Assembly: GCF_007753265.1 (NCBI RefSeq)
Contig: NZ_CP036349.1
Span: forward strand, 2,389,363-2,453,362
Reading direction: 5' to 3'
Length of the DNA: 64,000 bases
Source: Botrimarina mediterranea
GTDB lineage: Bacteria > Planctomycetota > Planctomycetia > Pirellulales > Lacipirellulaceae
Shown: piece after piece, positions 1 through 64,000 of the stretch
Layout of the letters: each line of letters begins with the position of its first letter
Position numbering within the stretch: position 1 is the first letter of the stretch
Notes under the pieces: generated by a model
What the model was told of the DNA's origin: nothing
Databases searched by the model: none
Seen by the model: the letters and a program-made list of their open reading frames with translations, nothing else
Made by a program: the position numbers and the translations under genes

Positions 1-604
1 AGCGGACGTACCAGTCCTGTATCGTTCGCAGCTCATGCAGATCCCACCCGCCAGTTGGATTTCCATCGGGGTCTTGTCCTTCGAGCGTGTACCAGAGAAT
101 TTGGCCGAGTGCAGTGGCATCCGGACCCAAGGTCGGTTGCACACCTTCAGGGAGCGTACCGGCAGGCAGGCTGTTGAGCTTCTCAAGGACTCTTGAGCGG
201 GACCAATAGAATTCGGCCTTCTCGTTAAAAATCACGTAGATCGTCGAGAAGCCAAACATCGAATAGCTGCGAATTGTCTTAACTTCGGGGATGCCCAGTA
301 GTGCAACTGTCATCGGATAACCGATTTGGTCTTCCACATCCTGCGGGCTACGCCCCATCCATTCAGTGAAAACAATCTGCTGGTTTTCGCCAATGTCAGG
401 AATCGCATCGACGGGCACGGGATCACGAGGGAGACTACCGACTTGCCAATCGAACGGGGCGACCATGATGCCCCAGCCTACAATCGCTAATACGAGAAGA
501 AAGACAACCAGCTTGTTTTGCAGGCAAAACCAAATGACGGCGCCGAGGATCGTGCGGCGACCGATTTCGATATCGGGGGCCATGCCATTGGAAGTATTAG
601 TCAT
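1..604 (-). CDS. cusA: CusA-type heavy-metal RND efflux pump, N-terminal part (cut by window start)
   Basis: Read down from an ATG at 604, the frame stays open to base 1 (201 codons). It is the N-terminal fifth of an inner-membrane heavy-metal-efflux RND pump (family length about 1,050 aa) that exports Cu(I)/Ag(I)-type cations by proton antiport. Visible: a first membrane helix near residues 31-49, then the family signatures DAIPDIGENQ and TEWMGRSPQDVEDQ, and the porter-domain stretch with FYWSRSRVLEKL. Compared with the second pump in this window there is an insertion of about 12 residues before DAIPD. It follows the CusB-type adaptor by 71 bp on the same strand, so the order is cusB-cusA. 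Metal specificity is inferred from neighbours. Confidence 0.95.
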   Translation of the reverse strand, partial: MTNTSNGMAPDIEIGRRTILGAVIWFCLQNKLVVFLLVLAIVGWGIMVAPFDWQVGSLPRDPVPVDAIPDIGENQQIVFTEWMGRSPQDVEDQIGYPMTVALLGIPEVKTIRSYSMFGFSTIYVIFNEKAEFYWSRSRVLEKLNSLPAGTLPEGVQPTLGPDATALGQILWYTLEGQDPDGNPTGGWDLHELRTIQDWYVR

Positions 605-675
605 CACAACCGTGAGTTCTCGATGCTATTCTTGAAGAAGTGCTGCGGTTCTGGACTGAACCGCACGAAGTTTTC

Positions 676-3072
676 TTACTCTCGATTGTGCCCGGCGTGC
701 TCTTCGGGTGGAGGCTCTTGATCAGCAAGCGGCGCGACCTTATCGGCACACTTCAGCATTGATGCACCGTAGTAAGGATTGCGAACGGCGGCGTCGGTTT
801 GAATCCAACTTGCACCACGTCCATCGAAAGCCATCGGGCAATGCAACTCATAGAGTTGATCGCTATTCGGCAGGCCGAAAGTGCGTTGCAGCGTCAGCAA
901 CTCCTCCGACAGAAGAGCAAAAGCCGAACGGAGGGATTCGAGGTCGTTGGCCGTCGCCAAACGGGCAGCAATTGTCGACAAGCTGCTCAATTCGGCCGTC
1001 CAACGTTCAGCCGCCTTTCCGTCGAGTGATTGGGAATTCAGGGAACTTACCGCTTGGTGAAGGCCGGAGATCGCGGCCGCCGCAGCACGTGCGTCATCAG
1101 CCGCCAGAGCGTTGGAGATTGCAAGGTATGGGCGAACAATCTGGCTCAACTGATTGCGAAACTCAGCCGGAATATCGAGACTTTGTTCTTCCATCTGATG
1201 TTGTCCGTGCGACAATCCAAACATTGCCTGAAGCCGCTCGGTGTGACGCTTCGTGACCAAGTAGATGCGATCCGCATCTTGTAACGAGTCTATTTCTTTG
1301 CCTTCCACGGCATCATTTCTTAGCAGCATCTCAAACTCTTCGAGTTGGGCGCGCATGTCACCAGACAATAGACCTTCGTCTAATGAAGACACGGCCGTGC
1401 CAAGCTGTGAGTAGGCATTGCGAATCGCTTGCAGCTCCGCCTCTTCAATTGCCTCACCAACGAAAGCCACGGATCCCAAGACTTGATGCAACTGCGCTTG
1501 CAACGCGGGTGGGAGTGACATACCGGGCGGCCCCGCCATTTGCATCGACTCGCCATTAGCGGTCGGCTCCGAATCGACGCCGTGGTTGTGGCCGCCACCT
1601 CCCCCGCCGCCTTCGGGCGTCATCATTGAGGGCTTTGCGGAAATCTGCAGGGCACTGTCGAGCTTGAAAGTGCCGTTAGTAACAATCAGCTCACCTTCTT
1701 CAAGCCCCGATTTGACGAGGTAGTAGTCGCCGGCACGCGGGCCAAGCACAATCTCTCGGCCTTCGTAGGTTGGCTCTGGCGCATCGGGAACCTGGACATA
1801 GACGATGGCCCTCGTTCCTGTTAGCAACGCCGCCGAAACGGGAATTACCAATGGCTTGGCAGTGTCGCTGGGTTCGGCTGTAACGTAGCCCAGCGTCTCC
1901 GCTCGAACCAATGGCATCCCGCAGATGTCGCAATTTCCTGGTCCATCTTTCACGATTTCTGGGTGCATTGGGCTGATCCATTTTCCCGCCAGCGACGCAT
2001 CAAGCACTCGACCGCCAGCAGCAATCTTTGAGCGAACGATCGCTCGCACAAACATTTCGGGTTTCAGCCGACCATCCTTGTTGGATACGTTGACTCGTAC
2101 CTTGACCGTCCGCGTTGCAGCGTTGAGAACCGGATCAATGAAGGCGATTCGCCCATGGAAGACGTCACCGGGATAGGCTTCTGTGGTGAATTCGACGTCC
2201 TGCCCATAACGCAGCCAAGGCAGGTCAGACTCGTAAGCATCCAACTGCACCCATAATTGCGTCAAGTCAGCTACCGAATAGATTCTGTCACCGGTGCGAA
2301 CTCGATCACCTTCCTGCCTGAGCTTCGCAATTACGATGCCGCTTACAGGCGAGTAAATCGTAAGATGATCACTCGGACGGGCCCGCTGCTCAATCTCTTG
2401 AATCTGCTTGTCAGTGATCCCCAGCAGTCGCAACTTTTCGCGAGCCGACTCGGCCAAGTCAACAGACGGCGTGAAGCGAGTTGAGCTTGGTCGCTCGGAT
2501 TGATACTTCAGCGACTGGATAAGCTCTTCCTGCGCGGAGTAAAGTTCTTCGCTGTAAATCGACACCATGTGGTCGCCCTTGTCGACTTGCACACCCGTGA
2601 AATCGACGAAAAGGCGATCTAACCGGCCCGATACCCATGCGGTAATGTGGGCCAAACGAGTTTCGTCGTATTCTACCTTTCCAACCATTCGCACTTCCGC
2701 GGTGACGTAGCGATGAGCAACCGGGACCGTTTCGATATTCATCAGCTTTCTTACATCAGGACTGATCGAAACGGTGCGGATGCCACCGACGGACTTCTTA
2801 ACGGGAACCAAATCCATACCGCAAATTGGGCAACTACCCGGTCCATCACGACGAATTTGCGGATGCATTGAGCAGGTCCAGATGCTTGGCGAGTCCTTTG
2901 GTGCGGAAACGCCTGGCTCCGACGCTGAGGTCCCGTCTGTTGGCGCTCCGCGAAAGCTCCAGGCCAAAGCGAATCCCAATGCGAGGAAACAAACGGCCTG
3001 TACGACCAAGAGTTTCCAGCGGTGCTCGGCAATGAGTTTCGACAGAAGTCCTGACTTGCGATCTACATTCAC
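676..3072 (-). CDS. cusB: CusB-type periplasmic adaptor with two heavy-metal-binding domains and DUF3347 tail
   Basis: Membrane-fusion adaptor (798 aa) linking the RND pump to an outer-membrane channel. Order: N-terminal anchor helix (about 21-40); HMBD 1 at 65-92 with MHPQIRRDGPGSCPICGMDL; HlyD-type barrel/hairpin core (about 95-345); HMBD 2 near 365-395 with CDICGMPL; a Gly-rich/His linker (GGGGGGGHNHG); then two DUF3347-like helical modules, the last closing with the family signature around CPMAFDGRGASW and NPYYGASMLKC. CusB adaptors are usually 400-500 aa, so this one is unusually long through added metal-binding modules, which suggests direct periplasmic metal capture. It lies upstream of the truncated CusA and downstream of the BON protein on the same strand. 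Confidence 0.95.
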   Translation of the reverse strand: MNVDRKSGLLSKLIAEHRWKLLVVQAVCFLALGFALAWSFRGAPTDGTSASEPGVSAPKDSPSIWTCSMHPQIRRDGPGSCPICGMDLVPVKKSVGGIRTVSISPDVRKLMNIETVPVAHRYVTAEVRMVGKVEYDETRLAHITAWVSGRLDRLFVDFTGVQVDKGDHMVSIYSEELYSAQEELIQSLKYQSERPSSTRFTPSVDLAESAREKLRLLGITDKQIQEIEQRARPSDHLTIYSPVSGIVIAKLRQEGDRVRTGDRIYSVADLTQLWVQLDAYESDLPWLRYGQDVEFTTEAYPGDVFHGRIAFIDPVLNAATRTVKVRVNVSNKDGRLKPEMFVRAIVRSKIAAGGRVLDASLAGKWISPMHPEIVKDGPGNCDICGMPLVRAETLGYVTAEPSDTAKPLVIPVSAALLTGTRAIVYVQVPDAPEPTYEGREIVLGPRAGDYYLVKSGLEEGELIVTNGTFKLDSALQISAKPSMMTPEGGGGGGGHNHGVDSEPTANGESMQMAGPPGMSLPPALQAQLHQVLGSVAFVGEAIEEAELQAIRNAYSQLGTAVSSLDEGLLSGDMRAQLEEFEMLLRNDAVEGKEIDSLQDADRIYLVTKRHTERLQAMFGLSHGQHQMEEQSLDIPAEFRNQLSQIVRPYLAISNALAADDARAAAAAISGLHQAVSSLNSQSLDGKAAERWTAELSSLSTIAARLATANDLESLRSAFALLSEELLTLQRTFGLPNSDQLYELHCPMAFDGRGASWIQTDAAVRNPYYGASMLKCADKVAPLADQEPPPEEHAGHNRE

Positions 3073-3107
3073 GCTGCTACCCTCTTCCCTCTTGATATCC
3101 AGGACTT

Positions 3108-3353
3108 CTAAGAACGCCGACCCGTTTCCGCAAGTGGCATTCGCACAACGACTCCGAGTTTGTTGACAATCTGCTGAACCCCTTCCATCAGTTTACCGAT
3201 TTCCTGTGCCCGCTGCTTAATGTAGTACGAAGAAACACGGCCGCGTAGAACCAGCACGCGACCGTGTTCGGTGAAATCGATTTCGAGCTTACCTAGTTCA
3301 GCATACCCGCTACTTTGGAACATGGCCGCTAACACACGCTGCTTGTTGTCCAT
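3108..3353 (-). CDS. Small single BON-domain protein
   Basis: 81 aa. The centre (about residues 22-70) fits a BON domain: a beta strand (KLEIDFTEHGRVLVLRG), then SSYYIKQRAQEIGKLMEG and a closing strand (VNKLGVVVRM). BON domains bind membranes or hydrophobic surfaces. No signal peptide is evident, which is unusual for this mostly periplasmic family; an upstream start is not obvious. It sits 35 bp before the long CusB adaptor and probably shares its transcript. The role in metal resistance is inferred from position only. Confidence 0.75.
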   Translation of the reverse strand: MDNKQRVLAAMFQSSGYAELGKLEIDFTEHGRVLVLRGRVSSYYIKQRAQEIGKLMEGVQQIVNKLGVVVRMPLAETGRRS

Positions 3354-3417
3354 CGGACCAAACTACCTGCGGCCGCGTTCAGTTGGCGAATACTTCCAAG
3401 CCTTCCTGCCGAGTGCA

Positions 3418-3882
3418 TCAGTAACTTCGCGAGCCGGGGTGAAGTCTCACATCCGGAGGACTCGCGCGGCGATTGGCAGAATTGCGACGGACGCCCCGCT
3501 CGGGAGCCAGAATGGCAGCCGGCTCATACGAAAACCTCCGGTAGGTCACGTTGGGCACTTTCTGACAGGGGGACGCGGATGTATCGACCTGCACAGCCGC
3601 TGGCTCCTCTATGTTTTGTGCGTCAGCGGTGTCTCCAGGAGTTGGCTCGTAGGAGAAACTGCGGTAGCTATCGACAGCTTGAGGACTTTCTGTTTGATAG
3701 AGCCGTGCCTGCGGAACCATCGTTCTTTGAACCACACGTGTAGATGCACGATTAGAACCCGAATTCCAGAACCCTTTCCCAAACTCGCCGCGTGCCTTAG
3801 CGCCGGCGTCACGTTGCGCGAGCGCGTCGGAACTCAGTAACATCCCCATGACCGCGGCCGCCGTTAGAACTGTCTTGAACAT
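3418..3882 (-). CDS. Secreted hypothetical protein with YRxFSYEP repeats
   Basis: About 154 aa from the ATG at 3882, chosen because a GGAGG sits 6-7 nt upstream and the residues that follow form a clean signal peptide (MFKTVLTAAAVMGMLLSSDALA, split here as MFKTVLTAAAVMG then MLLSSDALA) ending near residue 22. The mature part is basic, low-complexity and has two copies of YR(S/R)FSYEP about 50 residues apart. No known domain is recognised. It is upstream of the BON-cusB-cusA group on the same strand, 64 bp away, so it may be the first gene of that transcript. Function unknown; likely periplasmic or envelope-associated. Confidence 0.6.
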   Translation of the reverse strand: MFKTVLTAAAVMGMLLSSDALAQRDAGAKARGEFGKGFWNSGSNRASTRVVQRTMVPQARLYQTESPQAVDSYRSFSYEPTPGDTADAQNIEEPAAVQVDTSASPCQKVPNVTYRRFSYEPAAILAPERGVRRNSANRRASPPDVRLHPGSRSY

Positions 3883-4353
3883 CTTCCGCCTCCTGGCCCT
3901 TGCGAGCCGCAAAATGTGTGGCATCCTGCTTAGAAACAGCGGTGGCCGCCTCCCACCGCTCCAACTTGCCTCTTCTACCCTGTTTGATGCATGACGGATG
4001 GCTTTTCTTCACTGATGCCAACACGATTTCTAGGAACTGCTTGAGCCGTTTGTGTGGAGCATAGGCGTACACGAGCATTGCCTGATTCCTTTGCAAAGTT
4101 TGCCAGATTTGGAGGCAGTCCTTGGCCTACGCGAGGCGGATTCGTGAGTGCCACTACGAGCCATCGATCCACTGATTTCCCCACAATGTTGCCGTTTCAA
4201 GGTTCGCTAGCCAGGATCTCGTAGAGACAGGTCCAGATTTGGCGCGGGATTTGATTCTACGTGCATATCCCGTTTCCATCGGCTCACTTCAATCTGCGAT
4301 TGGCAGCGTCGGCGGCCGCACCACCTCGCACCTTCCTCCTGGATCGCTGCTCT
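3883..4353. other. Intergenic stretch, no supported gene
   Basis: 470 bp between two divergent genes. Short ORFs here lack ribosome binding sites or recognisable domains. It must hold the promoters for both flanking genes, but no clear sigma-70 or operator consensus could be picked out by eye. Confidence 0.5.
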
Positions 4354-5199
4354 ATGCGGATACTCTCAAGGCGGACCCTAGTGTCGCAATTCGCTGCGAT
4401 GGCCCTCGGGGCGACAGCATTCGCTACCGAGTCTGGGGCGGCGACTCGCAACGCGTTCACAGCGACTGCGCCAAGCTTCCTAGTCCGATCGTTCAAAGAC
4501 GGACCTGATGCTGCGGAGGTAATCGGGAAGTCTGTGGAATTGCGGCGGAAAGCTCACGAGCTTTGGATGCCGGAGAAAACTTGGGCTTCATGGCAGCCAC
4601 GATGTGAGATTGTCCTTCATTCAAATCGCTCCAGCTACCTCCGCTACGTGGGACCTTCCGGCTCTAAGACATCGGGAGCAAGCCTGATTGAGAGGAGTGG
4701 TGACGGCATTGCAAAGCGCCGGATCGACTTGCTCGTTGATCAAGCAGGAGGGTATTCCGCACTTGCGCACGAGTTGACGCACGTTGTGCTTGCCGACTGG
4801 TTCGGGGGCCGTCAGCCACCGCCTTGGGTTGACGAAGGGATCGCAACGCTTGCCGACTCCGAGGAAAAGCAGTCTCTCCATTGCCGCGATTGTCGGCGGG
4901 CATTGGCGAACGGGAGCGCGATGCAATTGGTGGAACTGGTGGAGCTTCGGAAGCTGTCATCCCGTGACCAAGCCGCGGCGTTTTACGGTCAAAGCCTGTC
5001 GCTAGTGAGTTATCTTTCGGCGTGTGACAAGCCGGAGAAACTTTTGCCTTTTGTCGATCTGGCAACGGCGAGCGGATACGACAGCGCCATTCGTGAGGTC
5101 TACGGGATCGATGGGATAGGAGCCCTACATCGGCTTTGGCTAAATCATGAACTTTCCAACGCCCGGAGTGCGACCTTGCAGGCGTTTGAGCGGCGGTAG
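4354..5199 (+). CDS. Exported gluzincin-like metallopeptidase (HExxH)
   Basis: 281 aa from the ATG at 4354, preferred over 4261 because it opens an export signal MRILSRRTLVSQFAAMALG with a twin-arginine-like SRRTLV. The C-terminal half has the zinc motif HELTH (in AHELTHVVLADW) followed about 20 residues on by WVDEGIA, whose Glu is the third ligand of gluzincins (peptidase MA clan). This architecture resembles planctomycete DUF1570/peptidase-MA-like proteins. It stands convergent with the anti-sigma gene, with 28 bp between stops. Substrate unknown; predicted to act outside the cytoplasm. The start has only a weak Shine-Dalgarno. Confidence 0.75.
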   Translation: MRILSRRTLVSQFAAMALGATAFATESGAATRNAFTATAPSFLVRSFKDGPDAAEVIGKSVELRRKAHELWMPEKTWASWQPRCEIVLHSNRSSYLRYVGPSGSKTSGASLIERSGDGIAKRRIDLLVDQAGGYSALAHELTHVVLADWFGGRQPPPWVDEGIATLADSEEKQSLHCRDCRRALANGSAMQLVELVELRKLSSRDQAAAFYGQSLSLVSYLSACDKPEKLLPFVDLATASGYDSAIREVYGIDGIGALHRLWLNHELSNARSATLQAFERR

Positions 5200-5227
5200 A
5201 ACAGTGGTCAATCGAGAAGGGTGCAAC

Positions 5228-6064
5228 CTACCCGTTTGATTGCTGATTAAAATCGGCCACAATCCGCGTCACTTCTTCTAGGTCACGCACGCCAATAATC
5301 GTGATGTGTCGCTTATCCTGCCGCCAACTTGCTGCCAACTTGCCGTTCAACTGCACGACGCTGGTTGGCACTCCGTCGCAAAGGCACTCGATACGTGACC
5401 GACTTCCGAACCAGATTGGCTGGGGCTCTAGATGCTCCAATACCGTCATTACGCCACCGTCGGATCGACGACAGACCGAAAGTGTGCACTGACAGCAAGG
5501 CATGTCGAGCGCGTACATCTCCTCGACGGTCACGCCGGCGCGACCTTCCAAACTCAACGGTTGGTAACCGAATCTTTTCTCAACCTCATCAGGTGTGACC
5601 GGCTGCCCGTCATAGGTGGCGACTAGAGCCTGATGCGCCTGCTCGGGATCAACGGCGAATTTTGCCAAGTAGATGTCGAAATTGGCAGCCATCGATTCAT
5701 GCCCGTGTTCTCCCGATAGGTTGTGGGAAGCCCAGAAACCCGCGCCTAACAATAGAAGGACTGATGCTGCGAGGGCCCATATTTTAGAAGGCAGCCTCCA
5801 CCACGGGGCCCGATACTCCAATTCTACCGATGGTTTATGTTCTTGCCGCAACGCGGAATCGACGCCTCTCCACAAATCCGAGGGAGGTGTCGGATCAACA
5901 AGCAATCGTGTCTGGTAAGAAAGGGACTTGGTAAAAACAACGCTTTCCGCACAAGCCGGACACGTCTTTAGGTGACTGTCGATCAGTTCACGCTGCGAAG
6001 CAGGTAGTTCATTGTCTATGAAGGCTGACAATCGCTCTTGTAGTTCTGAACAATTCATCGTCAT
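5228..6064 (-). CDS. Anti-sigma factor (zf-HC2) with Cys-rich periplasmic domain
   Basis: 278 aa. N-terminal zinc-binding anti-sigma domain with H31-x3-C35-x2-C38 (HLKTCPAC), one membrane helix at about 95-112, then a periplasmic domain with Cys190, 191, 193, 198, 227 and 229 (MPCCQC, ECLC) and a His pair near 120-122. The start overlaps the stop of the sigma gene by ATGA, so the two are translationally coupled. Known logic: the N-terminal domain holds the ECF sigma at the membrane until a periplasmic signal releases it. The Cys cluster suggests that the signal is metal or redox (inference), in keeping with the copper genes on both sides. Confidence 0.9.
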   Translation of the reverse strand: MTMNCSELQERLSAFIDNELPASQRELIDSHLKTCPACAESVVFTKSLSYQTRLLVDPTPPSDLWRGVDSALRQEHKPSVELEYRAPWWRLPSKIWALAASVLLLLGAGFWASHNLSGEHGHESMAANFDIYLAKFAVDPEQAHQALVATYDGQPVTPDEVEKRFGYQPLSLEGRAGVTVEEMYALDMPCCQCTLSVCRRSDGGVMTVLEHLEPQPIWFGSRSRIECLCDGVPTSVVQLNGKLAASWRQDKRHITIIGVRDLEEVTRIVADFNQQSNG

Positions 6065-6594
6065 GGACCCCAGCCAAGTTGCGTTAGACGCTGCTGCAAT
6101 TCCCGGCGAGCGCGGTTAAGGCGCGAGCCTACCGTCCCTTCTGGAATATCGAGCACGTCAGCAATAGCGTTATAGGGCAATTCCTCAACCTCGCGAAGGA
6201 GAAAGATCGTTCGCAGCTCTAACTCAAGGTCAGCGAGGGCTGCTTCCAGCACCTCTGCTAAGTCAGACCTACTCTCGTGCGACTCCACGTGATCGATCGG
6301 TTCGTATTCCAACGTCTGTGTTTTCTTTCGATTCCTTCGTCGAAGGTGCTGTAATGCCTCATTGACTGCCAAGCGATAGATCCACGTGCTCAATCGCGAA
6401 CGTCCGGAGAATTTTCCGAGTTGTCGGTAGACCTGTAGGTACACTTGCTGCGTAACGTCCGCCGCGTCCTGCTCGCCGACCATTCTGGCCATCAGCCGGA
6501 AGATACGACCATGGCTCTCGTCGAATAGCTGTTGCTGTGCGCAACGGTCTCCCTGCTGGCAAGCGGCAACGAGTTTGGCGTCCGTTGGATCCAT
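6061..6594 (-). CDS. ECF-type RNA polymerase sigma factor
   Basis: 177 aa with only regions sigma-2 and sigma-4. Region 2 includes VTQQVYLQVYRQLGKFSGRS and TWIYRLAVNEALQHLRRR (core binding and -10 recognition); region 4 includes LRTIFLLREVEELPYNAIAD followed by a helix-turn-helix DIPEGTVGSRLNRARRELQ that reads the -35 element. Typical family length. Its ATGA overlap with the Cys-rich anti-sigma gene makes a classic sigma/anti-sigma pair. Likely drives part of the surrounding envelope/metal-stress genes; the regulon cannot be read by eye. Confidence 0.95.
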   Translation of the reverse strand: MDPTDAKLVAACQQGDRCAQQQLFDESHGRIFRLMARMVGEQDAADVTQQVYLQVYRQLGKFSGRSRLSTWIYRLAVNEALQHLRRRNRKKTQTLEYEPIDHVESHESRSDLAEVLEAALADLELELRTIFLLREVEELPYNAIADVLDIPEGTVGSRLNRARRELQQRLTQLGWGP

Positions 6595-7000
6595 GCTTCA
6601 TGCAATTCGGCGCTCCTGCACTCTTTATGATGCAGCCAGGAGCAGCTTTCTTCGCGACAATTCCAGTCGAGGAGGTCAACCGGCGGGTCCGCAACCATTG
6701 CGAACAGCGTCTGGGGACTCAGGGTCGCTAGTTTAGCAGTTTTGGTCGCGGGCTTGCAGTGGCGTATCGCGGGGCTCCGGACCCGGAGATACCAAAGCGT
6801 CGAACCGTTGGTGTGACTGCTTAGTTTCTTGGAAACACGTGAAGAAACTGCTCGGGCCGGGCATCAGAAGGGGCGTAGGCGGGAGGAGTTGCCATTAGCG
6901 ACAATTCTGATACTCGCCATCCATGCAACCGCTCGAAGCAACTAGACCCTAGACTTGGGATCGCGGTTTCCGAGCATTTTTTCAGAGGATGTATTGAGCC
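6595..7000. other. Intergenic stretch between divergent genes
   Basis: About 406 bp. No ORF here has a ribosome binding site plus recognisable product; overlapping short frames look like shadows. It must carry the promoters of the sigma gene (-) and the secreted coiled-coil protein (+). Confidence 0.5.
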
Positions 7001-7549
7001 ATGTTTTACGATCGTAAGAGGCTGTTGAATCTGGGTGTGGTCATTCTGACAGCCGCAGTCGCGGCAGGACCGGCCATTGCAGTTGCCCAAAGAAAGAGTC
7101 CAGGAGGACTGACGGGCGGAGATCGCTTGCGGCCTCAGGCTACTTACAGCAATCAACGAGCGTCTCGGAGTATGAGTCACGCTCGCGATTACTCTCGGGG
7201 CATCTATCAATACTCACGAACTCCCCAGACTATCGAGCCGAGCGTTGCCAAGTCTGAGGCAGAAGAACTTGGACGCAACATCATTAGCGCACAGAAGGAA
7301 CTCGCCGTTGTCCGCAAAGAAGTCGGTAGCGATGCCGCCGCGGCGGCGCCACTAAAGTCAATCGATCAACATCTTGCCGCCGCCGAGAAACAGCACGCGA
7401 TGCTTTTCGAGGAATGCTGCAAAGAGTCAGTCGACGGCCTAGCTTGTATGAAGCACTGCAATCAGATTCTGCTGCAACTAGACAAAGCCCAGGCGGAACA
7501 TGATGCGTTGATGCGATCGATGGAAATAAAAGAGATGACTTCGGAATAA
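7001..7549 (+). CDS. Secreted coiled-coil protein with CC/CxxxC cysteines
   Basis: 182 aa. Signal peptide about 1-29 (LGVVILTAAVAAGPAIAVAQ). The middle is basic and Ser/Tyr-rich (YSRGIYQYSRTP); the C-terminal 110 residues are predicted helical, with a pair EECCKE and a CMKHC arranged like a four-Cys hairpin (Cys at about 143, 144, 153, 157). The family is not recognised. The Cys pattern plus neighbours suggests a periplasmic metal-binding or disulfide-clamped helical protein (inference). It starts the + strand run of small metal-related genes that continues to 11134. Confidence 0.7.
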   Translation: MFYDRKRLLNLGVVILTAAVAAGPAIAVAQRKSPGGLTGGDRLRPQATYSNQRASRSMSHARDYSRGIYQYSRTPQTIEPSVAKSEAEELGRNIISAQKELAVVRKEVGSDAAAAAPLKSIDQHLAAAEKQHAMLFEECCKESVDGLACMKHCNQILLQLDKAQAEHDALMRSMEIKEMTSE

Positions 7550-7660
7550 ACGTGTTTGCCGTTTCGCTCAACGCAAGGACAACACCAAAGAGCCCGCGCT
7601 GGTTCATTTCGCATATGCCAGCGGGGGCTACCTAACTCGTCATTTCAAGGTGCAATCATC

Positions 7661-7729
7661 ATGAAGCGACAGATGTTGGTTTTGTGGCTGCTGTCTTTGT
7701 GGATGAGCCCCCATGAAGTACATGCCTAA
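7661..7729 (+). pseudogene. 22-codon signal-peptide-only ORF, possible gene remnant
   Basis: ATG at 7661 opens MKRQMLVLWLLSLWMS followed by PHEVHA and a stop at 7727-7729. The peptide is a complete-looking secretion signal that stops exactly where a mature protein would begin, with an AAGG about 10 nt upstream. Either a remnant of a secreted protein whose body was lost, or a short leader. No homologous continuation was seen in the next 80 bp. Confidence 0.3.
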
Positions 7730-7873
7730 GCATGTATGTGAGCAGCTGAAGGGATAGCGAGGGCTGTCAAAGTTTTTGTCTCGCCTTCGAAGACGAATAG
7801 TGGATTATTGTGCTTCGGCTGTACGAGGCCCAGTGGTGTTTTGGTGAATAAAAAAAGTAGGAAGACGAAGACG

Positions 7874-8383
7874 ATGAGAACTCGAACGATGACGATGGTG
7901 TTGGTGACCGTGGCGTTGACAGGCCAGTCCGTCCGGGCACACGAAGAAGATCACCAGACGGAGGATCAGCTACGACGCGAACAATTGCGTATCGCCGTTC
8001 AGGAGATCTGCCCGATCTCGGGCGAAAAGCTTGGCGCGATGGGGACGCCAATCAAGGTAGCGGCCGGCGATTCCAAAGAAGAGGTCTACCTCTGCTGCGA
8101 GGGATGCACAAATGGAAAGATCGATCAGAAGCTCTGGGGAACAATCCACCGCAGTATCGCTAAAGCGCAGGGGAAGTGCCCTATTTCAAAGAAGGACCTT
8201 CCGAGGAAGCCAAAGTCGACAGTAGTCGAAGGCCAGGTCATCTATGTCGCTCGTCTTGCAAGCATTGAGGAGGTTCAGGCAGAACCAGAGGCAGCCCTCC
8301 TCCAAGTTGACGAGTTCTACGCGTCCTACATCAAAGAGAAGAAACAGCGGGAGAAAAAAGAGGAGAAACGAGAGCACAATTGA
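7874..8383 (+). CDS. Secreted YHS/TRASH-like metal-binding protein (second module degenerate)
   Basis: 169 aa from the ATG at 7874, chosen over 7808 because AGGAAG precedes it and it opens a signal peptide (MTMVLVTVALTGQSVRA). Two half-modules follow. The first keeps the metal-ligand pattern EICPISGEKLGAMG ... VYLCCEGC. The second begins KCPISKKDLP but the expected C-C-x-x-C is replaced by VARLASIE, so its ligands are gone. A Lys/Glu-rich tail ends the protein. It is a paralog of the four-module protein at 13209-14054 (same order, 117-aa period there). Probably periplasmic metal handling; the reaction, if any, is unknown. Confidence 0.75.
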   Translation: MRTRTMTMVLVTVALTGQSVRAHEEDHQTEDQLRREQLRIAVQEICPISGEKLGAMGTPIKVAAGDSKEEVYLCCEGCTNGKIDQKLWGTIHRSIAKAQGKCPISKKDLPRKPKSTVVEGQVIYVARLASIEEVQAEPEAALLQVDEFYASYIKEKKQREKKEEKREHN

Positions 8384-8478
8384 TGCCATCCGCTAGTATT
8401 TTTTGGAGAAGACTCGTGTCGTCCCGCCCTCATGGTCGGGACTCGCGATGCACGACTAATCTTTTATCGAGGATCGTT

Positions 8479-8880
8479 ATGAAATGCGTGATTATTTTGG
8501 CTGTTGCTGTCTTGTCGTTGGGCGTCTATGGATGCAGCACATCAGAGGACTCCACGACGCCGGCTCCATCAAGCTCTCCTTCTGCCCAAGACGGTAGCAG
8601 CGCTCATGCGGATCATGAACACGGAAACCATGTCGACGAGGGCGATAACGGTGTGACTGGCATGGAGAAAATGAAAGCTGAGTTGGCAAATCTCTCGCCA
8701 GCAGACGCCACCTCAGCTGAGAAGCAGCACATTTGCCCGGTAAGCGGTGAGATGCTCGGTACGATGGGCGCACCCATCAAGATCGATTTGAAGGGGCAAG
8801 AAGTATGGATCTGCTGTGACGGCTGCCGAGAGAAGCTGCTTGCAAACCCGGACGACTATCTGGCCAAGTTGAAGAACTGA
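8479..8880 (+). CDS. Lipoprotein with one YHS/TRASH-like metal-binding module
   Basis: 133 aa from the ATG at 8479, chosen because GAGGA precedes it and it opens a lipoprotein signal with lipobox LGVYGC. After a Ser/Pro and His-rich linker (HADHEHGNHVDEG) comes the module HICPVSGEMLGTMGAP ... VWICCDGCREKL, ending PDDYLAKL. The same module closes the CusB adaptor at 17652-19565, so this is a stand-alone, membrane-anchored version. Predicted to bind Cu or a similar cation in the periplasm. It lies 95 bp after the preceding paralog. Confidence 0.8.
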   Translation: MKCVIILAVAVLSLGVYGCSTSEDSTTPAPSSSPSAQDGSSAHADHEHGNHVDEGDNGVTGMEKMKAELANLSPADATSAEKQHICPVSGEMLGTMGAPIKIDLKGQEVWICCDGCREKLLANPDDYLAKLKN

Positions 8881-8939
8881 GCGGCCATCGTAAAAGCATG
8901 TTGTAGGTTGCGCTATCTCGTTGCGGAAGGATCTACAGA

Positions 8940-9605
8940 ATGTCTGACCTCACCACATTTGCCAGCCACGTTCAAGAGGTGGTCGACGATGCCTTCAGGA
9001 TTCGTCGCTGGGAGCCGGGGGAGGCTCACAAGTACATGGCCAAGGTCGGCCAGCGGCGCGCCAAGTGGGAGGCCTTGGCTCGCCACCTGTGTCAGGATGT
9101 CGTTCGCCCGCGACTCACAACCGTAGCGATGTTGTTTCCGAACGCTACGATGTCTGATGAGCAACCGCCGCACTCGGTGACTTGCCTCTTCGAGTACTGC
9201 GACCGCTTTCCGGCGCTCGCAACTATCGAATTCTCCGTTGAACACGACGTGCGGTTTGAAAACGTTGTTCTCCACACGCGTACGCGCCTGATGCCGGTGT
9301 TTGTGTTGTTCAACGAGCAGGATAACCTGCCGCTGCCGCTGGACGGTGTGGATGACGAAGAAGTCGCCGATTGGGTCGAAGAGAGACTCCTAGAATTCAT
9401 AGACACTTATCTACGGATCGATGCGGTTGGTGGGACATTGGGTGAGCTGTCTGCCATCGATCCTGTGTGCGGAATGCAGGTTCTTCAATCAGCGTCTGTA
9501 GCAACCGGCTCTTATTGTGGGCATCCTTACTTCTTCTGCTCGGAGGACTGCCTTGCTGAGTTTGAAAAGGATCCGACTGATTACGTTCAGGTCAAGACGA
9601 TGTAG
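8940..9605 (+). CDS. YHS-domain protein with unknown N-terminal domain
   Basis: 221 aa, preceded by GGAAGGATC. Residues 1-160 form an acidic, mixed alpha/beta domain not recognised (motif CLFEYCDRFP near 77-86). Residues about 172-217 are a canonical YHS domain: IDPVCGMQV ... YCGHPYFFCSEDCLAEFEKDP. YHS domains bind Cu/Zn-type cations in P1B-ATPases and resistance proteins. No signal peptide, so probably cytoplasmic. It is followed 26 bp later by the SpoIIE phosphatase gene; the two may be co-transcribed and functionally linked. Confidence 0.8.
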   Translation: MSDLTTFASHVQEVVDDAFRIRRWEPGEAHKYMAKVGQRRAKWEALARHLCQDVVRPRLTTVAMLFPNATMSDEQPPHSVTCLFEYCDRFPALATIEFSVEHDVRFENVVLHTRTRLMPVFVLFNEQDNLPLPLDGVDDEEVADWVEERLLEFIDTYLRIDAVGGTLGELSAIDPVCGMQVLQSASVATGSYCGHPYFFCSEDCLAEFEKDPTDYVQVKTM

Positions 9606-9631
9606 TAAGTCAGTGAATACGATGGAAGCCC

Positions 9632-11134
9632 ATGGTGCAGGAGACTTTCACTCAAGACCGTGAACAAAAGAGTGCGTCCGCTCGTGCGCGGCAGAGGCCA
9701 ACGATTCGTTCTCGTCTACTCTTGGCCGTCAATCTGCCGTTGGCCATGCTGGCGGCGGTATTCTTGGCCTACGACTATTCTCATGAGCTTGCCCGGCGAA
9801 TCGATATCAAACGGGTCGCTTTGGAAGAAGAAGCCAAAACCCTCTTTCCAGCAGTTATCCGACTTAGTGGCCGCGGTCCAGAGAGCGTGCAAGATTTCAT
9901 TGACGAGGTATGTGTACGAATGCAAGACGCAGAGTCTCCCGGCCACCACATCGCTGTTGAGAAAGAAGGCGATACATTTCAAGCATCAGCTCATCACCGC
10001 GATTCGAGAGAAATGCTGCTGGCGATGCAGGAGGCGGCGGAGTCCCCCCTCTATAGGGCTCCTCTGGGTAACGCGGAGTTGGTCGTGGGCGCTTACGCAA
10101 GCGAGGGAACTACGGTGTACGTTTCCGAATCATTGGAGAATTTACGCCGTTCGGCAACGGGGGATACCATGCGTCGTCTCGTAGGCTTCCTCTTCATGGC
10201 CACCGTCGCCGCCGCGGTTGTCAACATGGTGCTCTTCCGTGTGGTCAGCAGGCCCCTTCAGGTTCTCGTGGGAACGGTCAAGAAGATCGGAGAGGGCGAC
10301 TTTCGTTTGCAATCCGATTCATTTCGAACCAACGAACTAGGGTACTTGGCGGACGAAATCAACTCCATGAGTCAATCATTGGCGGCGTCCGAGAAGACAC
10401 GTCTGCTGCAAATGGCACAAGCCCGTGAGATCCAGCGCAATCTGTTGCCGAACGGGGTCGAGGCCGATGGTTTTGAGGTTGCGCAGCTATTTGAACCGGC
10501 AGAGGACGTGGGCGGCGATTTCTTCGACATACTCATGCTCTGCGATAGATCATGGTTGGTTTGTGTCGCCGATGTATCCGGGCACGGCATACCAGCGGCC
10601 ATGAACGCCGCGATGCTGAAGACGCTCGTGATGCAAGCTGCAAAAACTCTCGTATCTCCGTCCCAGATACTGCAAGAAGCAAATCAGCAGTTCACCTCGA
10701 TGAGCCTCGAAGGAGACTTTGCAACGGTCTTCATGCTCCGGATAGATCCCTGCGCGGGCCGCTTCAGCTACGCCAGCGCGGGACATGATCCCGGATGGCT
10801 GCTCACGGAAGGTACCAACCTAAAGCAACTGCCATCCACTGGGTTAATACTCGGGATAGACGAGGACGTCACCTGGGAAGAGCCGACCGGTGAATTTGCC
10901 GCAGGAGACAGGATGTTGATTGCCACAGATGGCGTTTGCGAGACCTCCGATTCCAGTGGGCGCCTGTTCGGACGAGATCGTATCGGCGAACTACTGGCTC
11001 ATTACCGCGATGCTCCTGCAGATGGGGTGATCAATCTGCTGAATCAGGCGTTGAACGAGCACAGGGGTGCAGCTCGACAAACTGATGACGTGACCGCACT
11101 ACTTATCGAAAGGAATCCTGGCAGCAACTGCTAA
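9632..11134 (+). CDS. Membrane HAMP-SpoIIE (PP2C-type) phosphatase
   Basis: 500 aa. Helix 1 at about 28-47, periplasmic sensor 48-180, helix 2 about 182-204, HAMP 205-254, then a SpoIIE/PP2C serine phosphatase with EDVGGDFFD, VADVSGHGIPAAM, SAGHDPGWL and IATDGVCET. Such proteins dephosphorylate anti-anti-sigma (STAS) partners in response to an outside signal. No STAS/RsbW partner is present in the window, so its target is elsewhere. Position after YHS proteins suggests a metal-stress input (inference). GGAAG lies just before the start. Confidence 0.9.
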   Translation: MVQETFTQDREQKSASARARQRPTIRSRLLLAVNLPLAMLAAVFLAYDYSHELARRIDIKRVALEEEAKTLFPAVIRLSGRGPESVQDFIDEVCVRMQDAESPGHHIAVEKEGDTFQASAHHRDSREMLLAMQEAAESPLYRAPLGNAELVVGAYASEGTTVYVSESLENLRRSATGDTMRRLVGFLFMATVAAAVVNMVLFRVVSRPLQVLVGTVKKIGEGDFRLQSDSFRTNELGYLADEINSMSQSLAASEKTRLLQMAQAREIQRNLLPNGVEADGFEVAQLFEPAEDVGGDFFDILMLCDRSWLVCVADVSGHGIPAAMNAAMLKTLVMQAAKTLVSPSQILQEANQQFTSMSLEGDFATVFMLRIDPCAGRFSYASAGHDPGWLLTEGTNLKQLPSTGLILGIDEDVTWEEPTGEFAAGDRMLIATDGVCETSDSSGRLFGRDRIGELLAHYRDAPADGVINLLNQALNEHRGAARQTDDVTALLIERNPGSNC

Positions 11135-11165
11135 CTGATGGCCGTACGTCGGTTTAGCTCACGAT

Positions 11166-11423
11166 TTATTCAGACGCCTGATGATCTTTGGCGTCTGGAG
11201 GCGACGAGGGATTGATCAACTGCGGCGATGGGCCCGTGAAGTAGGGCTCTGCTGCACGTGAGTGACAGGGGCATCCGTTGTAGCTTTCGTAAGGTAGCGG
11301 ACTGGGGGCGCAGTACTTGCAAGGAATGCGACATTGGTCGTACCAGTGATATGCAGGAGCGCATCCACCTGCCGCTGCTAGCGACAGCAGCAATAGCTTC
11401 ACTGTAATTTGACGTATTCTCAT
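11166..11423 (-). CDS. Small Cys-rich lipoprotein
   Basis: 85 aa. MRIRQITVKLLLLSLAAAGGC is a signal with a lipobox-like AAGGC. The mature part has CRIPCKYCAP and GCPCHS, i.e. eight cysteines in all with C-x3-C-x2-C and CxC spacing. No known domain. It follows the TolC-family channel gene on the same strand (57 bp after its stop), so it is probably the last gene of that transcript. Likely a membrane-anchored metal-binding peptide. Confidence 0.65.
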   Translation of the reverse strand: MRIRQITVKLLLLSLAAAGGCAPAYHWYDQCRIPCKYCAPSPLPYESYNGCPCHSRAAEPYFTGPSPQLINPSSPPDAKDHQASE

Positions 11424-11479
11424 TTTTTCGTCCCAAAAGTGAATGCAGACCCTCGTTCCAGGCCAAGAATTTCCTTCGC

Positions 11480-12943
11480 CTAATTCGCTTCGGTCGGCGC
11501 TGGCAGCTGGTTAGGCTCGCCGTCATTCTCATCGTCCACCTGCTGTGGCGGCGGGACGGTTTCGGCCGATTGGGGTAGCGGACCTCCTACAACACGTTCG
11601 AGCGATGCGGTTGTTTGCCGCAATGACGCTTCGAGACGGCGGTAGGAGACTTCGTAGCGAAGCAGCAATCTGAAGTTGTCGATAAGCTGCAGAAAGTCGA
11701 CCTCACCGACAGAATAGGCGCGGTTGGAGACTTCCAGTGTCTGCCGCGCCTTAGGAAGTATGTCTTCGCGAAACAGGAGCAGCAGGTCTTGCTGACTTCG
11801 GGCCTTGGCGAACAGGTCTGCCACTTGTTCAAGCGTCGCGTCGCGCAAGGCGTCGTAGTCCCGAGCTGTCGCCACGGCGCTGGCCTCAGCGGATCGGACT
11901 GCCGAATCAAGACGTTTGCGATAAATCGGCAGGTTTACACCTGCTGTCAGGAGCACGGCGTCTTGTCCGTTGGCGACTGGGCTAATCCCAGCGCTGGCCG
12001 TATCAATCCAAGTAGCACCGAGCGTGACGTCCGGCACGTAATCCAGCCGGGCGAGCTGCGCCGCCCGGCGGTCACGCTCAAGAGCGGCGAGCTGAGCGTG
12101 TAACTCTGGCCTGGCTGCGACCGCGCGCCGCTCCAGCCACGCTAAGTCTTGCGGCGCCGCTTCGTTGGTTAGTCGATCAACGGCCCGCAAACGGGTCTGG
12201 GGCGATACGTGTAGCACTCGGGCAAGCCTTGCCTGAGTGCTGTCGAGCTGCTGGCGCAGGCGAATCAACTCGTTGGCGATGTTGGAAAGCTCCAACTCAG
12301 CCCGCAGAACGTCTTGTTGACTGGTAAGCGTTGCTTTGTAACGAGCGTTTGCCGTATCACGAATCTTAACCAACTCCTCTTCCTCGGATTCCGTGATCGA
12401 GATGGCTTGCTGGATGAAATAAAGTTCGTAATAGGCCTGCTTGACTTGTTCCACGGTCGCAAGCTCTACGGCGGCGAGTCGTGCCCTTGCCACGTCAGCC
12501 TTTGATTCGGCCACTCCAGCTCGCGATCCCAACTTCCTGCGGGCAGGGAACTTTTGGTTGACGTTTAGCAGCAGTTCTTGTTGTCCAGCCGCCGTTTGCA
12601 CCGGCTCCGGGAAGGTTGTTACTCCGAGCATCGGGTCAGGAAGACTGGCTTCCACTGGGACCATGAGAGCAGCCGCTTCAATTCGCTTGCGAGCGGCCTG
12701 AACTTCGGGGTTCTGAGCAAGGGCAAACTGGATCAGTTCTTCGACCTGTTGCGGTCCTTCAAACTGCGGCGTCGGGGGGGCAACTGCCGAATCGGCAGCA
12801 ACGAGTGTCGTGTTCGCATACGTGACCGCATCGGCCACGCGGGCGTACTCGGCGTCACGGATCTGACGAGTGCCGCGGCATCCGGGTGTGAAAACAACCG
12901 CGATCGTTGCTAGCGCGTAGAAAATTGCTTGGTTTCTGGCCAT
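11480..12943 (-). CDS. TolC/CusC-type outer-membrane efflux lipoprotein
   Basis: 487 aa from the ATG at 12943; AGGGGG precedes it and the frame opens a lipoprotein signal with lipobox FTPGC. Two long outer-membrane efflux protein repeats follow with heptad-rich helices, for example QAYYELYFIQQAISITESEEEELV, quoted only in part: QAYYELYFIQQAI. These proteins form the trimeric exit duct for CusBA-type pumps. A Pro/Gln/Glu-rich tail ends the protein. Two CusBA sets flank it (1-3072 and 14140-19565), on the same strand; which pump it serves is not decided by the sequence. Confidence 0.9.
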   Translation of the reverse strand: MARNQAIFYALATIAVVFTPGCRGTRQIRDAEYARVADAVTYANTTLVAADSAVAPPTPQFEGPQQVEELIQFALAQNPEVQAARKRIEAAALMVPVEASLPDPMLGVTTFPEPVQTAAGQQELLLNVNQKFPARRKLGSRAGVAESKADVARARLAAVELATVEQVKQAYYELYFIQQAISITESEEEELVKIRDTANARYKATLTSQQDVLRAELELSNIANELIRLRQQLDSTQARLARVLHVSPQTRLRAVDRLTNEAAPQDLAWLERRAVAARPELHAQLAALERDRRAAQLARLDYVPDVTLGATWIDTASAGISPVANGQDAVLLTAGVNLPIYRKRLDSAVRSAEASAVATARDYDALRDATLEQVADLFAKARSQQDLLLLFREDILPKARQTLEVSNRAYSVGEVDFLQLIDNFRLLLRYEVSYRRLEASLRQTTASLERVVGGPLPQSAETVPPPQQVDDENDGEPNQLPAPTEAN

Positions 12944-13135
12944 CCTTGGCCCCCTGTCGTTTAGCACAGCCCTGTTGGCAGTCACTCCCTGAGGTGATCG
13001 GCCAATGCGGCATCATGATTACAGCTGTTATTGTTGCTACGACCAGACTGCCCGGAATCAGAGTCGGGTCGTACCAGTTAGGGAATTTCTCTCGTTCAAC
13101 AAATCTGCGAGTCTTCGTTAATGAGTAGGGAAAGA

Positions 13136-13186
13136 GCCGGCCCGGGCGCCCCTGATGCGGGGGGAGGCGAGACGCCCGAGGCCGGC
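13136..13186 (-). terminator. GC-rich hairpin after the four-module metal-binding gene
   Basis: Arms GCCGGCC(T)CGGGCG are complementary across a 15-25 nt loop, one base bulged. It lies 23 bp past the stop of the - strand gene ending at 13209 and is followed on that strand by TCTTTCCC, a weak U-tract. Best read as an intrinsic terminator. Confidence 0.5.
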
Positions 13187-13208
13187 CAAAAAACGCAAGG
13201 CAGTCGCA

Positions 13209-14054
13209 TTAACGCTGGGCACGCTGACTGTCCTCCTTCGCTTTCTTATCAAGGTGCGCGGTATAGAGTGCATCCACCTTTCGCAGGTACAGTTGCGGCT
13301 CGGCAGCAAGTTTTTTGGTGCAGGGCGGGCAGCAGACATATACGACTTGCCCTTCGACAATCGTCCACTTAGGCGTCTTGGGAAGATCGTTACCCATCAC
13401 AGGACAGATGCCCTGAGCTTTGGCGAAGTTGGCGTGAATCGTCCCCCAGTGCTCCCGCTTTATCTGCTTGCCCATGCAGCCTTTGCAGCAAAGGAACACG
13501 GTCTCCTCGCCGACTTGCACTTTGAGCGGTTCACCCATCGAGCCGAGCTTCTCGCCCGATACGGGGCAGATATCCTGAACCGCAATACGAAGTTGATCGC
13601 GGACAGACGTCGTGTAGAGGGCGCTGACCTGTTCGATGTAGGCCTCCGGCTCGGCGGTGATCTTGTCCTCGCACGGAGGACAGCAGATGAAGATTGCCTG
13701 CCCATTCACAACGATCGATTTCGCGTCTTCAGGCAGCGGCTTCTTCATGACGGGGCAAATGCCCTGCGCTTTGGCCATATTCGTGTGAATCGTCGCCCAG
13801 TGCGCGGGATCCACTTGCTTGCCTGCGCATCCTTTGCAGCAGAGGAACACGGTCTCCTCGCCGACTTGCACCTTAAGCGGCTCGCCCATCGAGCCAAGTT
13901 TCTCGCCCGACACGGGGCAGATCTCCTGCACGGCGACCCGCAGCTTGTCCTGCTGCTTTTGGAGCTGCGCTGCTTCTTTCGCGTCTTGCGCGGTTGCCAC
14001 GTGTGAAAGTGCGATGACGCTTACCATCGCCACGAATACTGTTAGCCGATTCAT
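13209..14054 (-). CDS. Secreted four-module (A-B-A-B) Cys metal-binding protein
   Basis: 281 aa. Signal peptide 1-22 (SVIALSHVATA). Module A is ICPVSGEKLGSMGEPLKVQV ... VFLCCKGC, module B is ICPV...LP ... (I/Y)(F/V)(I/V)CCPPC; the order A-B-A-B repeats with an exact period of 117 residues (Ile45 and Ile162). The two A modules are nearly identical in DNA (111 bp at 13467-13577 and 13818-13928), pointing to recent duplication. Each module has a YHS/TRASH-like Cys set. It is upstream of the TolC-like gene and follows the second CusBA pair on the same strand. Likely a periplasmic multi-site copper binder or chaperone (inference). Confidence 0.85.
   Translation of the reverse strand: MNRLTVFVAMVSVIALSHVATAQDAKEAAQLQKQQDKLRVAVQEICPVSGEKLGSMGEPLKVQVGEETVFLCCKGCAGKQVDPAHWATIHTNMAKAQGICPVMKKPLPEDAKSIVVNGQAIFICCPPCEDKITAEPEAYIEQVSALYTTSVRDQLRIAVQDICPVSGEKLGSMGEPLKVQVGEETVFLCCKGCMGKQIKREHWGTIHANFAKAQGICPVMGNDLPKTPKWTIVEGQVVYVCCPPCTKKLAAEPQLYLRKVDALYTAHLDKKAKEDSQRAQR
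13467..13577. repeat. Direct repeat copy 1 (module A coding DNA)
   Basis: 111 bp, matches 13818-13928 with only about a dozen differences, mostly third-codon positions. Offset 351 bp equals 117 codons. Confidence 0.85.
13818..13928. repeat. Direct repeat copy 2 (module A coding DNA)
   Basis: Partner of 13467-13577; intragenic duplication inside the four-module secreted protein. Confidence 0.85.
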
Positions 14055-14139
14055 CTCAAAATCCTTTCAAAGAAAGATAGGGAGTGGCACGGATTGTGCA
14101 CTGGAAGCTCCCAGTCAACAAACGCACGGCGTATGCCTC

Positions 14140-17100
14140 TTAGGCCGCAGACGTAGTGGGCGACCCTGCTGATGTTGACGCCGTATCTTCCTGGGCGGAC
14201 TCTGCCCAGTAGTCATCTTGCAATCCGGCACGCATCTTGAACTCGACATAAGCGCAATACAGCGTGGGAACGATAAAGGTTGTAAACGGTTCGATCAGCA
14301 TTCCTCCAAAAATCGGTAAGGCCATCGCCCGCGCGACGTCGGCGCCGCGACCGGTTGACATGAGTACGGGGACAAGCGCCACGATCGTGGTGATGGTGGT
14401 CATCATGCACGGGCGGATTCGCTTAAGCCCGGCGTCGTAGATCGCCTCGCGGATGTCGCGCACGCTATGGATTGTCCGTTTGTTCAGGGTGTCTCGCATG
14501 TAGGTGGCCATCACGATGCCGTCGTCGGCGGCTAGGCCGAAGAGGGCGATGAAGCCCACCCACATGGCAGTGTTCATCTCTACGCCCATCACCGCCACCG
14601 CAATCATCCCCCCGGCCGCTGCGACAGGGATACCAGAGAAGACCACTAGCGAGATCGCGAAGTTGCGGAAGTGCAAATAATGCAGCAGCAGGTTAATGAG
14701 GATCACCATGGGGACGATCCACATTAGTCGCTGGTTGGCTTCGATCTGGTTTTGGAACGACCCGACGGACTGCAACTCGAAATTGCCATCCGGGAACGTG
14801 AGTTCGCCAGTTTCGCGGGCCGAGCGAAGGGACTTCATGACGGCCTCAACCGTTTCGATGTCACCAGCGCCGCCTGAAGGCGAGAATGATACGTGGGCCA
14901 CTAGCCTAGCGTCTTCACTATTGATCGCGCCCGGTCCCCACGTCGTCCGCACGTCCGCAAGCCGATCCAGTGGCACAACCTCGCCCTTCGGTGTCACGAC
15001 AGAGACTTTTTGCAGGTCCTCAAGCTGCTCTCGGACGCCACGGTGGAACCGGATTTGGATGGGGTAACGCTCACGGCCCTCGACAGTGGTCGTCACATCC
15101 ACCCCCCCAAGACCTGCCGAGACAATCTGATTGACCATCATCGTCGTCATGCCGTAGCGGGCAGACTCTTCACGGTCAACCTCGAACTCGTAATAGGGTT
15201 TGCCCATCACGATGTCAGGGTTCACCGTCCCAGCGTTCACGAGATGATGCTCACGCAGGCGCTCGGCGACTGCCATGGCGGCTTCACCGAGTCCTTCGAG
15301 GCTGTCGCCGTAAATCCTTACGGCCATTGACGCCTTGATGCCGCTTTGGAGCATTACGACTCGGCCTTCGATCGGTTGCAGTGCCGAGGCGGGCGTTACG
15401 CCAGGCAGCGTCGCAACAGCGTTGATTTCGTCCCAAATGTCGCGGGCGGTGACTCCCTCACGCCACTGGTCGCGCGGCTTGAGCATCACGTAGGTCTCAA
15501 CCATCGCGGCGGGCGCCGGGTCGAGCGCCGACTCCACACGACCGATCTTACCAAGGACATTTGCCACCTCGGGGATGCTCTTGATCAGCACGTCCTGCGT
15601 TTGAAGCACTTCCATCGCCTGCGAAAAGCTGGCGGCCGGGTAAAGACTCGGCATGTAGAACCAGCTTCCTTCATCCAGCGCAATCCAGTCGTCGCTTTTG
15701 AGGCCGGTGAACAAATGCTTGGCTTTGACGTAGCCCGGAACCGCATTCAGGTCGGCGCCGAGCATCGCGAAAGTGCTCTCCACCGGTTGCAACACGGTCG
15801 GTAAGCCAATCCATGCTCCGAGTCCAAGCACAAAAATCATTGCTGGGATGGACAACATGAGCGCTTTGTGTCGCAAGGCGAGCCGTAACCGGCCGGCGTA
15901 GAGCCATAGCACAAAACGGCTTACGGGATTCTCTTCCAGCGGACGAATTTTTTCACAAGTCATCCACCATCCAATGAACAGGCCGACTGCACCAGCTAGG
16001 GGCGCCGACACCAATGGCGGGAGTGATGTTAGGTGCTGGAACTCGTCTCCCCAGACGAAATAGCTGAGCCCTGCCAGTAGCGCGCCTAAACTGATTCCGG
16101 CAAGGATGCTGGTAGGCTGCTTCGCCCGCGAGCTTCGAAGAAAGACTCGGCAAAGCATGGGAACAACAGCGACCGCGACGATCAAACTGGCAGCCAGCGC
16201 GAACGTCTTTGTCCAGGCAAGAGGCGCAAATAGCCGGTGGTCACGGCCTGTCAAAAAGAACACCGGCAAGAAACTGACGATGGTCGTACTCACAGCCGTA
16301 ACTACGGCAGGGACGACTTCGCTAGCCGATTCACGGATCACCGCTAGTCGCTTCTTCTCGCCGCCTGGCGCGCCTTTGGCTTCCCAAGCAGCCAAGTGAC
16401 CATAGATGTTCTCCAGCACGATGATTCCCATGTCGACCATCGTGCCGATGGCAATCGCGATTCCCGCTAGCGACATGATGTTGGCGTCGACACCAAACAG
16501 GTTCATCGCGATGAACGCCATCAATACCGCGAGTGGCAGCGTGATGGCGATTACGATGCTGGCTCGTACGTGCAGCAAGAAAATCACCATCACGGCAATG
16601 GTAATGGCGATCTCGTGCTTTAAGGCACCGGTAAGTGTTGCGACGGTCTCATCGATCAGCTCGGTGCGATCGTAGACTCCCCGAATTGTGATGCCGTCGA
16701 GTTCTGACTCGAGCGACGCGATCTTCTGCTTTACTCGCTCGATGACGTCGCGGGGATTCTCACCATACCGCATCACGACTAAGCCGCCGACTGCTTCCTG
16801 CCCGTTAAAATCGAGTGCACCGCGACGAAAGGCTGGGCCTATCTGCACCTGGGCGACATCGCGCACGCGGATCGGCACGCCGTCGCGCGAAATCACGACC
16901 GTATTCTCGATTTGCTCAAGCGTTTCCTCCTCAGTCTTTCCGGAGCCGATGAATCCCAGGCCACGGACGAGAAACTCCATGCCGCTGGTCTCGACCGTCT
17001 TGGCGCCGACGTCGATGTTCGACTCTTTGACAGCCCTGATGACGCTGCTCAGCGGGATGTTGTGATACCGCAACGAGTCAGGATCGACTTCAACCTGATA

Positions 17101-17655
17101 CTGCCGGACGTAACCACCGATCGACGCGACCTCGGCAACACCGTCGACCGACTGCAACGAATATTTAATGAAGAAATCTTGCTTCGACCGCAATTCGGCA
17201 AGGTTCATGCCGGGCGGTGGTTCTAAGACGTAGTAGTAGATCTGACCCAGCGCAGTCGCATCGGGAGCAAGCCTCGGATACACGCCCTCGGGCAGAATGC
17301 CCGAAACGGTCGTCAATTGCTCAGCGACGCGTGAACGTGACCAGTAGAAGTCGACGCCGTCTTCAAACGTCACCTGCACGAAGCTGAACCCAAACATGCT
17401 CTTACCGCGCACGCTCTTCGAGCCGGGGACCGCCTGTAGTGCGACCGATAAGGGGTAGGTAATTTGGTCCTCAATATCCTTGGGTGAACGCCCTGGCCAC
17501 TCGGTCAGCACGATCACCTGGTTCTCGCCGACATTGGGGATCGCGTCGAGGGGGACCTTCTTCGTGGCGTACCAGCCGTAAGCAATAACGCCAACAACGG
17601 CGATCGCCACGACCAATCGTTCTCGGAGACAAAAATCAATCAGTCCATTGATCAT
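14140..17655 (-). CDS. cusA: CusA-type heavy-metal RND efflux pump (complete)
   Basis: 1,171 aa, slightly longer than the usual 1,040-1,100 aa because of added loops and a Ser/Thr tail. Twelve-helix RND fold; N-terminal VPLDAIPNVGENQ and TEWPGRSPKDIEDQ, central helix-4 region IAIAIGTMVDMGIIVLENI with the proton-relay Asp of HME pumps, and C-terminal FGLAADDGIVMATYM. Exports Cu(I)/Ag(I) or similar from periplasm/cytosol through adaptor and duct. Its start overlaps the stop of the CusB gene by 4 bp (ATGA), so the pair is translationally coupled. Confidence 0.97.
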   Translation of the reverse strand: MINGLIDFCLRERLVVAIAVVGVIAYGWYATKKVPLDAIPNVGENQVIVLTEWPGRSPKDIEDQITYPLSVALQAVPGSKSVRGKSMFGFSFVQVTFEDGVDFYWSRSRVAEQLTTVSGILPEGVYPRLAPDATALGQIYYYVLEPPPGMNLAELRSKQDFFIKYSLQSVDGVAEVASIGGYVRQYQVEVDPDSLRYHNIPLSSVIRAVKESNIDVGAKTVETSGMEFLVRGLGFIGSGKTEEETLEQIENTVVISRDGVPIRVRDVAQVQIGPAFRRGALDFNGQEAVGGLVVMRYGENPRDVIERVKQKIASLESELDGITIRGVYDRTELIDETVATLTGALKHEIAITIAVMVIFLLHVRASIVIAITLPLAVLMAFIAMNLFGVDANIMSLAGIAIAIGTMVDMGIIVLENIYGHLAAWEAKGAPGGEKKRLAVIRESASEVVPAVVTAVSTTIVSFLPVFFLTGRDHRLFAPLAWTKTFALAASLIVAVAVVPMLCRVFLRSSRAKQPTSILAGISLGALLAGLSYFVWGDEFQHLTSLPPLVSAPLAGAVGLFIGWWMTCEKIRPLEENPVSRFVLWLYAGRLRLALRHKALMLSIPAMIFVLGLGAWIGLPTVLQPVESTFAMLGADLNAVPGYVKAKHLFTGLKSDDWIALDEGSWFYMPSLYPAASFSQAMEVLQTQDVLIKSIPEVANVLGKIGRVESALDPAPAAMVETYVMLKPRDQWREGVTARDIWDEINAVATLPGVTPASALQPIEGRVVMLQSGIKASMAVRIYGDSLEGLGEAAMAVAERLREHHLVNAGTVNPDIVMGKPYYEFEVDREESARYGMTTMMVNQIVSAGLGGVDVTTTVEGRERYPIQIRFHRGVREQLEDLQKVSVVTPKGEVVPLDRLADVRTTWGPGAINSEDARLVAHVSFSPSGGAGDIETVEAVMKSLRSARETGELTFPDGNFELQSVGSFQNQIEANQRLMWIVPMVILINLLLHYLHFRNFAISLVVFSGIPVAAAGGMIAVAVMGVEMNTAMWVGFIALFGLAADDGIVMATYMRDTLNKRTIHSVRDIREAIYDAGLKRIRPCMMTTITTIVALVPVLMSTGRGADVARAMALPIFGGMLIEPFTTFIVPTLYCAYVEFKMRAGLQDDYWAESAQEDTASTSAGSPTTSAA

Positions 17656-19565
17656 TTGGTCGCCTCCTCTTCAGTCGAATTTGAATCCAGCTTGGCAAGA
17701 TACTTCGCAGGTTCAGCCAATAGCCGCTCGCGGCAACCCTCGCAGCAGATAAAGACGGGCCTTCCTTCGACCATGACTTTGATTGGTGTTCCCATCGATC
17801 CGAGTTTCATGTCGGCGACCGGACATAGTGCTTGTCGTTTAGCCAATCTGGCGTCGTCGGGGGATAGTTCGGCTGAAGCGTTGCTGTCTTCCTCGACAGG
17901 GCTAACAAACCCGATCTGCGGGGTAGTCACTGAGTCACCGGCTATCAACATCGGCGCGCCGATTGGAGGCATGTCTAGTTCGTCAAGTTCAAATTCGATA
18001 ACTGACTCCGCCTTGGTGGGGTCGATGAGCGAAGAATTCCCAGCCAATTGCATTTGCGAGTCGATCAGGAAGTTGCCCGAAACGGCTACTTGATCACCTT
18101 CAGATAAACCGTCGAGCACGACGATTTGATCCCCACTCCGGGGGCCGAGGACCACCTTGCGTATCTCGAACCGCCCCGGTTCGGTCTCGACGTAGAGCAC
18201 TGCGTTATCGCCCGCGACTAGGACCGCGCTGCGCGGCACGACCATCACGCTGCCAGCAGCGTCTGGCTGATCGGTGAATCCAAACCGGGAAGCTGGCACA
18301 AGGTCGACTCCGCACACGCGACACTTGCCGGGCGAGTCTTCCACTACATGGGGGTGCCTGGGACTGATCCATTTGTTGGCTAGCTGTGGGTCATAGATGA
18401 GTCCTGAATCTGGTCCTGATCCAATTGGTGTATCGATAGTCGCTTTCGCAAAGTCGCCCACTCGCAGCATTGCGTCCTCGTTGGGAATAACGACCCGGAC
18501 GCCTACGGTCCGTGTGTCCGTATTTACTACGGGGTCGATAAACGCGACACGTCCGGTGAAGGTACGACCCGGAAGCGATTGCACCTCCGCTTTGACTTGC
18601 TGCCCGTATCGCATAGAGGAGGCGTCTTCCGGGAACAACTCCAGCATTAGCCAGACCGTCGACAGGTCAGCCAATTCATAAATCGCTTGGCCCTCTTTGA
18701 CGTATTGTCCCTCGGTCGCGTACTTCTTGATGACCGTTCCGCTGATTGGAGCACAGAGATGCAAGCGACTGTTCGCCTCGCCAGCCGCTTCAAGCTGCTG
18801 AATTTGCTCCTCGGTCATTCCCAGTTCGATCAATCTTTGCCGAGAGCTTTGGTACATGTCGCGGTTAGCGTCGTGGACCCGCGTAAGCGTCGCGTCGCGG
18901 CTGTTCTCTCGCGACCTTATTGCCAGCAACAACTCAACTTGCGCCGAGTAAAGTCGAGGTGAGTAGACCAGGGCTAGGTGGTCACCTTTTTCCACAACGA
19001 CCCCGGTAAAATCCGCGTACAAGCGATCAAGGCGTCCGTCGACGTAGGCGGAAATTGTCTTGAGCGATCCTTCGTCGTAGTTCAACTCACCCACAGCACG
19101 GATCACACGTGTGAGCGGAATCGATTTGGCGGACGCGGTCTGGATATTGGCCACCCTTCGACCAGCCGAGTCGATTTGTACCGACTTCCCATCTGACGGA
19201 CCGCCACCCGAAGCGGCTGGCACGAGTTCCATCTCACAGACCGGGCACCTTCCCGGACCAACCTGTGGTGGCGTACATAGCATCGGACAAATGTAGGTGC
19301 GCGTGTCGGCGCCACCACTCGTGGCGAGATTATTGTTTCCACCGCCATCACCAGCCGTGATCCAGCCAAGTCGCTGGGCGACGCCTAAGGAGGCGATAAG
19401 CGCTGCGCCTGTCGCCACCAGCAGCAATGGCCCGGCGATCAGCTGTACCCACCAGCCACGCGAAGCACGCTTCTCGATCGTCGATTCGGGCGTGTCGACT
19501 GCTTCTTTCACAGGCGGCTCTTTTGGCTTGGGAGCTTCGTCCGACAGGTTCTTCTTGTCATTCAT
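17652..19565 (-). CDS. cusB: CusB-type adaptor with HMBDs and a C-terminal YHS/TRASH-like module
   Basis: 637 aa. Anchor helix about 40-65; HMBD 1 at 91-117 in a variant form (CPMLCTPPQVGPGRCPVCEM); HlyD core; HMBD 2 near 395-420 (HPHVVEDSPGKCRVCGVDL); then an acidic linker and a C-terminal module LCPVADMKLGSMG ... VFICCEGCRERL identical in plan to the stand-alone secreted proteins at 7874, 8479 and 13209. This ties those proteins to RND metal efflux. Coupled to the following cusA by ATGA overlap. Probably hands Cu to the pump in the periplasm. Confidence 0.95.
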   Translation of the reverse strand: MNDKKNLSDEAPKPKEPPVKEAVDTPESTIEKRASRGWWVQLIAGPLLLVATGAALIASLGVAQRLGWITAGDGGGNNNLATSGGADTRTYICPMLCTPPQVGPGRCPVCEMELVPAASGGGPSDGKSVQIDSAGRRVANIQTASAKSIPLTRVIRAVGELNYDEGSLKTISAYVDGRLDRLYADFTGVVVEKGDHLALVYSPRLYSAQVELLLAIRSRENSRDATLTRVHDANRDMYQSSRQRLIELGMTEEQIQQLEAAGEANSRLHLCAPISGTVIKKYATEGQYVKEGQAIYELADLSTVWLMLELFPEDASSMRYGQQVKAEVQSLPGRTFTGRVAFIDPVVNTDTRTVGVRVVIPNEDAMLRVGDFAKATIDTPIGSGPDSGLIYDPQLANKWISPRHPHVVEDSPGKCRVCGVDLVPASRFGFTDQPDAAGSVMVVPRSAVLVAGDNAVLYVETEPGRFEIRKVVLGPRSGDQIVVLDGLSEGDQVAVSGNFLIDSQMQLAGNSSLIDPTKAESVIEFELDELDMPPIGAPMLIAGDSVTTPQIGFVSPVEEDSNASAELSPDDARLAKRQALCPVADMKLGSMGTPIKVMVEGRPVFICCEGCRERLLAEPAKYLAKLDSNSTEEEATK

Positions 19566-19650
19566 AATGCGTCTCTCTTATCGTTCAGTCGACGCTCCTC
19601 AAGCGGCAGGGGCTTTCACGCCTGCCGCTGATTGCAGGCAACGTCGGTAT

Positions 19651-19791
19651 CTAACCACAATGTGAACAGCCACCGCTTGATGCTGGCGCAGAGTATCCCG
19701 ATGGTGCGGGGCGGCTGCCAGGTGTGGAACGACATCCAACCGCGGACAAACAAACAACCAGGGCAAGCAAGCAGAGAATCTTTGTGTACAT
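19651..19791 (-). CDS. 46-aa Cys-tailed lipoprotein
   Basis: ATG at 19791 preceded by GAGG at proper spacing. Signal MYTKILCLLALVVCLSAVGC has a perfect lipobox (SAVGC); the mature peptide is only about 27 residues, Ser/Pro/Gly-rich, ending SSGGCSHCG. The CxxC at the very C-terminus looks like a metal site. It lies 85 bp ahead of the CusB gene on the same strand and may be the first gene of that operon. Too short for most gene callers. Confidence 0.7.
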   Translation of the reverse strand: MYTKILCLLALVVCLSAVGCRSTPGSRPAPSGYSAPASSGGCSHCG

Positions 19792-20083
19792 GGTCTACCT
19801 CGATTCCTTTCGAGTCATTGTAAATTCCGATTGTGCATGCCTGGCGACCATCGCCAGGTACGCTTGGGGACTCTCATTCGCGTTGGCGACGCCCACTGAC
19901 AGCACACAATCCATGCTGATGGAAAACACCTGAGCACGCGAAGAAGCCACTCTGCTCTTTGATGCAGCGAAGGGCAGGATTCTTCTCGCAACGAAACTGG
20001 TGCGAAAGAGAGCGGCGAAGACGCACGGCTGCTAGCGGATTACGACGCTAATGAGAGCGCGCACAGGTGCCGTGGAGAGTGGT

Positions 20084-20659
20084 TCAGAGCGTGAACCGAC
20101 ATAGAGAAACGCAACGATCCACGGCGGGCAGAGAGGCTGCCAAGGCCAAGAAATCAAAGCGGCATCGTTCAGGTAGCGAGAGTGCCACACCGTTAGGTGC
20201 TGAAGGCATGGTCAACGCCAACAACACTCTCTCAGTCGGTGTGTCCTCTGCAGGCGGAGTTGACGGTTGCGACGGCGAGTCACTTTGGCCGCACTGGCAA
20301 TTATCGCCGCAGGAGCAGCCATTGTTGCTAGTCTCCTCGGAGCCGCCGGAGCAGCATGAACGCCCATGGCAGCAGGACGCGCCTGAGCACTTGGGCAAAG
20401 CGGTAGAGCAACAACTTGCTTTGGGTTGGCAGCACGAACTGTCTTTCCCACAACGACACAGTTCCGCGCCGGTGCAAGGACACGCGCCTGTAGTAGGCTT
20501 TCCACAGCATCGCGCGGGACCGCCGGAATGGGTAGCGTTAGAAGCTTGCGTGGAACTGTTCGTACATCCACATGCCGATGTCTGAACCCCTTGCAGCGGC
20601 ATCGCAATGGCTGCGAGCCAAACAAGGGTTCGGGCGGCGATGTGATGTACAAAACGCAT
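20084..20659 (-). CDS. Secreted metallothionein-like Cys-rich protein
   Basis: 191 aa. Signal peptide about 1-28 (TLVWLAAIAMPLQGVQTSA). Residues 30-123 hold 21 cysteines in CC and CxC pairs (ACGC, ARCCG, ACPC, LCRC, SCCQ, SCCS, SCCH, SCCS, GCSC, CQC), a density typical of metallothioneins though not of a named family. The C-terminal 65 residues are Cys-poor and not recognised. Exported metallothionein-like proteins are uncommon; a periplasmic or surface Cu(I) sponge is the likely role (inference from Cys spacing and neighbours). Stands alone, with 292 bp to the lipoprotein gene downstream. Confidence 0.75.
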   Translation of the reverse strand: MRFVHHIAARTLVWLAAIAMPLQGVQTSACGCTNSSTQASNATHSGGPARCCGKPTTGACPCTGAELCRCGKDSSCCQPKASCCSTALPKCSGASCCHGRSCCSGGSEETSNNGCSCGDNCQCGQSDSPSQPSTPPAEDTPTERVLLALTMPSAPNGVALSLPERCRFDFLALAASLPAVDRCVSLCRFTL

Positions 20660-20982
20660 GATAAGTGCTGTTCAGAGCGGACTAGGCTCTGATTACGTGA
20701 AGTCTATTGTCTTAAATATCGGTCCGATACGGATTTCGTCTGTAAGCCAATTCCCTGGGCTCAATGCGACGAGCGAAGTTTCACGGGGACTTCCATTCGT
20801 GAAGAGTCCTAGACTTTCGGATTGCCGTCAACCGCTATCTAGATCCTAACATTCAATAATAGCAGCAGTGAGGTAAGTGGGGAAACATAGGGGGAGCGGC
20901 TCGAAGGCAGGATTCTGCACAAACTGTGCGGCAAGCCGCTTCTCTGCCGATTGAGTCGTGGATTAACGGCGTGCGCCTTCAC
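20660..20982. other. Intergenic stretch with a weak hairpin
   Basis: No supported gene. Arms AGCGGCT (20895-20901) and AGCCGCT (20934-20940) flank a nested GCACA-TGTGC; this lies after the csoR stop on the - strand but has no U-tract, so a terminator role is uncertain. Confidence 0.4.
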
Positions 20983-21270
20983 TTATTCGCTTACCCGACT
21001 GTATTTTCGGAAGATCTTAATCAGTTCTTCCAGCTTCTCATCTCGCTGCTTGGCATTGCCACTTTCCAGCGCGCCTGCCACGCAGGACTTGATGTGGCTT
21101 TCAAGAATCTTTTGGCCCACTTTACCAAGGGCCCCGCTCGCAGCGGCGATCTGGGTGAGGATCTCTACGCAGTAGGCGTCCTCGTCCATCATCCGCTGGA
21201 CGGCCGCTACCTGACCCGCGATTCTGCGCAGACGATTGCCGAGCTTCGTTTTTTCTTCGTCGGACAGCAT
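20983..21270 (-). CDS. csoR: CsoR-family copper-sensing repressor
   Basis: 95 aa from the ATG at 21270; the longer frame upstream is a shadow of the Csp gene. All-helical DUF156 fold with NRLRRIAGQVAAVQRMM, then the metal ligands Cys34 (DAYC), His59 and Cys63 (SHIKSC), the C-H-C triad of Cu(I)-sensing CsoR. Apo-CsoR binds operators with GGGG/CCCC palindromes and lets go on Cu(I) binding. Matching palindromes precede three transcription units here. It follows csp on the same strand and is probably autoregulated through the box ahead of csp. Confidence 0.95.
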   Translation of the reverse strand: MLSDEEKTKLGNRLRRIAGQVAAVQRMMDEDAYCVEILTQIAAASGALGKVGQKILESHIKSCVAGALESGNAKQRDEKLEELIKIFRKYSRVSE

Positions 21271-21291
21271 AGATGGTTCACCGACGCGTAA

Positions 21292-21334
21292 GCCGGTAAA
21301 GATGGGGCATTGGCTTATACCCCATCTTACCGGC
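21292..21334. promoter_or_regulatory. Inverted repeat between csp and csoR
   Basis: Arms GCCGGTAAAGATGGGG and CCCCATCTTACCGGC pair over 15 bp with one extra A. It is intercistronic, 22 bp ahead of csoR. The right arm includes TATACCCCAT, a half of the CsoR-type box. Could be an mRNA hairpin tuning csp:csoR ratio, a terminator lacking a U-tract, or a degenerate operator. Confidence 0.5.
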
Positions 21335-21389
21335 CCTCGTCTGACTGGGCTACTAGTCGCACTGGCATGCTGCAAATCAGCCTGTTTGC

Positions 21390-21713
21390 CTAAGCTGCAA
21401 CCGATTGGCCCGCTTCGGCGCAACGGCGGCAAGCCTCCGCACACTTCTGGCAGTGGTCGTGATCGTGGGCGGCGCATTCCTCGGCGCACCACTGGCAAAC
21501 CTCGGCACAAAGGCGGCAGTAATCGCTCGCGAATTTCGCGTCGATGGTCATCGCATGGACGCAGAGCGTGCAGATCGCAGCGCACTCCAAGCAGCACCTG
21601 GGGCAGGCATTCTTGCTCTCTTTGCCGAGCATCGCGACGACATTCGCCAAACAAGTGGTCGCACACTCTTGGCACGCTTCGACACACTTCGAGTAGGAAG
21701 GATTGGATGCCAT
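21390..21713 (-). CDS. Four-helix-bundle copper-storage protein (Csp/DUF326)
   Basis: 107 aa from the ATG at 21713, preceded by GGAG. The sequence has helices carrying CxxxC pairs: KCVEACQECATTCLA, CPRCCLECAAICTLCVHAM, YCRLCAEVCQWCAEECAAH and HCQKCAEACRRCAEA. That is the Csp signature in which Cys line the core of a four-helix bundle and bind many Cu(I) ions. No Tat or Sec signal, so it matches the cytosolic Csp3 type. Co-transcribed with csoR; a CsoR-like box is 66 bp upstream. Confidence 0.93.
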   Translation of the reverse strand: MASNPSYSKCVEACQECATTCLANVVAMLGKESKNACPRCCLECAAICTLCVHAMTIDAKFASDYCRLCAEVCQWCAEECAAHDHDHCQKCAEACRRCAEAGQSVAA

Positions 21714-21778
21714 GGGAGTCTCCGGTGTGAGGGAAAGGGAAGTACAGAACCGATGTCTGAACTCATCCTGCAAATCTT

Positions 21779-21795
21779 ATACCCCAATGGGGTAT
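21779..21795. promoter_or_regulatory. CsoR-type operator ahead of csp-csoR
   Basis: Perfect palindrome ATACCCCAATGGGGTAT. Matches boxes at 24868 and 27383 and the A/T-flanked G-tract palindromes known for CsoR-family repressors. 66 bp upstream of the csp start. Confidence 0.8.
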
Positions 21796-21823
21796 CCTCA
21801 CTCTTGGTTTACATCTGTGTGGA

Positions 21824-23353
21824 CTACATCATCCCTTTCATCATCACCGGCGCAGCCTCGTAGCGGCCGGGCGTCCCGAATCGGCGGACGATTTCGGCGA
21901 ACACGGCCCCCTTCTCCACCTCGTCGTCGCTCTCCATCACAATCTGGTAAAGGTCTTCCGGCAGCACGCGGAGCACCGTCATCAGGCCCATGACCGCCAT
22001 CGGCCACATGGACCGCATCCCCTGCACTTCGCGGCGGTTCCAAATCGTCCGCATGAACTCGTCGGACATGCTCATCCCCTGCATCTTTTGGGGATAGCCG
22101 GGGGTTCGGAAACCGGGGTCTTCCTTCGTCAGAGCAACCGACGGATGAACGTCCAGGTTGGCCATGTAGCGATCAACCGTAGTGTCGCGGACTCGCGGAC
22201 CGACCTGTCGGGTCATGTGGTTCATCATGTGATGGACCATGTGGCAATGGAACATCCAGTCGCCCGGATTGTTGGCGACGAATTCAAAGTCCGTTGCCTG
22301 AGCGATTCCGATCAGTTCGGTGTTTCGCGGCACCCAAGCGCTCTTAGGAATGCGTGCCCCTTCATGGCCGGTGATCCAGAACGTGTGACCGTGCAAGTGG
22401 ATCGGGTGGTGCTGCATCGGCGCAAAGTTCATGATGCGGATGCGGACCCGCTCACCGTGCTTGCACACTAGCGGCGTTGTATACGGACCGCTACGTCCAT
22501 TGATGGTGTGCCAATTCCAATCCATCTTCCACGAGTCGGCGATTGTCTGCGAAGGCTCGATGAAGAAGTTCTGGAAGATCAGCCCAAAGTCGCGATCAAC
22601 AGGCGGTTCGAAAGCTTTCTTGGGGTGGATAATAAACCAACCTACGGCGCCGTTCGCCTCCTGCATCGGCACGTGCGAGTGGTAGAAGTACGTGCCTTCT
22701 TCGTGGACATCGAACTCGTAGACGAAAGTCCCACCTGGTTCGATGTAGTTTTGAGTCAGCTCCGAAGCCCCGTCCCACTGAACGGGAAGTTCCAGCCCGT
22801 GCCAATGGACGGTGGTCGGTTCGGGCAGCTCGTTGGTGACCACGATCCTCACACGGTCGCCTTGCGTGACCTCGATTGTCGGCCCGGGCATGCTGCCGTT
22901 GTAGCCGTAGACGTTCATTTTGTACCCAGGCAGAAACTCGCGCTCGACCGCCATCGGGACGAGGTGAAACTCCTTGACCCCGTCAACCATCTTCCACGGC
23001 AGCTTTTCCAGGTCCGGAGCTACAAAGGGAACCGACTCGGCCTCCGCACTGCGGAAACCGGGCATTAGCTTTCCGAGGTAATAGTCCGAGTCGGGACTGT
23101 TCCCACGACTGGGCTTGTAGCGAGAGTAGCCGTCGAATGAGTCGCGATCGCCCGAGGGACGTTCGGCTTTTGCGTCGCCAATCGGCTTGGGCAAGCCTCC
23201 CTCGTGCTTCATGCCCGGCATCGCCACCATCTCTTGAGCATCCGCTTGACTTCCCGCAAGTCCGCTCAGCAGCGAACCGCCAGCGACCATCGCGGAAGTC
23301 TTGAGGAACTGCCGACGCGGATTTTGATCGTGATTGTTGGAAGACGTGCTCAT
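21824..23353 (-). CDS. Multicopper oxidase (CopA/CueO type), Tat-exported
   Basis: 509 aa. Twin-arginine signal NPRRQFLKTSAMVAGG. Cupredoxin copper sites: HWHG (His183, 185), YHSH (His225, 227), HPIHLHGH (His316, 319, 321), and HCHMVHHM with Cys370 of the T1 centre between His369 and His371. Met-rich segments (MVAMPGMKH; KMQGMSMSDEFM) resemble Cu(I)-capture loops. Oxidises Cu(I) to less toxic Cu(II) in the periplasm. Follows a TolC-family gene by 27 bp in one operon under a CsoR-type box. Confidence 0.95.
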   Translation of the reverse strand: MSTSSNNHDQNPRRQFLKTSAMVAGGSLLSGLAGSQADAQEMVAMPGMKHEGGLPKPIGDAKAERPSGDRDSFDGYSRYKPSRGNSPDSDYYLGKLMPGFRSAEAESVPFVAPDLEKLPWKMVDGVKEFHLVPMAVEREFLPGYKMNVYGYNGSMPGPTIEVTQGDRVRIVVTNELPEPTTVHWHGLELPVQWDGASELTQNYIEPGGTFVYEFDVHEEGTYFYHSHVPMQEANGAVGWFIIHPKKAFEPPVDRDFGLIFQNFFIEPSQTIADSWKMDWNWHTINGRSGPYTTPLVCKHGERVRIRIMNFAPMQHHPIHLHGHTFWITGHEGARIPKSAWVPRNTELIGIAQATDFEFVANNPGDWMFHCHMVHHMMNHMTRQVGPRVRDTTVDRYMANLDVHPSVALTKEDPGFRTPGYPQKMQGMSMSDEFMRTIWNRREVQGMRSMWPMAVMGLMTVLRVLPEDLYQIVMESDDEVEKGAVFAEIVRRFGTPGRYEAAPVMMKGMM

Positions 23354-23380
23354 GGTGATTCCTCATTTGAAACGACGTGA

Positions 23381-24811
23381 CTAGCGCGGCTTCGGCACCG
23401 AATCGATATGGCCGGGCGGAGTGATTCCTTGCGCGGCCATCAAGCCGTCGTGAAGCAGATAGCCGTAAATCAGCACTTCCTGGGTACGGGCGTGTAGCAG
23501 ATTATCGACCTGGGTCAATCGGCCGTCAAAGTAGTCGTGCTGCGCCATTAGCACGTCGGGCCAATCGACACGGTTTTCCTTGTAGCTTTGCAGCAGCTCG
23601 GCGTAAGCCGCTTTCAGCTCGGGGAGGATGAGGCTTTCGTACTCCGCGGCGTGCTGCAAGCCGGTTAGGTATTGCTGGTAGGTCATAGCGAGGCGATTGC
23701 GAAGGTCGAGTTCAACACGTTCGATCTCCCGTCGCTGACGCATGTAATCGGCCTGTGCCTGGCGAATCGTCCCCTGGTTGCGGTCGTAGAAGGGAATTTC
23801 GAGCGACACGCCCGCCACGGCCACGGTCTCCTTGGCATCAAAGTTGTAGCCCGTACCGCCACGCACCACGACATCGGGAACCCACTGGACACGTTCACGC
23901 TGGACGGTGGCCTGATCGACTGCCAATTTAGCCCGTGCGGCGGCCAGCTCGGGGCTCTCGGCCACCAAGCGAGCCAACGCCTCGTCGAACGAAAGTGGCG
24001 GACACTGCGGGAGCAACTCACCTGACAGGACGCCAACCTCGATCGGTGTTCCCACTAGCGACGCCAGCCGGCGAAACGATTCGTTGTAAGTGTTTTCAGC
24101 ACTTAGCAAGTCGAGCCGAGCGCGTTGCAGCATGACGTTTGCACGACGCACTTCGGGTCGCCGCGCTTGGCCCATGTTGTACGACTCTTGGGCGGTCACT
24201 GCTCCGTCCTCGGCGGTTCTTACCAGCTCACGACGGATGGCGAGCGTCTCACTTGCCGCCAAGGCGTTGTAGAAATGAATCCGCACGTCGTTGCAGACCC
24301 GGAACTGCTGGACCATCGCCAGATGCTCCGAAACGTGAGCCCTTCGCAGGTACTTCTCGCGACTCAGGCGGAGCTTGCCTGCCGTCACGAACCGTTGCTG
24401 GAGAACGCCCCCTTGAAACTCACCCGGCGAATCCTTGTCTCCCGCGACATCGAGAAAAATCTGTTCGCCTTCGTAAGAGAAAACTGGGTTTGGGTAGAGG
24501 CCTGCTTGCAACGCTTTGCCCAATTCGGAAGAGATGTGCAGTCTTGCCTGCACGAGCGTGGGGTTGTTGTTCGCTGCAAGGGTAAGCAGGTCGTCGAGTT
24601 GATAGGTAACCGAGGCCGTGGATAACGCGGAGCGGTCCAGCGCGGCCATTTCGTCGAGCGACGAAGGGATTCGTGGCGGAGACGTATACTCGTCACCCGC
24701 TCTGGCGGGAATCATCGCCGCAGGCGGACGCAGCATTTCTTGGCCCAAGACACTCCCCGGGAGTGCTAGCAGTAGCGCCGCAGTGATCGACTTTGTGAGT
24801 GTCTGGAGCAT
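23381..24811 (-). CDS. TolC-family outer-membrane protein
   Basis: 476 aa from the ATG at 24811, because this opens a signal peptide (SITAALLLALPGSVLGQ) and because the 24907 start would place the CsoR box inside the coding region. Two outer-membrane efflux repeats; motifs NPTLVQARLHISSELGKALQ and NPVFSYEGEQIF are typical of CusC/CzcC proteins. First gene of the operon with the multicopper oxidase. It may act as CopB-like Cu outer-membrane factor or serve the CusBA pumps. Confidence 0.9.
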   Translation of the reverse strand: MLQTLTKSITAALLLALPGSVLGQEMLRPPAAMIPARAGDEYTSPPRIPSSLDEMAALDRSALSTASVTYQLDDLLTLAANNNPTLVQARLHISSELGKALQAGLYPNPVFSYEGEQIFLDVAGDKDSPGEFQGGVLQQRFVTAGKLRLSREKYLRRAHVSEHLAMVQQFRVCNDVRIHFYNALAASETLAIRRELVRTAEDGAVTAQESYNMGQARRPEVRRANVMLQRARLDLLSAENTYNESFRRLASLVGTPIEVGVLSGELLPQCPPLSFDEALARLVAESPELAAARAKLAVDQATVQRERVQWVPDVVVRGGTGYNFDAKETVAVAGVSLEIPFYDRNQGTIRQAQADYMRQRREIERVELDLRNRLAMTYQQYLTGLQHAAEYESLILPELKAAYAELLQSYKENRVDWPDVLMAQHDYFDGRLTQVDNLLHARTQEVLIYGYLLHDGLMAAQGITPPGHIDSVPKPR

Positions 24812-24867
24812 CGATTGGCCCGCCTGCTGTTCCGTTGTCGATAGTCGTCTATTCTGATATCGGCCGA

Positions 24868-24884
24868 ATACCCCAGTGGGGTAC
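24868..24884. promoter_or_regulatory. CsoR-type operator ahead of tolC-MCO
   Basis: ATACCCCAGTGGGGTAC, one mismatch from a perfect palindrome, 57 bp upstream of the channel gene start. Confidence 0.78.
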
Positions 24885-24981
24885 AGCCGCCTGTTCCGGG
24901 TAGGCAAATCATTCGGGCCGATGATGTCAAACCTTGCGGGTTAGGTAGCCATCACCGGACTCCGGTAGGAGCGCCAGCACT

Positions 24982-27330
24982 CTAGAGTTTTGCCCCCCGT
25001 AACCTCAAGGCGTTGCCGATGACCGAAACGCTGCTGAGGCTCATCGCCGCGGCGGCGATCATCGGGCTCAGCAACCAACCGAACACGGGGTAGAGCACGC
25101 CGGCCGCGATCGGGATGCCCAGGGCGTTGTAGCCGAACGCGAAGAACAGGTTTTGGCGGATGTTCTGCATCGTGGCGCGACTCAACGCAGCCGCCTTAAT
25201 GACACCCCGCAGGTCGCCCCCAACAAGCGTCACGCCCGCCGACTCGATCGCGACGTCGCTGCCAGTGCCCATCGCGACGCCGACATCGGCCGCCGCGAGT
25301 GCGGGGGCGTCGTTGATGCCGTCACCGGCCATTGCGACGACTTTGCCTTGCTCACGGAGCTTGCGGACGTAGTCGTGCTTATCCTCGGGCGACACGCCCG
25401 CCGAGTACTCGTCGATGCCCAGCTCGTTGGCCACCGCTCTGGCGGTCGCCTCGGCGTCGCCGGTAAGCATGACGAGTTCCAAACCCAGCTCGTGCAGACG
25501 GCGTATCGCGTGGGGCGTCGATTGCTTGATCGGGTCCGAGATGGCCAGCAGCCCGAGTTGGCGACCCTCCGCCGCGACGAACACCACCGTCCGTCCCTGC
25601 TCTTGAAGCGACTGACTTCGCTCGTCAAGGTCGGAAGAGAGTTTGATGTCATTGCTCACCAGGAAACCGCGTTTGCCGACCAAGACGCGTCGTCCTTCTA
25701 CCGTGCCTTCTACTCCACCGCCTGTTGTGCTGTTGAATCCGTCGGCGACAGGCACGTCTAGTTCGCGATCCTTGGCTCCTTCAACGACAGCGCGCGCCAG
25801 CGGATGCTCACTCGACTGTTCGACGGCTGCCGCGAGCGAAAGCAACTCCGCTTCGCTGGTTCCCTCGGCGGGGATCACCTCCGTCACGCGGGGTCGGCCC
25901 TCAGTCAGCGTACCGGTCTTATCGACGATGATGGTGTCCACCTTCTCCATCGTCTCCAGCACTTGGGCGTCTTTGATTAGCACGCCCTCGCGGGCTCCGC
26001 GACCAACACCCACCATAATCGACATCGGCGTCGCCAATCCCAGGGCGCAGGGGCACGCGATAATCAGGACGGAGACGGCGGCCAAGAGAGCGTGCGCCAG
26101 CCGCGGCTCGGGTCCAATCGTCGCCCACACACCGAACGCGACGATGGCAGTAACAATGACGATCGGAACAAACCATGCGGCCACCGTATCAACGAGACTC
26201 TGAATCGGCGCGCGGCTCCGCTGTGCCGCAGCCACCATATCGACGATGCGACTCAGCACCGTCTCCGAGCCGACCTGCTCGGCTTCGATGAGCAGCGTGC
26301 CTGTTTGGTTCAGTGTCCCGGCAGAGACTTTGTCTCCCACAGATTTTTCGACTGGGGTTGGCTCTCCCGTGAGCATCGATTCATCGACCGAGCTTTTCCC
26401 TTCACGCACGATGCCGTCGACCGGAGTCTTCTCGCCGGGTCGCACGCGTAGTCGGTCGCCGGCTTGCACCGCGTCGAGCGGCACATCCTCTTCGCCGCTG
26501 TCGGTGACGCGATGGGCCGTATCGGGCGCAAGCTCCAACAGTTCGCGGATCGCGCCGCTGGTTCGTTTCCTGGCACGAAGCTCCAGGACCTGACCCAGTA
26601 GCACGAGCGTGATGATCACTGCTGCCGCCTCGAAGTAGAGCGGCGGGCGGCCAGCTTCATAGAACGCGGTGGGGATCAGTGTCGGAAAGATGACAGCCAG
26701 CAGGCTGAACCCGAACGCCGTGAGCGTGCCGAGCGCGACGAGCGTGAACATGTTGGGGCTGCGATGGAGCACCGATTGCCATCCACGCACCAGCAGGGGC
26801 CAGCCGCTCCATAGCACAACGGGGGTCGCCAACAGCAGTTGGAGCCAACCTTCGACAGTCGGCGAAAGCCAACCACGAATTGGCAGTCCAACCATGGGTC
26901 CCATCGTTAACACCAGCAGCGGCAAGCTCAGCGCGACGCCCACCCAGAATCGCCGTGTCATGTCCGCTTCCGTGGCGTCCGATTCCTCGCCGTCGTCACG
27001 CGAAATGGTCTTCGGTTCCAGGTCCATCCCGCACTTCGGGCAACTCCCTGGGCCGATCTGTTCCACCTCGGGGTGCATCGGGCAGGTGTAGATGCGTCCT
27101 GCTGGGGATTGAGGAGACGATTCAGCTCTTTGTTTCGGACTGGGCTTGTTGCTCGGTTCGCAGCAACTTCCCGTTTTGGATTCCGCTGAATCAGACTCGT
27201 TCTTCTGCGCGGCGAAGCGATCACGGCAGCTCTCGCTGCAAAAGTAGTGCGTCTCTCCTTTTGATTCGAGCGAGATCGCAGTGTTGGGATCGACTGTCAT
27301 CCCGCAGACGGGGTCCAACTCGGTTTGCAT
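24982..27330 (-). CDS. copA: Copper-exporting P1B-type ATPase with YHS and HMBD N-terminus
   Basis: 782 aa from the ATG at 27330, chosen because GGAGG is 8 nt ahead; the ATG at 27345 lacks this. Instead of ferredoxin-like HMA domains it begins with a YHS domain (LDPVCGMTV ... YFCSESC) and an HMBD (YTCPMHPEV ... CPKCGMDL). Then the P1B core: helix-6 Cys426-Pro-Cys428, DKTGT with phosphorylated Asp470, SSEHPLA (HP motif), and GDGINDAPA. Exports Cu(I) from the cytosol at ATP cost. A CsoR box is 53 bp upstream. It is monocistronic as far as seen. Confidence 0.97.
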
Positions 27331-27382
27331 TGCAAATGCCTCCAACGACTGGGGCTCGATTCGAGTACGGAGTCGCTATTGT

Positions 27383-27399
27383 ATACCCACGTGGGGTAT
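27383..27399. promoter_or_regulatory. CsoR-type operator ahead of copA
   Basis: ATACCCACGTGGGGTAT, one mismatch from perfect symmetry, 53 bp upstream of the start codon supported by GGAGG. Confidence 0.78.
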
Positions 27400-27554
27400 A
27401 GGGCGAGTGCGTAGGGGTTGGCGTCGCTTGGGAAAACGCCTCAATAGAGTTACTCGATGTCTGATGTCCACGGCGAGAAGTAGCTGCCTGATCTGGACAG
27501 TCGGACAGAGGAGTCTGAATCGCGAATCGGCGCAAAATGTAGCCGATCGAGGCT

Positions 27555-27623
27555 GCTTCCTTCCCTTCCTCCGTATGGCCCTCGCCCCGCCGATTGGGGC
27601 CGTGCGGAGGAAGGGAAGGAAGC
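27555..27623. repeat. 27-bp-arm inverted repeat in intergenic DNA
   Basis: Arms 27555-27581 and 27597-27623 (GCTTCCTTCCCTTCCTCC ... ) pair with two mismatches around a 15-nt loop. No gene covers it. Divergent flanks (copA to the left, RHH-ATPase-protease operon to the right) make a simple terminator unlikely. Could be an inverted-repeat miniature element remnant or an insulator hairpin. Confidence 0.75.
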
Positions 27624-27976
27624 AAGCATAGCGGCTCGCGTGAACCAGCAAGCACCTGGGTCCCTGTCAGGGCATCTCGTGCCTTGACCTACCGCCAGCG
27701 CTGCTTTCTTTAGCAGACTCTGGTGGCCCTCGTCACCGAGCCAGGTCGGGTATTCAAACTCGTGGGGATGGGGTTTGGAACAAAGAACCCAACGAGATCA
27801 CTTGCCATAGAAGAACGGTCACTCTTTCGATCGTTCCCGAAGCAACCGCACCGTCCATTGGCGAAGTGCCGGGCTATTCTCATCGTCGCAGTCTTTCTTC
27901 GCCTCAAACGAGTCGACCTGTTCCACCCGAACCGAAGTCCACGCAGGAGCACTGAGCGACGATATCCCTTGCGAAG
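27624..27976. other. Intergenic stretch, no supported gene
   Basis: About 350 bp. A + frame runs through it into the RHH gene but lacks a ribosome binding site and has no domain; the internal ATG at 28041 with GGGAGG is the believable start. Confidence 0.5.
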
Positions 27977-28019
27977 ATCGACCCGAACCTGTACTTTCGG
28001 TGTAGAAAGTAAGGTCGAT
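27977..28019. promoter_or_regulatory. Nested dyad ahead of the RHH-AAA-S8 operon
   Basis: Outer arms ATCGACC (27977) and GGTCGAT (28013) enclose inner arms TACTTTC (27992) and GAAAGTA (28005). Sits 22 bp before the RHH-like gene. Good candidate for an operator bound by that protein (autoregulation), by analogy with RHH antitoxin-type repressors. Confidence 0.55.
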
Positions 28020-28040
28020 TTCCGCAGGGAGGCAATCCCG

Positions 28041-28334
28041 ATGGCAAGCGCAATCCAATCACCTTTAGAGCGCCTCGGGCGTCGCCTGCGTACGCGCCTG
28101 TCGCCGAGCACCGGACAGCGTCCGGGCCGGCCAACGGACCCAACCTGGACGGTCCAGCGTAAGCTGCCGATGAGTCCGGCGACGCTTACAGCATTGGAAG
28201 AACTGGCGGCCCGGTTCAGCAGCGACCAGCGTCAGGTCAGTCCGATGCAGGTCGCCGCCTTGTTAGTGGAGGAGAAGGCCGAAGCATTTGCGAAGTCGCT
28301 GAGGCAGGACGCCTCGGCAGTATCCGAGTCGTAG
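28041..28334 (+). CDS. Small RHH-like protein, first gene of the AAA-S8 operon
   Basis: 97 aa from the ATG at 28041 with GGGAGG 9 nt ahead. N-terminus is basic (RLGRRLRTRLSPSTGQR); then a strand-helix-helix pattern, WTVQRKLPMSPATLTALEEL and VSPMQVAALLVEEKAEAF, like ribbon-helix-helix DNA-binding proteins. It is followed 6 bp later by the ATPase gene. The family is not recognised with certainty. Likely the repressor or a structural partner of the AAA-S8 pair; a dyad lies just upstream. Confidence 0.7.
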   Translation: MASAIQSPLERLGRRLRTRLSPSTGQRPGRPTDPTWTVQRKLPMSPATLTALEELAARFSSDQRQVSPMQVAALLVEEKAEAFAKSLRQDASAVSES

Positions 28335-28340
28335 GAGCCA

Positions 28341-29336
28341 ATGATGGCGACCGCCCAGCAGATCAAATCACTCCTCAAGAGCTACGGCGACGCCGACAAC
28401 GAGCGTTTCGTTTCCGTGGCGCTCCAGATCGCTGCGCACGAAGCCCGCGGCGGGAAAGGGAAGCTGGCGAGCGAGCTGAAGCGGCTCGTGGACGAGATAC
28501 GAAACAAGCAGCACTCGGTGCAACCGGGGGGCTCCGTGCCAATCGCCCGGCCTCACGGCGAACTGGCGACCCTGTTGGCGGCGAGCTACCCGCGAACCCA
28601 CCTAAGTGAGATGGTTTTGGGGGAAAGCCAAGCGGCGCAGCTTCACCAAGTGCTCGTCGAGTACCGACAACAATCCAAGCTCCGCGAGCATGGCCTGGAG
28701 GCCAAACGCAAGCTCTTGCTCGTCGGACCTCCGGGGGTCGGCAAGACGATGACCTCTTGGGCTCTGGCGGGCGAGTTGAAACTGCCTCACTTCACTGTGC
28801 AGTTCCATTCGCTGATCACCAAATACATGGGCGAGACGGCCGCCAAGTTGTTCGCCGTGTTCGAAGCGATGCGTCACACCCGCGGCGTCTATCTGTTTGA
28901 TGAGTTTGACGCCATCGGCGCGATGCGCGGTAGTCAGCACGATGTGGGGGAAATCCGCCGCGTGCTAAACTCGTTCTTGCAGTTTTTGGAGCAGGACGAT
29001 TCGGATAGCCTTGTCATCGCGGCGACAAACCTGGAAGCGTTGCTAGACGAAGCGCTGTTCCGACGGTTCGACGAAGTCATCACCTACCACCTCCCTGGCG
29101 CGATCGAGATCGCCAATCTGCTTGCCAATCGCCTGGCGGCGTTCACCGTTGATCAAACTTCGCTAGAGCAATTGGGGAAGCAGGCGGTGGGCCTGAGCCA
29201 TGCCGAAGTCGCTCGCGTCGCAGACGAGGCGGCTAAGGGGGCTGTGCTCGCCGATAGCCGTACCATAGTCGTGCAGGTCCTGGGCGACGCGATCACATCT
29301 CGACTAGAGCGGAAGCGTTCACTGAGCCGAGGCTAA
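28341..29336 (+). CDS. ietA: AAA ATPase, IetA-like
   Basis: 331 aa, GGAG ahead of ATGATG. Walker A GPPGVGKT at 129-136, Walker B YLFDEFDAIG with Asp187-Glu188, sensor region VIAATNLEALLDEALFRRFD, and an arginine-finger-like RRFDE. It belongs to the classical AAA clade with an N-terminal helical domain. Adjacent to an S8 serine protease in the arrangement of the ietAS pair, which is known to cause plasmid incompatibility in Agrobacterium and to defend E. coli against phage. Probably senses or remodels a target and controls the protease. Confidence 0.85.
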   Translation: MMATAQQIKSLLKSYGDADNERFVSVALQIAAHEARGGKGKLASELKRLVDEIRNKQHSVQPGGSVPIARPHGELATLLAASYPRTHLSEMVLGESQAAQLHQVLVEYRQQSKLREHGLEAKRKLLLVGPPGVGKTMTSWALAGELKLPHFTVQFHSLITKYMGETAAKLFAVFEAMRHTRGVYLFDEFDAIGAMRGSQHDVGEIRRVLNSFLQFLEQDDSDSLVIAATNLEALLDEALFRRFDEVITYHLPGAIEIANLLANRLAAFTVDQTSLEQLGKQAVGLSHAEVARVADEAAKGAVLADSRTIVVQVLGDAITSRLERKRSLSRG

Positions 29337-29358
29337 CATCGCCAAGTACCCCCACATT

Positions 29359-31845
29359 GTGATTCAGCGTCCGCCCCAGTCGGCGGCGTATACCTACGCG
29401 GGTACGCGAGGGGGAGACTTTACGAGTCCCCCCAAGCCCGAGCGCACGTCACATGGGTCCAAGCTGCTCGGGGATCTAGACCGGGCGGAGAAAGATGCGC
29501 GAAAGCGGCTAGCTACTGAGCCGGTGCGGGAGGGATTGCAGTTCCTGCCGCTGGTGTTTGGCGAGAGCGAAGAGTTTGAGCTGCCGCTAGAGCGTTTGGA
29601 GGACGAGCGTAACGGCGTACGCGTCGTCAACATGCGAGTGGAGGGGGACCAGCGTCGCTACTTGGTCGCCGTCCCCGATTCTCAAGTTGCCGAGTTCGTC
29701 AAGAAGTTCCGAGAATATCAGACCGACGACACGGCCAAAGGGAAGCCGAAGAATGAGCCGTTGGCGGCGGGGACGGCTTCCATCGGCTCCGGTGACTTGG
29801 CCGATTACTGGACCGAGGTGGGCGAGAGTCTTCCCGCAGGCGACGAAACCTTTTGGTGGGAAGTCTGGCTTGACGAGGACGCCCGGGATGAGGTGGAAAA
29901 GGAGTCTGCCGAAGGGGTGGAGGAATGGTTCCGACGGGTCGCCAAAACGCAATCGATTCTGTTAAGCGACCGGGCGGTCTCCTTTCCCGAACGGGTCGTG
30001 GTCCTCGCGTTCGCGTCGCTCGACCAGTGGCGAGCGTTCCCTGGCTTGCTCCGCCATCTCGCCGAGTTCCGTCGAGCAAACCTTGTCGCTAGCGAATTCA
30101 CCCGCCTTGCGCCGAGCAGTCAAGCTGAGTTCGTAGAGGATCTGCTAGAGCGGGTCCGGTTCGCCGACGCCCAGGCGCCGACGGTTTGTTTGCTCGATAC
30201 GGGCGTCAATCGAGGCCATCCGCTTCTCGCGCCCGCCCTGGCGAGCGGCGACAACCAAGCGTACGTCTCGTCGTGGCGAACAAGCGATGACACGGGACAC
30301 GGCACCGAAATGGCCGGCGTCGCCCTCTACGGAGACCTCGCCAAGAAACTGGCCAGCGACCGTCGCTATCAATTGCGGCACCGACTAGAAGCGGTCAAGG
30401 TCTTGCCCCCGAGCGGCAAGAACGAGCCACCCGACTACGGCCCTATCACGGTTGGCGGGATGGCGAAGGCCGAGCTGCGCAAGCCGAAGCGGCGACGGGT
30501 GTTCTGCATGGCGGTCACCGCCGATGGCGGCGACTTGTGGTGGCCAACACTGTGGTCGGCGCAGATCGATCAAGCAACGGCTGGCGGCGAGGAAGGCGAG
30601 CGGCGACTGGTGGTGCTGGCCGCTGGGAATGTCCGCGAAGAGGTAGGCAAGAATTACCCCAACGAGAACTACTTGAGCAGCGTCGAGGACCCCTCGCAGG
30701 CGTGGAACGCACTCACCGTAGGGGCGTACACGAAGCTTGCATGGCTCGACGAAGACGGGCTAGCGGGATACCGACCGGTGGCGGAGCCGGGCGGTCTGTC
30801 GCCCGCGAGTCGTACGTCGTATTGCTGGAGCGGTTCGGCTTGGCCGTACAAACCGGATGTCGTCTTCGAAGGGGGCAACTACGCGGTCAACGAGCAGGGG
30901 TTTGTTACGAGCAGCGAGGACCTTGAGTTGCTGACGACTCAGTCGTCGGCCGAGGGGGACGCCTTGCTGGGAACGGTCCGCGACACCTCCGCGGCGACGG
31001 CGCTTGCGGCGCGGATGGCGGCGCAGCTTATGGCCGAGTATCCCACGTTCTGGCCGGAGACGATTCGGGGTTTGATGGTCCACTCGGCTGATTGGACACG
31101 ACAGATGCGGAAGGAATTTCCTCACAGCCGTCGCAAGGAGCGCCTGCGGGTCTACGGGATGGGGGTGCCCAACATGGCCCGCGCCCGTCGGTCGGCAAGC
31201 GGCTACGCGACGATGGTCGTCCAGGGCATTATCCAGCCTTTCCGCATGGAGGGGAGCCAAGGGAAGTCGCACGAGATGCACTTACACGATCTGCCGTTGC
31301 CGCGGAAAGTACTCCAAGAGCTAGGCAACACGTCGGTCAAGATGCGCGTCACGTTATCGTACTACATCGAGCCAAACCCACCGCGCCGTGGTGAGGTCGC
31401 CAAGTACCAGTACGCCTCCCACGGATTGCGTTTTTCCGTAAAGCGACCGACTGAGTCCTACGAGCAGATGCTCAAACGACTGTCGCGTGCCGCGTGGTCG
31501 GATGGGGAACGGCTTCGAAGACGTCGTGACGAGAGCGTCGTCAAGGATGAACGCCATTGGGAGTTGGGGCCAGAGTCAGTCGCCGTGCGTGGTTCGGTCC
31601 ATTCCGACTACTGGCGTGGAACAGCAGCGGAACTCGCTGATTCAGCGCTAGTCGGTGTCTACCCGGTTACTGGTTGGTGGCGCTACCGCCGTGACGCGAG
31701 CGTCGTCGAGCAGAAGACGAGGTACGCACTCGTCGTGAGCATCTCGACCGATTCGAGCAATGTAGATCTTGTGCAGGCAATCCAGGCAGAGATCGCGGCC
31801 CAGGTTCCGATTGCCTCAGATATAGACATCGATATTGAGACTTAG
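29359..31845 (+). CDS. ietS: S8 subtilisin-like serine protease, IetS-like
   Basis: 828 aa from a GTG start 22 bp after the ATPase stop; no better ATG is in frame. Catalytic triad: Asp280 in CLLDTGVNRGHPLL, His314 in DDTGHGTEMAGV, Ser544 in RDTSAATALAARMAA. No signal peptide, so cytosolic. About 270 residues precede the protease domain and about 230 follow, probably for target or ATPase contact. Ordering AAA-S8 with no spacing matches IetAS defence/incompatibility modules. The target of the protease is not known. Confidence 0.88.
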   Translation: MIQRPPQSAAYTYAGTRGGDFTSPPKPERTSHGSKLLGDLDRAEKDARKRLATEPVREGLQFLPLVFGESEEFELPLERLEDERNGVRVVNMRVEGDQRRYLVAVPDSQVAEFVKKFREYQTDDTAKGKPKNEPLAAGTASIGSGDLADYWTEVGESLPAGDETFWWEVWLDEDARDEVEKESAEGVEEWFRRVAKTQSILLSDRAVSFPERVVVLAFASLDQWRAFPGLLRHLAEFRRANLVASEFTRLAPSSQAEFVEDLLERVRFADAQAPTVCLLDTGVNRGHPLLAPALASGDNQAYVSSWRTSDDTGHGTEMAGVALYGDLAKKLASDRRYQLRHRLEAVKVLPPSGKNEPPDYGPITVGGMAKAELRKPKRRRVFCMAVTADGGDLWWPTLWSAQIDQATAGGEEGERRLVVLAAGNVREEVGKNYPNENYLSSVEDPSQAWNALTVGAYTKLAWLDEDGLAGYRPVAEPGGLSPASRTSYCWSGSAWPYKPDVVFEGGNYAVNEQGFVTSSEDLELLTTQSSAEGDALLGTVRDTSAATALAARMAAQLMAEYPTFWPETIRGLMVHSADWTRQMRKEFPHSRRKERLRVYGMGVPNMARARRSASGYATMVVQGIIQPFRMEGSQGKSHEMHLHDLPLPRKVLQELGNTSVKMRVTLSYYIEPNPPRRGEVAKYQYASHGLRFSVKRPTESYEQMLKRLSRAAWSDGERLRRRRDESVVKDERHWELGPESVAVRGSVHSDYWRGTAAELADSALVGVYPVTGWWRYRRDASVVEQKTRYALVVSISTDSSNVDLVQAIQAEIAAQVPIASDIDIDIET

Positions 31846-32173
31846 CCTGCCTACCAGAGTATCACGCTCTGATTGACAGCCCTGGGATCAGCGTAATGGC
31901 TCCACTATCGAATGGGCCTGCCCATGCAAGGTGCATTTTCACGGGAAGCCTGTGCCACTGGAGGAACTTCATGTCCAGACCCGTGAGCGCCAACAGCATG
32001 CTTCGCGTGAGGTGATCGCCCTGTGCTGGGCAGCTACTAGTTTGAGGTTCAAATTCCGCTAACGGTCGCCAAACTACGAGCAAACTTGCTGTCCCTTGCA
32101 AGCCTCGCAAACTAGTAGTAACGTTAGAAAAAGGCTATAAACGTAGTAGTTTCATCGCTTGGCTTGGCGGCCC
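31846..32173. other. Intergenic stretch left of the integrative element
   Basis: No supported gene. The 82-aa - strand frame at 31862-32110 has no ribosome binding site or domain. This DNA lies between the IetAS-like operon and the first att-like repeat. Confidence 0.5.
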
Positions 32174-32216
32174 CTCATAACCTCGAGGTCGTCGGTTCGA
32201 ATCCGGCCCCCGCCAC
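32174..32216 (+). other. att-like repeat 1: 3' half of a tRNA-Met(CAT)-like gene
   Basis: The sequence CTCATAAC is the anticodon loop of a CAT tRNA; it continues through the variable region and a T-arm (GGTTCGAATCC) to the acceptor end CCCCCGCCA. The 5' half is absent: upstream bases do not pair. This is what is left when a tyrosine-recombinase element uses a tRNA gene as its target. The first 22 bp recur at 39487, 55158 and (two changes) 55687. An integrase gene begins 121 bp to the right. Confidence 0.8.
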
Positions 32217-32286
32217 TTTCTCTAAGTCCTGCTGAAACCGTACTTTAGGTTACCGGCCATAGGTTGGCCGAGCGGCTTGCTGGAGC

Positions 32287-32314
32287 CCAAGCGAGGTAAA
32301 ACTACCTCGCTTGG
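32287..32314. promoter_or_regulatory. Perfect 12-bp inverted repeat upstream of the integrase
   Basis: CCAAGCGAGGTA - AAAC - TACCTCGCTTGG, ending 22 bp before the GTG start. Could be an operator for int, an integrase arm site, or a hairpin in the mRNA leader. Confidence 0.65.
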
Positions 32315-32336
32315 TAACTCGTAGTGAGTTTCCGCC

Positions 32337-33575
32337 GTGCCCAACCTCGTTAACCGTCCGCCCAAGTACCGTTTTCACAAGAGCACCGGCCAGGCTGTCG
32401 TCTCGATTGACGGCAAAGCCATCCAGCTGGGGCCCTTCAACTCGTCGCGCAGTTTCGAGCGCTACGAGGAGCTTATCAAGGACTGGCGCCGTCGCCGAGA
32501 CGATCAGCGCCCCGACCTCGCCGAGCTCGACCCCTACTCGGTCGTCACCGTCAAGCAGCTCCGTGCACGGCTGCGCGAAGGTCATGCGGTTACGCTCAAC
32601 GAGCTGGCCCTGGTCTACGAGGAGCACGCCCACTCGTACTACCGAAAGAATGGCAAGATCACGCGGGAGGGTGAGCAGGTCAGCGAGATCCTGCGGTTTC
32701 TCCTGCGGCATTACGGCGACGAAGACGCCGCTGAGTTTGGGCCGGTAAAGCTCAAAGACTTCCGCGAGCTGATGATCGACCCGAAGGGGTGGTCTAGAAA
32801 GCACATCAACGAGAACGTCAACCGCATCCGCCGGTTGTTCGCCTGGGCCTGCGAGAACGAGTTGGTCTTGCCGGCCGTGCACCAGGCGTTGCAGGCGGTC
32901 GCCGGCCTCAAGAAGGGTCGGAGCAACGCCCGAGAGACGAAGCGCGTCACCGTAATCGATGACGCGACCGTCACCGCCACGCTACAGCACGCGCCGGAGA
33001 TCATCGCCGACATGGTGCGGTTTCAGCGGCTCACGGGAACGCGGCCGGGCGAAGTGTGCAACCTACGCCCCTGCGACATCGACCGCACGGGCGAAATTTG
33101 GGTCTACGAGCCGGACGAGCACAAGATGGAGCACTACGGCACTCAGAGGCTGGTGATGATCGGGCCGAAGAGCCAGGCGGTGCTGCGGCCCTACCTCGAA
33201 AGGGCGGACAAGACGTTTTGCTTCGTCCCGGCCGAAACGGCTTGGATGGCCAAGCGCCGGCGGGGCGCCGAGGGAGCGGCTGAGTCGTTCGAGACAATCC
33301 TCGCGCGGGCCCACTTCGTCGCCAGGAAGCGCGGCGCCACGAAGCCCTATGACGCGGGAAGCTATCGGCTGGCGGTGAATCGGGCCGCGCTAAAAGCCGG
33401 TGTCGAAAAGTGGTCGCCGAACCGGTTGCGGCATACGGCGGCGACCGAGGTGCGGAAGCAGTTCGGGCTCGAGGCGGCCCAGGTGGTTTGTGGGCATCAA
33501 AGCGCGGACATCACGCAAGTTTACGCGGAGCGCGATCTGGCACTGGCGATCAAGGTAGCTCAATCACTCGGGTAA
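32337..33575 (+). CDS. int: Tyrosine recombinase/integrase
   Basis: 412 aa, GTG start. N-terminal SAM-like arm domain, catalytic domain from about 200. Active-site residues: Arg236 (LTGTRPGEVCNL), a second box NRLRHT with Arg365 where the usual His before it is Asn362, His in VCGHQSADIT, and nucleophile Tyr396 (VYAERD). It cuts and joins att sites to insert or excise element 1, presumably at the tRNA-Met 3' half 120 bp to its left. The protein is of the planctomycete mobile-element integrase group by general feel; not tested. Confidence 0.93.
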   Translation: MPNLVNRPPKYRFHKSTGQAVVSIDGKAIQLGPFNSSRSFERYEELIKDWRRRRDDQRPDLAELDPYSVVTVKQLRARLREGHAVTLNELALVYEEHAHSYYRKNGKITREGEQVSEILRFLLRHYGDEDAAEFGPVKLKDFRELMIDPKGWSRKHINENVNRIRRLFAWACENELVLPAVHQALQAVAGLKKGRSNARETKRVTVIDDATVTATLQHAPEIIADMVRFQRLTGTRPGEVCNLRPCDIDRTGEIWVYEPDEHKMEHYGTQRLVMIGPKSQAVLRPYLERADKTFCFVPAETAWMAKRRRGAEGAAESFETILARAHFVARKRGATKPYDAGSYRLAVNRAALKAGVEKWSPNRLRHTAATEVRKQFGLEAAQVVCGHQSADITQVYAERDLALAIKVAQSLG

Positions 33576-33755
33576 GCTAATCCGGTCTTTGCTGCCAAGT
33601 CGCGCACAGACACTTTCGCAGCCAAGAGCTATTACAAAGATTGGCAGAGTCGAAAATGCGTAGGAGACCGCCGCGGTCCCCGAACCGTTCAGATCGATCG
33701 GAAGACTAGCCGCGGCGCAACACATCATTCTGCCGATCTGTTTGCCGGTACGGAA

Positions 33756-34382
33756 CTAATACCTGTCGGGCAGTTCGCCACGGCTATGACGATCAAAGTG
33801 CGATTCGGAAATGCCCTCTGGGCGAGCGTTGCTCTTACATCGCAATATATCCAGACGCGGTAAACTCGATGGATATCCTAGGTCCCATGTCAACGATTCA
33901 TGATCGTCATTCTCCTCCCAGCGGCAAATCTTGTTTATTACTTCTCGCCGGTACTTCTGGAGGCGAGCGTCGTTAAGGTTGAATGCATCTATCGCATACT
34001 CTCCCTCCTTAGTCAGAGCCGTAGCAACTCCGTTGTCTTCAATCCGCAGATGATTTCCCAATCCATCAACACAAGGGTCAAGCACTTGTGCAGTCAGTTT
34101 GGCGGAGTTGCAACGGTTGCAAGCGTACACAAGATTGTCATACGCACACACCAGCGTTAGCTCGACGCTCTTGGGAACGACATGATCGACGCCAAAACTA
34201 TCCGGACCGTTGGGATACCAACGCTCTCGCAGTAAGCAGTACACGCACCGAAAGGAAAACTCGTCTCTTAACCAGGGCTTGAAGGAAGGGTAATGGGTAT
34301 ATCCGATGGGACCGTGGCGCCGAATGTGGGCATCGGTCGGATATGCAAAGACGGATCGTCCTGTCTCACACGACATAGTCAT
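33756..34382 (-). CDS. HNH endonuclease
   Basis: 208 aa from the ATG at 34382, which overlaps the stop of the upstream papain-GNAT gene as ATGA (a start at 34400 would overlap by 22 nt). Zinc-finger HNH fold: C46-x2-C49 (FRCVYCLL), Asp66-His67 (GVDHVVPKS), then NLVYACNRCNSAK with the second CxxC and the catalytic Asn/His-type end. Such nucleases nick or cut DNA in restriction, toxin or homing roles. Translational coupling to the papain-GNAT protein implies one joint function. Confidence 0.85.
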   Translation of the reverse strand: MTMSCETGRSVFAYPTDAHIRRHGPIGYTHYPSFKPWLRDEFSFRCVYCLLRERWYPNGPDSFGVDHVVPKSVELTLVCAYDNLVYACNRCNSAKLTAQVLDPCVDGLGNHLRIEDNGVATALTKEGEYAIDAFNLNDARLQKYRREVINKICRWEENDDHESLTWDLGYPSSLPRLDILRCKSNARPEGISESHFDRHSRGELPDRY

Positions 34383-35650
34383 TGGCCCGGGAGGGGGCAT
34401 ATTTCGTGTTGATAACTTCCAAACTCACTCTGGAGTTGTAGAAATTCAGTCAACTCATCTGGAGTCAGGCCAGAGCGATACTTCTTATCCACAAGTATTG
34501 CACGCCGCCTGGACTTCTCTTCTGTCCAACCGTCATCCACAAGCTGTTCATGCTCCTGGGTAGCGGCGATCAGCTCTGCTAGGTGAGCGGCAGGCCTATC
34601 CGGAATCCAGGGAAGTTGAATGTCGTTAGCTTCTTGAGCGCTGCTTTCACCCTTGGCCTGCACATCGCTTTCTGCTTCAAGCACTAGCGGCGACGAAGTC
34701 TTGGCAGGAATCCAGCTCAGCGCAGGTAGTTCGCTCGATGCAACACCAGACAGGCCGACAAATGCAGCCCATCGCGTACCGGAAGGCGATAGCGTGATAT
34801 TCGAGCGGCGAGCCCAGTTCACCAAGGCAGCGGAATTATGTTCCGAGTGGTCGCCCCAGGGAATCCAAAAGCGAATGGGCAACCCCTCTGGGGCTCCGTC
34901 TCTAATTTCCTGCACTAATTGGGTGGCAAGCCCACGACGGCGATAATCGGGTCGCACGAATAACTCTTCAACGTCTATCGCTGTAGACGTTTGCAGGACG
35001 TGAGCCCACGCAACGAGTACATCGTTGTCACCGTCGCAGAACTCAAAAATCCAGGAAGTCCCTAGATGTGACCTCGCGCCGGGGAGGACGCGGAGGCTAA
35101 TGCCTGGCTCAAGAGCAAGCGGAGAAAAACCAGATAGGTCCGCGGTCCAGCCTTCAACCAGTCTACGGGCGAGGTAGTCGAAAGATAGTCTTCCCGATCC
35201 GTTATCTCCCCATTCCCCGCCCCAGGAGTTCACAAATACGAAAGAACTTGTGGCGAAGTCGATATCGAGCAACGGCAACGAATGCACGCCAGTCACGGGC
35301 AAGTCGTAATCGTCTGGGATGTTGCCCCGGGCTGGGTTTTGCCATGCGGACGTTATCTCCAACGCGACGCTACAGATCCGAGATTGTGAGACTGCGTAAA
35401 GGCATTCCCGCTCGCTGCGTAACCGTTGGTAGTGAAATAGGCGGAACCGCTTAGATACTTTATCAACGTTGGCCGGCTCGTGCTTCGCTGCCTCTGTGAC
35501 ATCGCCGTTATCAGGCCAGAATCGTTCAGGGAGCATCCCCCATCCCTTAGAAATTCTGAACCATGTGATAGGCCACGCACCGTCTATTAGGGCATCGCTC
35601 CCTTCCACCAGCGTGCGCCGCGCCACATAGTAGCTAATGCTATCAGCCAT
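34379..35650 (-). CDS. Papain-like (no Cys helix) + GNAT fusion protein, paralog 1
   Basis: 423 aa. Residues 5-170 resemble a C1 papain-fold peptidase from just after the catalytic Cys helix: YYVARRTLVEG, then GWGMLPERFWP, and the conserved end with His123 (GVHSLPLLDID) and Asn141 in NSWGGEWGDNGSG. No residue matches the nucleophile Cys because that N-terminal segment is missing. Residues about 195-300 are a GNAT acetyltransferase with the acetyl-CoA loop VRPDYRRRGLATQLV. Residues 300-423 form an extra tail absent in its paralog. Sits 46 bp after paralog 2 and is coupled to an HNH nuclease. Biological role unknown. Confidence 0.7.
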   Translation of the reverse strand: MADSISYYVARRTLVEGSDALIDGAWPITWFRISKGWGMLPERFWPDNGDVTEAAKHEPANVDKVSKRFRLFHYQRLRSERECLYAVSQSRICSVALEITSAWQNPARGNIPDDYDLPVTGVHSLPLLDIDFATSSFVFVNSWGGEWGDNGSGRLSFDYLARRLVEGWTADLSGFSPLALEPGISLRVLPGARSHLGTSWIFEFCDGDNDVLVAWAHVLQTSTAIDVEELFVRPDYRRRGLATQLVQEIRDGAPEGLPIRFWIPWGDHSEHNSAALVNWARRSNITLSPSGTRWAAFVGLSGVASSELPALSWIPAKTSSPLVLEAESDVQAKGESSAQEANDIQLPWIPDRPAAHLAELIAATQEHEQLVDDGWTEEKSRRRAILVDKKYRSGLTPDELTEFLQLQSEFGSYQHEICPLPGQ

Positions 35651-35696
35651 GGCTTTGCTATCTGGATTTCAAAGGTGAGTACGAAGTGCGTGTGGA

Positions 35697-36638
35697 TTAG
35701 AAGCCCTGGCCAGGGAGACCGACTACAGCCGCCCAACGCTTGTTCGATGCCTTTAGGGCTAGATGAAGCTTACAGGCAATAGCGCGAACACTACTCTCGT
35801 TTTCCAGCCAGTCAGAGAATGACACCCACATTCGCACCCGTCGCTTCTGATAGGCAGCTATTCCTAATATGTCTGCAACCATCGCTGTTGCCAATCCTTG
35901 CCGACGGAATGTCGGTTTGACGAAGAGCTCTTCGACGTCGAGATACGTGCCGCGAACGGTCAAAAACGCCCATCCCAGAGACTCATTTGCCTGCGGATCG
36001 AAATGCTCCATGCAAAATACTTTGTGGAAATCGGCCCGAGGTGAAGCGAGGATGTCTGCCTCATTCCAACGTAGGAGGGAGGGCTCAGATATCTGGTATC
36101 TTTCTTCGGGTCGTAGCGGCTGAGTAATCCAGGCATCAATCAAGTAGCGATCGAAGTATTCAAATGGCATGGTTCCAAAGCCCGCATTTCCCCATCCTGG
36201 ACCCCATGTGTTTTGAAAGACGAAACTCTCGTTGATCAAGTCGAAGCCAACTAGTCGTACGTGATGCGCAGCCGCAATCGATTCGTCGAGCGGAGGCATC
36301 TCTATACATCCCATCTCAGCCGTCGCCCACTGCCGAGTTATCTCAAGGCCCACCGGTACTTCCACTCTGTACGAGAGAGCGATTCTCGCGTCGAGTGAAG
36401 TCCGCACACGTTGGTAGTGGCCGATTCTTAGATGCTTGGCCTGCTCATCCAGATCTTTAGGTTCCGGACCAGGCCAAGCTTCCTTCGTAACGCTCCGCCA
36501 GGCGGTTTGCGGAACTGCTCCCCAACCCTTGGCAATGCGTCTGGCTGAGATTGGCCAAACGCCCTTCATGCAGTCGCCAGGAAAAGTTCCTTCCAACTGT
36601 CGTGACCGTACGTCCGAATACATGGAGCTTAGTAGCAT
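35697..36638 (-). CDS. Papain-like (no Cys helix) + GNAT fusion protein, paralog 2
   Basis: About 313 aa from the ATG at 36638 (M44 at 36623 is possible; the longer frame to 36752 overlaps the DUF1580 gene and adds no homologous sequence). Same layout as paralog 1: SSMYSDVRSRQLEG, GWGAVPQTAW, then His in AHHVRLVGFDL and Asn in QNTWGPGWGNAGFG, followed by a GNAT domain with VKPTFRRQGLATAMV. It lacks the C-terminal tail. Identity between the two is moderate by eye, so duplication is old. The missing nucleophile suggests a scaffold or substrate-recognition role rather than proteolysis. Confidence 0.68.
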   Translation of the reverse strand: MLLSSMYSDVRSRQLEGTFPGDCMKGVWPISARRIAKGWGAVPQTAWRSVTKEAWPGPEPKDLDEQAKHLRIGHYQRVRTSLDARIALSYRVEVPVGLEITRQWATAEMGCIEMPPLDESIAAAHHVRLVGFDLINESFVFQNTWGPGWGNAGFGTMPFEYFDRYLIDAWITQPLRPEERYQISEPSLLRWNEADILASPRADFHKVFCMEHFDPQANESLGWAFLTVRGTYLDVEELFVKPTFRRQGLATAMVADILGIAAYQKRRVRMWVSFSDWLENESSVRAIACKLHLALKASNKRWAAVVGLPGQGF

Positions 36639-36732
36639 GTGACGGGGAGAACGGTGAAGGGCGGACCAGCTGTGTTGCTGAGACCGAGCTATAGTACTGC
36701 GGGCATGAATAGGCGGCCACTCGAGTATGTTA

Positions 36733-37020
36733 TCACGGCATCGTGAGGCCACGGTTCGATAAGATGACGTCGATTTGAGCTTTGCGATGCGATTCTTGAA
36801 CGTTGGTGGTTGTAGTTCCTAGGAATCGCTGCAAGGCTTCGAGGCTAGTGTAGCGGATACCGCCGAGGAGGGCCGATTCCAGGACCTTGCCGCGGACCCC
36901 TTTGAGGACCCAGCGGTAGATCGTCGTGATATGGACTTTCTTGCCGCGGCGGGTGGGCAGGTAGTCGGGAACTTCCTGGAGAGAGACGAGCTGCTCGCCA
37001 TTGAGTGATTGTGGTTTCAT
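36733..37020 (-). CDS. DUF1580-like helix-turn-helix protein
   Basis: 95 aa from the ATG at 37020; the longer frame upstream is a shadow of the rep gene. MerR/excisionase-like wing-HTH: VSLQEVPDYLPTRRGKKVHI and TTIYRWVLKGVRGKVLESAL, LGGIRYTSLEALQRFL. Matches the small DUF1580 proteins seen in planctomycete mobile DNA. Most likely a directionality factor (Xis) or repressor of element 1. 67 bp after rep on the same strand; the start has no strong Shine-Dalgarno. Confidence 0.8.
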   Translation of the reverse strand: MKPQSLNGEQLVSLQEVPDYLPTRRGKKVHITTIYRWVLKGVRGKVLESALLGGIRYTSLEALQRFLGTTTTNVQESHRKAQIDVILSNRGLTMP

Positions 37021-37087
37021 GTGGATTTGGACGAGTGAGAGGGGGTAGATTTGGTTGAGGTGGATAGCGTCTCGTGCGCGGAGTTCG

Positions 37088-38446
37088 TCATCCTTCGAAG
37101 TCCATGCGGCGCTTGTGGGCGTGGTACATGAACTCTTGACGGCCTTCTGGCGATAGGAAGAGCGAGAAGAGAAGATCGCCTGCCTTCGTGGCGAATTGGG
37201 AGTAGCTGCTGAACTCAACTCCCATTTGCAGCAGGCAGCCCAAGAGGCAGCCGCGGGCTTGGGCGGCAAGCTGAATGGGCTCGACCTTAGTCCGGTCGAG
37301 CGGGGGCAACGGTGCTTCTGGCGGTCCGAAGATCGCCGCAAAGGCTTTTTGAATGGATTGCCAAAGCGGGTGGACCGTCGCTCGACTTTGGTGCTTGTTT
37401 TCCGAATCGACGGGCTCCGCGGTTAGACGGAACCATTCGTCGGTGAGGTAACCGGTCAGCCTCCCCCGCTGGTTGAGGAAGTCGCTAGGCGAGTCGATAT
37501 TCAGGTCTCGGAGCTTATTTCGTCCGAGCTGGTATTCGATACGGGCCGCCGTCGTCGGAAACCTGCCGCCCCAACGTCGTTGTTCGAGGGCTTGCAGGTA
37601 GAGCGCGTCGGCCTTACCAAACTGCTCGCGGACCTTGTCGTAGACGGTAAGGTAGAGCGGAGACTTTCCAGCCGAGAATCCCGACCGCTCCCCGTTGAGA
37701 AGATTCTCGTGGGGTCTAACCGTAGTTGCGCGCGTAATGACGCAGTGGCGTTCGACCAGAGCAAGCAGTTCTTGAACTGGTAGGTCGGGGATGTCGAGGC
37801 AGAGGTCAACGCGGCTCAAGCATTCTTTGAGCCGGCGCCCGCCAATGGCGGAGAGGAATGCTTGCGCTCGCTCGTAGCCCTCATAGACGCCTACGAGGAG
37901 GCAGTGTCGGCCGGTCTGCTGGTAGGCAACGTTGGGTTGTCGCTTCCAGATCGCATGTTCGGCTTGCTGAGGGGTGACATTACGCGTCGCCACACCCAAC
38001 ATGGCGCCGCCGATGTCGATCTTGTACTCGTAGTGCTGGCCGCGATCGCCGCCGCGATTGAACCCGTGCCGGTGGACTCGCACTGGTCCGTAGCCGGGGA
38101 CGATTACCTCGACGAAGGGGATGCGCTTTTCTTGGCAGCGTTTCTTCGCCGCTTGAAAGAGCGCAATTGCCGCTTCGAAAGTCTTGGTGTCTTCCCAATT
38201 GTAGTAGGCGAACCACTCGAACCAATCGATGCCGCCGGAGACGCGCAGTGTCTGGCAGCCCTCTGTCTCAATCTCGATAAGGCTACTTGGATCCCGGGTG
38301 TTACTAAGGCACCCGGGATCCGCAGTCGGCTGCGGTGCGGCGCCTTCGGAACGGCGGCGCTCCTCGCCGCCTGCGGCGTCGTTCTGCTCTTCGTTGCTAT
38401 CGTGGTCGTTGTCTTCGCGCTCGTTGGGCGCATGGCTAGAATCCAT
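37088..38446 (-). CDS. rep: Rep_trans-type rolling-circle replication initiation protein
   Basis: 452 aa from the ATG at 38446, with AGGAG 8 nt ahead. N-terminal 55 residues are charged and disordered; the rest fits the Rep_trans/NicK-like family: GGIDWFEWFAYYNW, a HUH-unrelated core with CLSRVDLCLDIPD, VYDKVREQFGKA and ARIEYQLGRNKLRDL. Such proteins nick one strand at a double-strand origin, often inside or next to their own gene, and start rolling-circle replication of plasmids or excised integrative elements. Two prominent inverted repeats nearby (38289-38321 and 38580-38653) are candidate origins. Confidence 0.8.
   Translation of the reverse strand: MDSSHAPNEREDNDHDSNEEQNDAAGGEERRRSEGAAPQPTADPGCLSNTRDPSSLIEIETEGCQTLRVSGGIDWFEWFAYYNWEDTKTFEAAIALFQAAKKRCQEKRIPFVEVIVPGYGPVRVHRHGFNRGGDRGQHYEYKIDIGGAMLGVATRNVTPQQAEHAIWKRQPNVAYQQTGRHCLLVGVYEGYERAQAFLSAIGGRRLKECLSRVDLCLDIPDLPVQELLALVERHCVITRATTVRPHENLLNGERSGFSAGKSPLYLTVYDKVREQFGKADALYLQALEQRRWGGRFPTTAARIEYQLGRNKLRDLNIDSPSDFLNQRGRLTGYLTDEWFRLTAEPVDSENKHQSRATVHPLWQSIQKAFAAIFGPPEAPLPPLDRTKVEPIQLAAQARGCLLGCLLQMGVEFSSYSQFATKAGDLLFSLFLSPEGRQEFMYHAHKRRMDFEG
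38289..38321. repeat. Perfect 12-bp inverted repeat inside the rep 5' coding region
   Basis: GGATCCCGGGTG - 9 nt - CACCCGGGATCC. Encodes part of the disordered N-terminus of Rep. In pT181-type plasmids the nick site is a hairpin within the rep gene, so this is a candidate origin. Confidence 0.7.
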
Positions 38447-38579
38447 TCTGCGTACTCCTGGGGCCCCGGGCGCCTGCCTCGTCGCCAAACAAGTGACAGG
38501 CGTTCGGTGGCCTCTTCTTGTTGAAGGGCTAGTTACTGAAGGAAAAAGACCTCTGCTCGGGCTCGACAAAAGGGGGGTC

Positions 38580-38653
38580 GCCCCATCCGTCTTCACCGCC
38601 GCGTCGGCCTCAGCTGACGTGAAGGCCGACGCGACGGTGAAGACGGAAGGGGC
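38580..38653. repeat. 31-bp-arm inverted repeat upstream of rep (candidate origin)
   Basis: Arms 38580-38610 and 38623-38653 pair with two mismatches around a 12-nt loop (CAGCTGACGTGA). It lies between the RHH gene stop and the rep start, about 135 bp ahead of rep. There is no U-tract on the - strand, so a terminator is less likely than a cruciform replication or nicking site. Confidence 0.75.
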
Positions 38654-38701
38654 TCAGCGGGACCGGTAGGTTACGACGGCCGTAGCACTGGGCGGATTGG
38701 G

Positions 38702-39181
38702 TTACTTTTTGGGCGGCATCTCGGCCGACTCGTAGGCTTTGGGCTTTCTGCCGAACAAGCTCAGGAACATCTGGCCGAATTTGGTGCTTAGCAGTGACAT
38801 GGCCCATGCCTCGTCGGCGAGCGCGAAGTCGATGAGCAGCGCCGCCATGCGAACCGGTGTGTGATTGAGATCGTCCGCCGTGCTATCGAGGCGGGATTTG
38901 AGGCTAGCAGGGATGGGCACCTGCAACCGCACTTCTTCTCCGCCCCCGCGTTGCAGCCAGCCGCGTTTGATTCCTTTGACTCGCTTTCTGCTGACTCTCA
39001 ACGCTAGCCATCGCCCGATATTGTCGAGATCGTCCAGGGCGAAGCTAAGTAGCGTTTTCGCCAGCTCAGCCTGCGTCAGATGGAGAGCGGTCGCCCATCG
39101 CTGCAATTCGTCCGCTAGCTCGCGCGTGACGGGGATTTGCAGCTTGATGCTGTCGTCGAGTTCGGATTCGCGCTTAGCCAT
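38702..39181 (-). CDS. Tandem ribbon-helix-helix-like protein
   Basis: 159 aa. Two similar strand-helix-helix units: IKLQIPVTRELADELQRWA ... LLSFALDD (about 12-51) and VRLQVPIPASLKSRLDSTA ... LLIDFALADE (about 83-124). This looks like an RHH dimer made from one chain. Probably the copy-control or partition repressor of element 1; it is first in the leftward gene run and next to the origin-like hairpin. Similar in plan to the 97-aa protein at 28041. Confidence 0.65.
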   Translation of the reverse strand: MAKRESELDDSIKLQIPVTRELADELQRWATALHLTQAELAKTLLSFALDDLDNIGRWLALRVSRKRVKGIKRGWLQRGGGEEVRLQVPIPASLKSRLDSTADDLNHTPVRMAALLIDFALADEAWAMSLLSTKFGQMFLSLFGRKPKAYESAEMPPKK

Positions 39182-39486
39182 GGTATGCCTCTGATTCGCG
39201 GTGAGTGCATACGGAATCTAAGGAATCGGAAAAGATTCTGCAAGGACAAAAAAGAATGGCGACCTTTTTGGTGATCGCCGCTAGCGAGAGCCAGGCTTGT
39301 CATCGCGAGCCATCAATTCCGACAGAGCGAATGCGTGCGGGGCTTTGCCTCGGGAGCATTCGCAGACGTGCTTTGACTTGCGTTGAGTCACGATTCGAAA
39401 CGCACATTTGCACTGCTCAACGCGAGGTAATACACTCCCAAAATCATAGCTCCAGCAAAGCAGTTGAGACTTAGGGCCGGCAGCCT
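39182..39486. other. Intergenic stretch at the right end of element 1
   Basis: 305 bp without a supported gene; the + frame here has no ribosome binding site and no domain. It must carry the promoter for the RHH-rep-DUF1580 run. Confidence 0.5.
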
Positions 39487-39508
39487 CTCATAACCTCGAG
39501 GTCGTCGG
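39487..39508 (+). repeat. att-like repeat 2
   Basis: Identical over 22 bp to 32174-32195 (core CATAACCTCGAGGTCGTCGG). Downstream bases diverge at once, so the tRNA 3' half is not regenerated here. A - strand DNA methylase gene is truncated exactly at this repeat. Confidence 0.85.
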
Positions 39509-39739
39509 CGGTGGATGACCTTTTCCTTCTGCAGGGCGGCGTCGACTTCCTCGGGCGTGACGATCGTTGACAAGCGACGAGAACAGCACCGCCCGACATG
39601 CGGCGAGTGGCCGGCGAGCCCACCAGAGGTGCAAGGTGGAAGGGTGACCGTGGCGGATCGACTTTTCACGAGCCGACTCGGCATTAATGGCCACCAGTGG
39701 CAGCGCCACCTCGATCAGTTTCTTGCGGTAAGTGCTCAT
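39488..39739 (-). pseudogene. DUF1156 DNA methylase, N-terminal fragment cut at att-like repeat 2
   Basis: From the ATG at 39739 the frame reads [18 protein letters not shown] and then [20 protein letters not shown] and [18 protein letters not shown], which is the DUF1156 start of adenine-specific DNA methylases (normally 800-1,000 aa). After about 60 residues homology ends and the frame stops inside the 22-bp repeat (residues PPTTSRL). So the methylase of the helicase cassette has lost its catalytic part. It follows the 159-aa small gene by 22 bp. Confidence 0.8.
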
Positions 39740-39761
39740 GTCGCGGTCGGCTCTGCTAAAT

Positions 39762-40241
39762 TCATGCGGGGCGAGCGACAATTTCGGGGCCTCGTGGCGG
39801 CGTGCCCGCCTTCCAATATTGGCCAGACTTGTAACTCTGCAGGGAGGAAATTGCTCGGATTTCGGAATCACTCAGCTTGGCAAGCTCATTTACGTGCCAG
39901 TAAACGGCCCAGTAGCCGGCTTGGTCGTCCTCGTACTTCAGCGTGGTTTCCGGACGGTGCTTCATGCCGTCCGGGTGTTCGCCAGAGTCGGATTCGACCG
40001 ACCCGATGTACCAGCCGGTCCACTTAATCAGGTAGTCGAGCTTGCCCTCTTCATGATCGTGAGAAGGATAGATTAACACTGGCACCGTTTGGTCGCCACG
40101 GAGGTCGTCGATTTGGCGGAACAGCTCCCACTTTCGCGAGCCATAGGCCACAAACCCCGAAGCGGCGACCACCTCGGGACCGGCGTCCAGATGCTCTTCG
40201 GGCACGGGCGCCAACAAAGCAAAATCAATCGAGCTTTCCAT
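39762..40241 (-). CDS. Small protein of the helicase-ATPase cassette, unknown function
   Basis: 159 aa, acidic. Opens [21 protein letters not shown]; contains [33 protein letters not shown] and [15 protein letters not shown]. No family could be assigned. The start is 7 bp after the stop of the 1,432-aa ATPase gene and the stop is 22 bp before the methylase fragment, so it is a core member of the operon. Perhaps a specificity or adaptor subunit, as in other multi-gene defence systems. Confidence 0.7.
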
Positions 40242-40248
40242 GGTGCGA

Positions 40249-43200
40249 TCAGTTCTCCGTATCGCAATGAACGAGGCGGTAATTGGCGGGGTGCAGTGTC
40301 ACGTGCCCCTCCGCGTGCAAACGCTTGAGCTCGACACCCGCCAGAACATGGACCGAGTCGTCGAGATTCCGCAGGAGCAGTGAGTACTTCTCGGGGTAGC
40401 GATCGCAAAGGTTCCAGACCTCAGCCGGCAAATCGAGTGAGTCCTTGAAAAGGCAGCTTTCTTTGGGCCAGTAGCTCTGGATCAGCTGGCCTCCAACCGC
40501 ATACTCGTCCCAGGCGAAGACGGCCCCTGGAGACTTCTGTAGTGAGCCACCATCGTCACGGTAGTAGCGATCGGTACCGTCCTTCGCGTACCCCTGCTCC
40601 GAAGCGAACAGGCTAATGAGCTTCGGCTTGGCAGCCTTGGGCGGATCGGGAGCCGCCGCGGTGGGCGCGAGGGTCTCGCCGTTTAAGCCTGAGGGTGATT
40701 CAACTGCGTCTACTTCCGCAGTTCCTCCTTCGATTCTCACAGAGAGATACTCATCAAGGCTATCGGCGTCGTCAGACCCGGCTGAGCCCGCGAGTTCGAT
40801 CACGGGGTCGACATCGTCCGAGGTATCGCCCCGTTCCACTTGCTCATCGCCATTGCACTCAGCGGTGCTGCTGGGGCTTTCGGTAGAGTGCTCGCGATCG
40901 ATCGGTTGAGCTGAACACTGGGCTTCGCTAGTGCTGCCTGAGTCGGTCTGAGTGGTTGCCGTGGGCAGCTGGCTGGACAGCGTGAAGTTTTCGTCCAGGT
41001 AGTCTTCGATAAAGCGATCTGAGCGATCGATGCAGGCGTGAATAGCGGCTCCAACGTCCGCTGAGTCGAACGCACTCGCCAGTTCGCGAGCGATGGAACG
41101 AAAGAGCTGCGCGACCGGCCGGTCAATCACGAACAGCCGAGTGTCACGCCAGACGGCATCGACTGGCCGCGACGTCCCCGCAGGTACGCCATCGATGTAG
41201 GGGACAGACTCCAGACCGTTGGCCACCTGCCAATGCGTATTGGCCAGTCGCAGCCCAAGCTCGCGGAGTGAAGCTTGCTTTGCTTCGTCCTCCAGTTCGA
41301 TACGGGCAATTCCCTGACCAAGCGACCGCAGCCAGGGGCGTGGTTCGGCTTCAGCCAGTTCATCGACGGATTCCTCGAACTCCTCCGTGAGCTTACTTGC
41401 AAGGGTTGGCAGGAGATTAAATGGCGGCTGCTGGCATGTGTCGGAGTCCAGGAGTTGAAAGTCGGCCGTCGCCTGGCGTATCCGTCCGAAAAGATGCTTG
41501 TGGCCAGTGAGGGACTGCATGGTCAGGCAGTAGCGAAACTTGTCAACCGGAGCCCATTGGCCTTCCAGGTTGAGCCAATGCCCGCACTCAGTCCAAATCC
41601 TCTGCGCGAAGCGAGGTAGTAGCGGCTTAACGCGACGCAGCTCGTCGGCGGTGAGTTTCTGATCGGGTTCGAGACGATCCAGCCATCCCAGGGCGAGCTC
41701 AGCGGTAGGTCGATCGGCAACGCCTATCTTCGACCAGATCGCCAGACGCCGCAGAGCTGGATGCACAATCGCCGCGTCGGGGACTTCCTCGTTCGCGGTA
41801 TTCAAGAAGGCTTCCCGAGAGGTGACCCATTCGCCACTAGTCGTGAACAACAGACGCTCCTCAGAAAAGGCCGCACGGATAGCCTCTGCTTCATCGGTAG
41901 AGCACTTGTTGAGCAGCTGATCCAGCCGGGTGCACCACTTCTCAATCTCGAAAATCGGTGGATCTTCATGCCCCGAAAAATTGCGAAGTCGCTCCAGCAG
42001 GCGATCCGGTCCGGTCGGCGTATCGCCCACCCCCAACGCGATCAGTAGTGGCCGGTTCCTTTCCGTGTCGTCTTCAGCGCGCACGAAGGGCTCAACGTCG
42101 AGCAGAGCCTCGGTTTCAGGCGTACGGCGAAGCAGCTCGCCCGGCTGACGTAGCTGGCCGCGATTATCGAGCAAGCATGGGAGGCTTCTCAGTCGACGTA
42201 TCCAGTTGGAACTTAGAGTTCCTGAGATCGATTGCTGCGTGCCAGTGGTGGCGATCTGGTAGACACCGGCATTTAGAGCCTTGGTCCAATACGTAGACGG
42301 CTGCAAGAATACCTGCTCCATAAGTCGCTGCCAGATCGTAGGATCTTCGTCAGATAGCTCTTCCCAATGAATCCAATGCTGTGGATCGAAATCGATATCC
42401 TTCAGGACGAACTGGCTAGTTACGTAGGGATAATACGGTCCGCCGTCGACACCCCGTTCGCTTAATAACTTTGCTGCTTCCTTCCTGCCGCTGAACCACT
42501 TAGACGTCTCCGTCAGTGGAATAAACGTTTGCAAGCCACTCTTGCCGGAGGTGATCCAATCTTCCCAGTCGCTGTGAGAACAGGAGATGAATCCGTTGTA
42601 GTACTCCTCACTCAACACGTGCTCCTCGTACCACTGCTCATCTACGAAGTCGTCGAACGTTCCATGAACATCAGCAATCACGGGATGACCACCGGCGCGG
42701 CAGGTTCCATCGCGGGTTACAAAATGGAAACTCCCACCAACCTTCGCACCCAACTTGGCGGCGATTTGGGCAAGGCGAACATCATCCTTGGTGGAGTAAT
42801 CGGGGTCTTTTGGCAGGCTACTTGCAACTTGTTCAATGACTTTTCCCGGGTCGCTCGCTCCGTCGAGCCCTAGCTTGTTCAGCAAGCCGGTTGCTGCAAG
42901 CCAGTCATTCCGCAGGCGATCGTCCATGGACTCATCCGCTTGGCGTCGCTGCTCAGCAAGGAACCGTGGCCAATTCTGATTGACCACCAAGAGGTACTTG
43001 GACAAAAACTCCCAGTCCTCATCACGCTGAAGCAGTCGTTTTTCGCCAAAGCGAACAACTTCGTTTGCTCCATAGAGCACATTCTTACCTTGCACGGGTA
43101 GAATGCGGATCTTCGTGCGATCGCGAGCGAGGTAGCTCTCGGCACGGACGTCGGACGAAACATAGGACCATAGGGCAAGCAGCCCTCCCCACGAGTCGGG

Positions 43201-44547
43201 ACGTGGCAGATGACGGCTCTCGAGTTTATCGAGGACTGAGCTCTTCTCGATCTCTTCCGACAATCCCCACTCAGTGAGTTTGGCTCGATCGATAGCGCTA
43301 ATCTTGGTGCATAGAAGTGGTCGAGCCGCGCCATCAAAGAGCTGCGACACCTGAGTAGGGCTCCAGACCCGAAGAATCTCCCGGGGAGCTCCTACACAAG
43401 CTCCAGCTGGTACTACCTTTCCCTCTTCAGTCAGTAGTACCGCCTGGTCATCAAGCGTGCGCGCGAATGCGTTCTGGACGATCGATGCCGACGCTCCCTC
43501 GATTGTCTGTGAGTGTTCTTCAATGTTGGGCATCAAGCCGTAAGCGCCTCCGCGGTCTTCGAGCCTGAGCGCCGTGTTGCCTAGCCACTCCAGCATTGCC
43601 TCGCTAGCCGTCTGTCCGGCCAGCTGGAGTAGCCAGCGGTTCGTGGGGGACCCGATTGGGTCTTTGATCTTCATCCGCGCCGGGTCTTGAATAAACGGCC
43701 CGTTGCATGCGAACGGCAAATGAGTCTTCACGCCCGTCGGCAGCACTACGTACAGCCTTCCCTCCATGCCCAGCACTATTTCCACACGGCAGTCGGGTAG
43801 CGGCGTTTCATCCTCCGCGGACACCATCCGTTCTAGGCGGATTTCCTCAACAGCTTCGTCTGGAATTGATGCATCGGGAGAACGCAGCAGTAAGAATCGC
43901 GTCTCTCGGTCGTCCTTCAATTTCATCCACTGTGAGCGAGCAACCGGACCGGCCCCATCCGGAACCCACTCGACCTTGGTCTCGCCTACCTTTAGCGAGC
44001 GAATTGTTTGAAAGAATAGCAGAGATGCAGGACTACTCAGCCAGTCATCGAGGTTCTTCTCAATCTCTGCACGGTGATTCTCATCTCTGATCTGAACTCG
44101 AATCTCAGTGCCATCAATGGGTGATGCGGGCACCCATCGAGGCTCAGTAAAGCGGCTCCGTTGAAACGCAACCGACAAGGTGCCCGTCCGTAACCTCACT
44201 TCGTCACCGAGACTAAAGGTGCTCTTGAAGCCAATGCCGCGGAAGCCGATGGTGTGAAGGTTTCTCTTGTTGGAGTACCCGAAACGACAGAGAGACTGGA
44301 AATGCTCCGCCACAAAGTCGCCGCCATTGTGACGAAAAACGAAGTCTCGCCCTTCTAGCTGGACACAAGCTCTCGTTGCCCCTGCGTCATCCGCATTCTG
44401 TAGGAGCTCCGAGACGACGTGCCGTGGGCTTTGCACCTGCTTGAAGAGCTGATGCCAAGGACCTGCCAGCTCTGGGTCCTGCTCAAGCTGGTCCCATCGG
44501 CTGCGAGCCTTGTCGCAAATTGGCGCAAAGTAGTCTGGCGGGTTCAT
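40249..44547 (-). CDS. Giant sacsin/HSP90-like GHKL ATPase
   Basis: 1,432 aa. N-terminal Bergerat ATP-binding fold: SELLQNADDAGAT (Glu47, Asn51, Asp54) and the lid GFRGIGFKSTFS (Gly101, 104, 106), as in sacsin repeats and HSP90. The long middle is helical and unrecognised; residues about 1230-1340 are low-complexity Ser/Glu/Asp-rich; the C-terminal ~90 residues form a small folded unit (LISLFASEQGYAKDGTDRYY). It lies between the helicase gene (34 bp upstream) and the small gene (7 bp downstream). Sacsin-like proteins co-occur with helicases and methylases in phage-defence islands; a sensing or switch role is inferred. Confidence 0.85.
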   Translation of the reverse strand: MNPPDYFAPICDKARSRWDQLEQDPELAGPWHQLFKQVQSPRHVVSELLQNADDAGATRACVQLEGRDFVFRHNGGDFVAEHFQSLCRFGYSNKRNLHTIGFRGIGFKSTFSLGDEVRLRTGTLSVAFQRSRFTEPRWVPASPIDGTEIRVQIRDENHRAEIEKNLDDWLSSPASLLFFQTIRSLKVGETKVEWVPDGAGPVARSQWMKLKDDRETRFLLLRSPDASIPDEAVEEIRLERMVSAEDETPLPDCRVEIVLGMEGRLYVVLPTGVKTHLPFACNGPFIQDPARMKIKDPIGSPTNRWLLQLAGQTASEAMLEWLGNTALRLEDRGGAYGLMPNIEEHSQTIEGASASIVQNAFARTLDDQAVLLTEEGKVVPAGACVGAPREILRVWSPTQVSQLFDGAARPLLCTKISAIDRAKLTEWGLSEEIEKSSVLDKLESRHLPRPDSWGGLLALWSYVSSDVRAESYLARDRTKIRILPVQGKNVLYGANEVVRFGEKRLLQRDEDWEFLSKYLLVVNQNWPRFLAEQRRQADESMDDRLRNDWLAATGLLNKLGLDGASDPGKVIEQVASSLPKDPDYSTKDDVRLAQIAAKLGAKVGGSFHFVTRDGTCRAGGHPVIADVHGTFDDFVDEQWYEEHVLSEEYYNGFISCSHSDWEDWITSGKSGLQTFIPLTETSKWFSGRKEAAKLLSERGVDGGPYYPYVTSQFVLKDIDFDPQHWIHWEELSDEDPTIWQRLMEQVFLQPSTYWTKALNAGVYQIATTGTQQSISGTLSSNWIRRLRSLPCLLDNRGQLRQPGELLRRTPETEALLDVEPFVRAEDDTERNRPLLIALGVGDTPTGPDRLLERLRNFSGHEDPPIFEIEKWCTRLDQLLNKCSTDEAEAIRAAFSEERLLFTTSGEWVTSREAFLNTANEEVPDAAIVHPALRRLAIWSKIGVADRPTAELALGWLDRLEPDQKLTADELRRVKPLLPRFAQRIWTECGHWLNLEGQWAPVDKFRYCLTMQSLTGHKHLFGRIRQATADFQLLDSDTCQQPPFNLLPTLASKLTEEFEESVDELAEAEPRPWLRSLGQGIARIELEDEAKQASLRELGLRLANTHWQVANGLESVPYIDGVPAGTSRPVDAVWRDTRLFVIDRPVAQLFRSIARELASAFDSADVGAAIHACIDRSDRFIEDYLDENFTLSSQLPTATTQTDSGSTSEAQCSAQPIDREHSTESPSSTAECNGDEQVERGDTSDDVDPVIELAGSAGSDDADSLDEYLSVRIEGGTAEVDAVESPSGLNGETLAPTAAAPDPPKAAKPKLISLFASEQGYAKDGTDRYYRDDGGSLQKSPGAVFAWDEYAVGGQLIQSYWPKESCLFKDSLDLPAEVWNLCDRYPEKYSLLLRNLDDSVHVLAGVELKRLHAEGHVTLHPANYRLVHCDTEN

Positions 44548-44581
44548 TGAATAGACAGCTGATTAGGTTCGATAGGCAGGC

Positions 44582-47500
44582 CTAGGTGGGTGGTTGGCCC
44601 TTTGCCAGCAGGTCCCGTAAGTTGTAATTGACGCTAGTCACATCGAAGTCGGGCTCTCGCTCGAAAGGCTTTCTGACGTAGACCGGTGGGTGGACAACGT
44701 CCCCATCAACTTGCACCACGGCAAGGATGTAACTTGAAGCAGTGTTTATTCCGGTCACGATCTCATTGCGGGTGATCGTCACGGTATCTGCGCCCGCCAC
44801 GCGTCCTTTCACTTCTAGAAACCGCAGCAGTTTGGTCTGACCGTCAGTCGACTCAACATCGTAGCCGCACTTCGCTTCACTGACGTCGCGAGGATCGTGT
44901 CCCAGCTGCCGCTCAGCGTCCATCACGGCCTTCATGGCCAGCATTTCAATTCGCTTCGTCTCTTTTGCATGCGCCGGCTCCGCGACGGGATTTCCTTGCA
45001 GTCGGCGAAGAAGACCGATGGGCACTACGAGCGCACCCCCGATTGCGAACGGTGCTTTGGGAGACAGCTGCTTCTCTTGCTCCAGCTCTTCCAGACGCTT
45101 CTGGAGCCTGCCTTGCAACTCATCAGCTCGTTGCTCTGCCTTACGTGAGTTGAGCTTTGGAGTACGCCCCGCCTCTTCTTGTGCTTTGAGCTGCTGAGCT
45201 CGATTGTCCCAGTGCATGTACTCTTTTGTTAATCGTTCAGTAACGGCGGAAATAGTTTTCTCGATCAGCTCTTCCTTGCGTCCTCGCACTTCCTGGACAT
45301 GTCGCGGCACCAATTCAGAGATCGCGTGAGCAACGGCTCGCTCCTCCAGGTCTTGCTTCAGCCACTCCTCGTCGAGCAGTGGTTGCAGCTGCTTTGTCTC
45401 TTCTTCGGTAGCGGCGCGATAATCAAGGTAGGGAGCATAGCCAGCCGCCGACACGCTGCCTCCACTGTCAATCGACACGAACTGCAATTGGCGACTCACA
45501 ACATGCCTACCCCCTCGGGGATTTGGACGAGCGTCGTGGATCGAGTGCTCTAGATAGAAGAGGGCCCGCGCCGCCTCCCCGGCATCTGTCTCGTCTACTA
45601 GTACAGCACCCTGCTTTAGCAGGTCCCGGTACTTTTCCAGAATGAGATCGATCGTAGAGTCCAGCAGCGGGTGACCAGGGCAGACGAACGCCGCCTGCCG
45701 CTGACCCTCAAGGTTGACAAGGTTTTTTTCAAAGGTGATCCGTTCGTATTTTTTCTGCAGTGTGTTGCGAGTCCCGATCTGCCTGTCACGGTTACGGATC
45801 TCTGCGGGAACATGCGAGATCTCGTATCGCTTACTTTCACGCTCGCGTAGCTTGCCTCCTAGGTGGGCGAATGCCTCATGGAAGAACGCGGCGATAAAAT
45901 GAGGCTGCAGACGGCGGGCGTTGGCTCGCTCCATCTCGTCCCTAATCTGCCTGACTCGGGAGGTGTCCATCGTCTCTCGCTCAAGAGACTGGCTCTCAAT
46001 GAGGGCCTGCAATCGGCTGTGATCCAATGCCCCCTCAACCCGTTCCTTCAGTCGCGCGCGGACTTCGGGCTGGCTTCCATAGAAGATTGCTTCTTGGAGA
46101 AGCTCTCGGAGTTGCCGCCCTTCAATTGCCTGGCCTAGAACATCAAAAACAGCACCGCCGAGAGCGTCGCGTTCGACTTCCAGTTTCTCTAGTAGTCGCC
46201 TAAAAACATCGCCCTCTCTCGTCTCACCGGCAACAAGGTTCCACAGGTGGCAAACGTTGGTCTGACCAATTCTATGGATACGGCCAAATCTCTGCTCTAG
46301 GCGATTAGGGTTCCAAGGAAGGTCATAATTGACCATCAGGTGCGCCTGTTGGAGATTGATGCCTTCACCCGCTGCGTCCGTGGCGAGTAGCACAAGAGTT
46401 TCTTTGTCGTGGGTAAAGCGATCTTGTGCGTCCTTCCGCTGCTCTCGTAGCATACCGCCGCTAATTGTTACAACGGATTCGGGATAGCCGAGAAGTGTTG
46501 TGATCCGGGAATGCAGGTAATTCAGCGTGTCACGGTGCTCAGTAAAAATCACAAGCTTCCGACGGTTGCCGTGCTCGTCGAACATGTGTTCATTGTCTTG
46601 AAGAAGCGAGGACAATTCTTCCCATTTCCTGTCCTTGCCACTGCTTCGCACCTGTTGTGCGAGTGTCTCAAGCTGGCGAAGGCTCTCGATTTCAAGCTCA
46701 AGTTCTGCGATCGTCTGTGCGGCAGTTGCTTGGTCAAGTATGCTCTCCTCGGCTGCCTCAAACTCGTCGCCTGGTCGATCCTCGAAGTCCTCAATGTCGT
46801 CGGGTTCGCTCAGGCTAGGCAGTGCGTCGTTAAAGTTCAGTCGCTCCGAAGCGCCCCGCTTCATGAGTTGGATCTCGCTTCTGCGACCCTCCAACCTCTC
46901 GCGACGCCGTCGTAGTGATTGGTAGATTGCCTCTGGAGACGACGCCAGTCTCCTCTGCAAGATGGTGAGTGCAAACCCAACGGTGCCTTGGCGACCTTCG
47001 TTTTGCAATGCCTTCGCCCGATCAAACTCTTGTCGCACGTAATCGCTGACTGCCGAGTAGAGGTGAGCTTCTTCGCGACTTAGCTCGTAGTTGACGGTAT
47101 AAGCACGGCGTTCAGGAAACAGGCGAGTCTCATCGAAGCGTAGAAGATCCTCTTTGACCATTCGCCGCATCATGTCTGTTGCGTCGCACGTGTGCACGCC
47201 TGGTCGGAACGCACCTTCAAAACGATCGGCGTCGAGCAATCTCATAAACAGCTGAAAGTCCTCTTCCTTGCCGTTGTGCGGAGTTGCTGACATAAGAAGG
47301 AAATGCCGAGTCAACGTTGAGAGTCGACGCCCTAGCTTGTGGCGCTGCGTTTCCTTTACCTCGTTTCCGAATAGCGACGCCGACATCTTGTGCGCCTCAT
47401 CTACGACGATGAGGTCCCAGTCGGTCACCTGCAGCTTGTCTTGGACGGCCTCACTCCTACTGAGTTTATCCAAGCGGCATACGACGAGGTCATTCTCTGT

Positions 47501-48088
47501 AAACCAGTTTCCACTGTAGGCAGATTCGAACTTGTCGTTCGTCATAATGTCGAACGGCAACTGAAACTTCTCGCTCAACTCATCCTGCCACTGCTCAACG
47601 AGGTTTCCAGGCGCTACGATCATGCACCGCTTCAGGTCGCCTCTAACAATTAGCTCCTTGATCAGGAGCCCGGCCATAATGGTCTTGCCAGCACCCGGAT
47701 CGTCAGCAAGTAGGAACCGAAGAGGCTGCCTAGTCAGCATTTCCTCATAGACGGCGGTAATCTGGTGAGGCAATGGCTCGACCATTGACGTGTGCACAGC
47801 AAGAACCGGGTCAAAGAGGTACGCCAGTTGTATTCGCAAAGCCTCCGAGGTTAGCCGTAGCAATTCGCCATCGCCGGTAAAACTCCAAGGACGACCAGTC
47901 TCTACTAGTTCAAGTGTTGGCTCGCGATCTCGATAGAGAATCTCTTGATCCGTGGCTCCCTCCGGCGTCTCGTAGACTATCTTGAGTGCCCCGCTCCCAA
48001 ACGGTTGTGCATCGATGATTTTCACCGTCACATTCGGGAGTATGCCTCGGACCGCCGAGTTCTTGGTGATATCTTCCAGTCGTGTCAC
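44582..48088 (-). CDS. SNF2/DEAD-type helicase with C-terminal DUF3883
   Basis: 1,168 aa. Superfamily-2 motor: Walker A ADDPGAGKT (129-136), motif II DEAH (230-233), motif III SATPHNG, and C-terminal lobe motifs around LATDAAGEGINLQ and NRLEQRFGRIHRIGQ. Long coiled-coil linker, then DUF3883 (about 1075-1150: KCGYDVES, FLEVKGR, ITRNE), a PD-(D/E)xK-related fold often fused to defence helicases. Upstream gene of the operon with the GHKL ATPase, small protein and truncated methylase. Resembles the helicase-methylase logic of DISARM-like systems; the exact system name is not certain. Confidence 0.9.
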   Translation of the reverse strand: MTRLEDITKNSAVRGILPNVTVKIIDAQPFGSGALKIVYETPEGATDQEILYRDREPTLELVETGRPWSFTGDGELLRLTSEALRIQLAYLFDPVLAVHTSMVEPLPHQITAVYEEMLTRQPLRFLLADDPGAGKTIMAGLLIKELIVRGDLKRCMIVAPGNLVEQWQDELSEKFQLPFDIMTNDKFESAYSGNWFTENDLVVCRLDKLSRSEAVQDKLQVTDWDLIVVDEAHKMSASLFGNEVKETQRHKLGRRLSTLTRHFLLMSATPHNGKEEDFQLFMRLLDADRFEGAFRPGVHTCDATDMMRRMVKEDLLRFDETRLFPERRAYTVNYELSREEAHLYSAVSDYVRQEFDRAKALQNEGRQGTVGFALTILQRRLASSPEAIYQSLRRRRERLEGRRSEIQLMKRGASERLNFNDALPSLSEPDDIEDFEDRPGDEFEAAEESILDQATAAQTIAELELEIESLRQLETLAQQVRSSGKDRKWEELSSLLQDNEHMFDEHGNRRKLVIFTEHRDTLNYLHSRITTLLGYPESVVTISGGMLREQRKDAQDRFTHDKETLVLLATDAAGEGINLQQAHLMVNYDLPWNPNRLEQRFGRIHRIGQTNVCHLWNLVAGETREGDVFRRLLEKLEVERDALGGAVFDVLGQAIEGRQLRELLQEAIFYGSQPEVRARLKERVEGALDHSRLQALIESQSLERETMDTSRVRQIRDEMERANARRLQPHFIAAFFHEAFAHLGGKLRERESKRYEISHVPAEIRNRDRQIGTRNTLQKKYERITFEKNLVNLEGQRQAAFVCPGHPLLDSTIDLILEKYRDLLKQGAVLVDETDAGEAARALFYLEHSIHDARPNPRGGRHVVSRQLQFVSIDSGGSVSAAGYAPYLDYRAATEEETKQLQPLLDEEWLKQDLEERAVAHAISELVPRHVQEVRGRKEELIEKTISAVTERLTKEYMHWDNRAQQLKAQEEAGRTPKLNSRKAEQRADELQGRLQKRLEELEQEKQLSPKAPFAIGGALVVPIGLLRRLQGNPVAEPAHAKETKRIEMLAMKAVMDAERQLGHDPRDVSEAKCGYDVESTDGQTKLLRFLEVKGRVAGADTVTITRNEIVTGINTASSYILAVVQVDGDVVHPPVYVRKPFEREPDFDVTSVNYNLRDLLAKGQPPT

Positions 48089-48128
48089 GATCAGCCCTCT
48101 TCTGTGTTGATCCCTTAGGTCATCTGAA

Positions 48129-48347
48129 CTAGCGAGGCCTTCTGGTCCGAGGTTGACGCTGTGTCGGATGGTCTACCTCGTGGAGAAGCCGATCGAGATC
48201 TTTTTTGGCGTATAGGCGGTAGCCGTTAATGGGATGACGCCTTTCCATAAGCTTTCCACATCTTCCCCAATTGCGGAGAGTGTTCGGAGCAACGCCGACA
48301 TACTCAGCCGCTTCGCTTATGCGGAGATACTCGTCGAGTTTGGTCAT
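48129..48347 (-). CDS. MerR/excisionase-type HTH protein
   Basis: 72 aa from the ATG at 48347 (longer frame to 48410 adds non-homologous residues). DEYLRISEAAEYVGVAPNTL and RNWGRCGKLMERRHPINGYR, YAKKDLDRLL are a textbook winged HTH of excisionases and MerR-like regulators. Lies 40 bp before the helicase gene on the same strand, so it is likely the regulator of the defence cassette, or a leftover Xis. Confidence 0.8.
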   Translation of the reverse strand: MTKLDEYLRISEAAEYVGVAPNTLRNWGRCGKLMERRHPINGYRLYAKKDLDRLLHEVDHPTQRQPRTRRPR

Positions 48348-48463
48348 GGCCGGATTGCCTGGGTGGTTTACGGCAAAATGCAGGTTCTCAACCTTACCAA
48401 ATCCTGCCACGCTTGAGAATCAGGCGGGCATCGGTGTCAGCCTGGTGTCCCCCAGCCTCACGA

Positions 48464-49390
48464 TTACTTCAGAGCGGGCTCATCAAAGGTTGCGCCCAAG
48501 ATATGATCCGCCGCCCGCTGACCCTGCCCGGCGGCCTGGACGACCAGCTTCTTGTCATCCTTGAGCTTCTTCTGCCAACCGTCGATGTAAGCGGCTGACT
48601 GCTCGATTGTCGGTGGGCTGATGCCGGCGGATGCGCACAGGAACGCCGAGCCCATCTCGGCCACTAGCTCTTCTTTCGAATAGTCGGGCGACCCAAACGG
48701 AGCCGGCGCCTCGTCGAAGCCTCGGTTAAGTCGCGACTTGTGCCCGGTTGAGTGCGACAGTTCGTGAAACAGGGTGGCGTAGTAGGATTCCCGGGTTTCA
48801 AACCGCTCCGGTGCAGCGATTCGCACGGTGTCGGTCTTCGGGAGGTACATGGCAGCCGAGCCGGTGTGCATCACGAGCGGTCCGCCCGGGTAACTCGTGA
48901 CGATGCGGTCGGCTTCTTCGATCGGTTTGAAGGGCTCTGCGTCGCCTCCATCAGCGTTTTGGTCCGGTGCCTCGACACCCTCGCACTGCTCGGCGTTGAA
49001 GACGTTGTAGTGTCGCAGGACCGGGATGGTGATCTCCTCGCCACTCTCTTTGTCCTTGGTGGCTGCCTGCTTCCAGAACACGACGAGGGTCGACTTCTCA
49101 CCCTTCTTCACCTTGCCTTGCTGCTTGGTGACTTGGTTGAACGTCGCCCAATAGTCCGACTCGTAGCCGTGAGCCCAGCTCGTCATTGCTAACAAGAAAA
49201 CGTTGATGCCCCGGTAGTTCTTGCCGGTGGAGAGGCTCTTGGGCATCCCGTCGCCGTTCGCGGATCGCTTAATCGGTTGCCTCCAAGGCGCCACCCCAGT
49301 TTCCAGCAGCTCCAAAATGCGGTTGGTCACCTCTTGGTAGATGTCTCGACGAGGCTTGTGCCCGTTCTGTTTCCTATCGCCCCGCTGCAC
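48464..49390 (-). CDS. ArdC-type antirestriction protein (ssDNA-binding + zincin)
   Basis: 308 aa. N-terminal DUF1738 ssDNA-binding domain (RRDIYQEVTNRILELLETG, APWRQP, NYRGINVFLL) followed by a zincin domain with His209-Glu210-x2-His213 (FHELSHSTGH) and Glu245 (EELVAEMGSAFL). ArdC proteins protect incoming DNA from restriction during transfer. Typical length. Its presence marks this stretch as plasmid/ICE-derived. Located 116 bp before the HTH gene on the same strand. Confidence 0.92.
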   Translation of the reverse strand: MQRGDRKQNGHKPRRDIYQEVTNRILELLETGVAPWRQPIKRSANGDGMPKSLSTGKNYRGINVFLLAMTSWAHGYESDYWATFNQVTKQQGKVKKGEKSTLVVFWKQAATKDKESGEEITIPVLRHYNVFNAEQCEGVEAPDQNADGGDAEPFKPIEEADRIVTSYPGGPLVMHTGSAAMYLPKTDTVRIAAPERFETRESYYATLFHELSHSTGHKSRLNRGFDEAPAPFGSPDYSKEELVAEMGSAFLCASAGISPPTIEQSAAYIDGWQKKLKDDKKLVVQAAGQGQRAADHILGATFDEPALK

Positions 49391-49764
49391 GCCGGCCTAC
49401 CCGAAGGTGGGCGTGATCGTTTGATTGTCGATAATTGGTGGCACGACTACGCTCCTTGCTACTCAGTTGTTTCTCCCTCTTGGTTGCCATGGATTCGGCA
49501 CGCAAGTCAAGCGGTTTCTCTTGCCGTTCGTTCTTGCGGGTGTGCTTGCGGGAAGCCTGAGCCCCTCGGCTCTTCTCCTCTACCGGTGTGTGTGAACAGA
49601 CGCCGGACGATAAGCGAGCGTCGCGAACGGGCGTCAAGGGACGCCTGCAGACGCACGGGGGCATCTTCGGCGTGCCGTTGGCAAACCCTGGACGCCGCCG
49701 CTCGGGCCGCTCGCTTGTTTCGCAGGCATCGTTCAAACAACCCCTCAGAAAGGAGGAACCTACG
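49391..49764. other. Intergenic stretch, no supported gene
   Basis: About 374 bp between divergent genes. A - strand 120-aa frame and a + strand frame here are basic, low-complexity and lack ribosome binding sites. Carries promoters of ardC-like and DUF6876-like genes. Confidence 0.5.
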
Positions 49765-50181
49765 ATGTCTCAACACAAACCCTCAGCAACGACCCTGCAG
49801 TACGAACTCGGCCAGTTCACCGGCGACCTGGAGCGCTACCGGCACCCGATCAACCGGCGGGTGATCTACACTCCCGGCGTCAAGCACCTCGCCGAGCGGG
49901 CCGGAGCCTATTGGCTGATCGACTCGATCGCCAGTTGGATTGGGAGCCACCCATTCAACGTCGCAGTTCGAGAGGACGAGCGGGTACAGTCTCTGCACTT
50001 CTGGAAACTCTCGGTCGACCTGGACGAGAGGTCCGCCCTCTTGGCGGCGGTAGCCGACTCGGGGGAGCCGCCCTTCATCACACAGCGCATCCCGTTCACG
50101 GACTTTCCGCTAGCGAGCGTTGACGTGTGGGCCGGCTTCGATGGCCAGCACTGGACGCTGTACCTGCCGAGCGAGCACTGA
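49765..50181 (+). CDS. DUF6876-like plasmid-type small protein
   Basis: 138 aa from the ATG at 49765 with a near-perfect AAAGGAGG nine nt ahead; the longer upstream frame is not coding-like. Sequence LGQFTGDLERYRHPINRRVI, AYWLIDSIASW and WTLYLPSEH match the small DUF6876 proteins found on plasmids and genomic islands. Biochemical function unknown. Frequently near ArdC-like genes, as here. Confidence 0.8.
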   Translation: MSQHKPSATTLQYELGQFTGDLERYRHPINRRVIYTPGVKHLAERAGAYWLIDSIASWIGSHPFNVAVREDERVQSLHFWKLSVDLDERSALLAAVADSGEPPFITQRIPFTDFPLASVDVWAGFDGQHWTLYLPSEH

Positions 50182-50191
50182 CCGGCGGAGC

Positions 50192-50217
50192 GGCCGGGCC
50201 CCTCGCGGGCTCGGTCG
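50192..50217 (+). terminator. Possible terminator after DUF6876 gene
   Basis: GGCCGGGCCC - CTCGC - GGGCTCGGTC, a stem with two G-U/mismatch positions, followed by GTTTCTT. Eleven bp past the stop codon. Confidence 0.45.
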
Positions 50218-50346
50218 TTTCTTCAGTCCTGAGTAGGACTCATACCAAGACACTATAGCAGCGTTACCCAGCTTGCAGTCAGTTCTGAAAAAGCCCCCTC
50301 AGGCACCGCCGCGGTAGTCGGTGGCGTTAGAGACGCGCATTCAGGA

Positions 50347-51387
50347 TTACTCTTGTACCCTAGCTGGCTGAACGATGATCAACTGCGTGGCGTCTATGCC
50401 ATCGGCTACAAACAACTCGGGGATGCTGTCCTCTGGTATGTCTTCCAACATCAAGGCGGCCTTGCCTTGCTCAAAGGCAGTATGAACAGATTTGCCAAAC
50501 CCGACAGCAGAATAGAACTGTGAAGCAAACACCCTCGCGGCGTCATCGCCAATCGAGTCGTTCATCCCAATTGCTGCTTCTAAGTGGTCGACGACGGCCT
50601 CCGCTTGCCCGCGTGAATAGCATGTATTGAAGAACACCAGCCGGATCTTCCCCGAGGATGCTTTCATCATTTGGACGATTGCGGCCAACGAAACGATCTT
50701 TGCGTTTCCTTGCTCATCTTGAAAGACAATCTCATCTTGATCCGAGCCATGGCCGCTAAAATGAACAATGGTCGGCTCTACCTCGTTGATTGCCTGCAGG
50801 GCGTCGAGCGGACGAACCGCCCATCGTGATTCCAGCCGGACCGAGTCTCGGTGCTGCGACTTGCGGATCATCTCATGAATAGAACGCGCCTCTTCATCGA
50901 GTCGCAGTTCATCTTCGTCCAATGGATTGGCGGCAAGGAACAGAACCGCAATAACTTCTGGCAGTCGCTTCAATGCTTCAATGTCTTCCAAGGCGCAGCT
51001 TAGAGTGGAGTCGATCTGGTTGATTTTTCGTTTCGTACTGTCTGCGGAGCGTTGCATAGCACGCTCGCGGGTTGACGCCTCCCTTGCTTGCTCTTTCGCG
51101 AGTGCCTTCTCTGCGTCGCTGAGCTTCTTCGACTCTTGGGCGCTCTTGCTTTCGATCTTTCCGATGTCGCTCTCCACTTTGGCGAGGTCCTTTGCCGCAC
51201 GCTCTGCTTCCCGCATTCTCGATTTCAGCGTCGACGGGGTCGACGCCTTAGCCGCGCGTTCGTTCGCGCTGTTCATTTTGGTCGTCAACGACGCCCGTTT
51301 GGTTGCGAGCCGACACTTGTCTTTGTTGAGTTGCGCAATACGAGAACGAGACTGCTCTGCTTTGCGGCGATAGTGGTCGGATGACAC
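50347..51387 (-). CDS. Coiled-coil CHAT (caspase-like) protease
   Basis: 346 aa. Residues 1-140 are a highly charged coiled coil (KAEQSRSRIAQLNKDKCRL; AEKALAKEQAREASTRERAM). Residues about 145-335 are a CHAT peptidase: catalytic His213 in VHFSGHGSD and Cys256 in VFFNTCYSRGQAEAV, plus AVGFGKSVHTAFEQGKAAL near the end. CHAT/caspase-like proteases act as cell-death effectors in several bacterial defence systems and are activated by partner sensors. No partner with an obvious sensor domain is adjacent, so this may be self-contained, with the coiled coil as switch. Confidence 0.88.
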   Translation of the reverse strand: MSSDHYRRKAEQSRSRIAQLNKDKCRLATKRASLTTKMNSANERAAKASTPSTLKSRMREAERAAKDLAKVESDIGKIESKSAQESKKLSDAEKALAKEQAREASTRERAMQRSADSTKRKINQIDSTLSCALEDIEALKRLPEVIAVLFLAANPLDEDELRLDEEARSIHEMIRKSQHRDSVRLESRWAVRPLDALQAINEVEPTIVHFSGHGSDQDEIVFQDEQGNAKIVSLAAIVQMMKASSGKIRLVFFNTCYSRGQAEAVVDHLEAAIGMNDSIGDDAARVFASQFYSAVGFGKSVHTAFEQGKAALMLEDIPEDSIPELFVADGIDATQLIIVQPARVQE

Positions 51388-52079
51388 CTAAATGCCCCGT
51401 GCGAATGATGTTTACATGAGCGGCATATTCTTGCCGGAAATTTCTTCGCAGACGAAGGGCCCTTCTTATCAATCCTTTGCTGAAGCGGCTATATGCCGTC
51501 GGCGCCGAGAACACACAGACGTGTATCCACGGCACTTCCGAGAATGCCCTCGAAGAACTGAAATCTATCACGATCCCGAACCATTGGAAATGCTTCAATG
51601 GCAGCCCTCCTCCGGCGACGTGCCCATCCGCAGCCGCCTGCACGCCAGGCGTTTCTCTGGTCGAAGGGGCTTACATTCCTCGCCGGTGCGGCTTCTCCCT
51701 CGCTTCCTATCGCCCCGGCTGCCAGCCAGCCTTAATGAACTGTAAACACTTCTTTGTTCGGTGGTAGTTCTGGCGTCTGCTGGCTCCGCGCATGTCGAGA
51801 AGGTTGTCCCTTTGGCCTCGTTCTATCCCGAAGAGCGATCGCCCCGCCTTTCACGCGGCCGGGTGCGTTCGAGGTAGTTGGCTCGTAGGCATTTCTTGCT
51901 TTCATGTCAGATTGACTAGCGCTATCCTGTCCCCCGCACCGGTCGAGTCAAACGCCAAAAACAATTTCTCGGGACGCTCGCGCTAGAAATTCTTTTGTGG
52001 TCCCTCCGGGCAGACGTTGGACACGCCCGCTTCCGCGGTGGACGGTCGGCTGCGTAGGTCAACTAACAATGAAAGGAGA
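51388..52079. other. Intergenic stretch of about 690 bp, no supported gene
   Basis: Several overlapping short frames on both strands with Pro/Arg/Ser-rich, non-conserved translations and no ribosome binding sites. Probably decayed mobile DNA. Nothing recognised. Confidence 0.5.
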
Positions 52080-52085
52080 ATGACC

Positions 52086-52358
52086 ATGACGAACCAAACT
52101 ACTTCCTCGAACGAACCCATCGCCCGCATCAAGGACGGCCTCTTGCAGATCGCCATCTGGAAGAACTCCACCGAGCAGGGACGCCCCTTCTACACGACTT
52201 CCGCAGTGGAGCGGAGCTACAAAGACGACAAGGGGGACTACCACGTGACGAACAGCCTTAGTGGTACCCAGCTGCTCCAGGCGGCCAGACTCTACGCCCT
52301 GGCGTACGATCAGATCCGCGAGAGGGAGGAAGCCGACTACCAGGCGAGCAAGGCGTAA
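52086..52358 (+). CDS. Conserved-type small protein of mobile DNA, unknown
   Basis: 90 aa from the ATG at 52086, 7 nt after GGAGA; the ATG at 52080 is too close to it. Begins MTNQTTSSNEPIARIKDG and contains LQIAIWKNSTEQGRPFY, then YHVTNSLSGTQLLQAARLYA. The beta-rich start (IWKN...FY) recalls small ssDNA-binding or single-strand annealing accessory proteins on plasmids, but no family is assigned. Followed 22 bp later by a canonical terminator, so it is a monocistronic gene. Confidence 0.7.
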   Translation: MTNQTTSSNEPIARIKDGLLQIAIWKNSTEQGRPFYTTSAVERSYKDDKGDYHVTNSLSGTQLLQAARLYALAYDQIREREEADYQASKA

Positions 52359-52379
52359 CCCACCTCGCCGACACACCGA

Positions 52380-52410
52380 GAGCCGCCTGGCGACAGGCGG
52401 CTCTTTTTCT
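52380..52410 (+). terminator. Rho-independent terminator
   Basis: Perfect 10-bp stem GAGCCGCCTG - GCGA - CAGGCGGCTC followed by TTTTTCT. 22 bp past the stop of the 90-aa gene. Confidence 0.92.
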
Positions 52411-52488
52411 GCGCAAGTATGGTCCCGCCGGCGGGAGAAGCCCGCTAGTAAAACCTCGCCGCCAACCAGAGTGCCCCTACACAGCAAA

Positions 52489-53583
52489 CTACAAGCTGCT
52501 GCACACTCGGCGTTCCAAGTCCTCGATGAACTCTTCGTTTGTTGGTCTATCGTCTTGGAACCAGCCGCGTTTCGGCGAATCTAGATCGGCTTCGTAGGCC
52601 AGGTAGCGTTTCGCGAGTGACGAGGCCATTTCTGACGGCCACGAACGCGCGTACTTGTTACGCACCCACTGTGCCGGCTTGAGTGATGCGTCGCCCGGCT
52701 TCGCCAGTAGTTCTCCCGCCACTTGCCGCAACACCTTATCGAAAGTGAAGATCAAGTGGAACGGGTCGCCGGGATTTCGCTTCCCTTCGCTCTCCGCCCA
52801 GTTCTCCGCCAACACCAAGTCCCAGGCGGCGTTTTGGCACATAGGAATCACGGTGTTCCTGTCGCATTGATCGATCCCCTTGAGGACTGTTTTCGTGCGA
52901 CGTGACCCCCAAAGCTGATCCGCAACCAAAAGAGGCGAGGCGCAGAACAGAAAGTCGTCGTACATCCAATCCAAGAGCGCGGAAGCTCTTGCGTGGCGGG
53001 TTGCAAGATCGCGCTTCTCTGATAGTCCAGGAGTACAGCGGTGCAATTCGACGATCTTGAGCAGACTTGCATAGGTGAGCCCCCACATTCGCAGCCGCTG
53101 TTGGTGGGTCTTGTCGTGCTTCGTGCGTGGAAGCGTGGCGGGGGCCGGAAGCGGCTTTCGACCACGACCCAGAGCCATGTCTGCGAGCTGCTGCGGGTGC
53201 AGGTTGTCGAGATGGTAGAAGGCTGCCAATCGGATATCGGGGTCGTCTGAGCCAGTATAAGCGTACTCGTGACTCGCGAAGGTTGGGTTCACCTTCATGT
53301 CGAAGGTGATCGCCAGGCACATCAGCGCGGCAGCCTCCTTGGCCGGTTGCGATAACGGGCCAGGGGTGAAGACTCGCAAGAATTGTGACAAGAAGTTCGC
53401 GTCAAGGTGCGCGAAAAACTCAGTCCCGTGCCGAACGTGCTCGTGGAAGAACTCTTCCCATTCGCCGTTGCCGAAGTCGGGTAGCGTGGAGACGATTGGC
53501 GGCTTGCCCCTGAGCAGGGCTGATAATTGGTCAAGGTCGTCGGTGTTTACTGGGGGCACCCATACAACATTCATCGTGCTCAA
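52489..53583 (-). CDS. Unknown 364-aa protein
   Basis: No family recognised. Mostly helical; segments HLDNLHPQQLADMALGRG, LRMWGLTYASLLKIVELHR, WDLVLAENWAESEGKRNPGD and a C-terminal LAKRYLAYEADLDSPKRGWF. No signal peptide or membrane helix. An alternative start is the ATG at 53574. It is flanked by the small terminated gene and an IS transposase, so it could be cargo. No claim of function is made. Confidence 0.6.
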   Translation of the reverse strand: MSTMNVVWVPPVNTDDLDQLSALLRGKPPIVSTLPDFGNGEWEEFFHEHVRHGTEFFAHLDANFLSQFLRVFTPGPLSQPAKEAAALMCLAITFDMKVNPTFASHEYAYTGSDDPDIRLAAFYHLDNLHPQQLADMALGRGRKPLPAPATLPRTKHDKTHQQRLRMWGLTYASLLKIVELHRCTPGLSEKRDLATRHARASALLDWMYDDFLFCASPLLVADQLWGSRRTKTVLKGIDQCDRNTVIPMCQNAAWDLVLAENWAESEGKRNPGDPFHLIFTFDKVLRQVAGELLAKPGDASLKPAQWVRNKYARSWPSEMASSLAKRYLAYEADLDSPKRGWFQDDRPTNEEFIEDLERRVCSSL

Positions 53584-53639
53584 TCCGTTCTCTGCTAGCA
53601 GCGGCCTTCCTCATGACCCACTGACCAAGACATGCCTGT

Positions 53640-55054
53640 GCAGGTTCGCCTCATTTTGACGGATTGTATCCGATCTTTATGAGCGGGTTGAGCCTACTGG
53701 GTGCGTCGCTCGGGCGCAGCACAGGTCGTGATATTCGGCGGTGCTGCCTGCGGCGCAAGAACATAGCGGTTCCAAACGAAGGAGCACGCCACGCACAGAC
53801 GGCATTCACCGTGGAGGCGTTTGAGCAGCTCCTTTGGGGTGACGCTAAGCCGCTGCTCGCTCGTAGTGCTTGAGTACGCCGCCTAGCCGTTCGCGACACA
53901 CCACCTGTTCCGCATTCTCCGGCGGGTCGTCTTTATCTGGCCAGATGCCCTGGAGCGGCTTGTTGTCTTTGCGTTGGTGAGGGCGCACCTCGTTGTAGAA
54001 GTCTGCATACTCCTTTATCAGGAAATCGAGGTGCCCAAGACCGAACGCGATGAAGCGGTCCAGGCACTCCCGCTTGATCGAGCCGATCCACCGTTCCACG
54101 AAGGCGTTCTGGTTGGGCGCGCGTGGGGCGGTAGGTTCGACCGCTACATCCGCTTGTTCAAAGACTTCATCGAACTTCTGACTGAATTTGTAGTCCTTGT
54201 CGCGGACGAGGTAGCGGACCGGCAGGCCGGCCTGCTCCGCTTCTTCGAGGAAGGACTGGGCCTGCTCGACCACCCACTGCTCGTCGGGCTGGAAGGTGGC
54301 CGGGGAGCACACCACCCGCCGTGAGTCGATGTGTAGGAACGCCAGCGCAAACGACTGCCGCAAGCCGGTTTTGGTGACCACCATCTTGGAGAAGAAGTCG
54401 ACCTGCCAGAGCGTGTCGGCGTGGACCTTCACGAACTCGGCCCAGGTGCCGCCTCCCCGATCCGGGCTGGGCTGCAGGCCCTCTTCCTTGAGTATCTTCC
54501 GCACCGTCGAGCGGCCCGCGCACTGGACGCCGAGCTTCTTCAGTTCGCCGACGATCCGGCCGTACCCCCAGCCGGTTTCTTTAGCCAAGCGGAGGACGAT
54601 CGCTCGGATCGATTCGGGCGTTCCCTTGCGGCCCATCTTCTTCGCCGGCTGCTGGCCCTGGCTTACTCGCCGTTGCCACCTCTGGTAGGTTCGGGGGCTG
54701 ACAATAGTAATGAGCTGCAGCACTGCTTTTCCTATGGCCTCCCCCAGCTTCAACAGCCGTTCTCGCTCTTCGTTGTCGAGGAAGATGCGGTCCTTGAGGA
54801 CGCGCTTGCGGAGCATCTCGTTCTCCGCTTTGAGGAACTCCACCTGGCGACGCAGTTGGTCTTCGCTAGAGCCGGCGAGGAGGAACAATAGTGGAGAGAA
54901 CCAGCTCGACATCGGCGCCCCAACTCGGCGAAGAACAGACGAAGAATTAGGGGTGACAACCTTTGCGAACCCCTGGTGTTCTACTCATTCTCACCTTCTC
55001 GGTGAGCGCCGCAAGCGACTACGGGTTTTCGATGCAAGAGATGCGAAAACCTGC
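53640..55054. mobile_element. Insertion sequence, tentative ends
   Basis: Imperfect terminal inverted repeats GCAGGTT...CGC at 53640 and its complement ending at 55054 would give a 1.4-kb element around the transposase gene. No target duplication was found. The ends are a weak call; the transposase is clear. Confidence 0.35.
53845..54912 (-). CDS. DDE integrase-core (rve) IS transposase
   Basis: 355 aa. N-terminal coiled coil and HTH (LRRQVEFLKAENEMLRKRVL; ETGWGYGRIVGELKKLG) then rve catalytic core: Asp in LWQVDFFSKMV, Asp in YLVRDKDYKF, Glu in NAFVERWIGSIKREC, ending VRPHQRKDNKPL. IS3/IS481-like single-ORF transposase. Copy is intact. Sits inside island segment 2 near repeat 3. Confidence 0.9.
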   Translation of the reverse strand: MSSWFSPLLFLLAGSSEDQLRRQVEFLKAENEMLRKRVLKDRIFLDNEERERLLKLGEAIGKAVLQLITIVSPRTYQRWQRRVSQGQQPAKKMGRKGTPESIRAIVLRLAKETGWGYGRIVGELKKLGVQCAGRSTVRKILKEEGLQPSPDRGGGTWAEFVKVHADTLWQVDFFSKMVVTKTGLRQSFALAFLHIDSRRVVCSPATFQPDEQWVVEQAQSFLEEAEQAGLPVRYLVRDKDYKFSQKFDEVFEQADVAVEPTAPRAPNQNAFVERWIGSIKRECLDRFIAFGLGHLDFLIKEYADFYNEVRPHQRKDNKPLQGIWPDKDDPPENAEQVVCRERLGGVLKHYERAAA

Positions 55055-55157
55055 TAACGGATGACAATCGTTGCCATCCGTTGCATGCGAATTGGCTCCG
55101 TAGTAAGCTTCATTTTTCGCTATGAATCGAGGGGTATCAGCGCGCGCGGGCCAGTTT

Positions 55158-55179
55158 CTCATAACCTCGAGGTCGTCGG
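55158..55179 (+). repeat. att-like repeat 3
   Basis: Identical over 22 bp to repeats 1 and 2. Flanks diverge on both sides. The reading frame of a DNA methylase fragment starts directly after it. Confidence 0.85.
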
Positions 55180-55478
55180 GTCGGCGACATCGACTTCGTC
55201 TGGATGCACCCGCCCTACTGGCGGCAGATCGTCTACAACGACGACCCGCGGTGTCTTTCGACAGCGTTAACGCTCGACGCGTTCTTCGGCAGGCTACGGC
55301 TGGTGCTACGCAACTGCCAGAGCGTGCTGACGCGTCGCGGAAAGATCGCGGTCTTGATCGGCGGCTACAGCGAACGCGGCGTCTTCCAGCCGCTCCCCCA
55401 CCTGACGGGGTTTACCGATCGTCGTTCATCCCAGGGCTGCACGATCAATGCCTCGTGTTCGAGCCGGGTCGTCTGTGA
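55180..55478 (+). pseudogene. DNA methylase fragment, cut at att-like repeat 3
   Basis: In frame from the repeat: GDIDFVWMHPPYWRQIVY carries a (D/H)PPY-type amino-MTase motif IV, then RLRLVLRNCQSVLTRRGKIA and VLIGGYSERGVFQPLPHL. The protein start is missing at the att repeat. Around 55408 a deletion plus frameshift occurs: the expected ending (VYRSSFIPGLHDQCLVFE) continues in another frame to 55478. A different methylase family from the DUF1156 fragment at repeat 2. Not functional. Confidence 0.75.
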
Positions 55479-55490
55479 CCGGCGCTACTA

Positions 55491-55686
55491 ACTCTGCCAC
55501 GCCTCGCTGTGCCTCAGCGGGGCGTTTCTACTGCGCGTCGCTACGCGGTTCAACTCCATTGGCTACCATCGACGGGCAAAGCGCCAGAACACCAGTCCGC
55601 TAAATGAGAGCCACGCGAAGGCATCCCGCTACAGAAGGTCGGCAGGACATCGGTATGCGGCTATTCATCGCACTGTTAAGCGCTGT
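55491..55686. other. Decayed DNA between repeats 3 and 4
   Basis: No gene supported. Confidence 0.4.
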
Positions 55687-55708
55687 CCCATAACCTTGAG
55701 GTCGTCGG
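55687..55708 (+). repeat. att-like repeat 4 (two mismatches)
   Basis: CCCATAACCTTGAGGTCGTC then GG; differs from repeats 1-3 at two positions. Probably the outermost, oldest or chromosomal-side core. Confidence 0.7.
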
Positions 55709-55862
55709 GTGGTGCCCACTTCGGCTGCCGACCGCAGCTGTTCTGAGTGAGCCATTCGCAGGCAGCTGATTAGCCGTGGCGCGGGCGCAAAGCCTCCTCC
55801 CGAGGGCTATCTCTGCTTCCTCTGGCGAGCGAGGCGCAAGTAGTGCTAACCGATATTGAGCT

Positions 55863-56042
55863 GTGGCCGAAGTCCGTCGCCGCGTTCTGACGGGTGAGCT
55901 GAGCCGCCGCCAGGCGGTCCGAGAGTACGACATGAACTATCGGACTGCCGGTCACCGCTTCCGAGCGCGGCTATGCTTTCACGATCGCGAACAAAAATCG
56001 CTCGCATGGTACTACTATTCGGGACATGTTAATACTCGATAA
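55863..56042 (+). pseudogene. IS21-like IstA N-terminal fragment
   Basis: GTG-initiated 59-codon frame. VAEVRRRVLTGELSRRQAVR and EYDMNYRT are the start of IS21 IstA-type transposases; homology ends after about 30 residues. Remnant of an insertion just outside the last att-like repeat. Confidence 0.65.
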
Positions 56043-56057
56043 GCAGTATCCGAAGCT

Positions 56058-57257
56058 CTACCGAAGCAGTTCCCCCACCGTGATGCCTAGCATCGTTCCG
56101 ATCACATAACCCCAGATGCCTACGAGCAACGCCGGCGCTGTCAGTCGATGCCATCCCTTTGCGATCGTCAGCGCGAGAGCCGTCGGCGGCCCACCTAGAG
56201 TGGCGCTCACGCAGATCACCAAGTCTTCTAGGTCGATCTTGAAAATTCGCCCCAGGGTTAGCGTCACGACAAGGTTCGTCGTCGCAATTATAAGGCAGAA
56301 CAGCAGCAATACGGGGGCATTCTGGATGACCGCGGGGATATCCGCGGGAAGTCCAATCGTGAAAAGGAACAGGTACAGCAAAAAGCCGCCGATCGCTTCA
56401 TAGCCGACGATACGGCTCACCACCGTCGAGAGCACCGTGGCCGCCAGCATCGAGTAGACGGCGATCATCACGAATAGATTGCCGAGTATCGACGCCACAA
56501 AGGACGGTGCGAAGCACCTCACGACGAGGCCACTGGTTTGGTTCGCCAGCGCGACCACGATCAACGCGATGGCGATGCTCGCGGAGATATCGCGTATGCC
56601 TATTGGCCGACTCCCCCCTCGTTCTCCTTCGCCGGCTTTGTCGTGATCGGACTCTTGTGGAGTTACTTGTCTCACCTGATCAACGAGCGGTGACGTGGCG
56701 TAGCGGCGTCGAATCCAAGCGTTACCAGAGATCGAAATGAGCACTAGGAACATCCCCGCCATGATGAAGTTGTCGGCCACCAGCAGCGGGTTCGTTAGGC
56801 TCTCACTGACCCCAAAAGTCTCCTTCACGGCAAAAAAGTTCACCCCTCCGCCTATGTAACTCGCCGTCATCAGGGCCGCGACATCGGCGACGTCCTCGAT
56901 TCTTCGATGCAAGAGGAGAGTAGCAACCGCCGCGCCGAGTATCGTTCCGAGGACGCTGAAGTGGAACGCGAAAAGCATCGAGCCAGAATCCCGAACGATA
57001 CGGACGAGATTCGCACGCATCAACAGAAGCGGGATCGCCAGTGGCACCAAATAGTCACCCACAAACTCATAACTGGCAGCCTCCGCCGGCATGACGCCTA
57101 CATTGGAGAGCAGCATGGCGGCGACCAACGCCAGGACGGGGCCGCTGATCGTCGCCGCCCATCTATACGACTGCTCGAGCCAGATCGCCCCTGCCGTGCA
57201 AGAGACAATCACCGCCCAGAGCGTCCACGCGTCGTTGGGATGGATCAATGGGTGCAT
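56058..57257 (-). CDS. DUF819 integral membrane protein
   Basis: 399 aa from the ATG at 57257; the longer frame to 57341 adds an unlikely Cys-rich N-terminus. About 10-11 membrane helices; conserved DUF819 features: MTASYIGGGVNFFAV near 145, a cytosolic loop, and SATLGGPPTALALTIAKGW near 360. DUF819 (YjcL-type) proteins are probable transporters of unknown substrate. Last gene of the catabolic operon; it may import or export a D-amino-acid or dipeptide substrate (inference from neighbours). Confidence 0.85.
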   Translation of the reverse strand: MHPLIHPNDAWTLWAVIVSCTAGAIWLEQSYRWAATISGPVLALVAAMLLSNVGVMPAEAASYEFVGDYLVPLAIPLLLMRANLVRIVRDSGSMLFAFHFSVLGTILGAAVATLLLHRRIEDVADVAALMTASYIGGGVNFFAVKETFGVSESLTNPLLVADNFIMAGMFLVLISISGNAWIRRRYATSPLVDQVRQVTPQESDHDKAGEGERGGSRPIGIRDISASIAIALIVVALANQTSGLVVRCFAPSFVASILGNLFVMIAVYSMLAATVLSTVVSRIVGYEAIGGFLLYLFLFTIGLPADIPAVIQNAPVLLLFCLIIATTNLVVTLTLGRIFKIDLEDLVICVSATLGGPPTALALTIAKGWHRLTAPALLVGIWGYVIGTMLGITVGELLR

Positions 57258-57383
57258 CGGCGCCAACCGAAAGGGGGTGGAATGAGTGGTTTTTAACGGA
57301 CAACAGCATGCTTGCTGAGCCAATCCGCCTATTGCTGTCACGCCGATGACGGACGGCGCCCGCCCGCAGGTAGGCGGCGCTCG

Positions 57384-58526
57384 TCAAAGGCGCCGGGCCA
57401 AACATCCAGATAGATCACGCAGGTCCGCTTCTGTGTGCGTGGCGAAGACCGCGATCCGCAAGCCCCCGCAGGGACCGAGGCCGGAATATTCTCTTGCGTA
57501 GGCGATTAAGACTCCGTCATCCGCCATTCCCTGCTGTATTCGCCGCATGTTGTTTTCGTCCCCTATTGAGAGACCGACGACAGGTGTTGGGATGTCGTCA
57601 ACTTCGAGGCCCAGGGAACGGAGTCTTTGACGGAGGGATCTCGCATTATGCTGGAGGTGCGTGACCAACTCGGGTGTCGCGGCGACGATTTCGAGCGCTG
57701 CGGCGCTCGCCGCAGCCACAGGAGTAGGCGGCGCGCTCGCACCGCTAAAGTAGCGTGACGAGTTTCTTGCTTCCTTGATGAAAGAACGTGAGCCGGCGAC
57801 GATTCCGCCGTACCCCCCAAAGGCCTTACTCAGCGTGCCAAGCGAATACAGTCGCGTCCCGCTTGGTGGGTCGAGATCGGAGAGAGATTGGTTTACCCGG
57901 CTCAACGCGATGCCGTACTGCTGATAAACGCCCCGACCGGTCTCGCCGAGCACCCCGTACGCGTGGCATTCGTCCATGCAGAGCATGGCTCCATCGTACT
58001 CCTGGAGCACCTCGATGTACTCTCGAATCGGAACGATCTCGCCGCTAGTGGCAAAGACACCGTCGCACATGACCAATGGCGCATTCCCCGGCTCCGCGTT
58101 CGCTCGTAGAGCCTCTTGCAACGCCTGCGTATCGTTGTGGGCGAACCGGACGACAGGCAATCCAGAGCTCTTACAGGCGTCAATAATGCTGTAGTGAGAG
58201 TGTTCGTCGAGAAGGACGACTCCAGCCGACTTCGCCAGGACCGATAATACGACCTGGTTGCCCAGATAGCCCGACGCGAAGTAGAAGGCGTCCTCGGCTT
58301 CCCAGAATTGAGCCGACTTCTTCTCTACCTCTGCGACGGGGGGCGCGGTCCCGTAGCCCGTACGCGACGTAGCGGTCCCCATGCCGTATTGTCGTGCAGC
58401 CTCGCATGACGCCTGGATGAGCCTGGGGTGATTCTGGAGGCCGAGGTAGCCGGTGCCGCAGAAGTAGAGATACTCCCCGTTGTCGATAGTGTTTCGTCGG
58501 CCCGGAGCGCCGTGCATCAGATGCAT
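57384..58526 (-). CDS. KBL/AOS-family PLP enzyme
   Basis: 380 aa. Alpha-oxoamine-synthase fold: YLGLQNHPRLIQASCEAA, ASGYLGNQVVLSVLAK, DEHSHYSIIDACKSSG, DECHAYGVLGETGRG, and the PLP lysine in GTLSKAFGGYGG. Family members condense an acyl-CoA with Gly, Ala or Ser (KBL, BioF, serine palmitoyltransferase) but a few are aldolases or dehydratases. Here a role with serine or an amino acid from cell-wall breakdown is plausible because sdaA precedes it by 39 bp. Exact reaction not deducible. Confidence 0.88.
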   Translation of the reverse strand: MHLMHGAPGRRNTIDNGEYLYFCGTGYLGLQNHPRLIQASCEAARQYGMGTATSRTGYGTAPPVAEVEKKSAQFWEAEDAFYFASGYLGNQVVLSVLAKSAGVVLLDEHSHYSIIDACKSSGLPVVRFAHNDTQALQEALRANAEPGNAPLVMCDGVFATSGEIVPIREYIEVLQEYDGAMLCMDECHAYGVLGETGRGVYQQYGIALSRVNQSLSDLDPPSGTRLYSLGTLSKAFGGYGGIVAGSRSFIKEARNSSRYFSGASAPPTPVAAASAAALEIVAATPELVTHLQHNARSLRQRLRSLGLEVDDIPTPVVGLSIGDENNMRRIQQGMADDGVLIAYAREYSGLGPCGGLRIAVFATHTEADLRDLSGCLARRL

Positions 58527-58565
58527 CGTGGGATCTCCCTCTATGGCGGTACGCGTGTCGTCGGG

Positions 58566-59945
58566 CTAACACTCAGTGAAGGCGACGGCGAGTCCGCCGC
58601 GTGAAGTCTCTTTGTACTTCGTCAACATGTCTCGTCCCGTGTCACGCATCGTTCGGATCACCCGATCGAGGCTTACATGATGGGTCCCGTCGCTGTTGAG
58701 CGCCATCGTAGAGGCGTTGATCGCCTTGACCGCCGCCATGGCGCAGCGTTCGATGCAAGGGATCTGAACTAGACCGCCGATCGGATCGCAGGTGAGTCCG
58801 AGATTGTGTTCCATGCCAATTTCAGCCGCCATTTCTACCTGTTGAGGGGTTCCTCCGAGCGCCTCAACCAACCCTCCCGCCGCCATGGAGCAGGCGACGC
58901 CGATCTCTCCCTGACAACCAACTTCGGCTCCGGAAAGCGAGGCGTTCAACTTGTAGAGAATCCCTATAGCACCCGCGGCGAGCAGGAATCGCACGATCCC
59001 TTCTTCATTCGCCTGAGGAACAAACTTGACGTAGTAGTGGAGCACGGCGGGGATCACCCCAGCGGCTCCATTGGTCGGCGCCGTCACCACGCGACTGCCA
59101 GCGGCGTTCTCTTCAGCCACCGCCATGGCGAACACGTTGACCCACTCCATAATGGCGGTCTGACTCGCCTGATTCTCGCGTTCTCGACGTGCGAGGGAGT
59201 CAAAGAGTTCCGGCGCTCGACGGCGGACCTTCAATCCGCCGGGAAGTATCCCCCGCTGATGGAATCCACGCGTCACGCAATCCTGCATTGCCTTCCAAAT
59301 AGTGAGTAGCCTGGCGTGAGTCTCCGCCTCGCTTCTCCACGTCGATTCAATAGCGAGCATGCAGTCGCTTATCGAGAGTTGCTTGTCGGAGGTGAGTTGC
59401 AGCAGTTCCTTCCCCGTCTTGAACGGATAAGCACTACCGCTGACCAAGGGCGTAGCGGAGTCGGCGCGAGCCTTGTCTTCACCGACGACAAAGCCGCCCC
59501 CGACTGAGTAGCACTTCGTGACCGCTAACGGCTGGCCGTGCTGGCCAAAAGCTGAGAACTGAATTCCGTTGGGGTGGAATGGCAGAGACTCCTTCCGGAG
59601 AAAGAGGAGGTCCGTTTCTTCGCAGAAGGCGATCGTCGGCCCTTCCGGCAGCTGGCACTGTTGCGATTCACGGATCGCTGCGACGCGGCCCTCCATAGTG
59701 TCGGGATCGACCGACTCGGGCCGCTCTCCCTCAAGGCCTAGTAGCACTGCTTTGTCGGTGCCGTGTCCTTTGCCTGTAAGGGCCAAGGAGCCATACAGGC
59801 GAACCTCTATGCGAACACAGTTACTCAGGTGACAGGCTTCCTTGAGACTCACAATGAATTGGTTGGCGGCCCGCATGGGACCGACCGAGTGCGAACTCGA
59901 GGGCCCAATTCCGATGGTAAACAAGTCAAGCACACTAAGGGGCAT
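58566..59945 (-). CDS. sdaA: L-serine ammonia-lyase
   Basis: 459 aa single-chain form with beta then alpha domain. [20 protein letters not shown] near the start and [18 protein letters not shown] then [20 protein letters not shown] with three Cys that hold the [4Fe-4S] cluster. Converts L-serine to pyruvate and ammonia. Full length and intact. Belongs to the catabolic operon with epimerase and DUF1611 genes. Confidence 0.97.
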
Positions 59946-60083
59946 CTTTTATCCGCATGGGGGTAGGCGAAATCTGTCCGATGGGAGTCGACAGGCGGCG
60001 CGGGGATTGCAAACGGCTCGGTGGCGCCACGGATTGTTTCGAAGGAAGGGCCAGCTGTAATCCTCGCTAACTCTCGGGGAGGA

Positions 60084-61844
60084 CTACTCCGTGTCGAGAA
60101 CCTGAGGCCGAAGCTCACCGCTTGGCGCCTCGGAGGGGTCTACCGCAGTAGTAGGTCGGCGCGGAAACCGTACTCCGCCTGCGATCGCCTGCGTGACGTC
60201 CCCCGAGGCATCGCGAACAAAGACGATTTGCTCATCCTTATAGAGTCCTGAGTCGGGAAAGCCGAACCGATCGTTCCCCAGTTCGGTCATCGGGTAATCG
60301 TAGAACCATTCGATCAGCGCCCGCAACTTTCCGTGATCCTCGTAGACGTAGAGGACGTTGTGGTCCCATCCGTACTCACCCACAAGGTCAGGGTACGCCC
60401 GACTCTTCTCGGGGGAATCCTGAGTGTTGTGGCGCGACCAGATCTGTCCGTCGAGTTTGATCGTCCCCGCCGTCTCGTTCCATTGCAGGGCGGGACCGTG
60501 CCTGAGCACGTCATCAATGACTAGGTTCTCGCCTTCCCGCCTGATCTCTCCGAGCGAGTTGCGATACATTACAAATGCCTTGCTTCCTTTACCGACCACT
60601 ACTATGGACTGTTCTCCGCATCGGTAACGCCCGGCCAACCGGTCGGCTTGGCCCAACGCCAACGATTGGGACGTCTCATACTTCGGCAAGGGATGCCCGG
60701 ACTTCTGCGCCAGCATCAAACGTAGGGCGTAGTCGCCGATGCGGTTTGCGACACCGTTCGCGCCATCGAGAGCTATCGCCACAACGACGCCTACTTTCTC
60801 TTCAGGGATACCTTTGAGGAGCGTCGCGTAACCATAGACCGCCCCGCCGTGCTCAAAGCTGGGATGGCCATCTAGGTCGCCGAGCCGAAATCCAATGCCG
60901 TAATCGTGTCCTGGTTGGTGTTCCGGGCTGTCAAACTGAACCATCGACAATAGCACGTCTCGGTCAATCCCAAGTTCAGTGGGAGGCGACTCCTGGAACA
61001 TCGTGATCAGTAGTTGCGAGAGATCGGTGACCGTGGAGTACAGATTGCCGGCTGGCAGAATGCCCATTTCGAACGCGGGCGCAGGAAACCGTCCGTAGTG
61101 GTGGGCCCACATCCATGCTTCAGGTAAGTGCTCCTCGATCGCGGCCGTCGGGCGGAAGGCGCTCGCCTTCATCTTCAGCGGATCGAGAACCGCGCGCTGC
61201 AAGTAGTCGTTGTAGGGCTCTCCCGCTACCCGTTCGACGGCGAGGCCCGCGACTGACACGGCCGCATTGGAATACTTGGTCTGCGTGCCCGGTTCGAAAA
61301 CGATACGGGTGTCGTTGAGCGACGCCACCGTTTCGGCGAGCGACGGAGACGTCGCATCGAAGTAGCTGCCAATTGGCGGCTCCCGCACAACACCCGACTG
61401 ATGCGACAAGAGAAACCGAAGCGTAATCGCCGTGCCGAACGTATTTGCGGGAGCGAATTCGGTAAGATAGGTCCTCACGTCCTCATCCAGGTCAAGCTTT
61501 CCCTCACCGACCAGCCGCATCACCGCCAAGGCATTGAACAGCTTGGAGACCGATCCCACCCGGTAGACCGTGCTTGCAGACGCAGGATTATTGTTGGATC
61601 TGTTCTCCGAACCAAACCCAGCGGACCAGACCAAGTGATCACCCGTCACGAGGGCGATGGAGGTCGCCGGCAAGTCCTTGGCGGCGACCTCGTCGCGGAT
61701 GAAAGTTTTCAGTTGGTCGATCACGGGCGAGTAATCCACCGGGCGCTCCGCCGCCGGGAGATGCGTGCCGACCATGAGAATGACGCCCGCAAAGACGCCG
61801 ACGTGGTAAGGCACTCGACCGATGAATTCTTTGTCAGAAAACAT
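60084..61844 (-). CDS. Secreted serine hydrolase (beta-lactamase/class-C fold)
   Basis: 586 aa from the ATG at 61844; the frame continuing to 62270 is a shadow of the epimerase gene. Signal-like start VPYHVGVFAGVILMVGTHLP. Active-site motifs: Ser-x-x-Lys in RVGSVSKLFNAL, Tyr-x-Asn in TKYSNAAVSVAG, and HGG in EHGGAVYGY. A C-terminal DUF3471-like beta domain follows (RYRCGEQSIVVVGKG). Family acts as D-amino-peptidase, esterase or penicillin-binding-like enzyme. With epimerase neighbours, removal of D-residues from peptides is plausible. Confidence 0.9.
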   Translation of the reverse strand: MFSDKEFIGRVPYHVGVFAGVILMVGTHLPAAERPVDYSPVIDQLKTFIRDEVAAKDLPATSIALVTGDHLVWSAGFGSENRSNNNPASASTVYRVGSVSKLFNALAVMRLVGEGKLDLDEDVRTYLTEFAPANTFGTAITLRFLLSHQSGVVREPPIGSYFDATSPSLAETVASLNDTRIVFEPGTQTKYSNAAVSVAGLAVERVAGEPYNDYLQRAVLDPLKMKASAFRPTAAIEEHLPEAWMWAHHYGRFPAPAFEMGILPAGNLYSTVTDLSQLLITMFQESPPTELGIDRDVLLSMVQFDSPEHQPGHDYGIGFRLGDLDGHPSFEHGGAVYGYATLLKGIPEEKVGVVVAIALDGANGVANRIGDYALRLMLAQKSGHPLPKYETSQSLALGQADRLAGRYRCGEQSIVVVGKGSKAFVMYRNSLGEIRREGENLVIDDVLRHGPALQWNETAGTIKLDGQIWSRHNTQDSPEKSRAYPDLVGEYGWDHNVLYVYEDHGKLRALIEWFYDYPMTELGNDRFGFPDSGLYKDEQIVFVRDASGDVTQAIAGGVRFPRRPTTAVDPSEAPSGELRPQVLDTE

Positions 61845-61885
61845 AATCCAACCCGTAGAGGTAGGTGCTGCTGGTCGCCACCCGA

Positions 61886-62923
61886 TCACATAGTGAAACA
61901 CGTCTCGTCTCGGAGCACCCCGCCACATCCGGCCCGCCGTGGCCGGGAAACCACGCCTTGCTCGACGGTCACGCCAACCGCCGGGTCGGACGCAAGTAGC
62001 AGGGCGCCGTCTAGATCGCAATAATCCAGGAGCGGCAAGAGCTGCGTCGCCGCGGAGATGCCAATCGAACTTTCGACCATACAGCCCACCATCGTCCGGA
62101 GGCCAAGCGATCGTGCTTCTTGCAACATTTGTACTGCCGGCGTTAATCCGCCGCACTTGCAAAGCTTGATGTTGACGCCGTGGAAGAGTTCCGCACAGCG
62201 CTCGATGTCGGCGGGAACGCAACAGCTCTCGTCGGCGATGATCGGCAATGCGGATTCCTCTCGCACCCATTTATGCTCGGAGGGGGGGGCGTTGGCGGGG
62301 AGCGGCTGTTCGATGAACTCCACCCCCAATTGACTAAGCGCCTCCGATTTTTCGACCGTTTCTCTTGAACTCCAGGCGCAGTTGGCGTCAACACGGATGA
62401 GCGCGTCCGTGTGCCCACGCAATGCGGCGATGACCTCCAAATCCTGTGAAGTTCCCAGCTTGACCTTGTAGATTCCCCAGCCCGGATTGAGCTGAAACTC
62501 TCTGACGACCTGACTAGGAGTCCCGACGCTTAAGGTCCAACTCGAAGGCGGAGGACTGCCCCACGACAGCCCTAGGGTTTCCCAGCAGCACTGCCCCGCT
62601 GACTTGGAAAACAAATCGTGTGCGGCCATGTCCAGAGCGGATAACGCGAACAGATCGCCCGCCAAAGTCTCGTTCAGCTCCTTCCAAAGCTGATCACCCG
62701 AGGCAAGTGAACACGACTCAACCTCTCGATTGACGCTTTTAAGCGAAGCGACGATCGATTCGACCTTATGCCCGTAGTAGTCGCTTTCGTTGACTTCGCC
62801 GTAGCCGACGACTCCCAACAGCTCGAGCCTAACGATCACCGTCCGCTGACTAGTGATCGTGCCACGCGAGATGGTGAAGGGGCGCGCCAGGGGTGAATCG
62901 AGGACCTGGATTTCTAACTTCAT
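61886..62923 (-). CDS. Enolase-superfamily epimerase (dipeptide or N-acyl-glutamate), DgcA-like
   Basis: 345 aa from the ATG at 62923, overlapping the stop of DUF1611 as ATGA. MLE-type barrel: catalytic Lys in YKVKLG, RVDANCAW and EQPLPANAP and ADESC (metal ligands), second Lys in NIKLCKCGGL. This is the L-Ala-D/L-Glu epimerase/N-acetyl-D-glutamate racemase branch. Pairing with a DUF1611 gene is the known dgcN-dgcA arrangement for D-glutamate use. Confidence 0.88.
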   Translation of the reverse strand: MKLEIQVLDSPLARPFTISRGTITSQRTVIVRLELLGVVGYGEVNESDYYGHKVESIVASLKSVNREVESCSLASGDQLWKELNETLAGDLFALSALDMAAHDLFSKSAGQCCWETLGLSWGSPPPSSWTLSVGTPSQVVREFQLNPGWGIYKVKLGTSQDLEVIAALRGHTDALIRVDANCAWSSRETVEKSEALSQLGVEFIEQPLPANAPPSEHKWVREESALPIIADESCCVPADIERCAELFHGVNIKLCKCGGLTPAVQMLQEARSLGLRTMVGCMVESSIGISAATQLLPLLDYCDLDGALLLASDPAVGVTVEQGVVSRPRRAGCGGVLRDETCFTM

Positions 62924-63975
62924 TGGAGTATCTCGTCTCGGTAACTCAGGACAGCGTCGACTAGCACACCCGCTCCGTCTCGATACACGTCGCATGCTGG
63001 AAGCTGAAGCGATTCAGAGACCCTGACGCATTCATGCGCGGCTTCGGATTCACTAAGGCCGTGGCTGTTGATTGCTATTCCGATGACCTTGGCGGCGGCG
63101 CGTACGCTCGCGATCCTCTCGTACAGTTCCACCAAACGGATCAGTGGCACAAGCTGCGCGTGAGGAAGACCGAGAACCGCTTTCCGAGCGGGCGCGTAGC
63201 ACATCACTAGCCCTTGCGGCGCGCAGCCGTGCAGCAGTCCGAGCGTCACACCAGAGAAGCTCGGGTGCGCCAGACTCCCTTGCCCCTCGATCAGTACAAA
63301 ATCGTGATGCTGTTCCGCGACGACTTGCGATTCGATCGCCCCGCTGATGAAGTCAGCGACCACGGCGTCGACAGGTATGCCTGCGCCGTCGATCATGATT
63401 CCCGTTTGGCCCGTGGCCACAAAGCTAGAATCATGGCCGCGCCGTTTAAGTTCACGGTCGATTTCGATCGCCGAGACCATTTTTCCAACGCTGCAGTCTT
63501 GTCCGACCGTGTGGATACGCAGATTAGACCTGCGGAAGGCGACGCCGCCAGCTACCCGCGAATGCCCGTTCTTGCGGATGTCGATGATCCGAACATCGTG
63601 CCGTTGTGCGAGTTCAGCAAACTCCGGATCTTCGGAGACGAACTCGTGAAGACCGGAGACGATGTCGATCCCACGCCGCAGGCAGCCAGCGATCGCAGGC
63701 CGCCACTCGATGGGGAGCTTTCCGCCGGCTGGGGCGATACCGATGAACAGAGCATCTGCCGGGGGGATCTCATCAAGACTACCACAGATCGGAGTTTCAC
63801 CCCCGGCTCCAAATACCTCCTGACAACGCTTCCCAGCGACGCTGCTGTCGAGGACGGCAGTGACGTGCTCTTGACGATAGCGCAACAAACTAATGGCGGT
63901 CTTCGCGAATCCCGAGTTGGCCTGCCCCTCGGTGAAAACGATAATTCGCTGGTAGTTGCGGAGCACCTCCGCCAT
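62920..63975 (-). CDS. DUF1611 protein, DgcN-like D-glutamate N-acetyltransferase
   Basis: 351 aa. N-terminal Rossmann-like domain (RIIVFTEGQANSGFAKTAIS), then a P-loop-type C-terminal domain with VGQDCSVGKMVSAIEIDREL, ATGQTGIMIDGAGIPVDAVV and IEGQGSLAHPSFSGVTLG. DUF1611 members include DgcN, which acetylates D-glutamate. It is the first gene of a coupled run with the epimerase. D-Glu from peptidoglycan is the likely substrate. Confidence 0.85.
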   Translation of the reverse strand: MAEVLRNYQRIIVFTEGQANSGFAKTAISLLRYRQEHVTAVLDSSVAGKRCQEVFGAGGETPICGSLDEIPPADALFIGIAPAGGKLPIEWRPAIAGCLRRGIDIVSGLHEFVSEDPEFAELAQRHDVRIIDIRKNGHSRVAGGVAFRRSNLRIHTVGQDCSVGKMVSAIEIDRELKRRGHDSSFVATGQTGIMIDGAGIPVDAVVADFISGAIESQVVAEQHHDFVLIEGQGSLAHPSFSGVTLGLLHGCAPQGLVMCYAPARKAVLGLPHAQLVPLIRLVELYERIASVRAAAKVIGIAINSHGLSESEAAHECVRVSESLQLPACDVYRDGAGVLVDAVLSYRDEILQ

Positions 63976-64000
63976 AACGCCTGACTCAGCACAAGTCCTA

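Follow-up and report, generated by a model that had tools for sequence, protein, structure and literature searches.

The genome of Botrimarina mediterranea carries a tandem array of mobile islands at one tRNA gene, a tRNA-Met(CAT) that looks like the single initiator tRNA of the genome. Most of the displaced tRNA pieces in this array end in the T-stem. We interpret the repeats, with a probability of about 0.6, as attachment cores of a tandem series of islands that carry tyrosine integrases and have entered this tRNA gene; their damaged attR ends would be the work of a DDE transposase acting as the deleting agent, and the damage would act as a lock on the islands.

Four of the sites lie in the window, the whole stretch of 64,000 nucleotides that was analysed. 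The core 20-mer CATAACCTCGAGGTCGTCGG occurs exactly at window positions 32176, 39489 and 55160 and with one mismatch at 55689. The 22-mer that starts two bases earlier is found at 32174, 39487 and 55158, and with two changes at 55687, in agreement with the original prediction; the four direct repeats are real. None of 100 shuffles contained four core matches (mean 0.00). Core 1 (32174..32215, + strand) is a displaced piece with a complete 3' end, covers tRNA positions 32-73 (anticodon loop, T-arm and acceptor strand) and forms the left edge of element B. As predicted, it alone among the window copies continues through the T-arm and acceptor stem. Core 2 (39487..39508, +), the right edge of element B, and core 3 (55158..55179, +) are truncated pieces comprising positions 32-53, and core 4 (55687..55708, +) is a truncated piece with two changes. 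Cores 2-4 are not ordinary displaced 3' halves, as they are cut at a fixed T-stem base, which had not been foreseen.

A genome search for the intact tRNA-Met and for further cores, as the original prediction had suggested, located the intact gene at 2222151-2222225 of contig C1 of this genome (G000), outside the window and 199 kb left of core 1, and two additional displaced pieces outside the window, at 2311218 and 2470772. The genome total is seven sites, the intact tRNA and six displaced pieces, all on the + strand and clustered within 249 kb of the 5.87-Mb genome rather than scattered across it. Other core-like places were limited to three at 3 mismatches, and a reversed-pattern control gave one. 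The tRNA is one of three CAT tRNAs among 46 distinct tRNAs and has an initiator-type acceptor stem. The pieces share one orientation and lie on the correct side of the intact tRNA, as in the Islander definition of a tandem array, and relatives also carry arrays at the same tRNA. The intact tRNA, the six same-orientation pieces, three related integrases and the arrays of relatives together support the predicted serial integration at one tRNA site; it had not been foreseen that the intact gene and most of the array would be found beyond the window, or that the tRNA is apparently the initiator. Gene order left of the tRNA is conserved in three related genomes (G001-G003), and to its right no conserved chromosomal block was found up to 2.58 Mb. 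Every displaced piece has its left edge at the first anticodon-loop base, and this edge marks the strand-exchange side. Islands at tRNA-Val (one displaced piece) and tRNA-Ala (two pieces) of the same genome share this left edge.

Element B encodes integrase B, a tyrosine recombinase of 412 aa (32337..33575, + strand; PF00589, 58.7 bits), with paralogues beside the intact tRNA (integrase A, 55% identity) and beside the core at 2470772 (58%). The three related tyrosine integrases, 55-58% identical, adjoin three of the seven sites, so the single integrase at the left that had been described holds for the window only. Elements A and B have the integrase at the left end, and the third one comes after the final site; the segments beginning at 2311218, 2428849, 2444520 and 2445049 have no integrase of this family at their left end. 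The array shares with Islander tandem tRNA islands an intact tRNA, same-orientation pieces, tyrosine integrases and an anticodon-type crossover. It differs in that four of its seven sites lack the integrase that each Islander island has beside its own tRNA piece, and in its size, as the part of the Islander work drawn on here counts four tandems of three or more. We rejected carriage by a phage or virus: no relative of integrase B was found in IMG/VR, and of the five stretches there with exact cores, four are tRNA genes and one is partial. Integron-like cassettes were also rejected. As in integrons, cargo units stand in a row between same-orientation recombination sites, yet the sites are tRNA-derived and the integrase matches the Xer/integron model weakly (46.4 bits, cut-off 220).

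The window contains varied cargo. Immediately left of core 1 lies an IetA/IetS-like pair (28341..31845), an IetA-like ATPase (28341-29336, +; PADLOC IetA, 223.6 bits; Pfam AAA) and an IetS-like subtilase (29359-31845, +; PADLOC IetS, 118.7 bits; Pfam Peptidase_S8). The body of element B (33756..39181, all on the − strand) encodes an HNH endonuclease (33756-34400), two GNAT-like proteins (34379-35650 and 35697-36752), a 502-aa protein tentatively named from a weak endonuclease match (37088-38596) and a 159-aa protein (38702-39181); other names from weak matches are likewise tentative. Further right on the − strand are two defence cargo genes, encoding a TmtA/Sacsin-like protein of 1432 aa (40249-44547; PADLOC TmtA, 171.4 bits) and an HmaA helicase (44582-48088; PADLOC HmaA, 1710.9 bits over 1-1165), followed by genes for an ArdC-type anti-restriction protein (48464-49390; PF08401, PF18818) and a CHAT-domain protein (50347-51387; PF12770). 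In the original prediction, cores 2 and 3 each mark the exact point at which a methylase gene is cut. This is correct for core 3, where a DNA methylase 3' fragment (55180..55491, +) starts exactly at the core; its frame, VGDIDFVWMHPPYW..., begins at 55180 and aligns to an internal part of a methylase frame that is longer in a relative. At core 2 the cut is not exact. A ~57-bp sliver (39509..39565, −) abuts the core and aligns to a long frame in G001, both of which we take to be relaxase-like, and the DUF1156 methylase homology stops ~50 bp rightward (N-terminal fragment 39559..39706, −; PF06634, 88.6 bits).

The truncation has a fixed start. In this genome only core 1 is a 3' terminal piece, the kind that Islander requires, and the other five displaced pieces end in the T-stem. 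In 18 genomes, 61 displaced sites were read. At 44 of them the tRNA sequence stops 0-3 bases past CGTCG (position 52), at 15 it runs to the end and at two almost to the end, with no intermediate cases; truncated pieces recur in at least 13 planctomycete genomes. The DNA past the stop is unrelated to the tRNA, and in three cases is the 5' end of an integrase gene itself. Two before/after pairs indicate what was lost. The left end of an intact island in G001 and its counterpart in G002 are 95% alike over 400 bp, with a stretch of 242 bp gone from position 52 up to integrase codon 33/34, and comparison of a left end in G009 with the site at 2470772 reveals 134 bp gone. The deletions therefore vary in length from a common start after position 52, in the T-stem and not in the acceptor stem. 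Decay of displaced ends by drift in plain tandem islands, with selection keeping the integrase-binding part alone, is very improbable. A single integrase half-site would match the retained part (overlap plus ~14 bp), but drift predicts scattered edges, whereas no cut falls between positions 56 and 63 at any of the 61 sites, the two near-complete ones are point-worn, and well-preserved gene sequence is joined abruptly past the stop. We also rejected, as the main reading, a right-edge crossover by the integrase at secondary sites, because by eye the native sequence before nine junctions lacks the shared core end; the left edge at the anticodon loop of three tRNAs also disfavours it. By eye there is one exception: in G009, the native site corresponding to 2470772 is core-like over ~15 bases.

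A candidate for the deleting agent is encoded beside many of these ends. In the window, a DDE transposase homologue of 355 aa (53845..54912, −; rve_3, IS481/IS3-like; PF13683, 49.5 bits) reads away from core 3 and is separated from it by a 245-bp arm region (P arm; 54913..55157, +) that has a 15-mer in common with the sequence before the tRNA-adjacent integrase of G002. Such a gene lies upstream of 28 of 42 truncated but 5 of 17 complete pieces (Fisher p 0.019, a nominally significant link; one of the five rests on a 37% fragment) and upstream of none of seven distinct intact-tRNA sites. The match is 151-316 bp from the core at 25 of the 28 truncated sites and more than 700 bp away at three, including window core 4, where it is the same gene as at core 3.

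It is also possible, though we consider it unlikely, that the deletions are made during integration by the integrase or an associated factor, as in PICIs, and that the transposase is a frequent passenger at the right end. Comparable attR damage in PICIs is described in the part of that report concerned with it (PMC10111431), and 14 of the 42 truncated sites have no transposase in the upstream stretch read. Moreover, common sequences of at least 13 bases between pre-integrase regions and the arm regions close to the transposase are more frequent within genomes (7/109 pairs) than between them (28/1391; p 0.011), which suggests that these ends belong to the integrase. This excess is gone at 14-mers (2/109 versus 19/1391, p 0.46). 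The transposase link itself argues against the integrase as deleter, as do the tRNA-Val and tRNA-Ala pieces, which involve the same integrase family and have complete 3' ends in 3/3 cases, and a tRNA-Met island in IMG/VR whose one displaced piece is complete.

The transposase unit resembles IS481/IS3 insertion sequences in its rve_3 DDE domain, with catalytic D172, D238/240 and E273 conserved in 26-27 of 27 homologues, and in its size of ~1.5 kb: both ends are visible in 14 copies, 13 of which measure 1.50-1.58 kb, while the second end of the window copy was not recognisable. Unlike in those elements, the NCBIfam score is below the cut-off (window copy against IS481, 102.8 bits versus 224), one end is identical to a tRNA piece, and a target duplication accompanies one of the 14 copies, two of which precede tRNA 3' sequence and would not be expected to show one. 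In anchored alignment the inverted similarity of the unit ends did not reach significance (1514 and 4235 of 20000 shuffles equally good). The duplicated copy (2309681-2311239 of this genome) is flanked by the 5-bp direct repeat TTTGG, and its arm region has a 15-mer in common with the sequence before integrase A, 89 kb away. Copies inside one genome are ~67-85% alike in DNA, arguing against a recent burst. Among more distant homologues, those in G014 and G118 adjoin tRNA-Asn, in a group whose ends are not identical to tRNA, and those in G025 and G029 have a common 27-bp end suggestive of tRNA-Leu(CAA).

The fixed ends and the TTTGG copy with the 15-mer in its arm region would also fit a ~1.5-kb transposon with a right end made up of the tRNA core plus the integrase arm region. 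Its jumps would plant new attR sites, and the integrase would mobilise the span from tRNA to transposon, so that attR could move and the borders of islands would be redrawn. Copies outside arrays occur in either orientation, as expected of such an element. In a count by hand in five genomes, 24/24 copies inside arrays are oriented like the tRNA versus 3/9 outside (p 8e-5), a contrast that we also count in favour of the interpretation preferred here. We regard the transposon as unlikely, given the single duplication, the ends that are not significantly inverted, and the location of the copies found, which are all within the array in G000 and G003 and in 5/7 cases in G002, unlike free jumping.

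Under our preferred reading, in which the transposase is the deleter, the truncated pieces are 'damaged attR' sites, perhaps made by this enzyme. Insertion sequences are known to generate deletions into neighbouring DNA. After integration, the displaced T-loop, the 3' strand of the T-stem, the acceptor strand and a variable stretch beyond would be deleted from the fixed point by the DDE transposase encoded 150-320 bp inward from many of these junctions. This enzyme would treat the tRNA core as its own end and delete into the adjoining DNA; the arm that separates its gene from the core would be that of the integrase. Excision of an island through a truncated junction would probably disrupt the tRNA, as integrase excision via the damaged site would leave the chromosomal tRNA without its 3' half. 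Since only one initiator tRNA was found, cells excising in this way should die, and the islands with their defence cargo would be kept. The damaged pieces retain the overlap and right arm, so they may be usable as landing sites, allowing the array to grow away from the tRNA. More tentatively, the segment from anticodon loop to T-stem may be both the attachment core of the integrase and the working end of the DDE unit, with the transposase trimming the displaced end or relocating the core, locking islands and redrawing borders around new cargo.

In PICI satellites the displaced tRNA piece in attR is likewise deleted from a fixed point over a variable length, and the passages on this damage suggest a role in addiction and name no such transposase gene (PMC10111431). 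In PICIs the starting point is in the acceptor stem, whereas here it is where the 5' strand of the T-stem ends, in planctomycete anticodon-loop islands at an initiator tRNA and with a link to a DDE transposase gene. Tycheposons, as described in the section consulted, share cargo islands of tens of kb, a tRNA-Met gene border and a tyrosine recombinase, and are set apart by a description that mentions neither truncated tRNA pieces nor a DDE gene (PMC10872708). Our literature search did not find the combination of features seen here. Islander lists 148 of 3919 islands 'with damage' in the part of its account used here (PMC4383910). Most pieces in the present array are internal tRNA fragments, a class that its filter rejects, and arrays of this kind may therefore be under-counted. 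The damage described here, with one base-exact start, an apparently sole initiator tRNA and a candidate enzyme, bears on how islands without a toxin-antitoxin pair persist and on what causes damage to displaced tRNA pieces.

The core positions of the original prediction (32174, 39487, 55158 and 55687 of the window) were borne out by a sequence search of the window, and the genome-wide search it proposed for an intact tRNA-Met and further cores located the intact gene at 2222151-2222225 and two extra displaced cores. On the single 5,871,207-bp contig (C1; window, 2389363-2453362) there are seven core copies, all on the + strand: in the intact tRNA (2222183), at 2311218, at window cores 1 to 4 (2421536, 2428849, 2444520 and 2445049) and at 2470772, the last of the array, with successive spacings of 89,035, 110,318, 7,313, 15,671, 529 and 25,723 bp. 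One integrase family has three members in the array: A lies 3' of the intact tRNA, B 3' of core 1 and C 3' of the last core. A and C share 55% and 58% identity with B, and the whole genome has 25 Phage_integrase matches. Among 59 relatives' genomes, 46 contain the core at ≤2 mismatches and 44 the integrase at E 1e-40. The array is ordinary in kind, a tRNA island array.

In all displaced pieces, tRNA likeness begins at CTCATAA, the 7-base anticodon loop. One displaced piece of tRNA-Val and two of tRNA-Ala in this genome likewise begin at the respective anticodon loop and retain the whole 3' end, and Islander classes 2083 of 3919 islands as anticodon-type (PMC4383910); the crossover type is thus ordinary. 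Another tandem array, at tRNA-Ala(TGC) (C1:3081149-3160862), contains two family integrases, and its displaced ends are complete.

The right edge is distinctive. We read 68 distinct sites, a subset of the core places located. Seven are intact-tRNA sites (identical ones collapsed); the other 61 are displaced and come from 18 genomes. Only 0-3 bases, the chance level, are kept past CGTCG in 44 of the 61 (13 genomes), while 15 keep the entire tRNA end and two most of it, worn; none of the 61 is cut at any other position. The site scan used the first 21 bases (≤3 mismatches) and would miss pieces cut before position 52, of which a looser scan of 300 kb of the source genome gave no convincing example. 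The cut is followed by G or C at 39 of the 44 truncated sites, compared with a flanking G+C content of 57% (p 1e-5). Such T-stem damage, exact to the base, is new.

The right flanks of truncated cores show no kinship to one another. Native counterparts of nine were located elsewhere, and the core was present at none of these. At three sites (source genome 2470772; relatives G003 2071964 and G002 987075) the flank is an integrase gene cut near its start, with codon 33/34 adjoining the core at G002 987075. Counted from position 52 against relatives' complete left ends, 134 bp are missing at 2470772 and 242 bp at G002 987075. From these comparisons, we infer that the truncated junctions are deletions with one fixed end.

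The 7.3-kb element B of the window (32174-39508) encodes an integrase of its own and, on its left, retains a tRNA 3' end in full; beside that end lies defence-type cargo, an IetA/IetS-like pair (28341-31845). Segment 39509-55179 is without an integrase and carries defence genes of Hma and TmtA-like type as well as ArdC; the cargo between cores 2 and 3 (40249-51387) includes HmaA, a TmtA-like 1432-aa protein, ArdC and a CHAT protein. Its right end consists, in order, of a transposase, an arm and core 3, and a 0.5-kb methylase remnant occupies the segment from core 3 to core 4.

The transposase is a DDE homologue (ORF 53845-54912). Of the 42 truncated sites with sufficient sequence, 28 have a match 5' of the core, reading away from it (at 151-316 bp in 25 of the 28), compared with 5 of 17 complete sites (one match being a 37% fragment) and 0 of 7 intact-tRNA sites; the Fisher p of 0.019 for truncated versus complete sites is optimistic, because the arrays are closely related. 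Another fixed end, CGTC(C/G)..TTCAA.AAGGTTGTC, is present in 14 copies, giving units of 1.50-1.58 kb in 13 and 1.09 kb in one; that at 2309681-2311239 of the source genome is the single case with TTTGG at both flanks, and no further fixed end was seen at the window's copy. At a threshold of E 1e-80, 29 of the 147 genomes searched in the order and family encode the protein. By hand count with anchors checked, array copies all point one way (24/24) and 3 of 9 far from the tRNA are like-oriented, a pattern consistent with the transposase spreading the copies and the integrase stacking them. The transposase partner of this array is new.

Related arrangements occur in other genomes. In G020 (C1:2599001-2601500), a pair of truncated cores, separated by 0.85 kb, points outward in opposite directions, with differing arm regions and degenerate transposase pieces in between. 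Transposase homologues (61%) in G025 and G029 share a 27-bp end that resembles the anticodon-to-variable-arm stretch of tRNA-Leu(CAA) and gives way to different DNA, and in G014 and G118 a homologue lies right behind an intact tRNA-Asn gene without a family integrase between. The G003 array holds another transposase type (C1:1986423-1987421 and 2087914-2088912; 38-40% related, opposite orientation).

The repeat-bearing arm region between transposase and core varies among copies with similar transposases. Arm and pre-integrase regions share words of ≥13 bases in 7 of 109 same-genome pairs versus 28 of 1391 others (p 0.011), and of ≥14 bases in 2 of 109 versus 19 of 1391 (p 0.46). The best arm match in the source genome, 15 bases between the integrase A region and core 2311218, makes the tRNA to 2311218 the likeliest extent of a putative element A; the core 3 arm matches an integrase type present in G002 and absent from the source genome. 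Palindromic GGTA..TACC-like repeats ahead of each integrase start (for example, 32290-32320 of the window) are lineage-specific, are echoed close to other cores and are perhaps arm-type binding sites.

Rfam gives 47 tRNA matches in the genome, and ARAGORN, run on the loaded sequence, recognised 46 distinct tRNAs and left one match unrecognised; three have a CAT anticodon, all labelled tRNA-Met. Bacterial initiator tRNAs are marked by a 5' CGCGGGGTGGAGCAGCC start and by the lack of a base pair at 1-72. As the island target alone among the three carries both, it is most probably the sole initiator gene. Such a target is new.

Excision, cleavage and killing are proposed here from sequence. Published work on PICIs suggests an addiction effect for a damaged attR, a right attachment site whose displaced tRNA 3' end was deleted, with deletions that begin in the acceptor stem (PMC10111431), whereas the damage here is in the T-stem. 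Within the damaged-attR reading, the transposase, our preferred cutting agent, and an integrase-linked process, as in PICIs, stand at about even odds. A circle of segment 39509-55179 would be without the tRNA 3' end, and harmless entry would therefore be limited to damaged or downstream cores. By analogy, PICI-style addiction logic fits the array, and more strongly so than in PICIs, given that the sole initiator tRNA is apparently the target.
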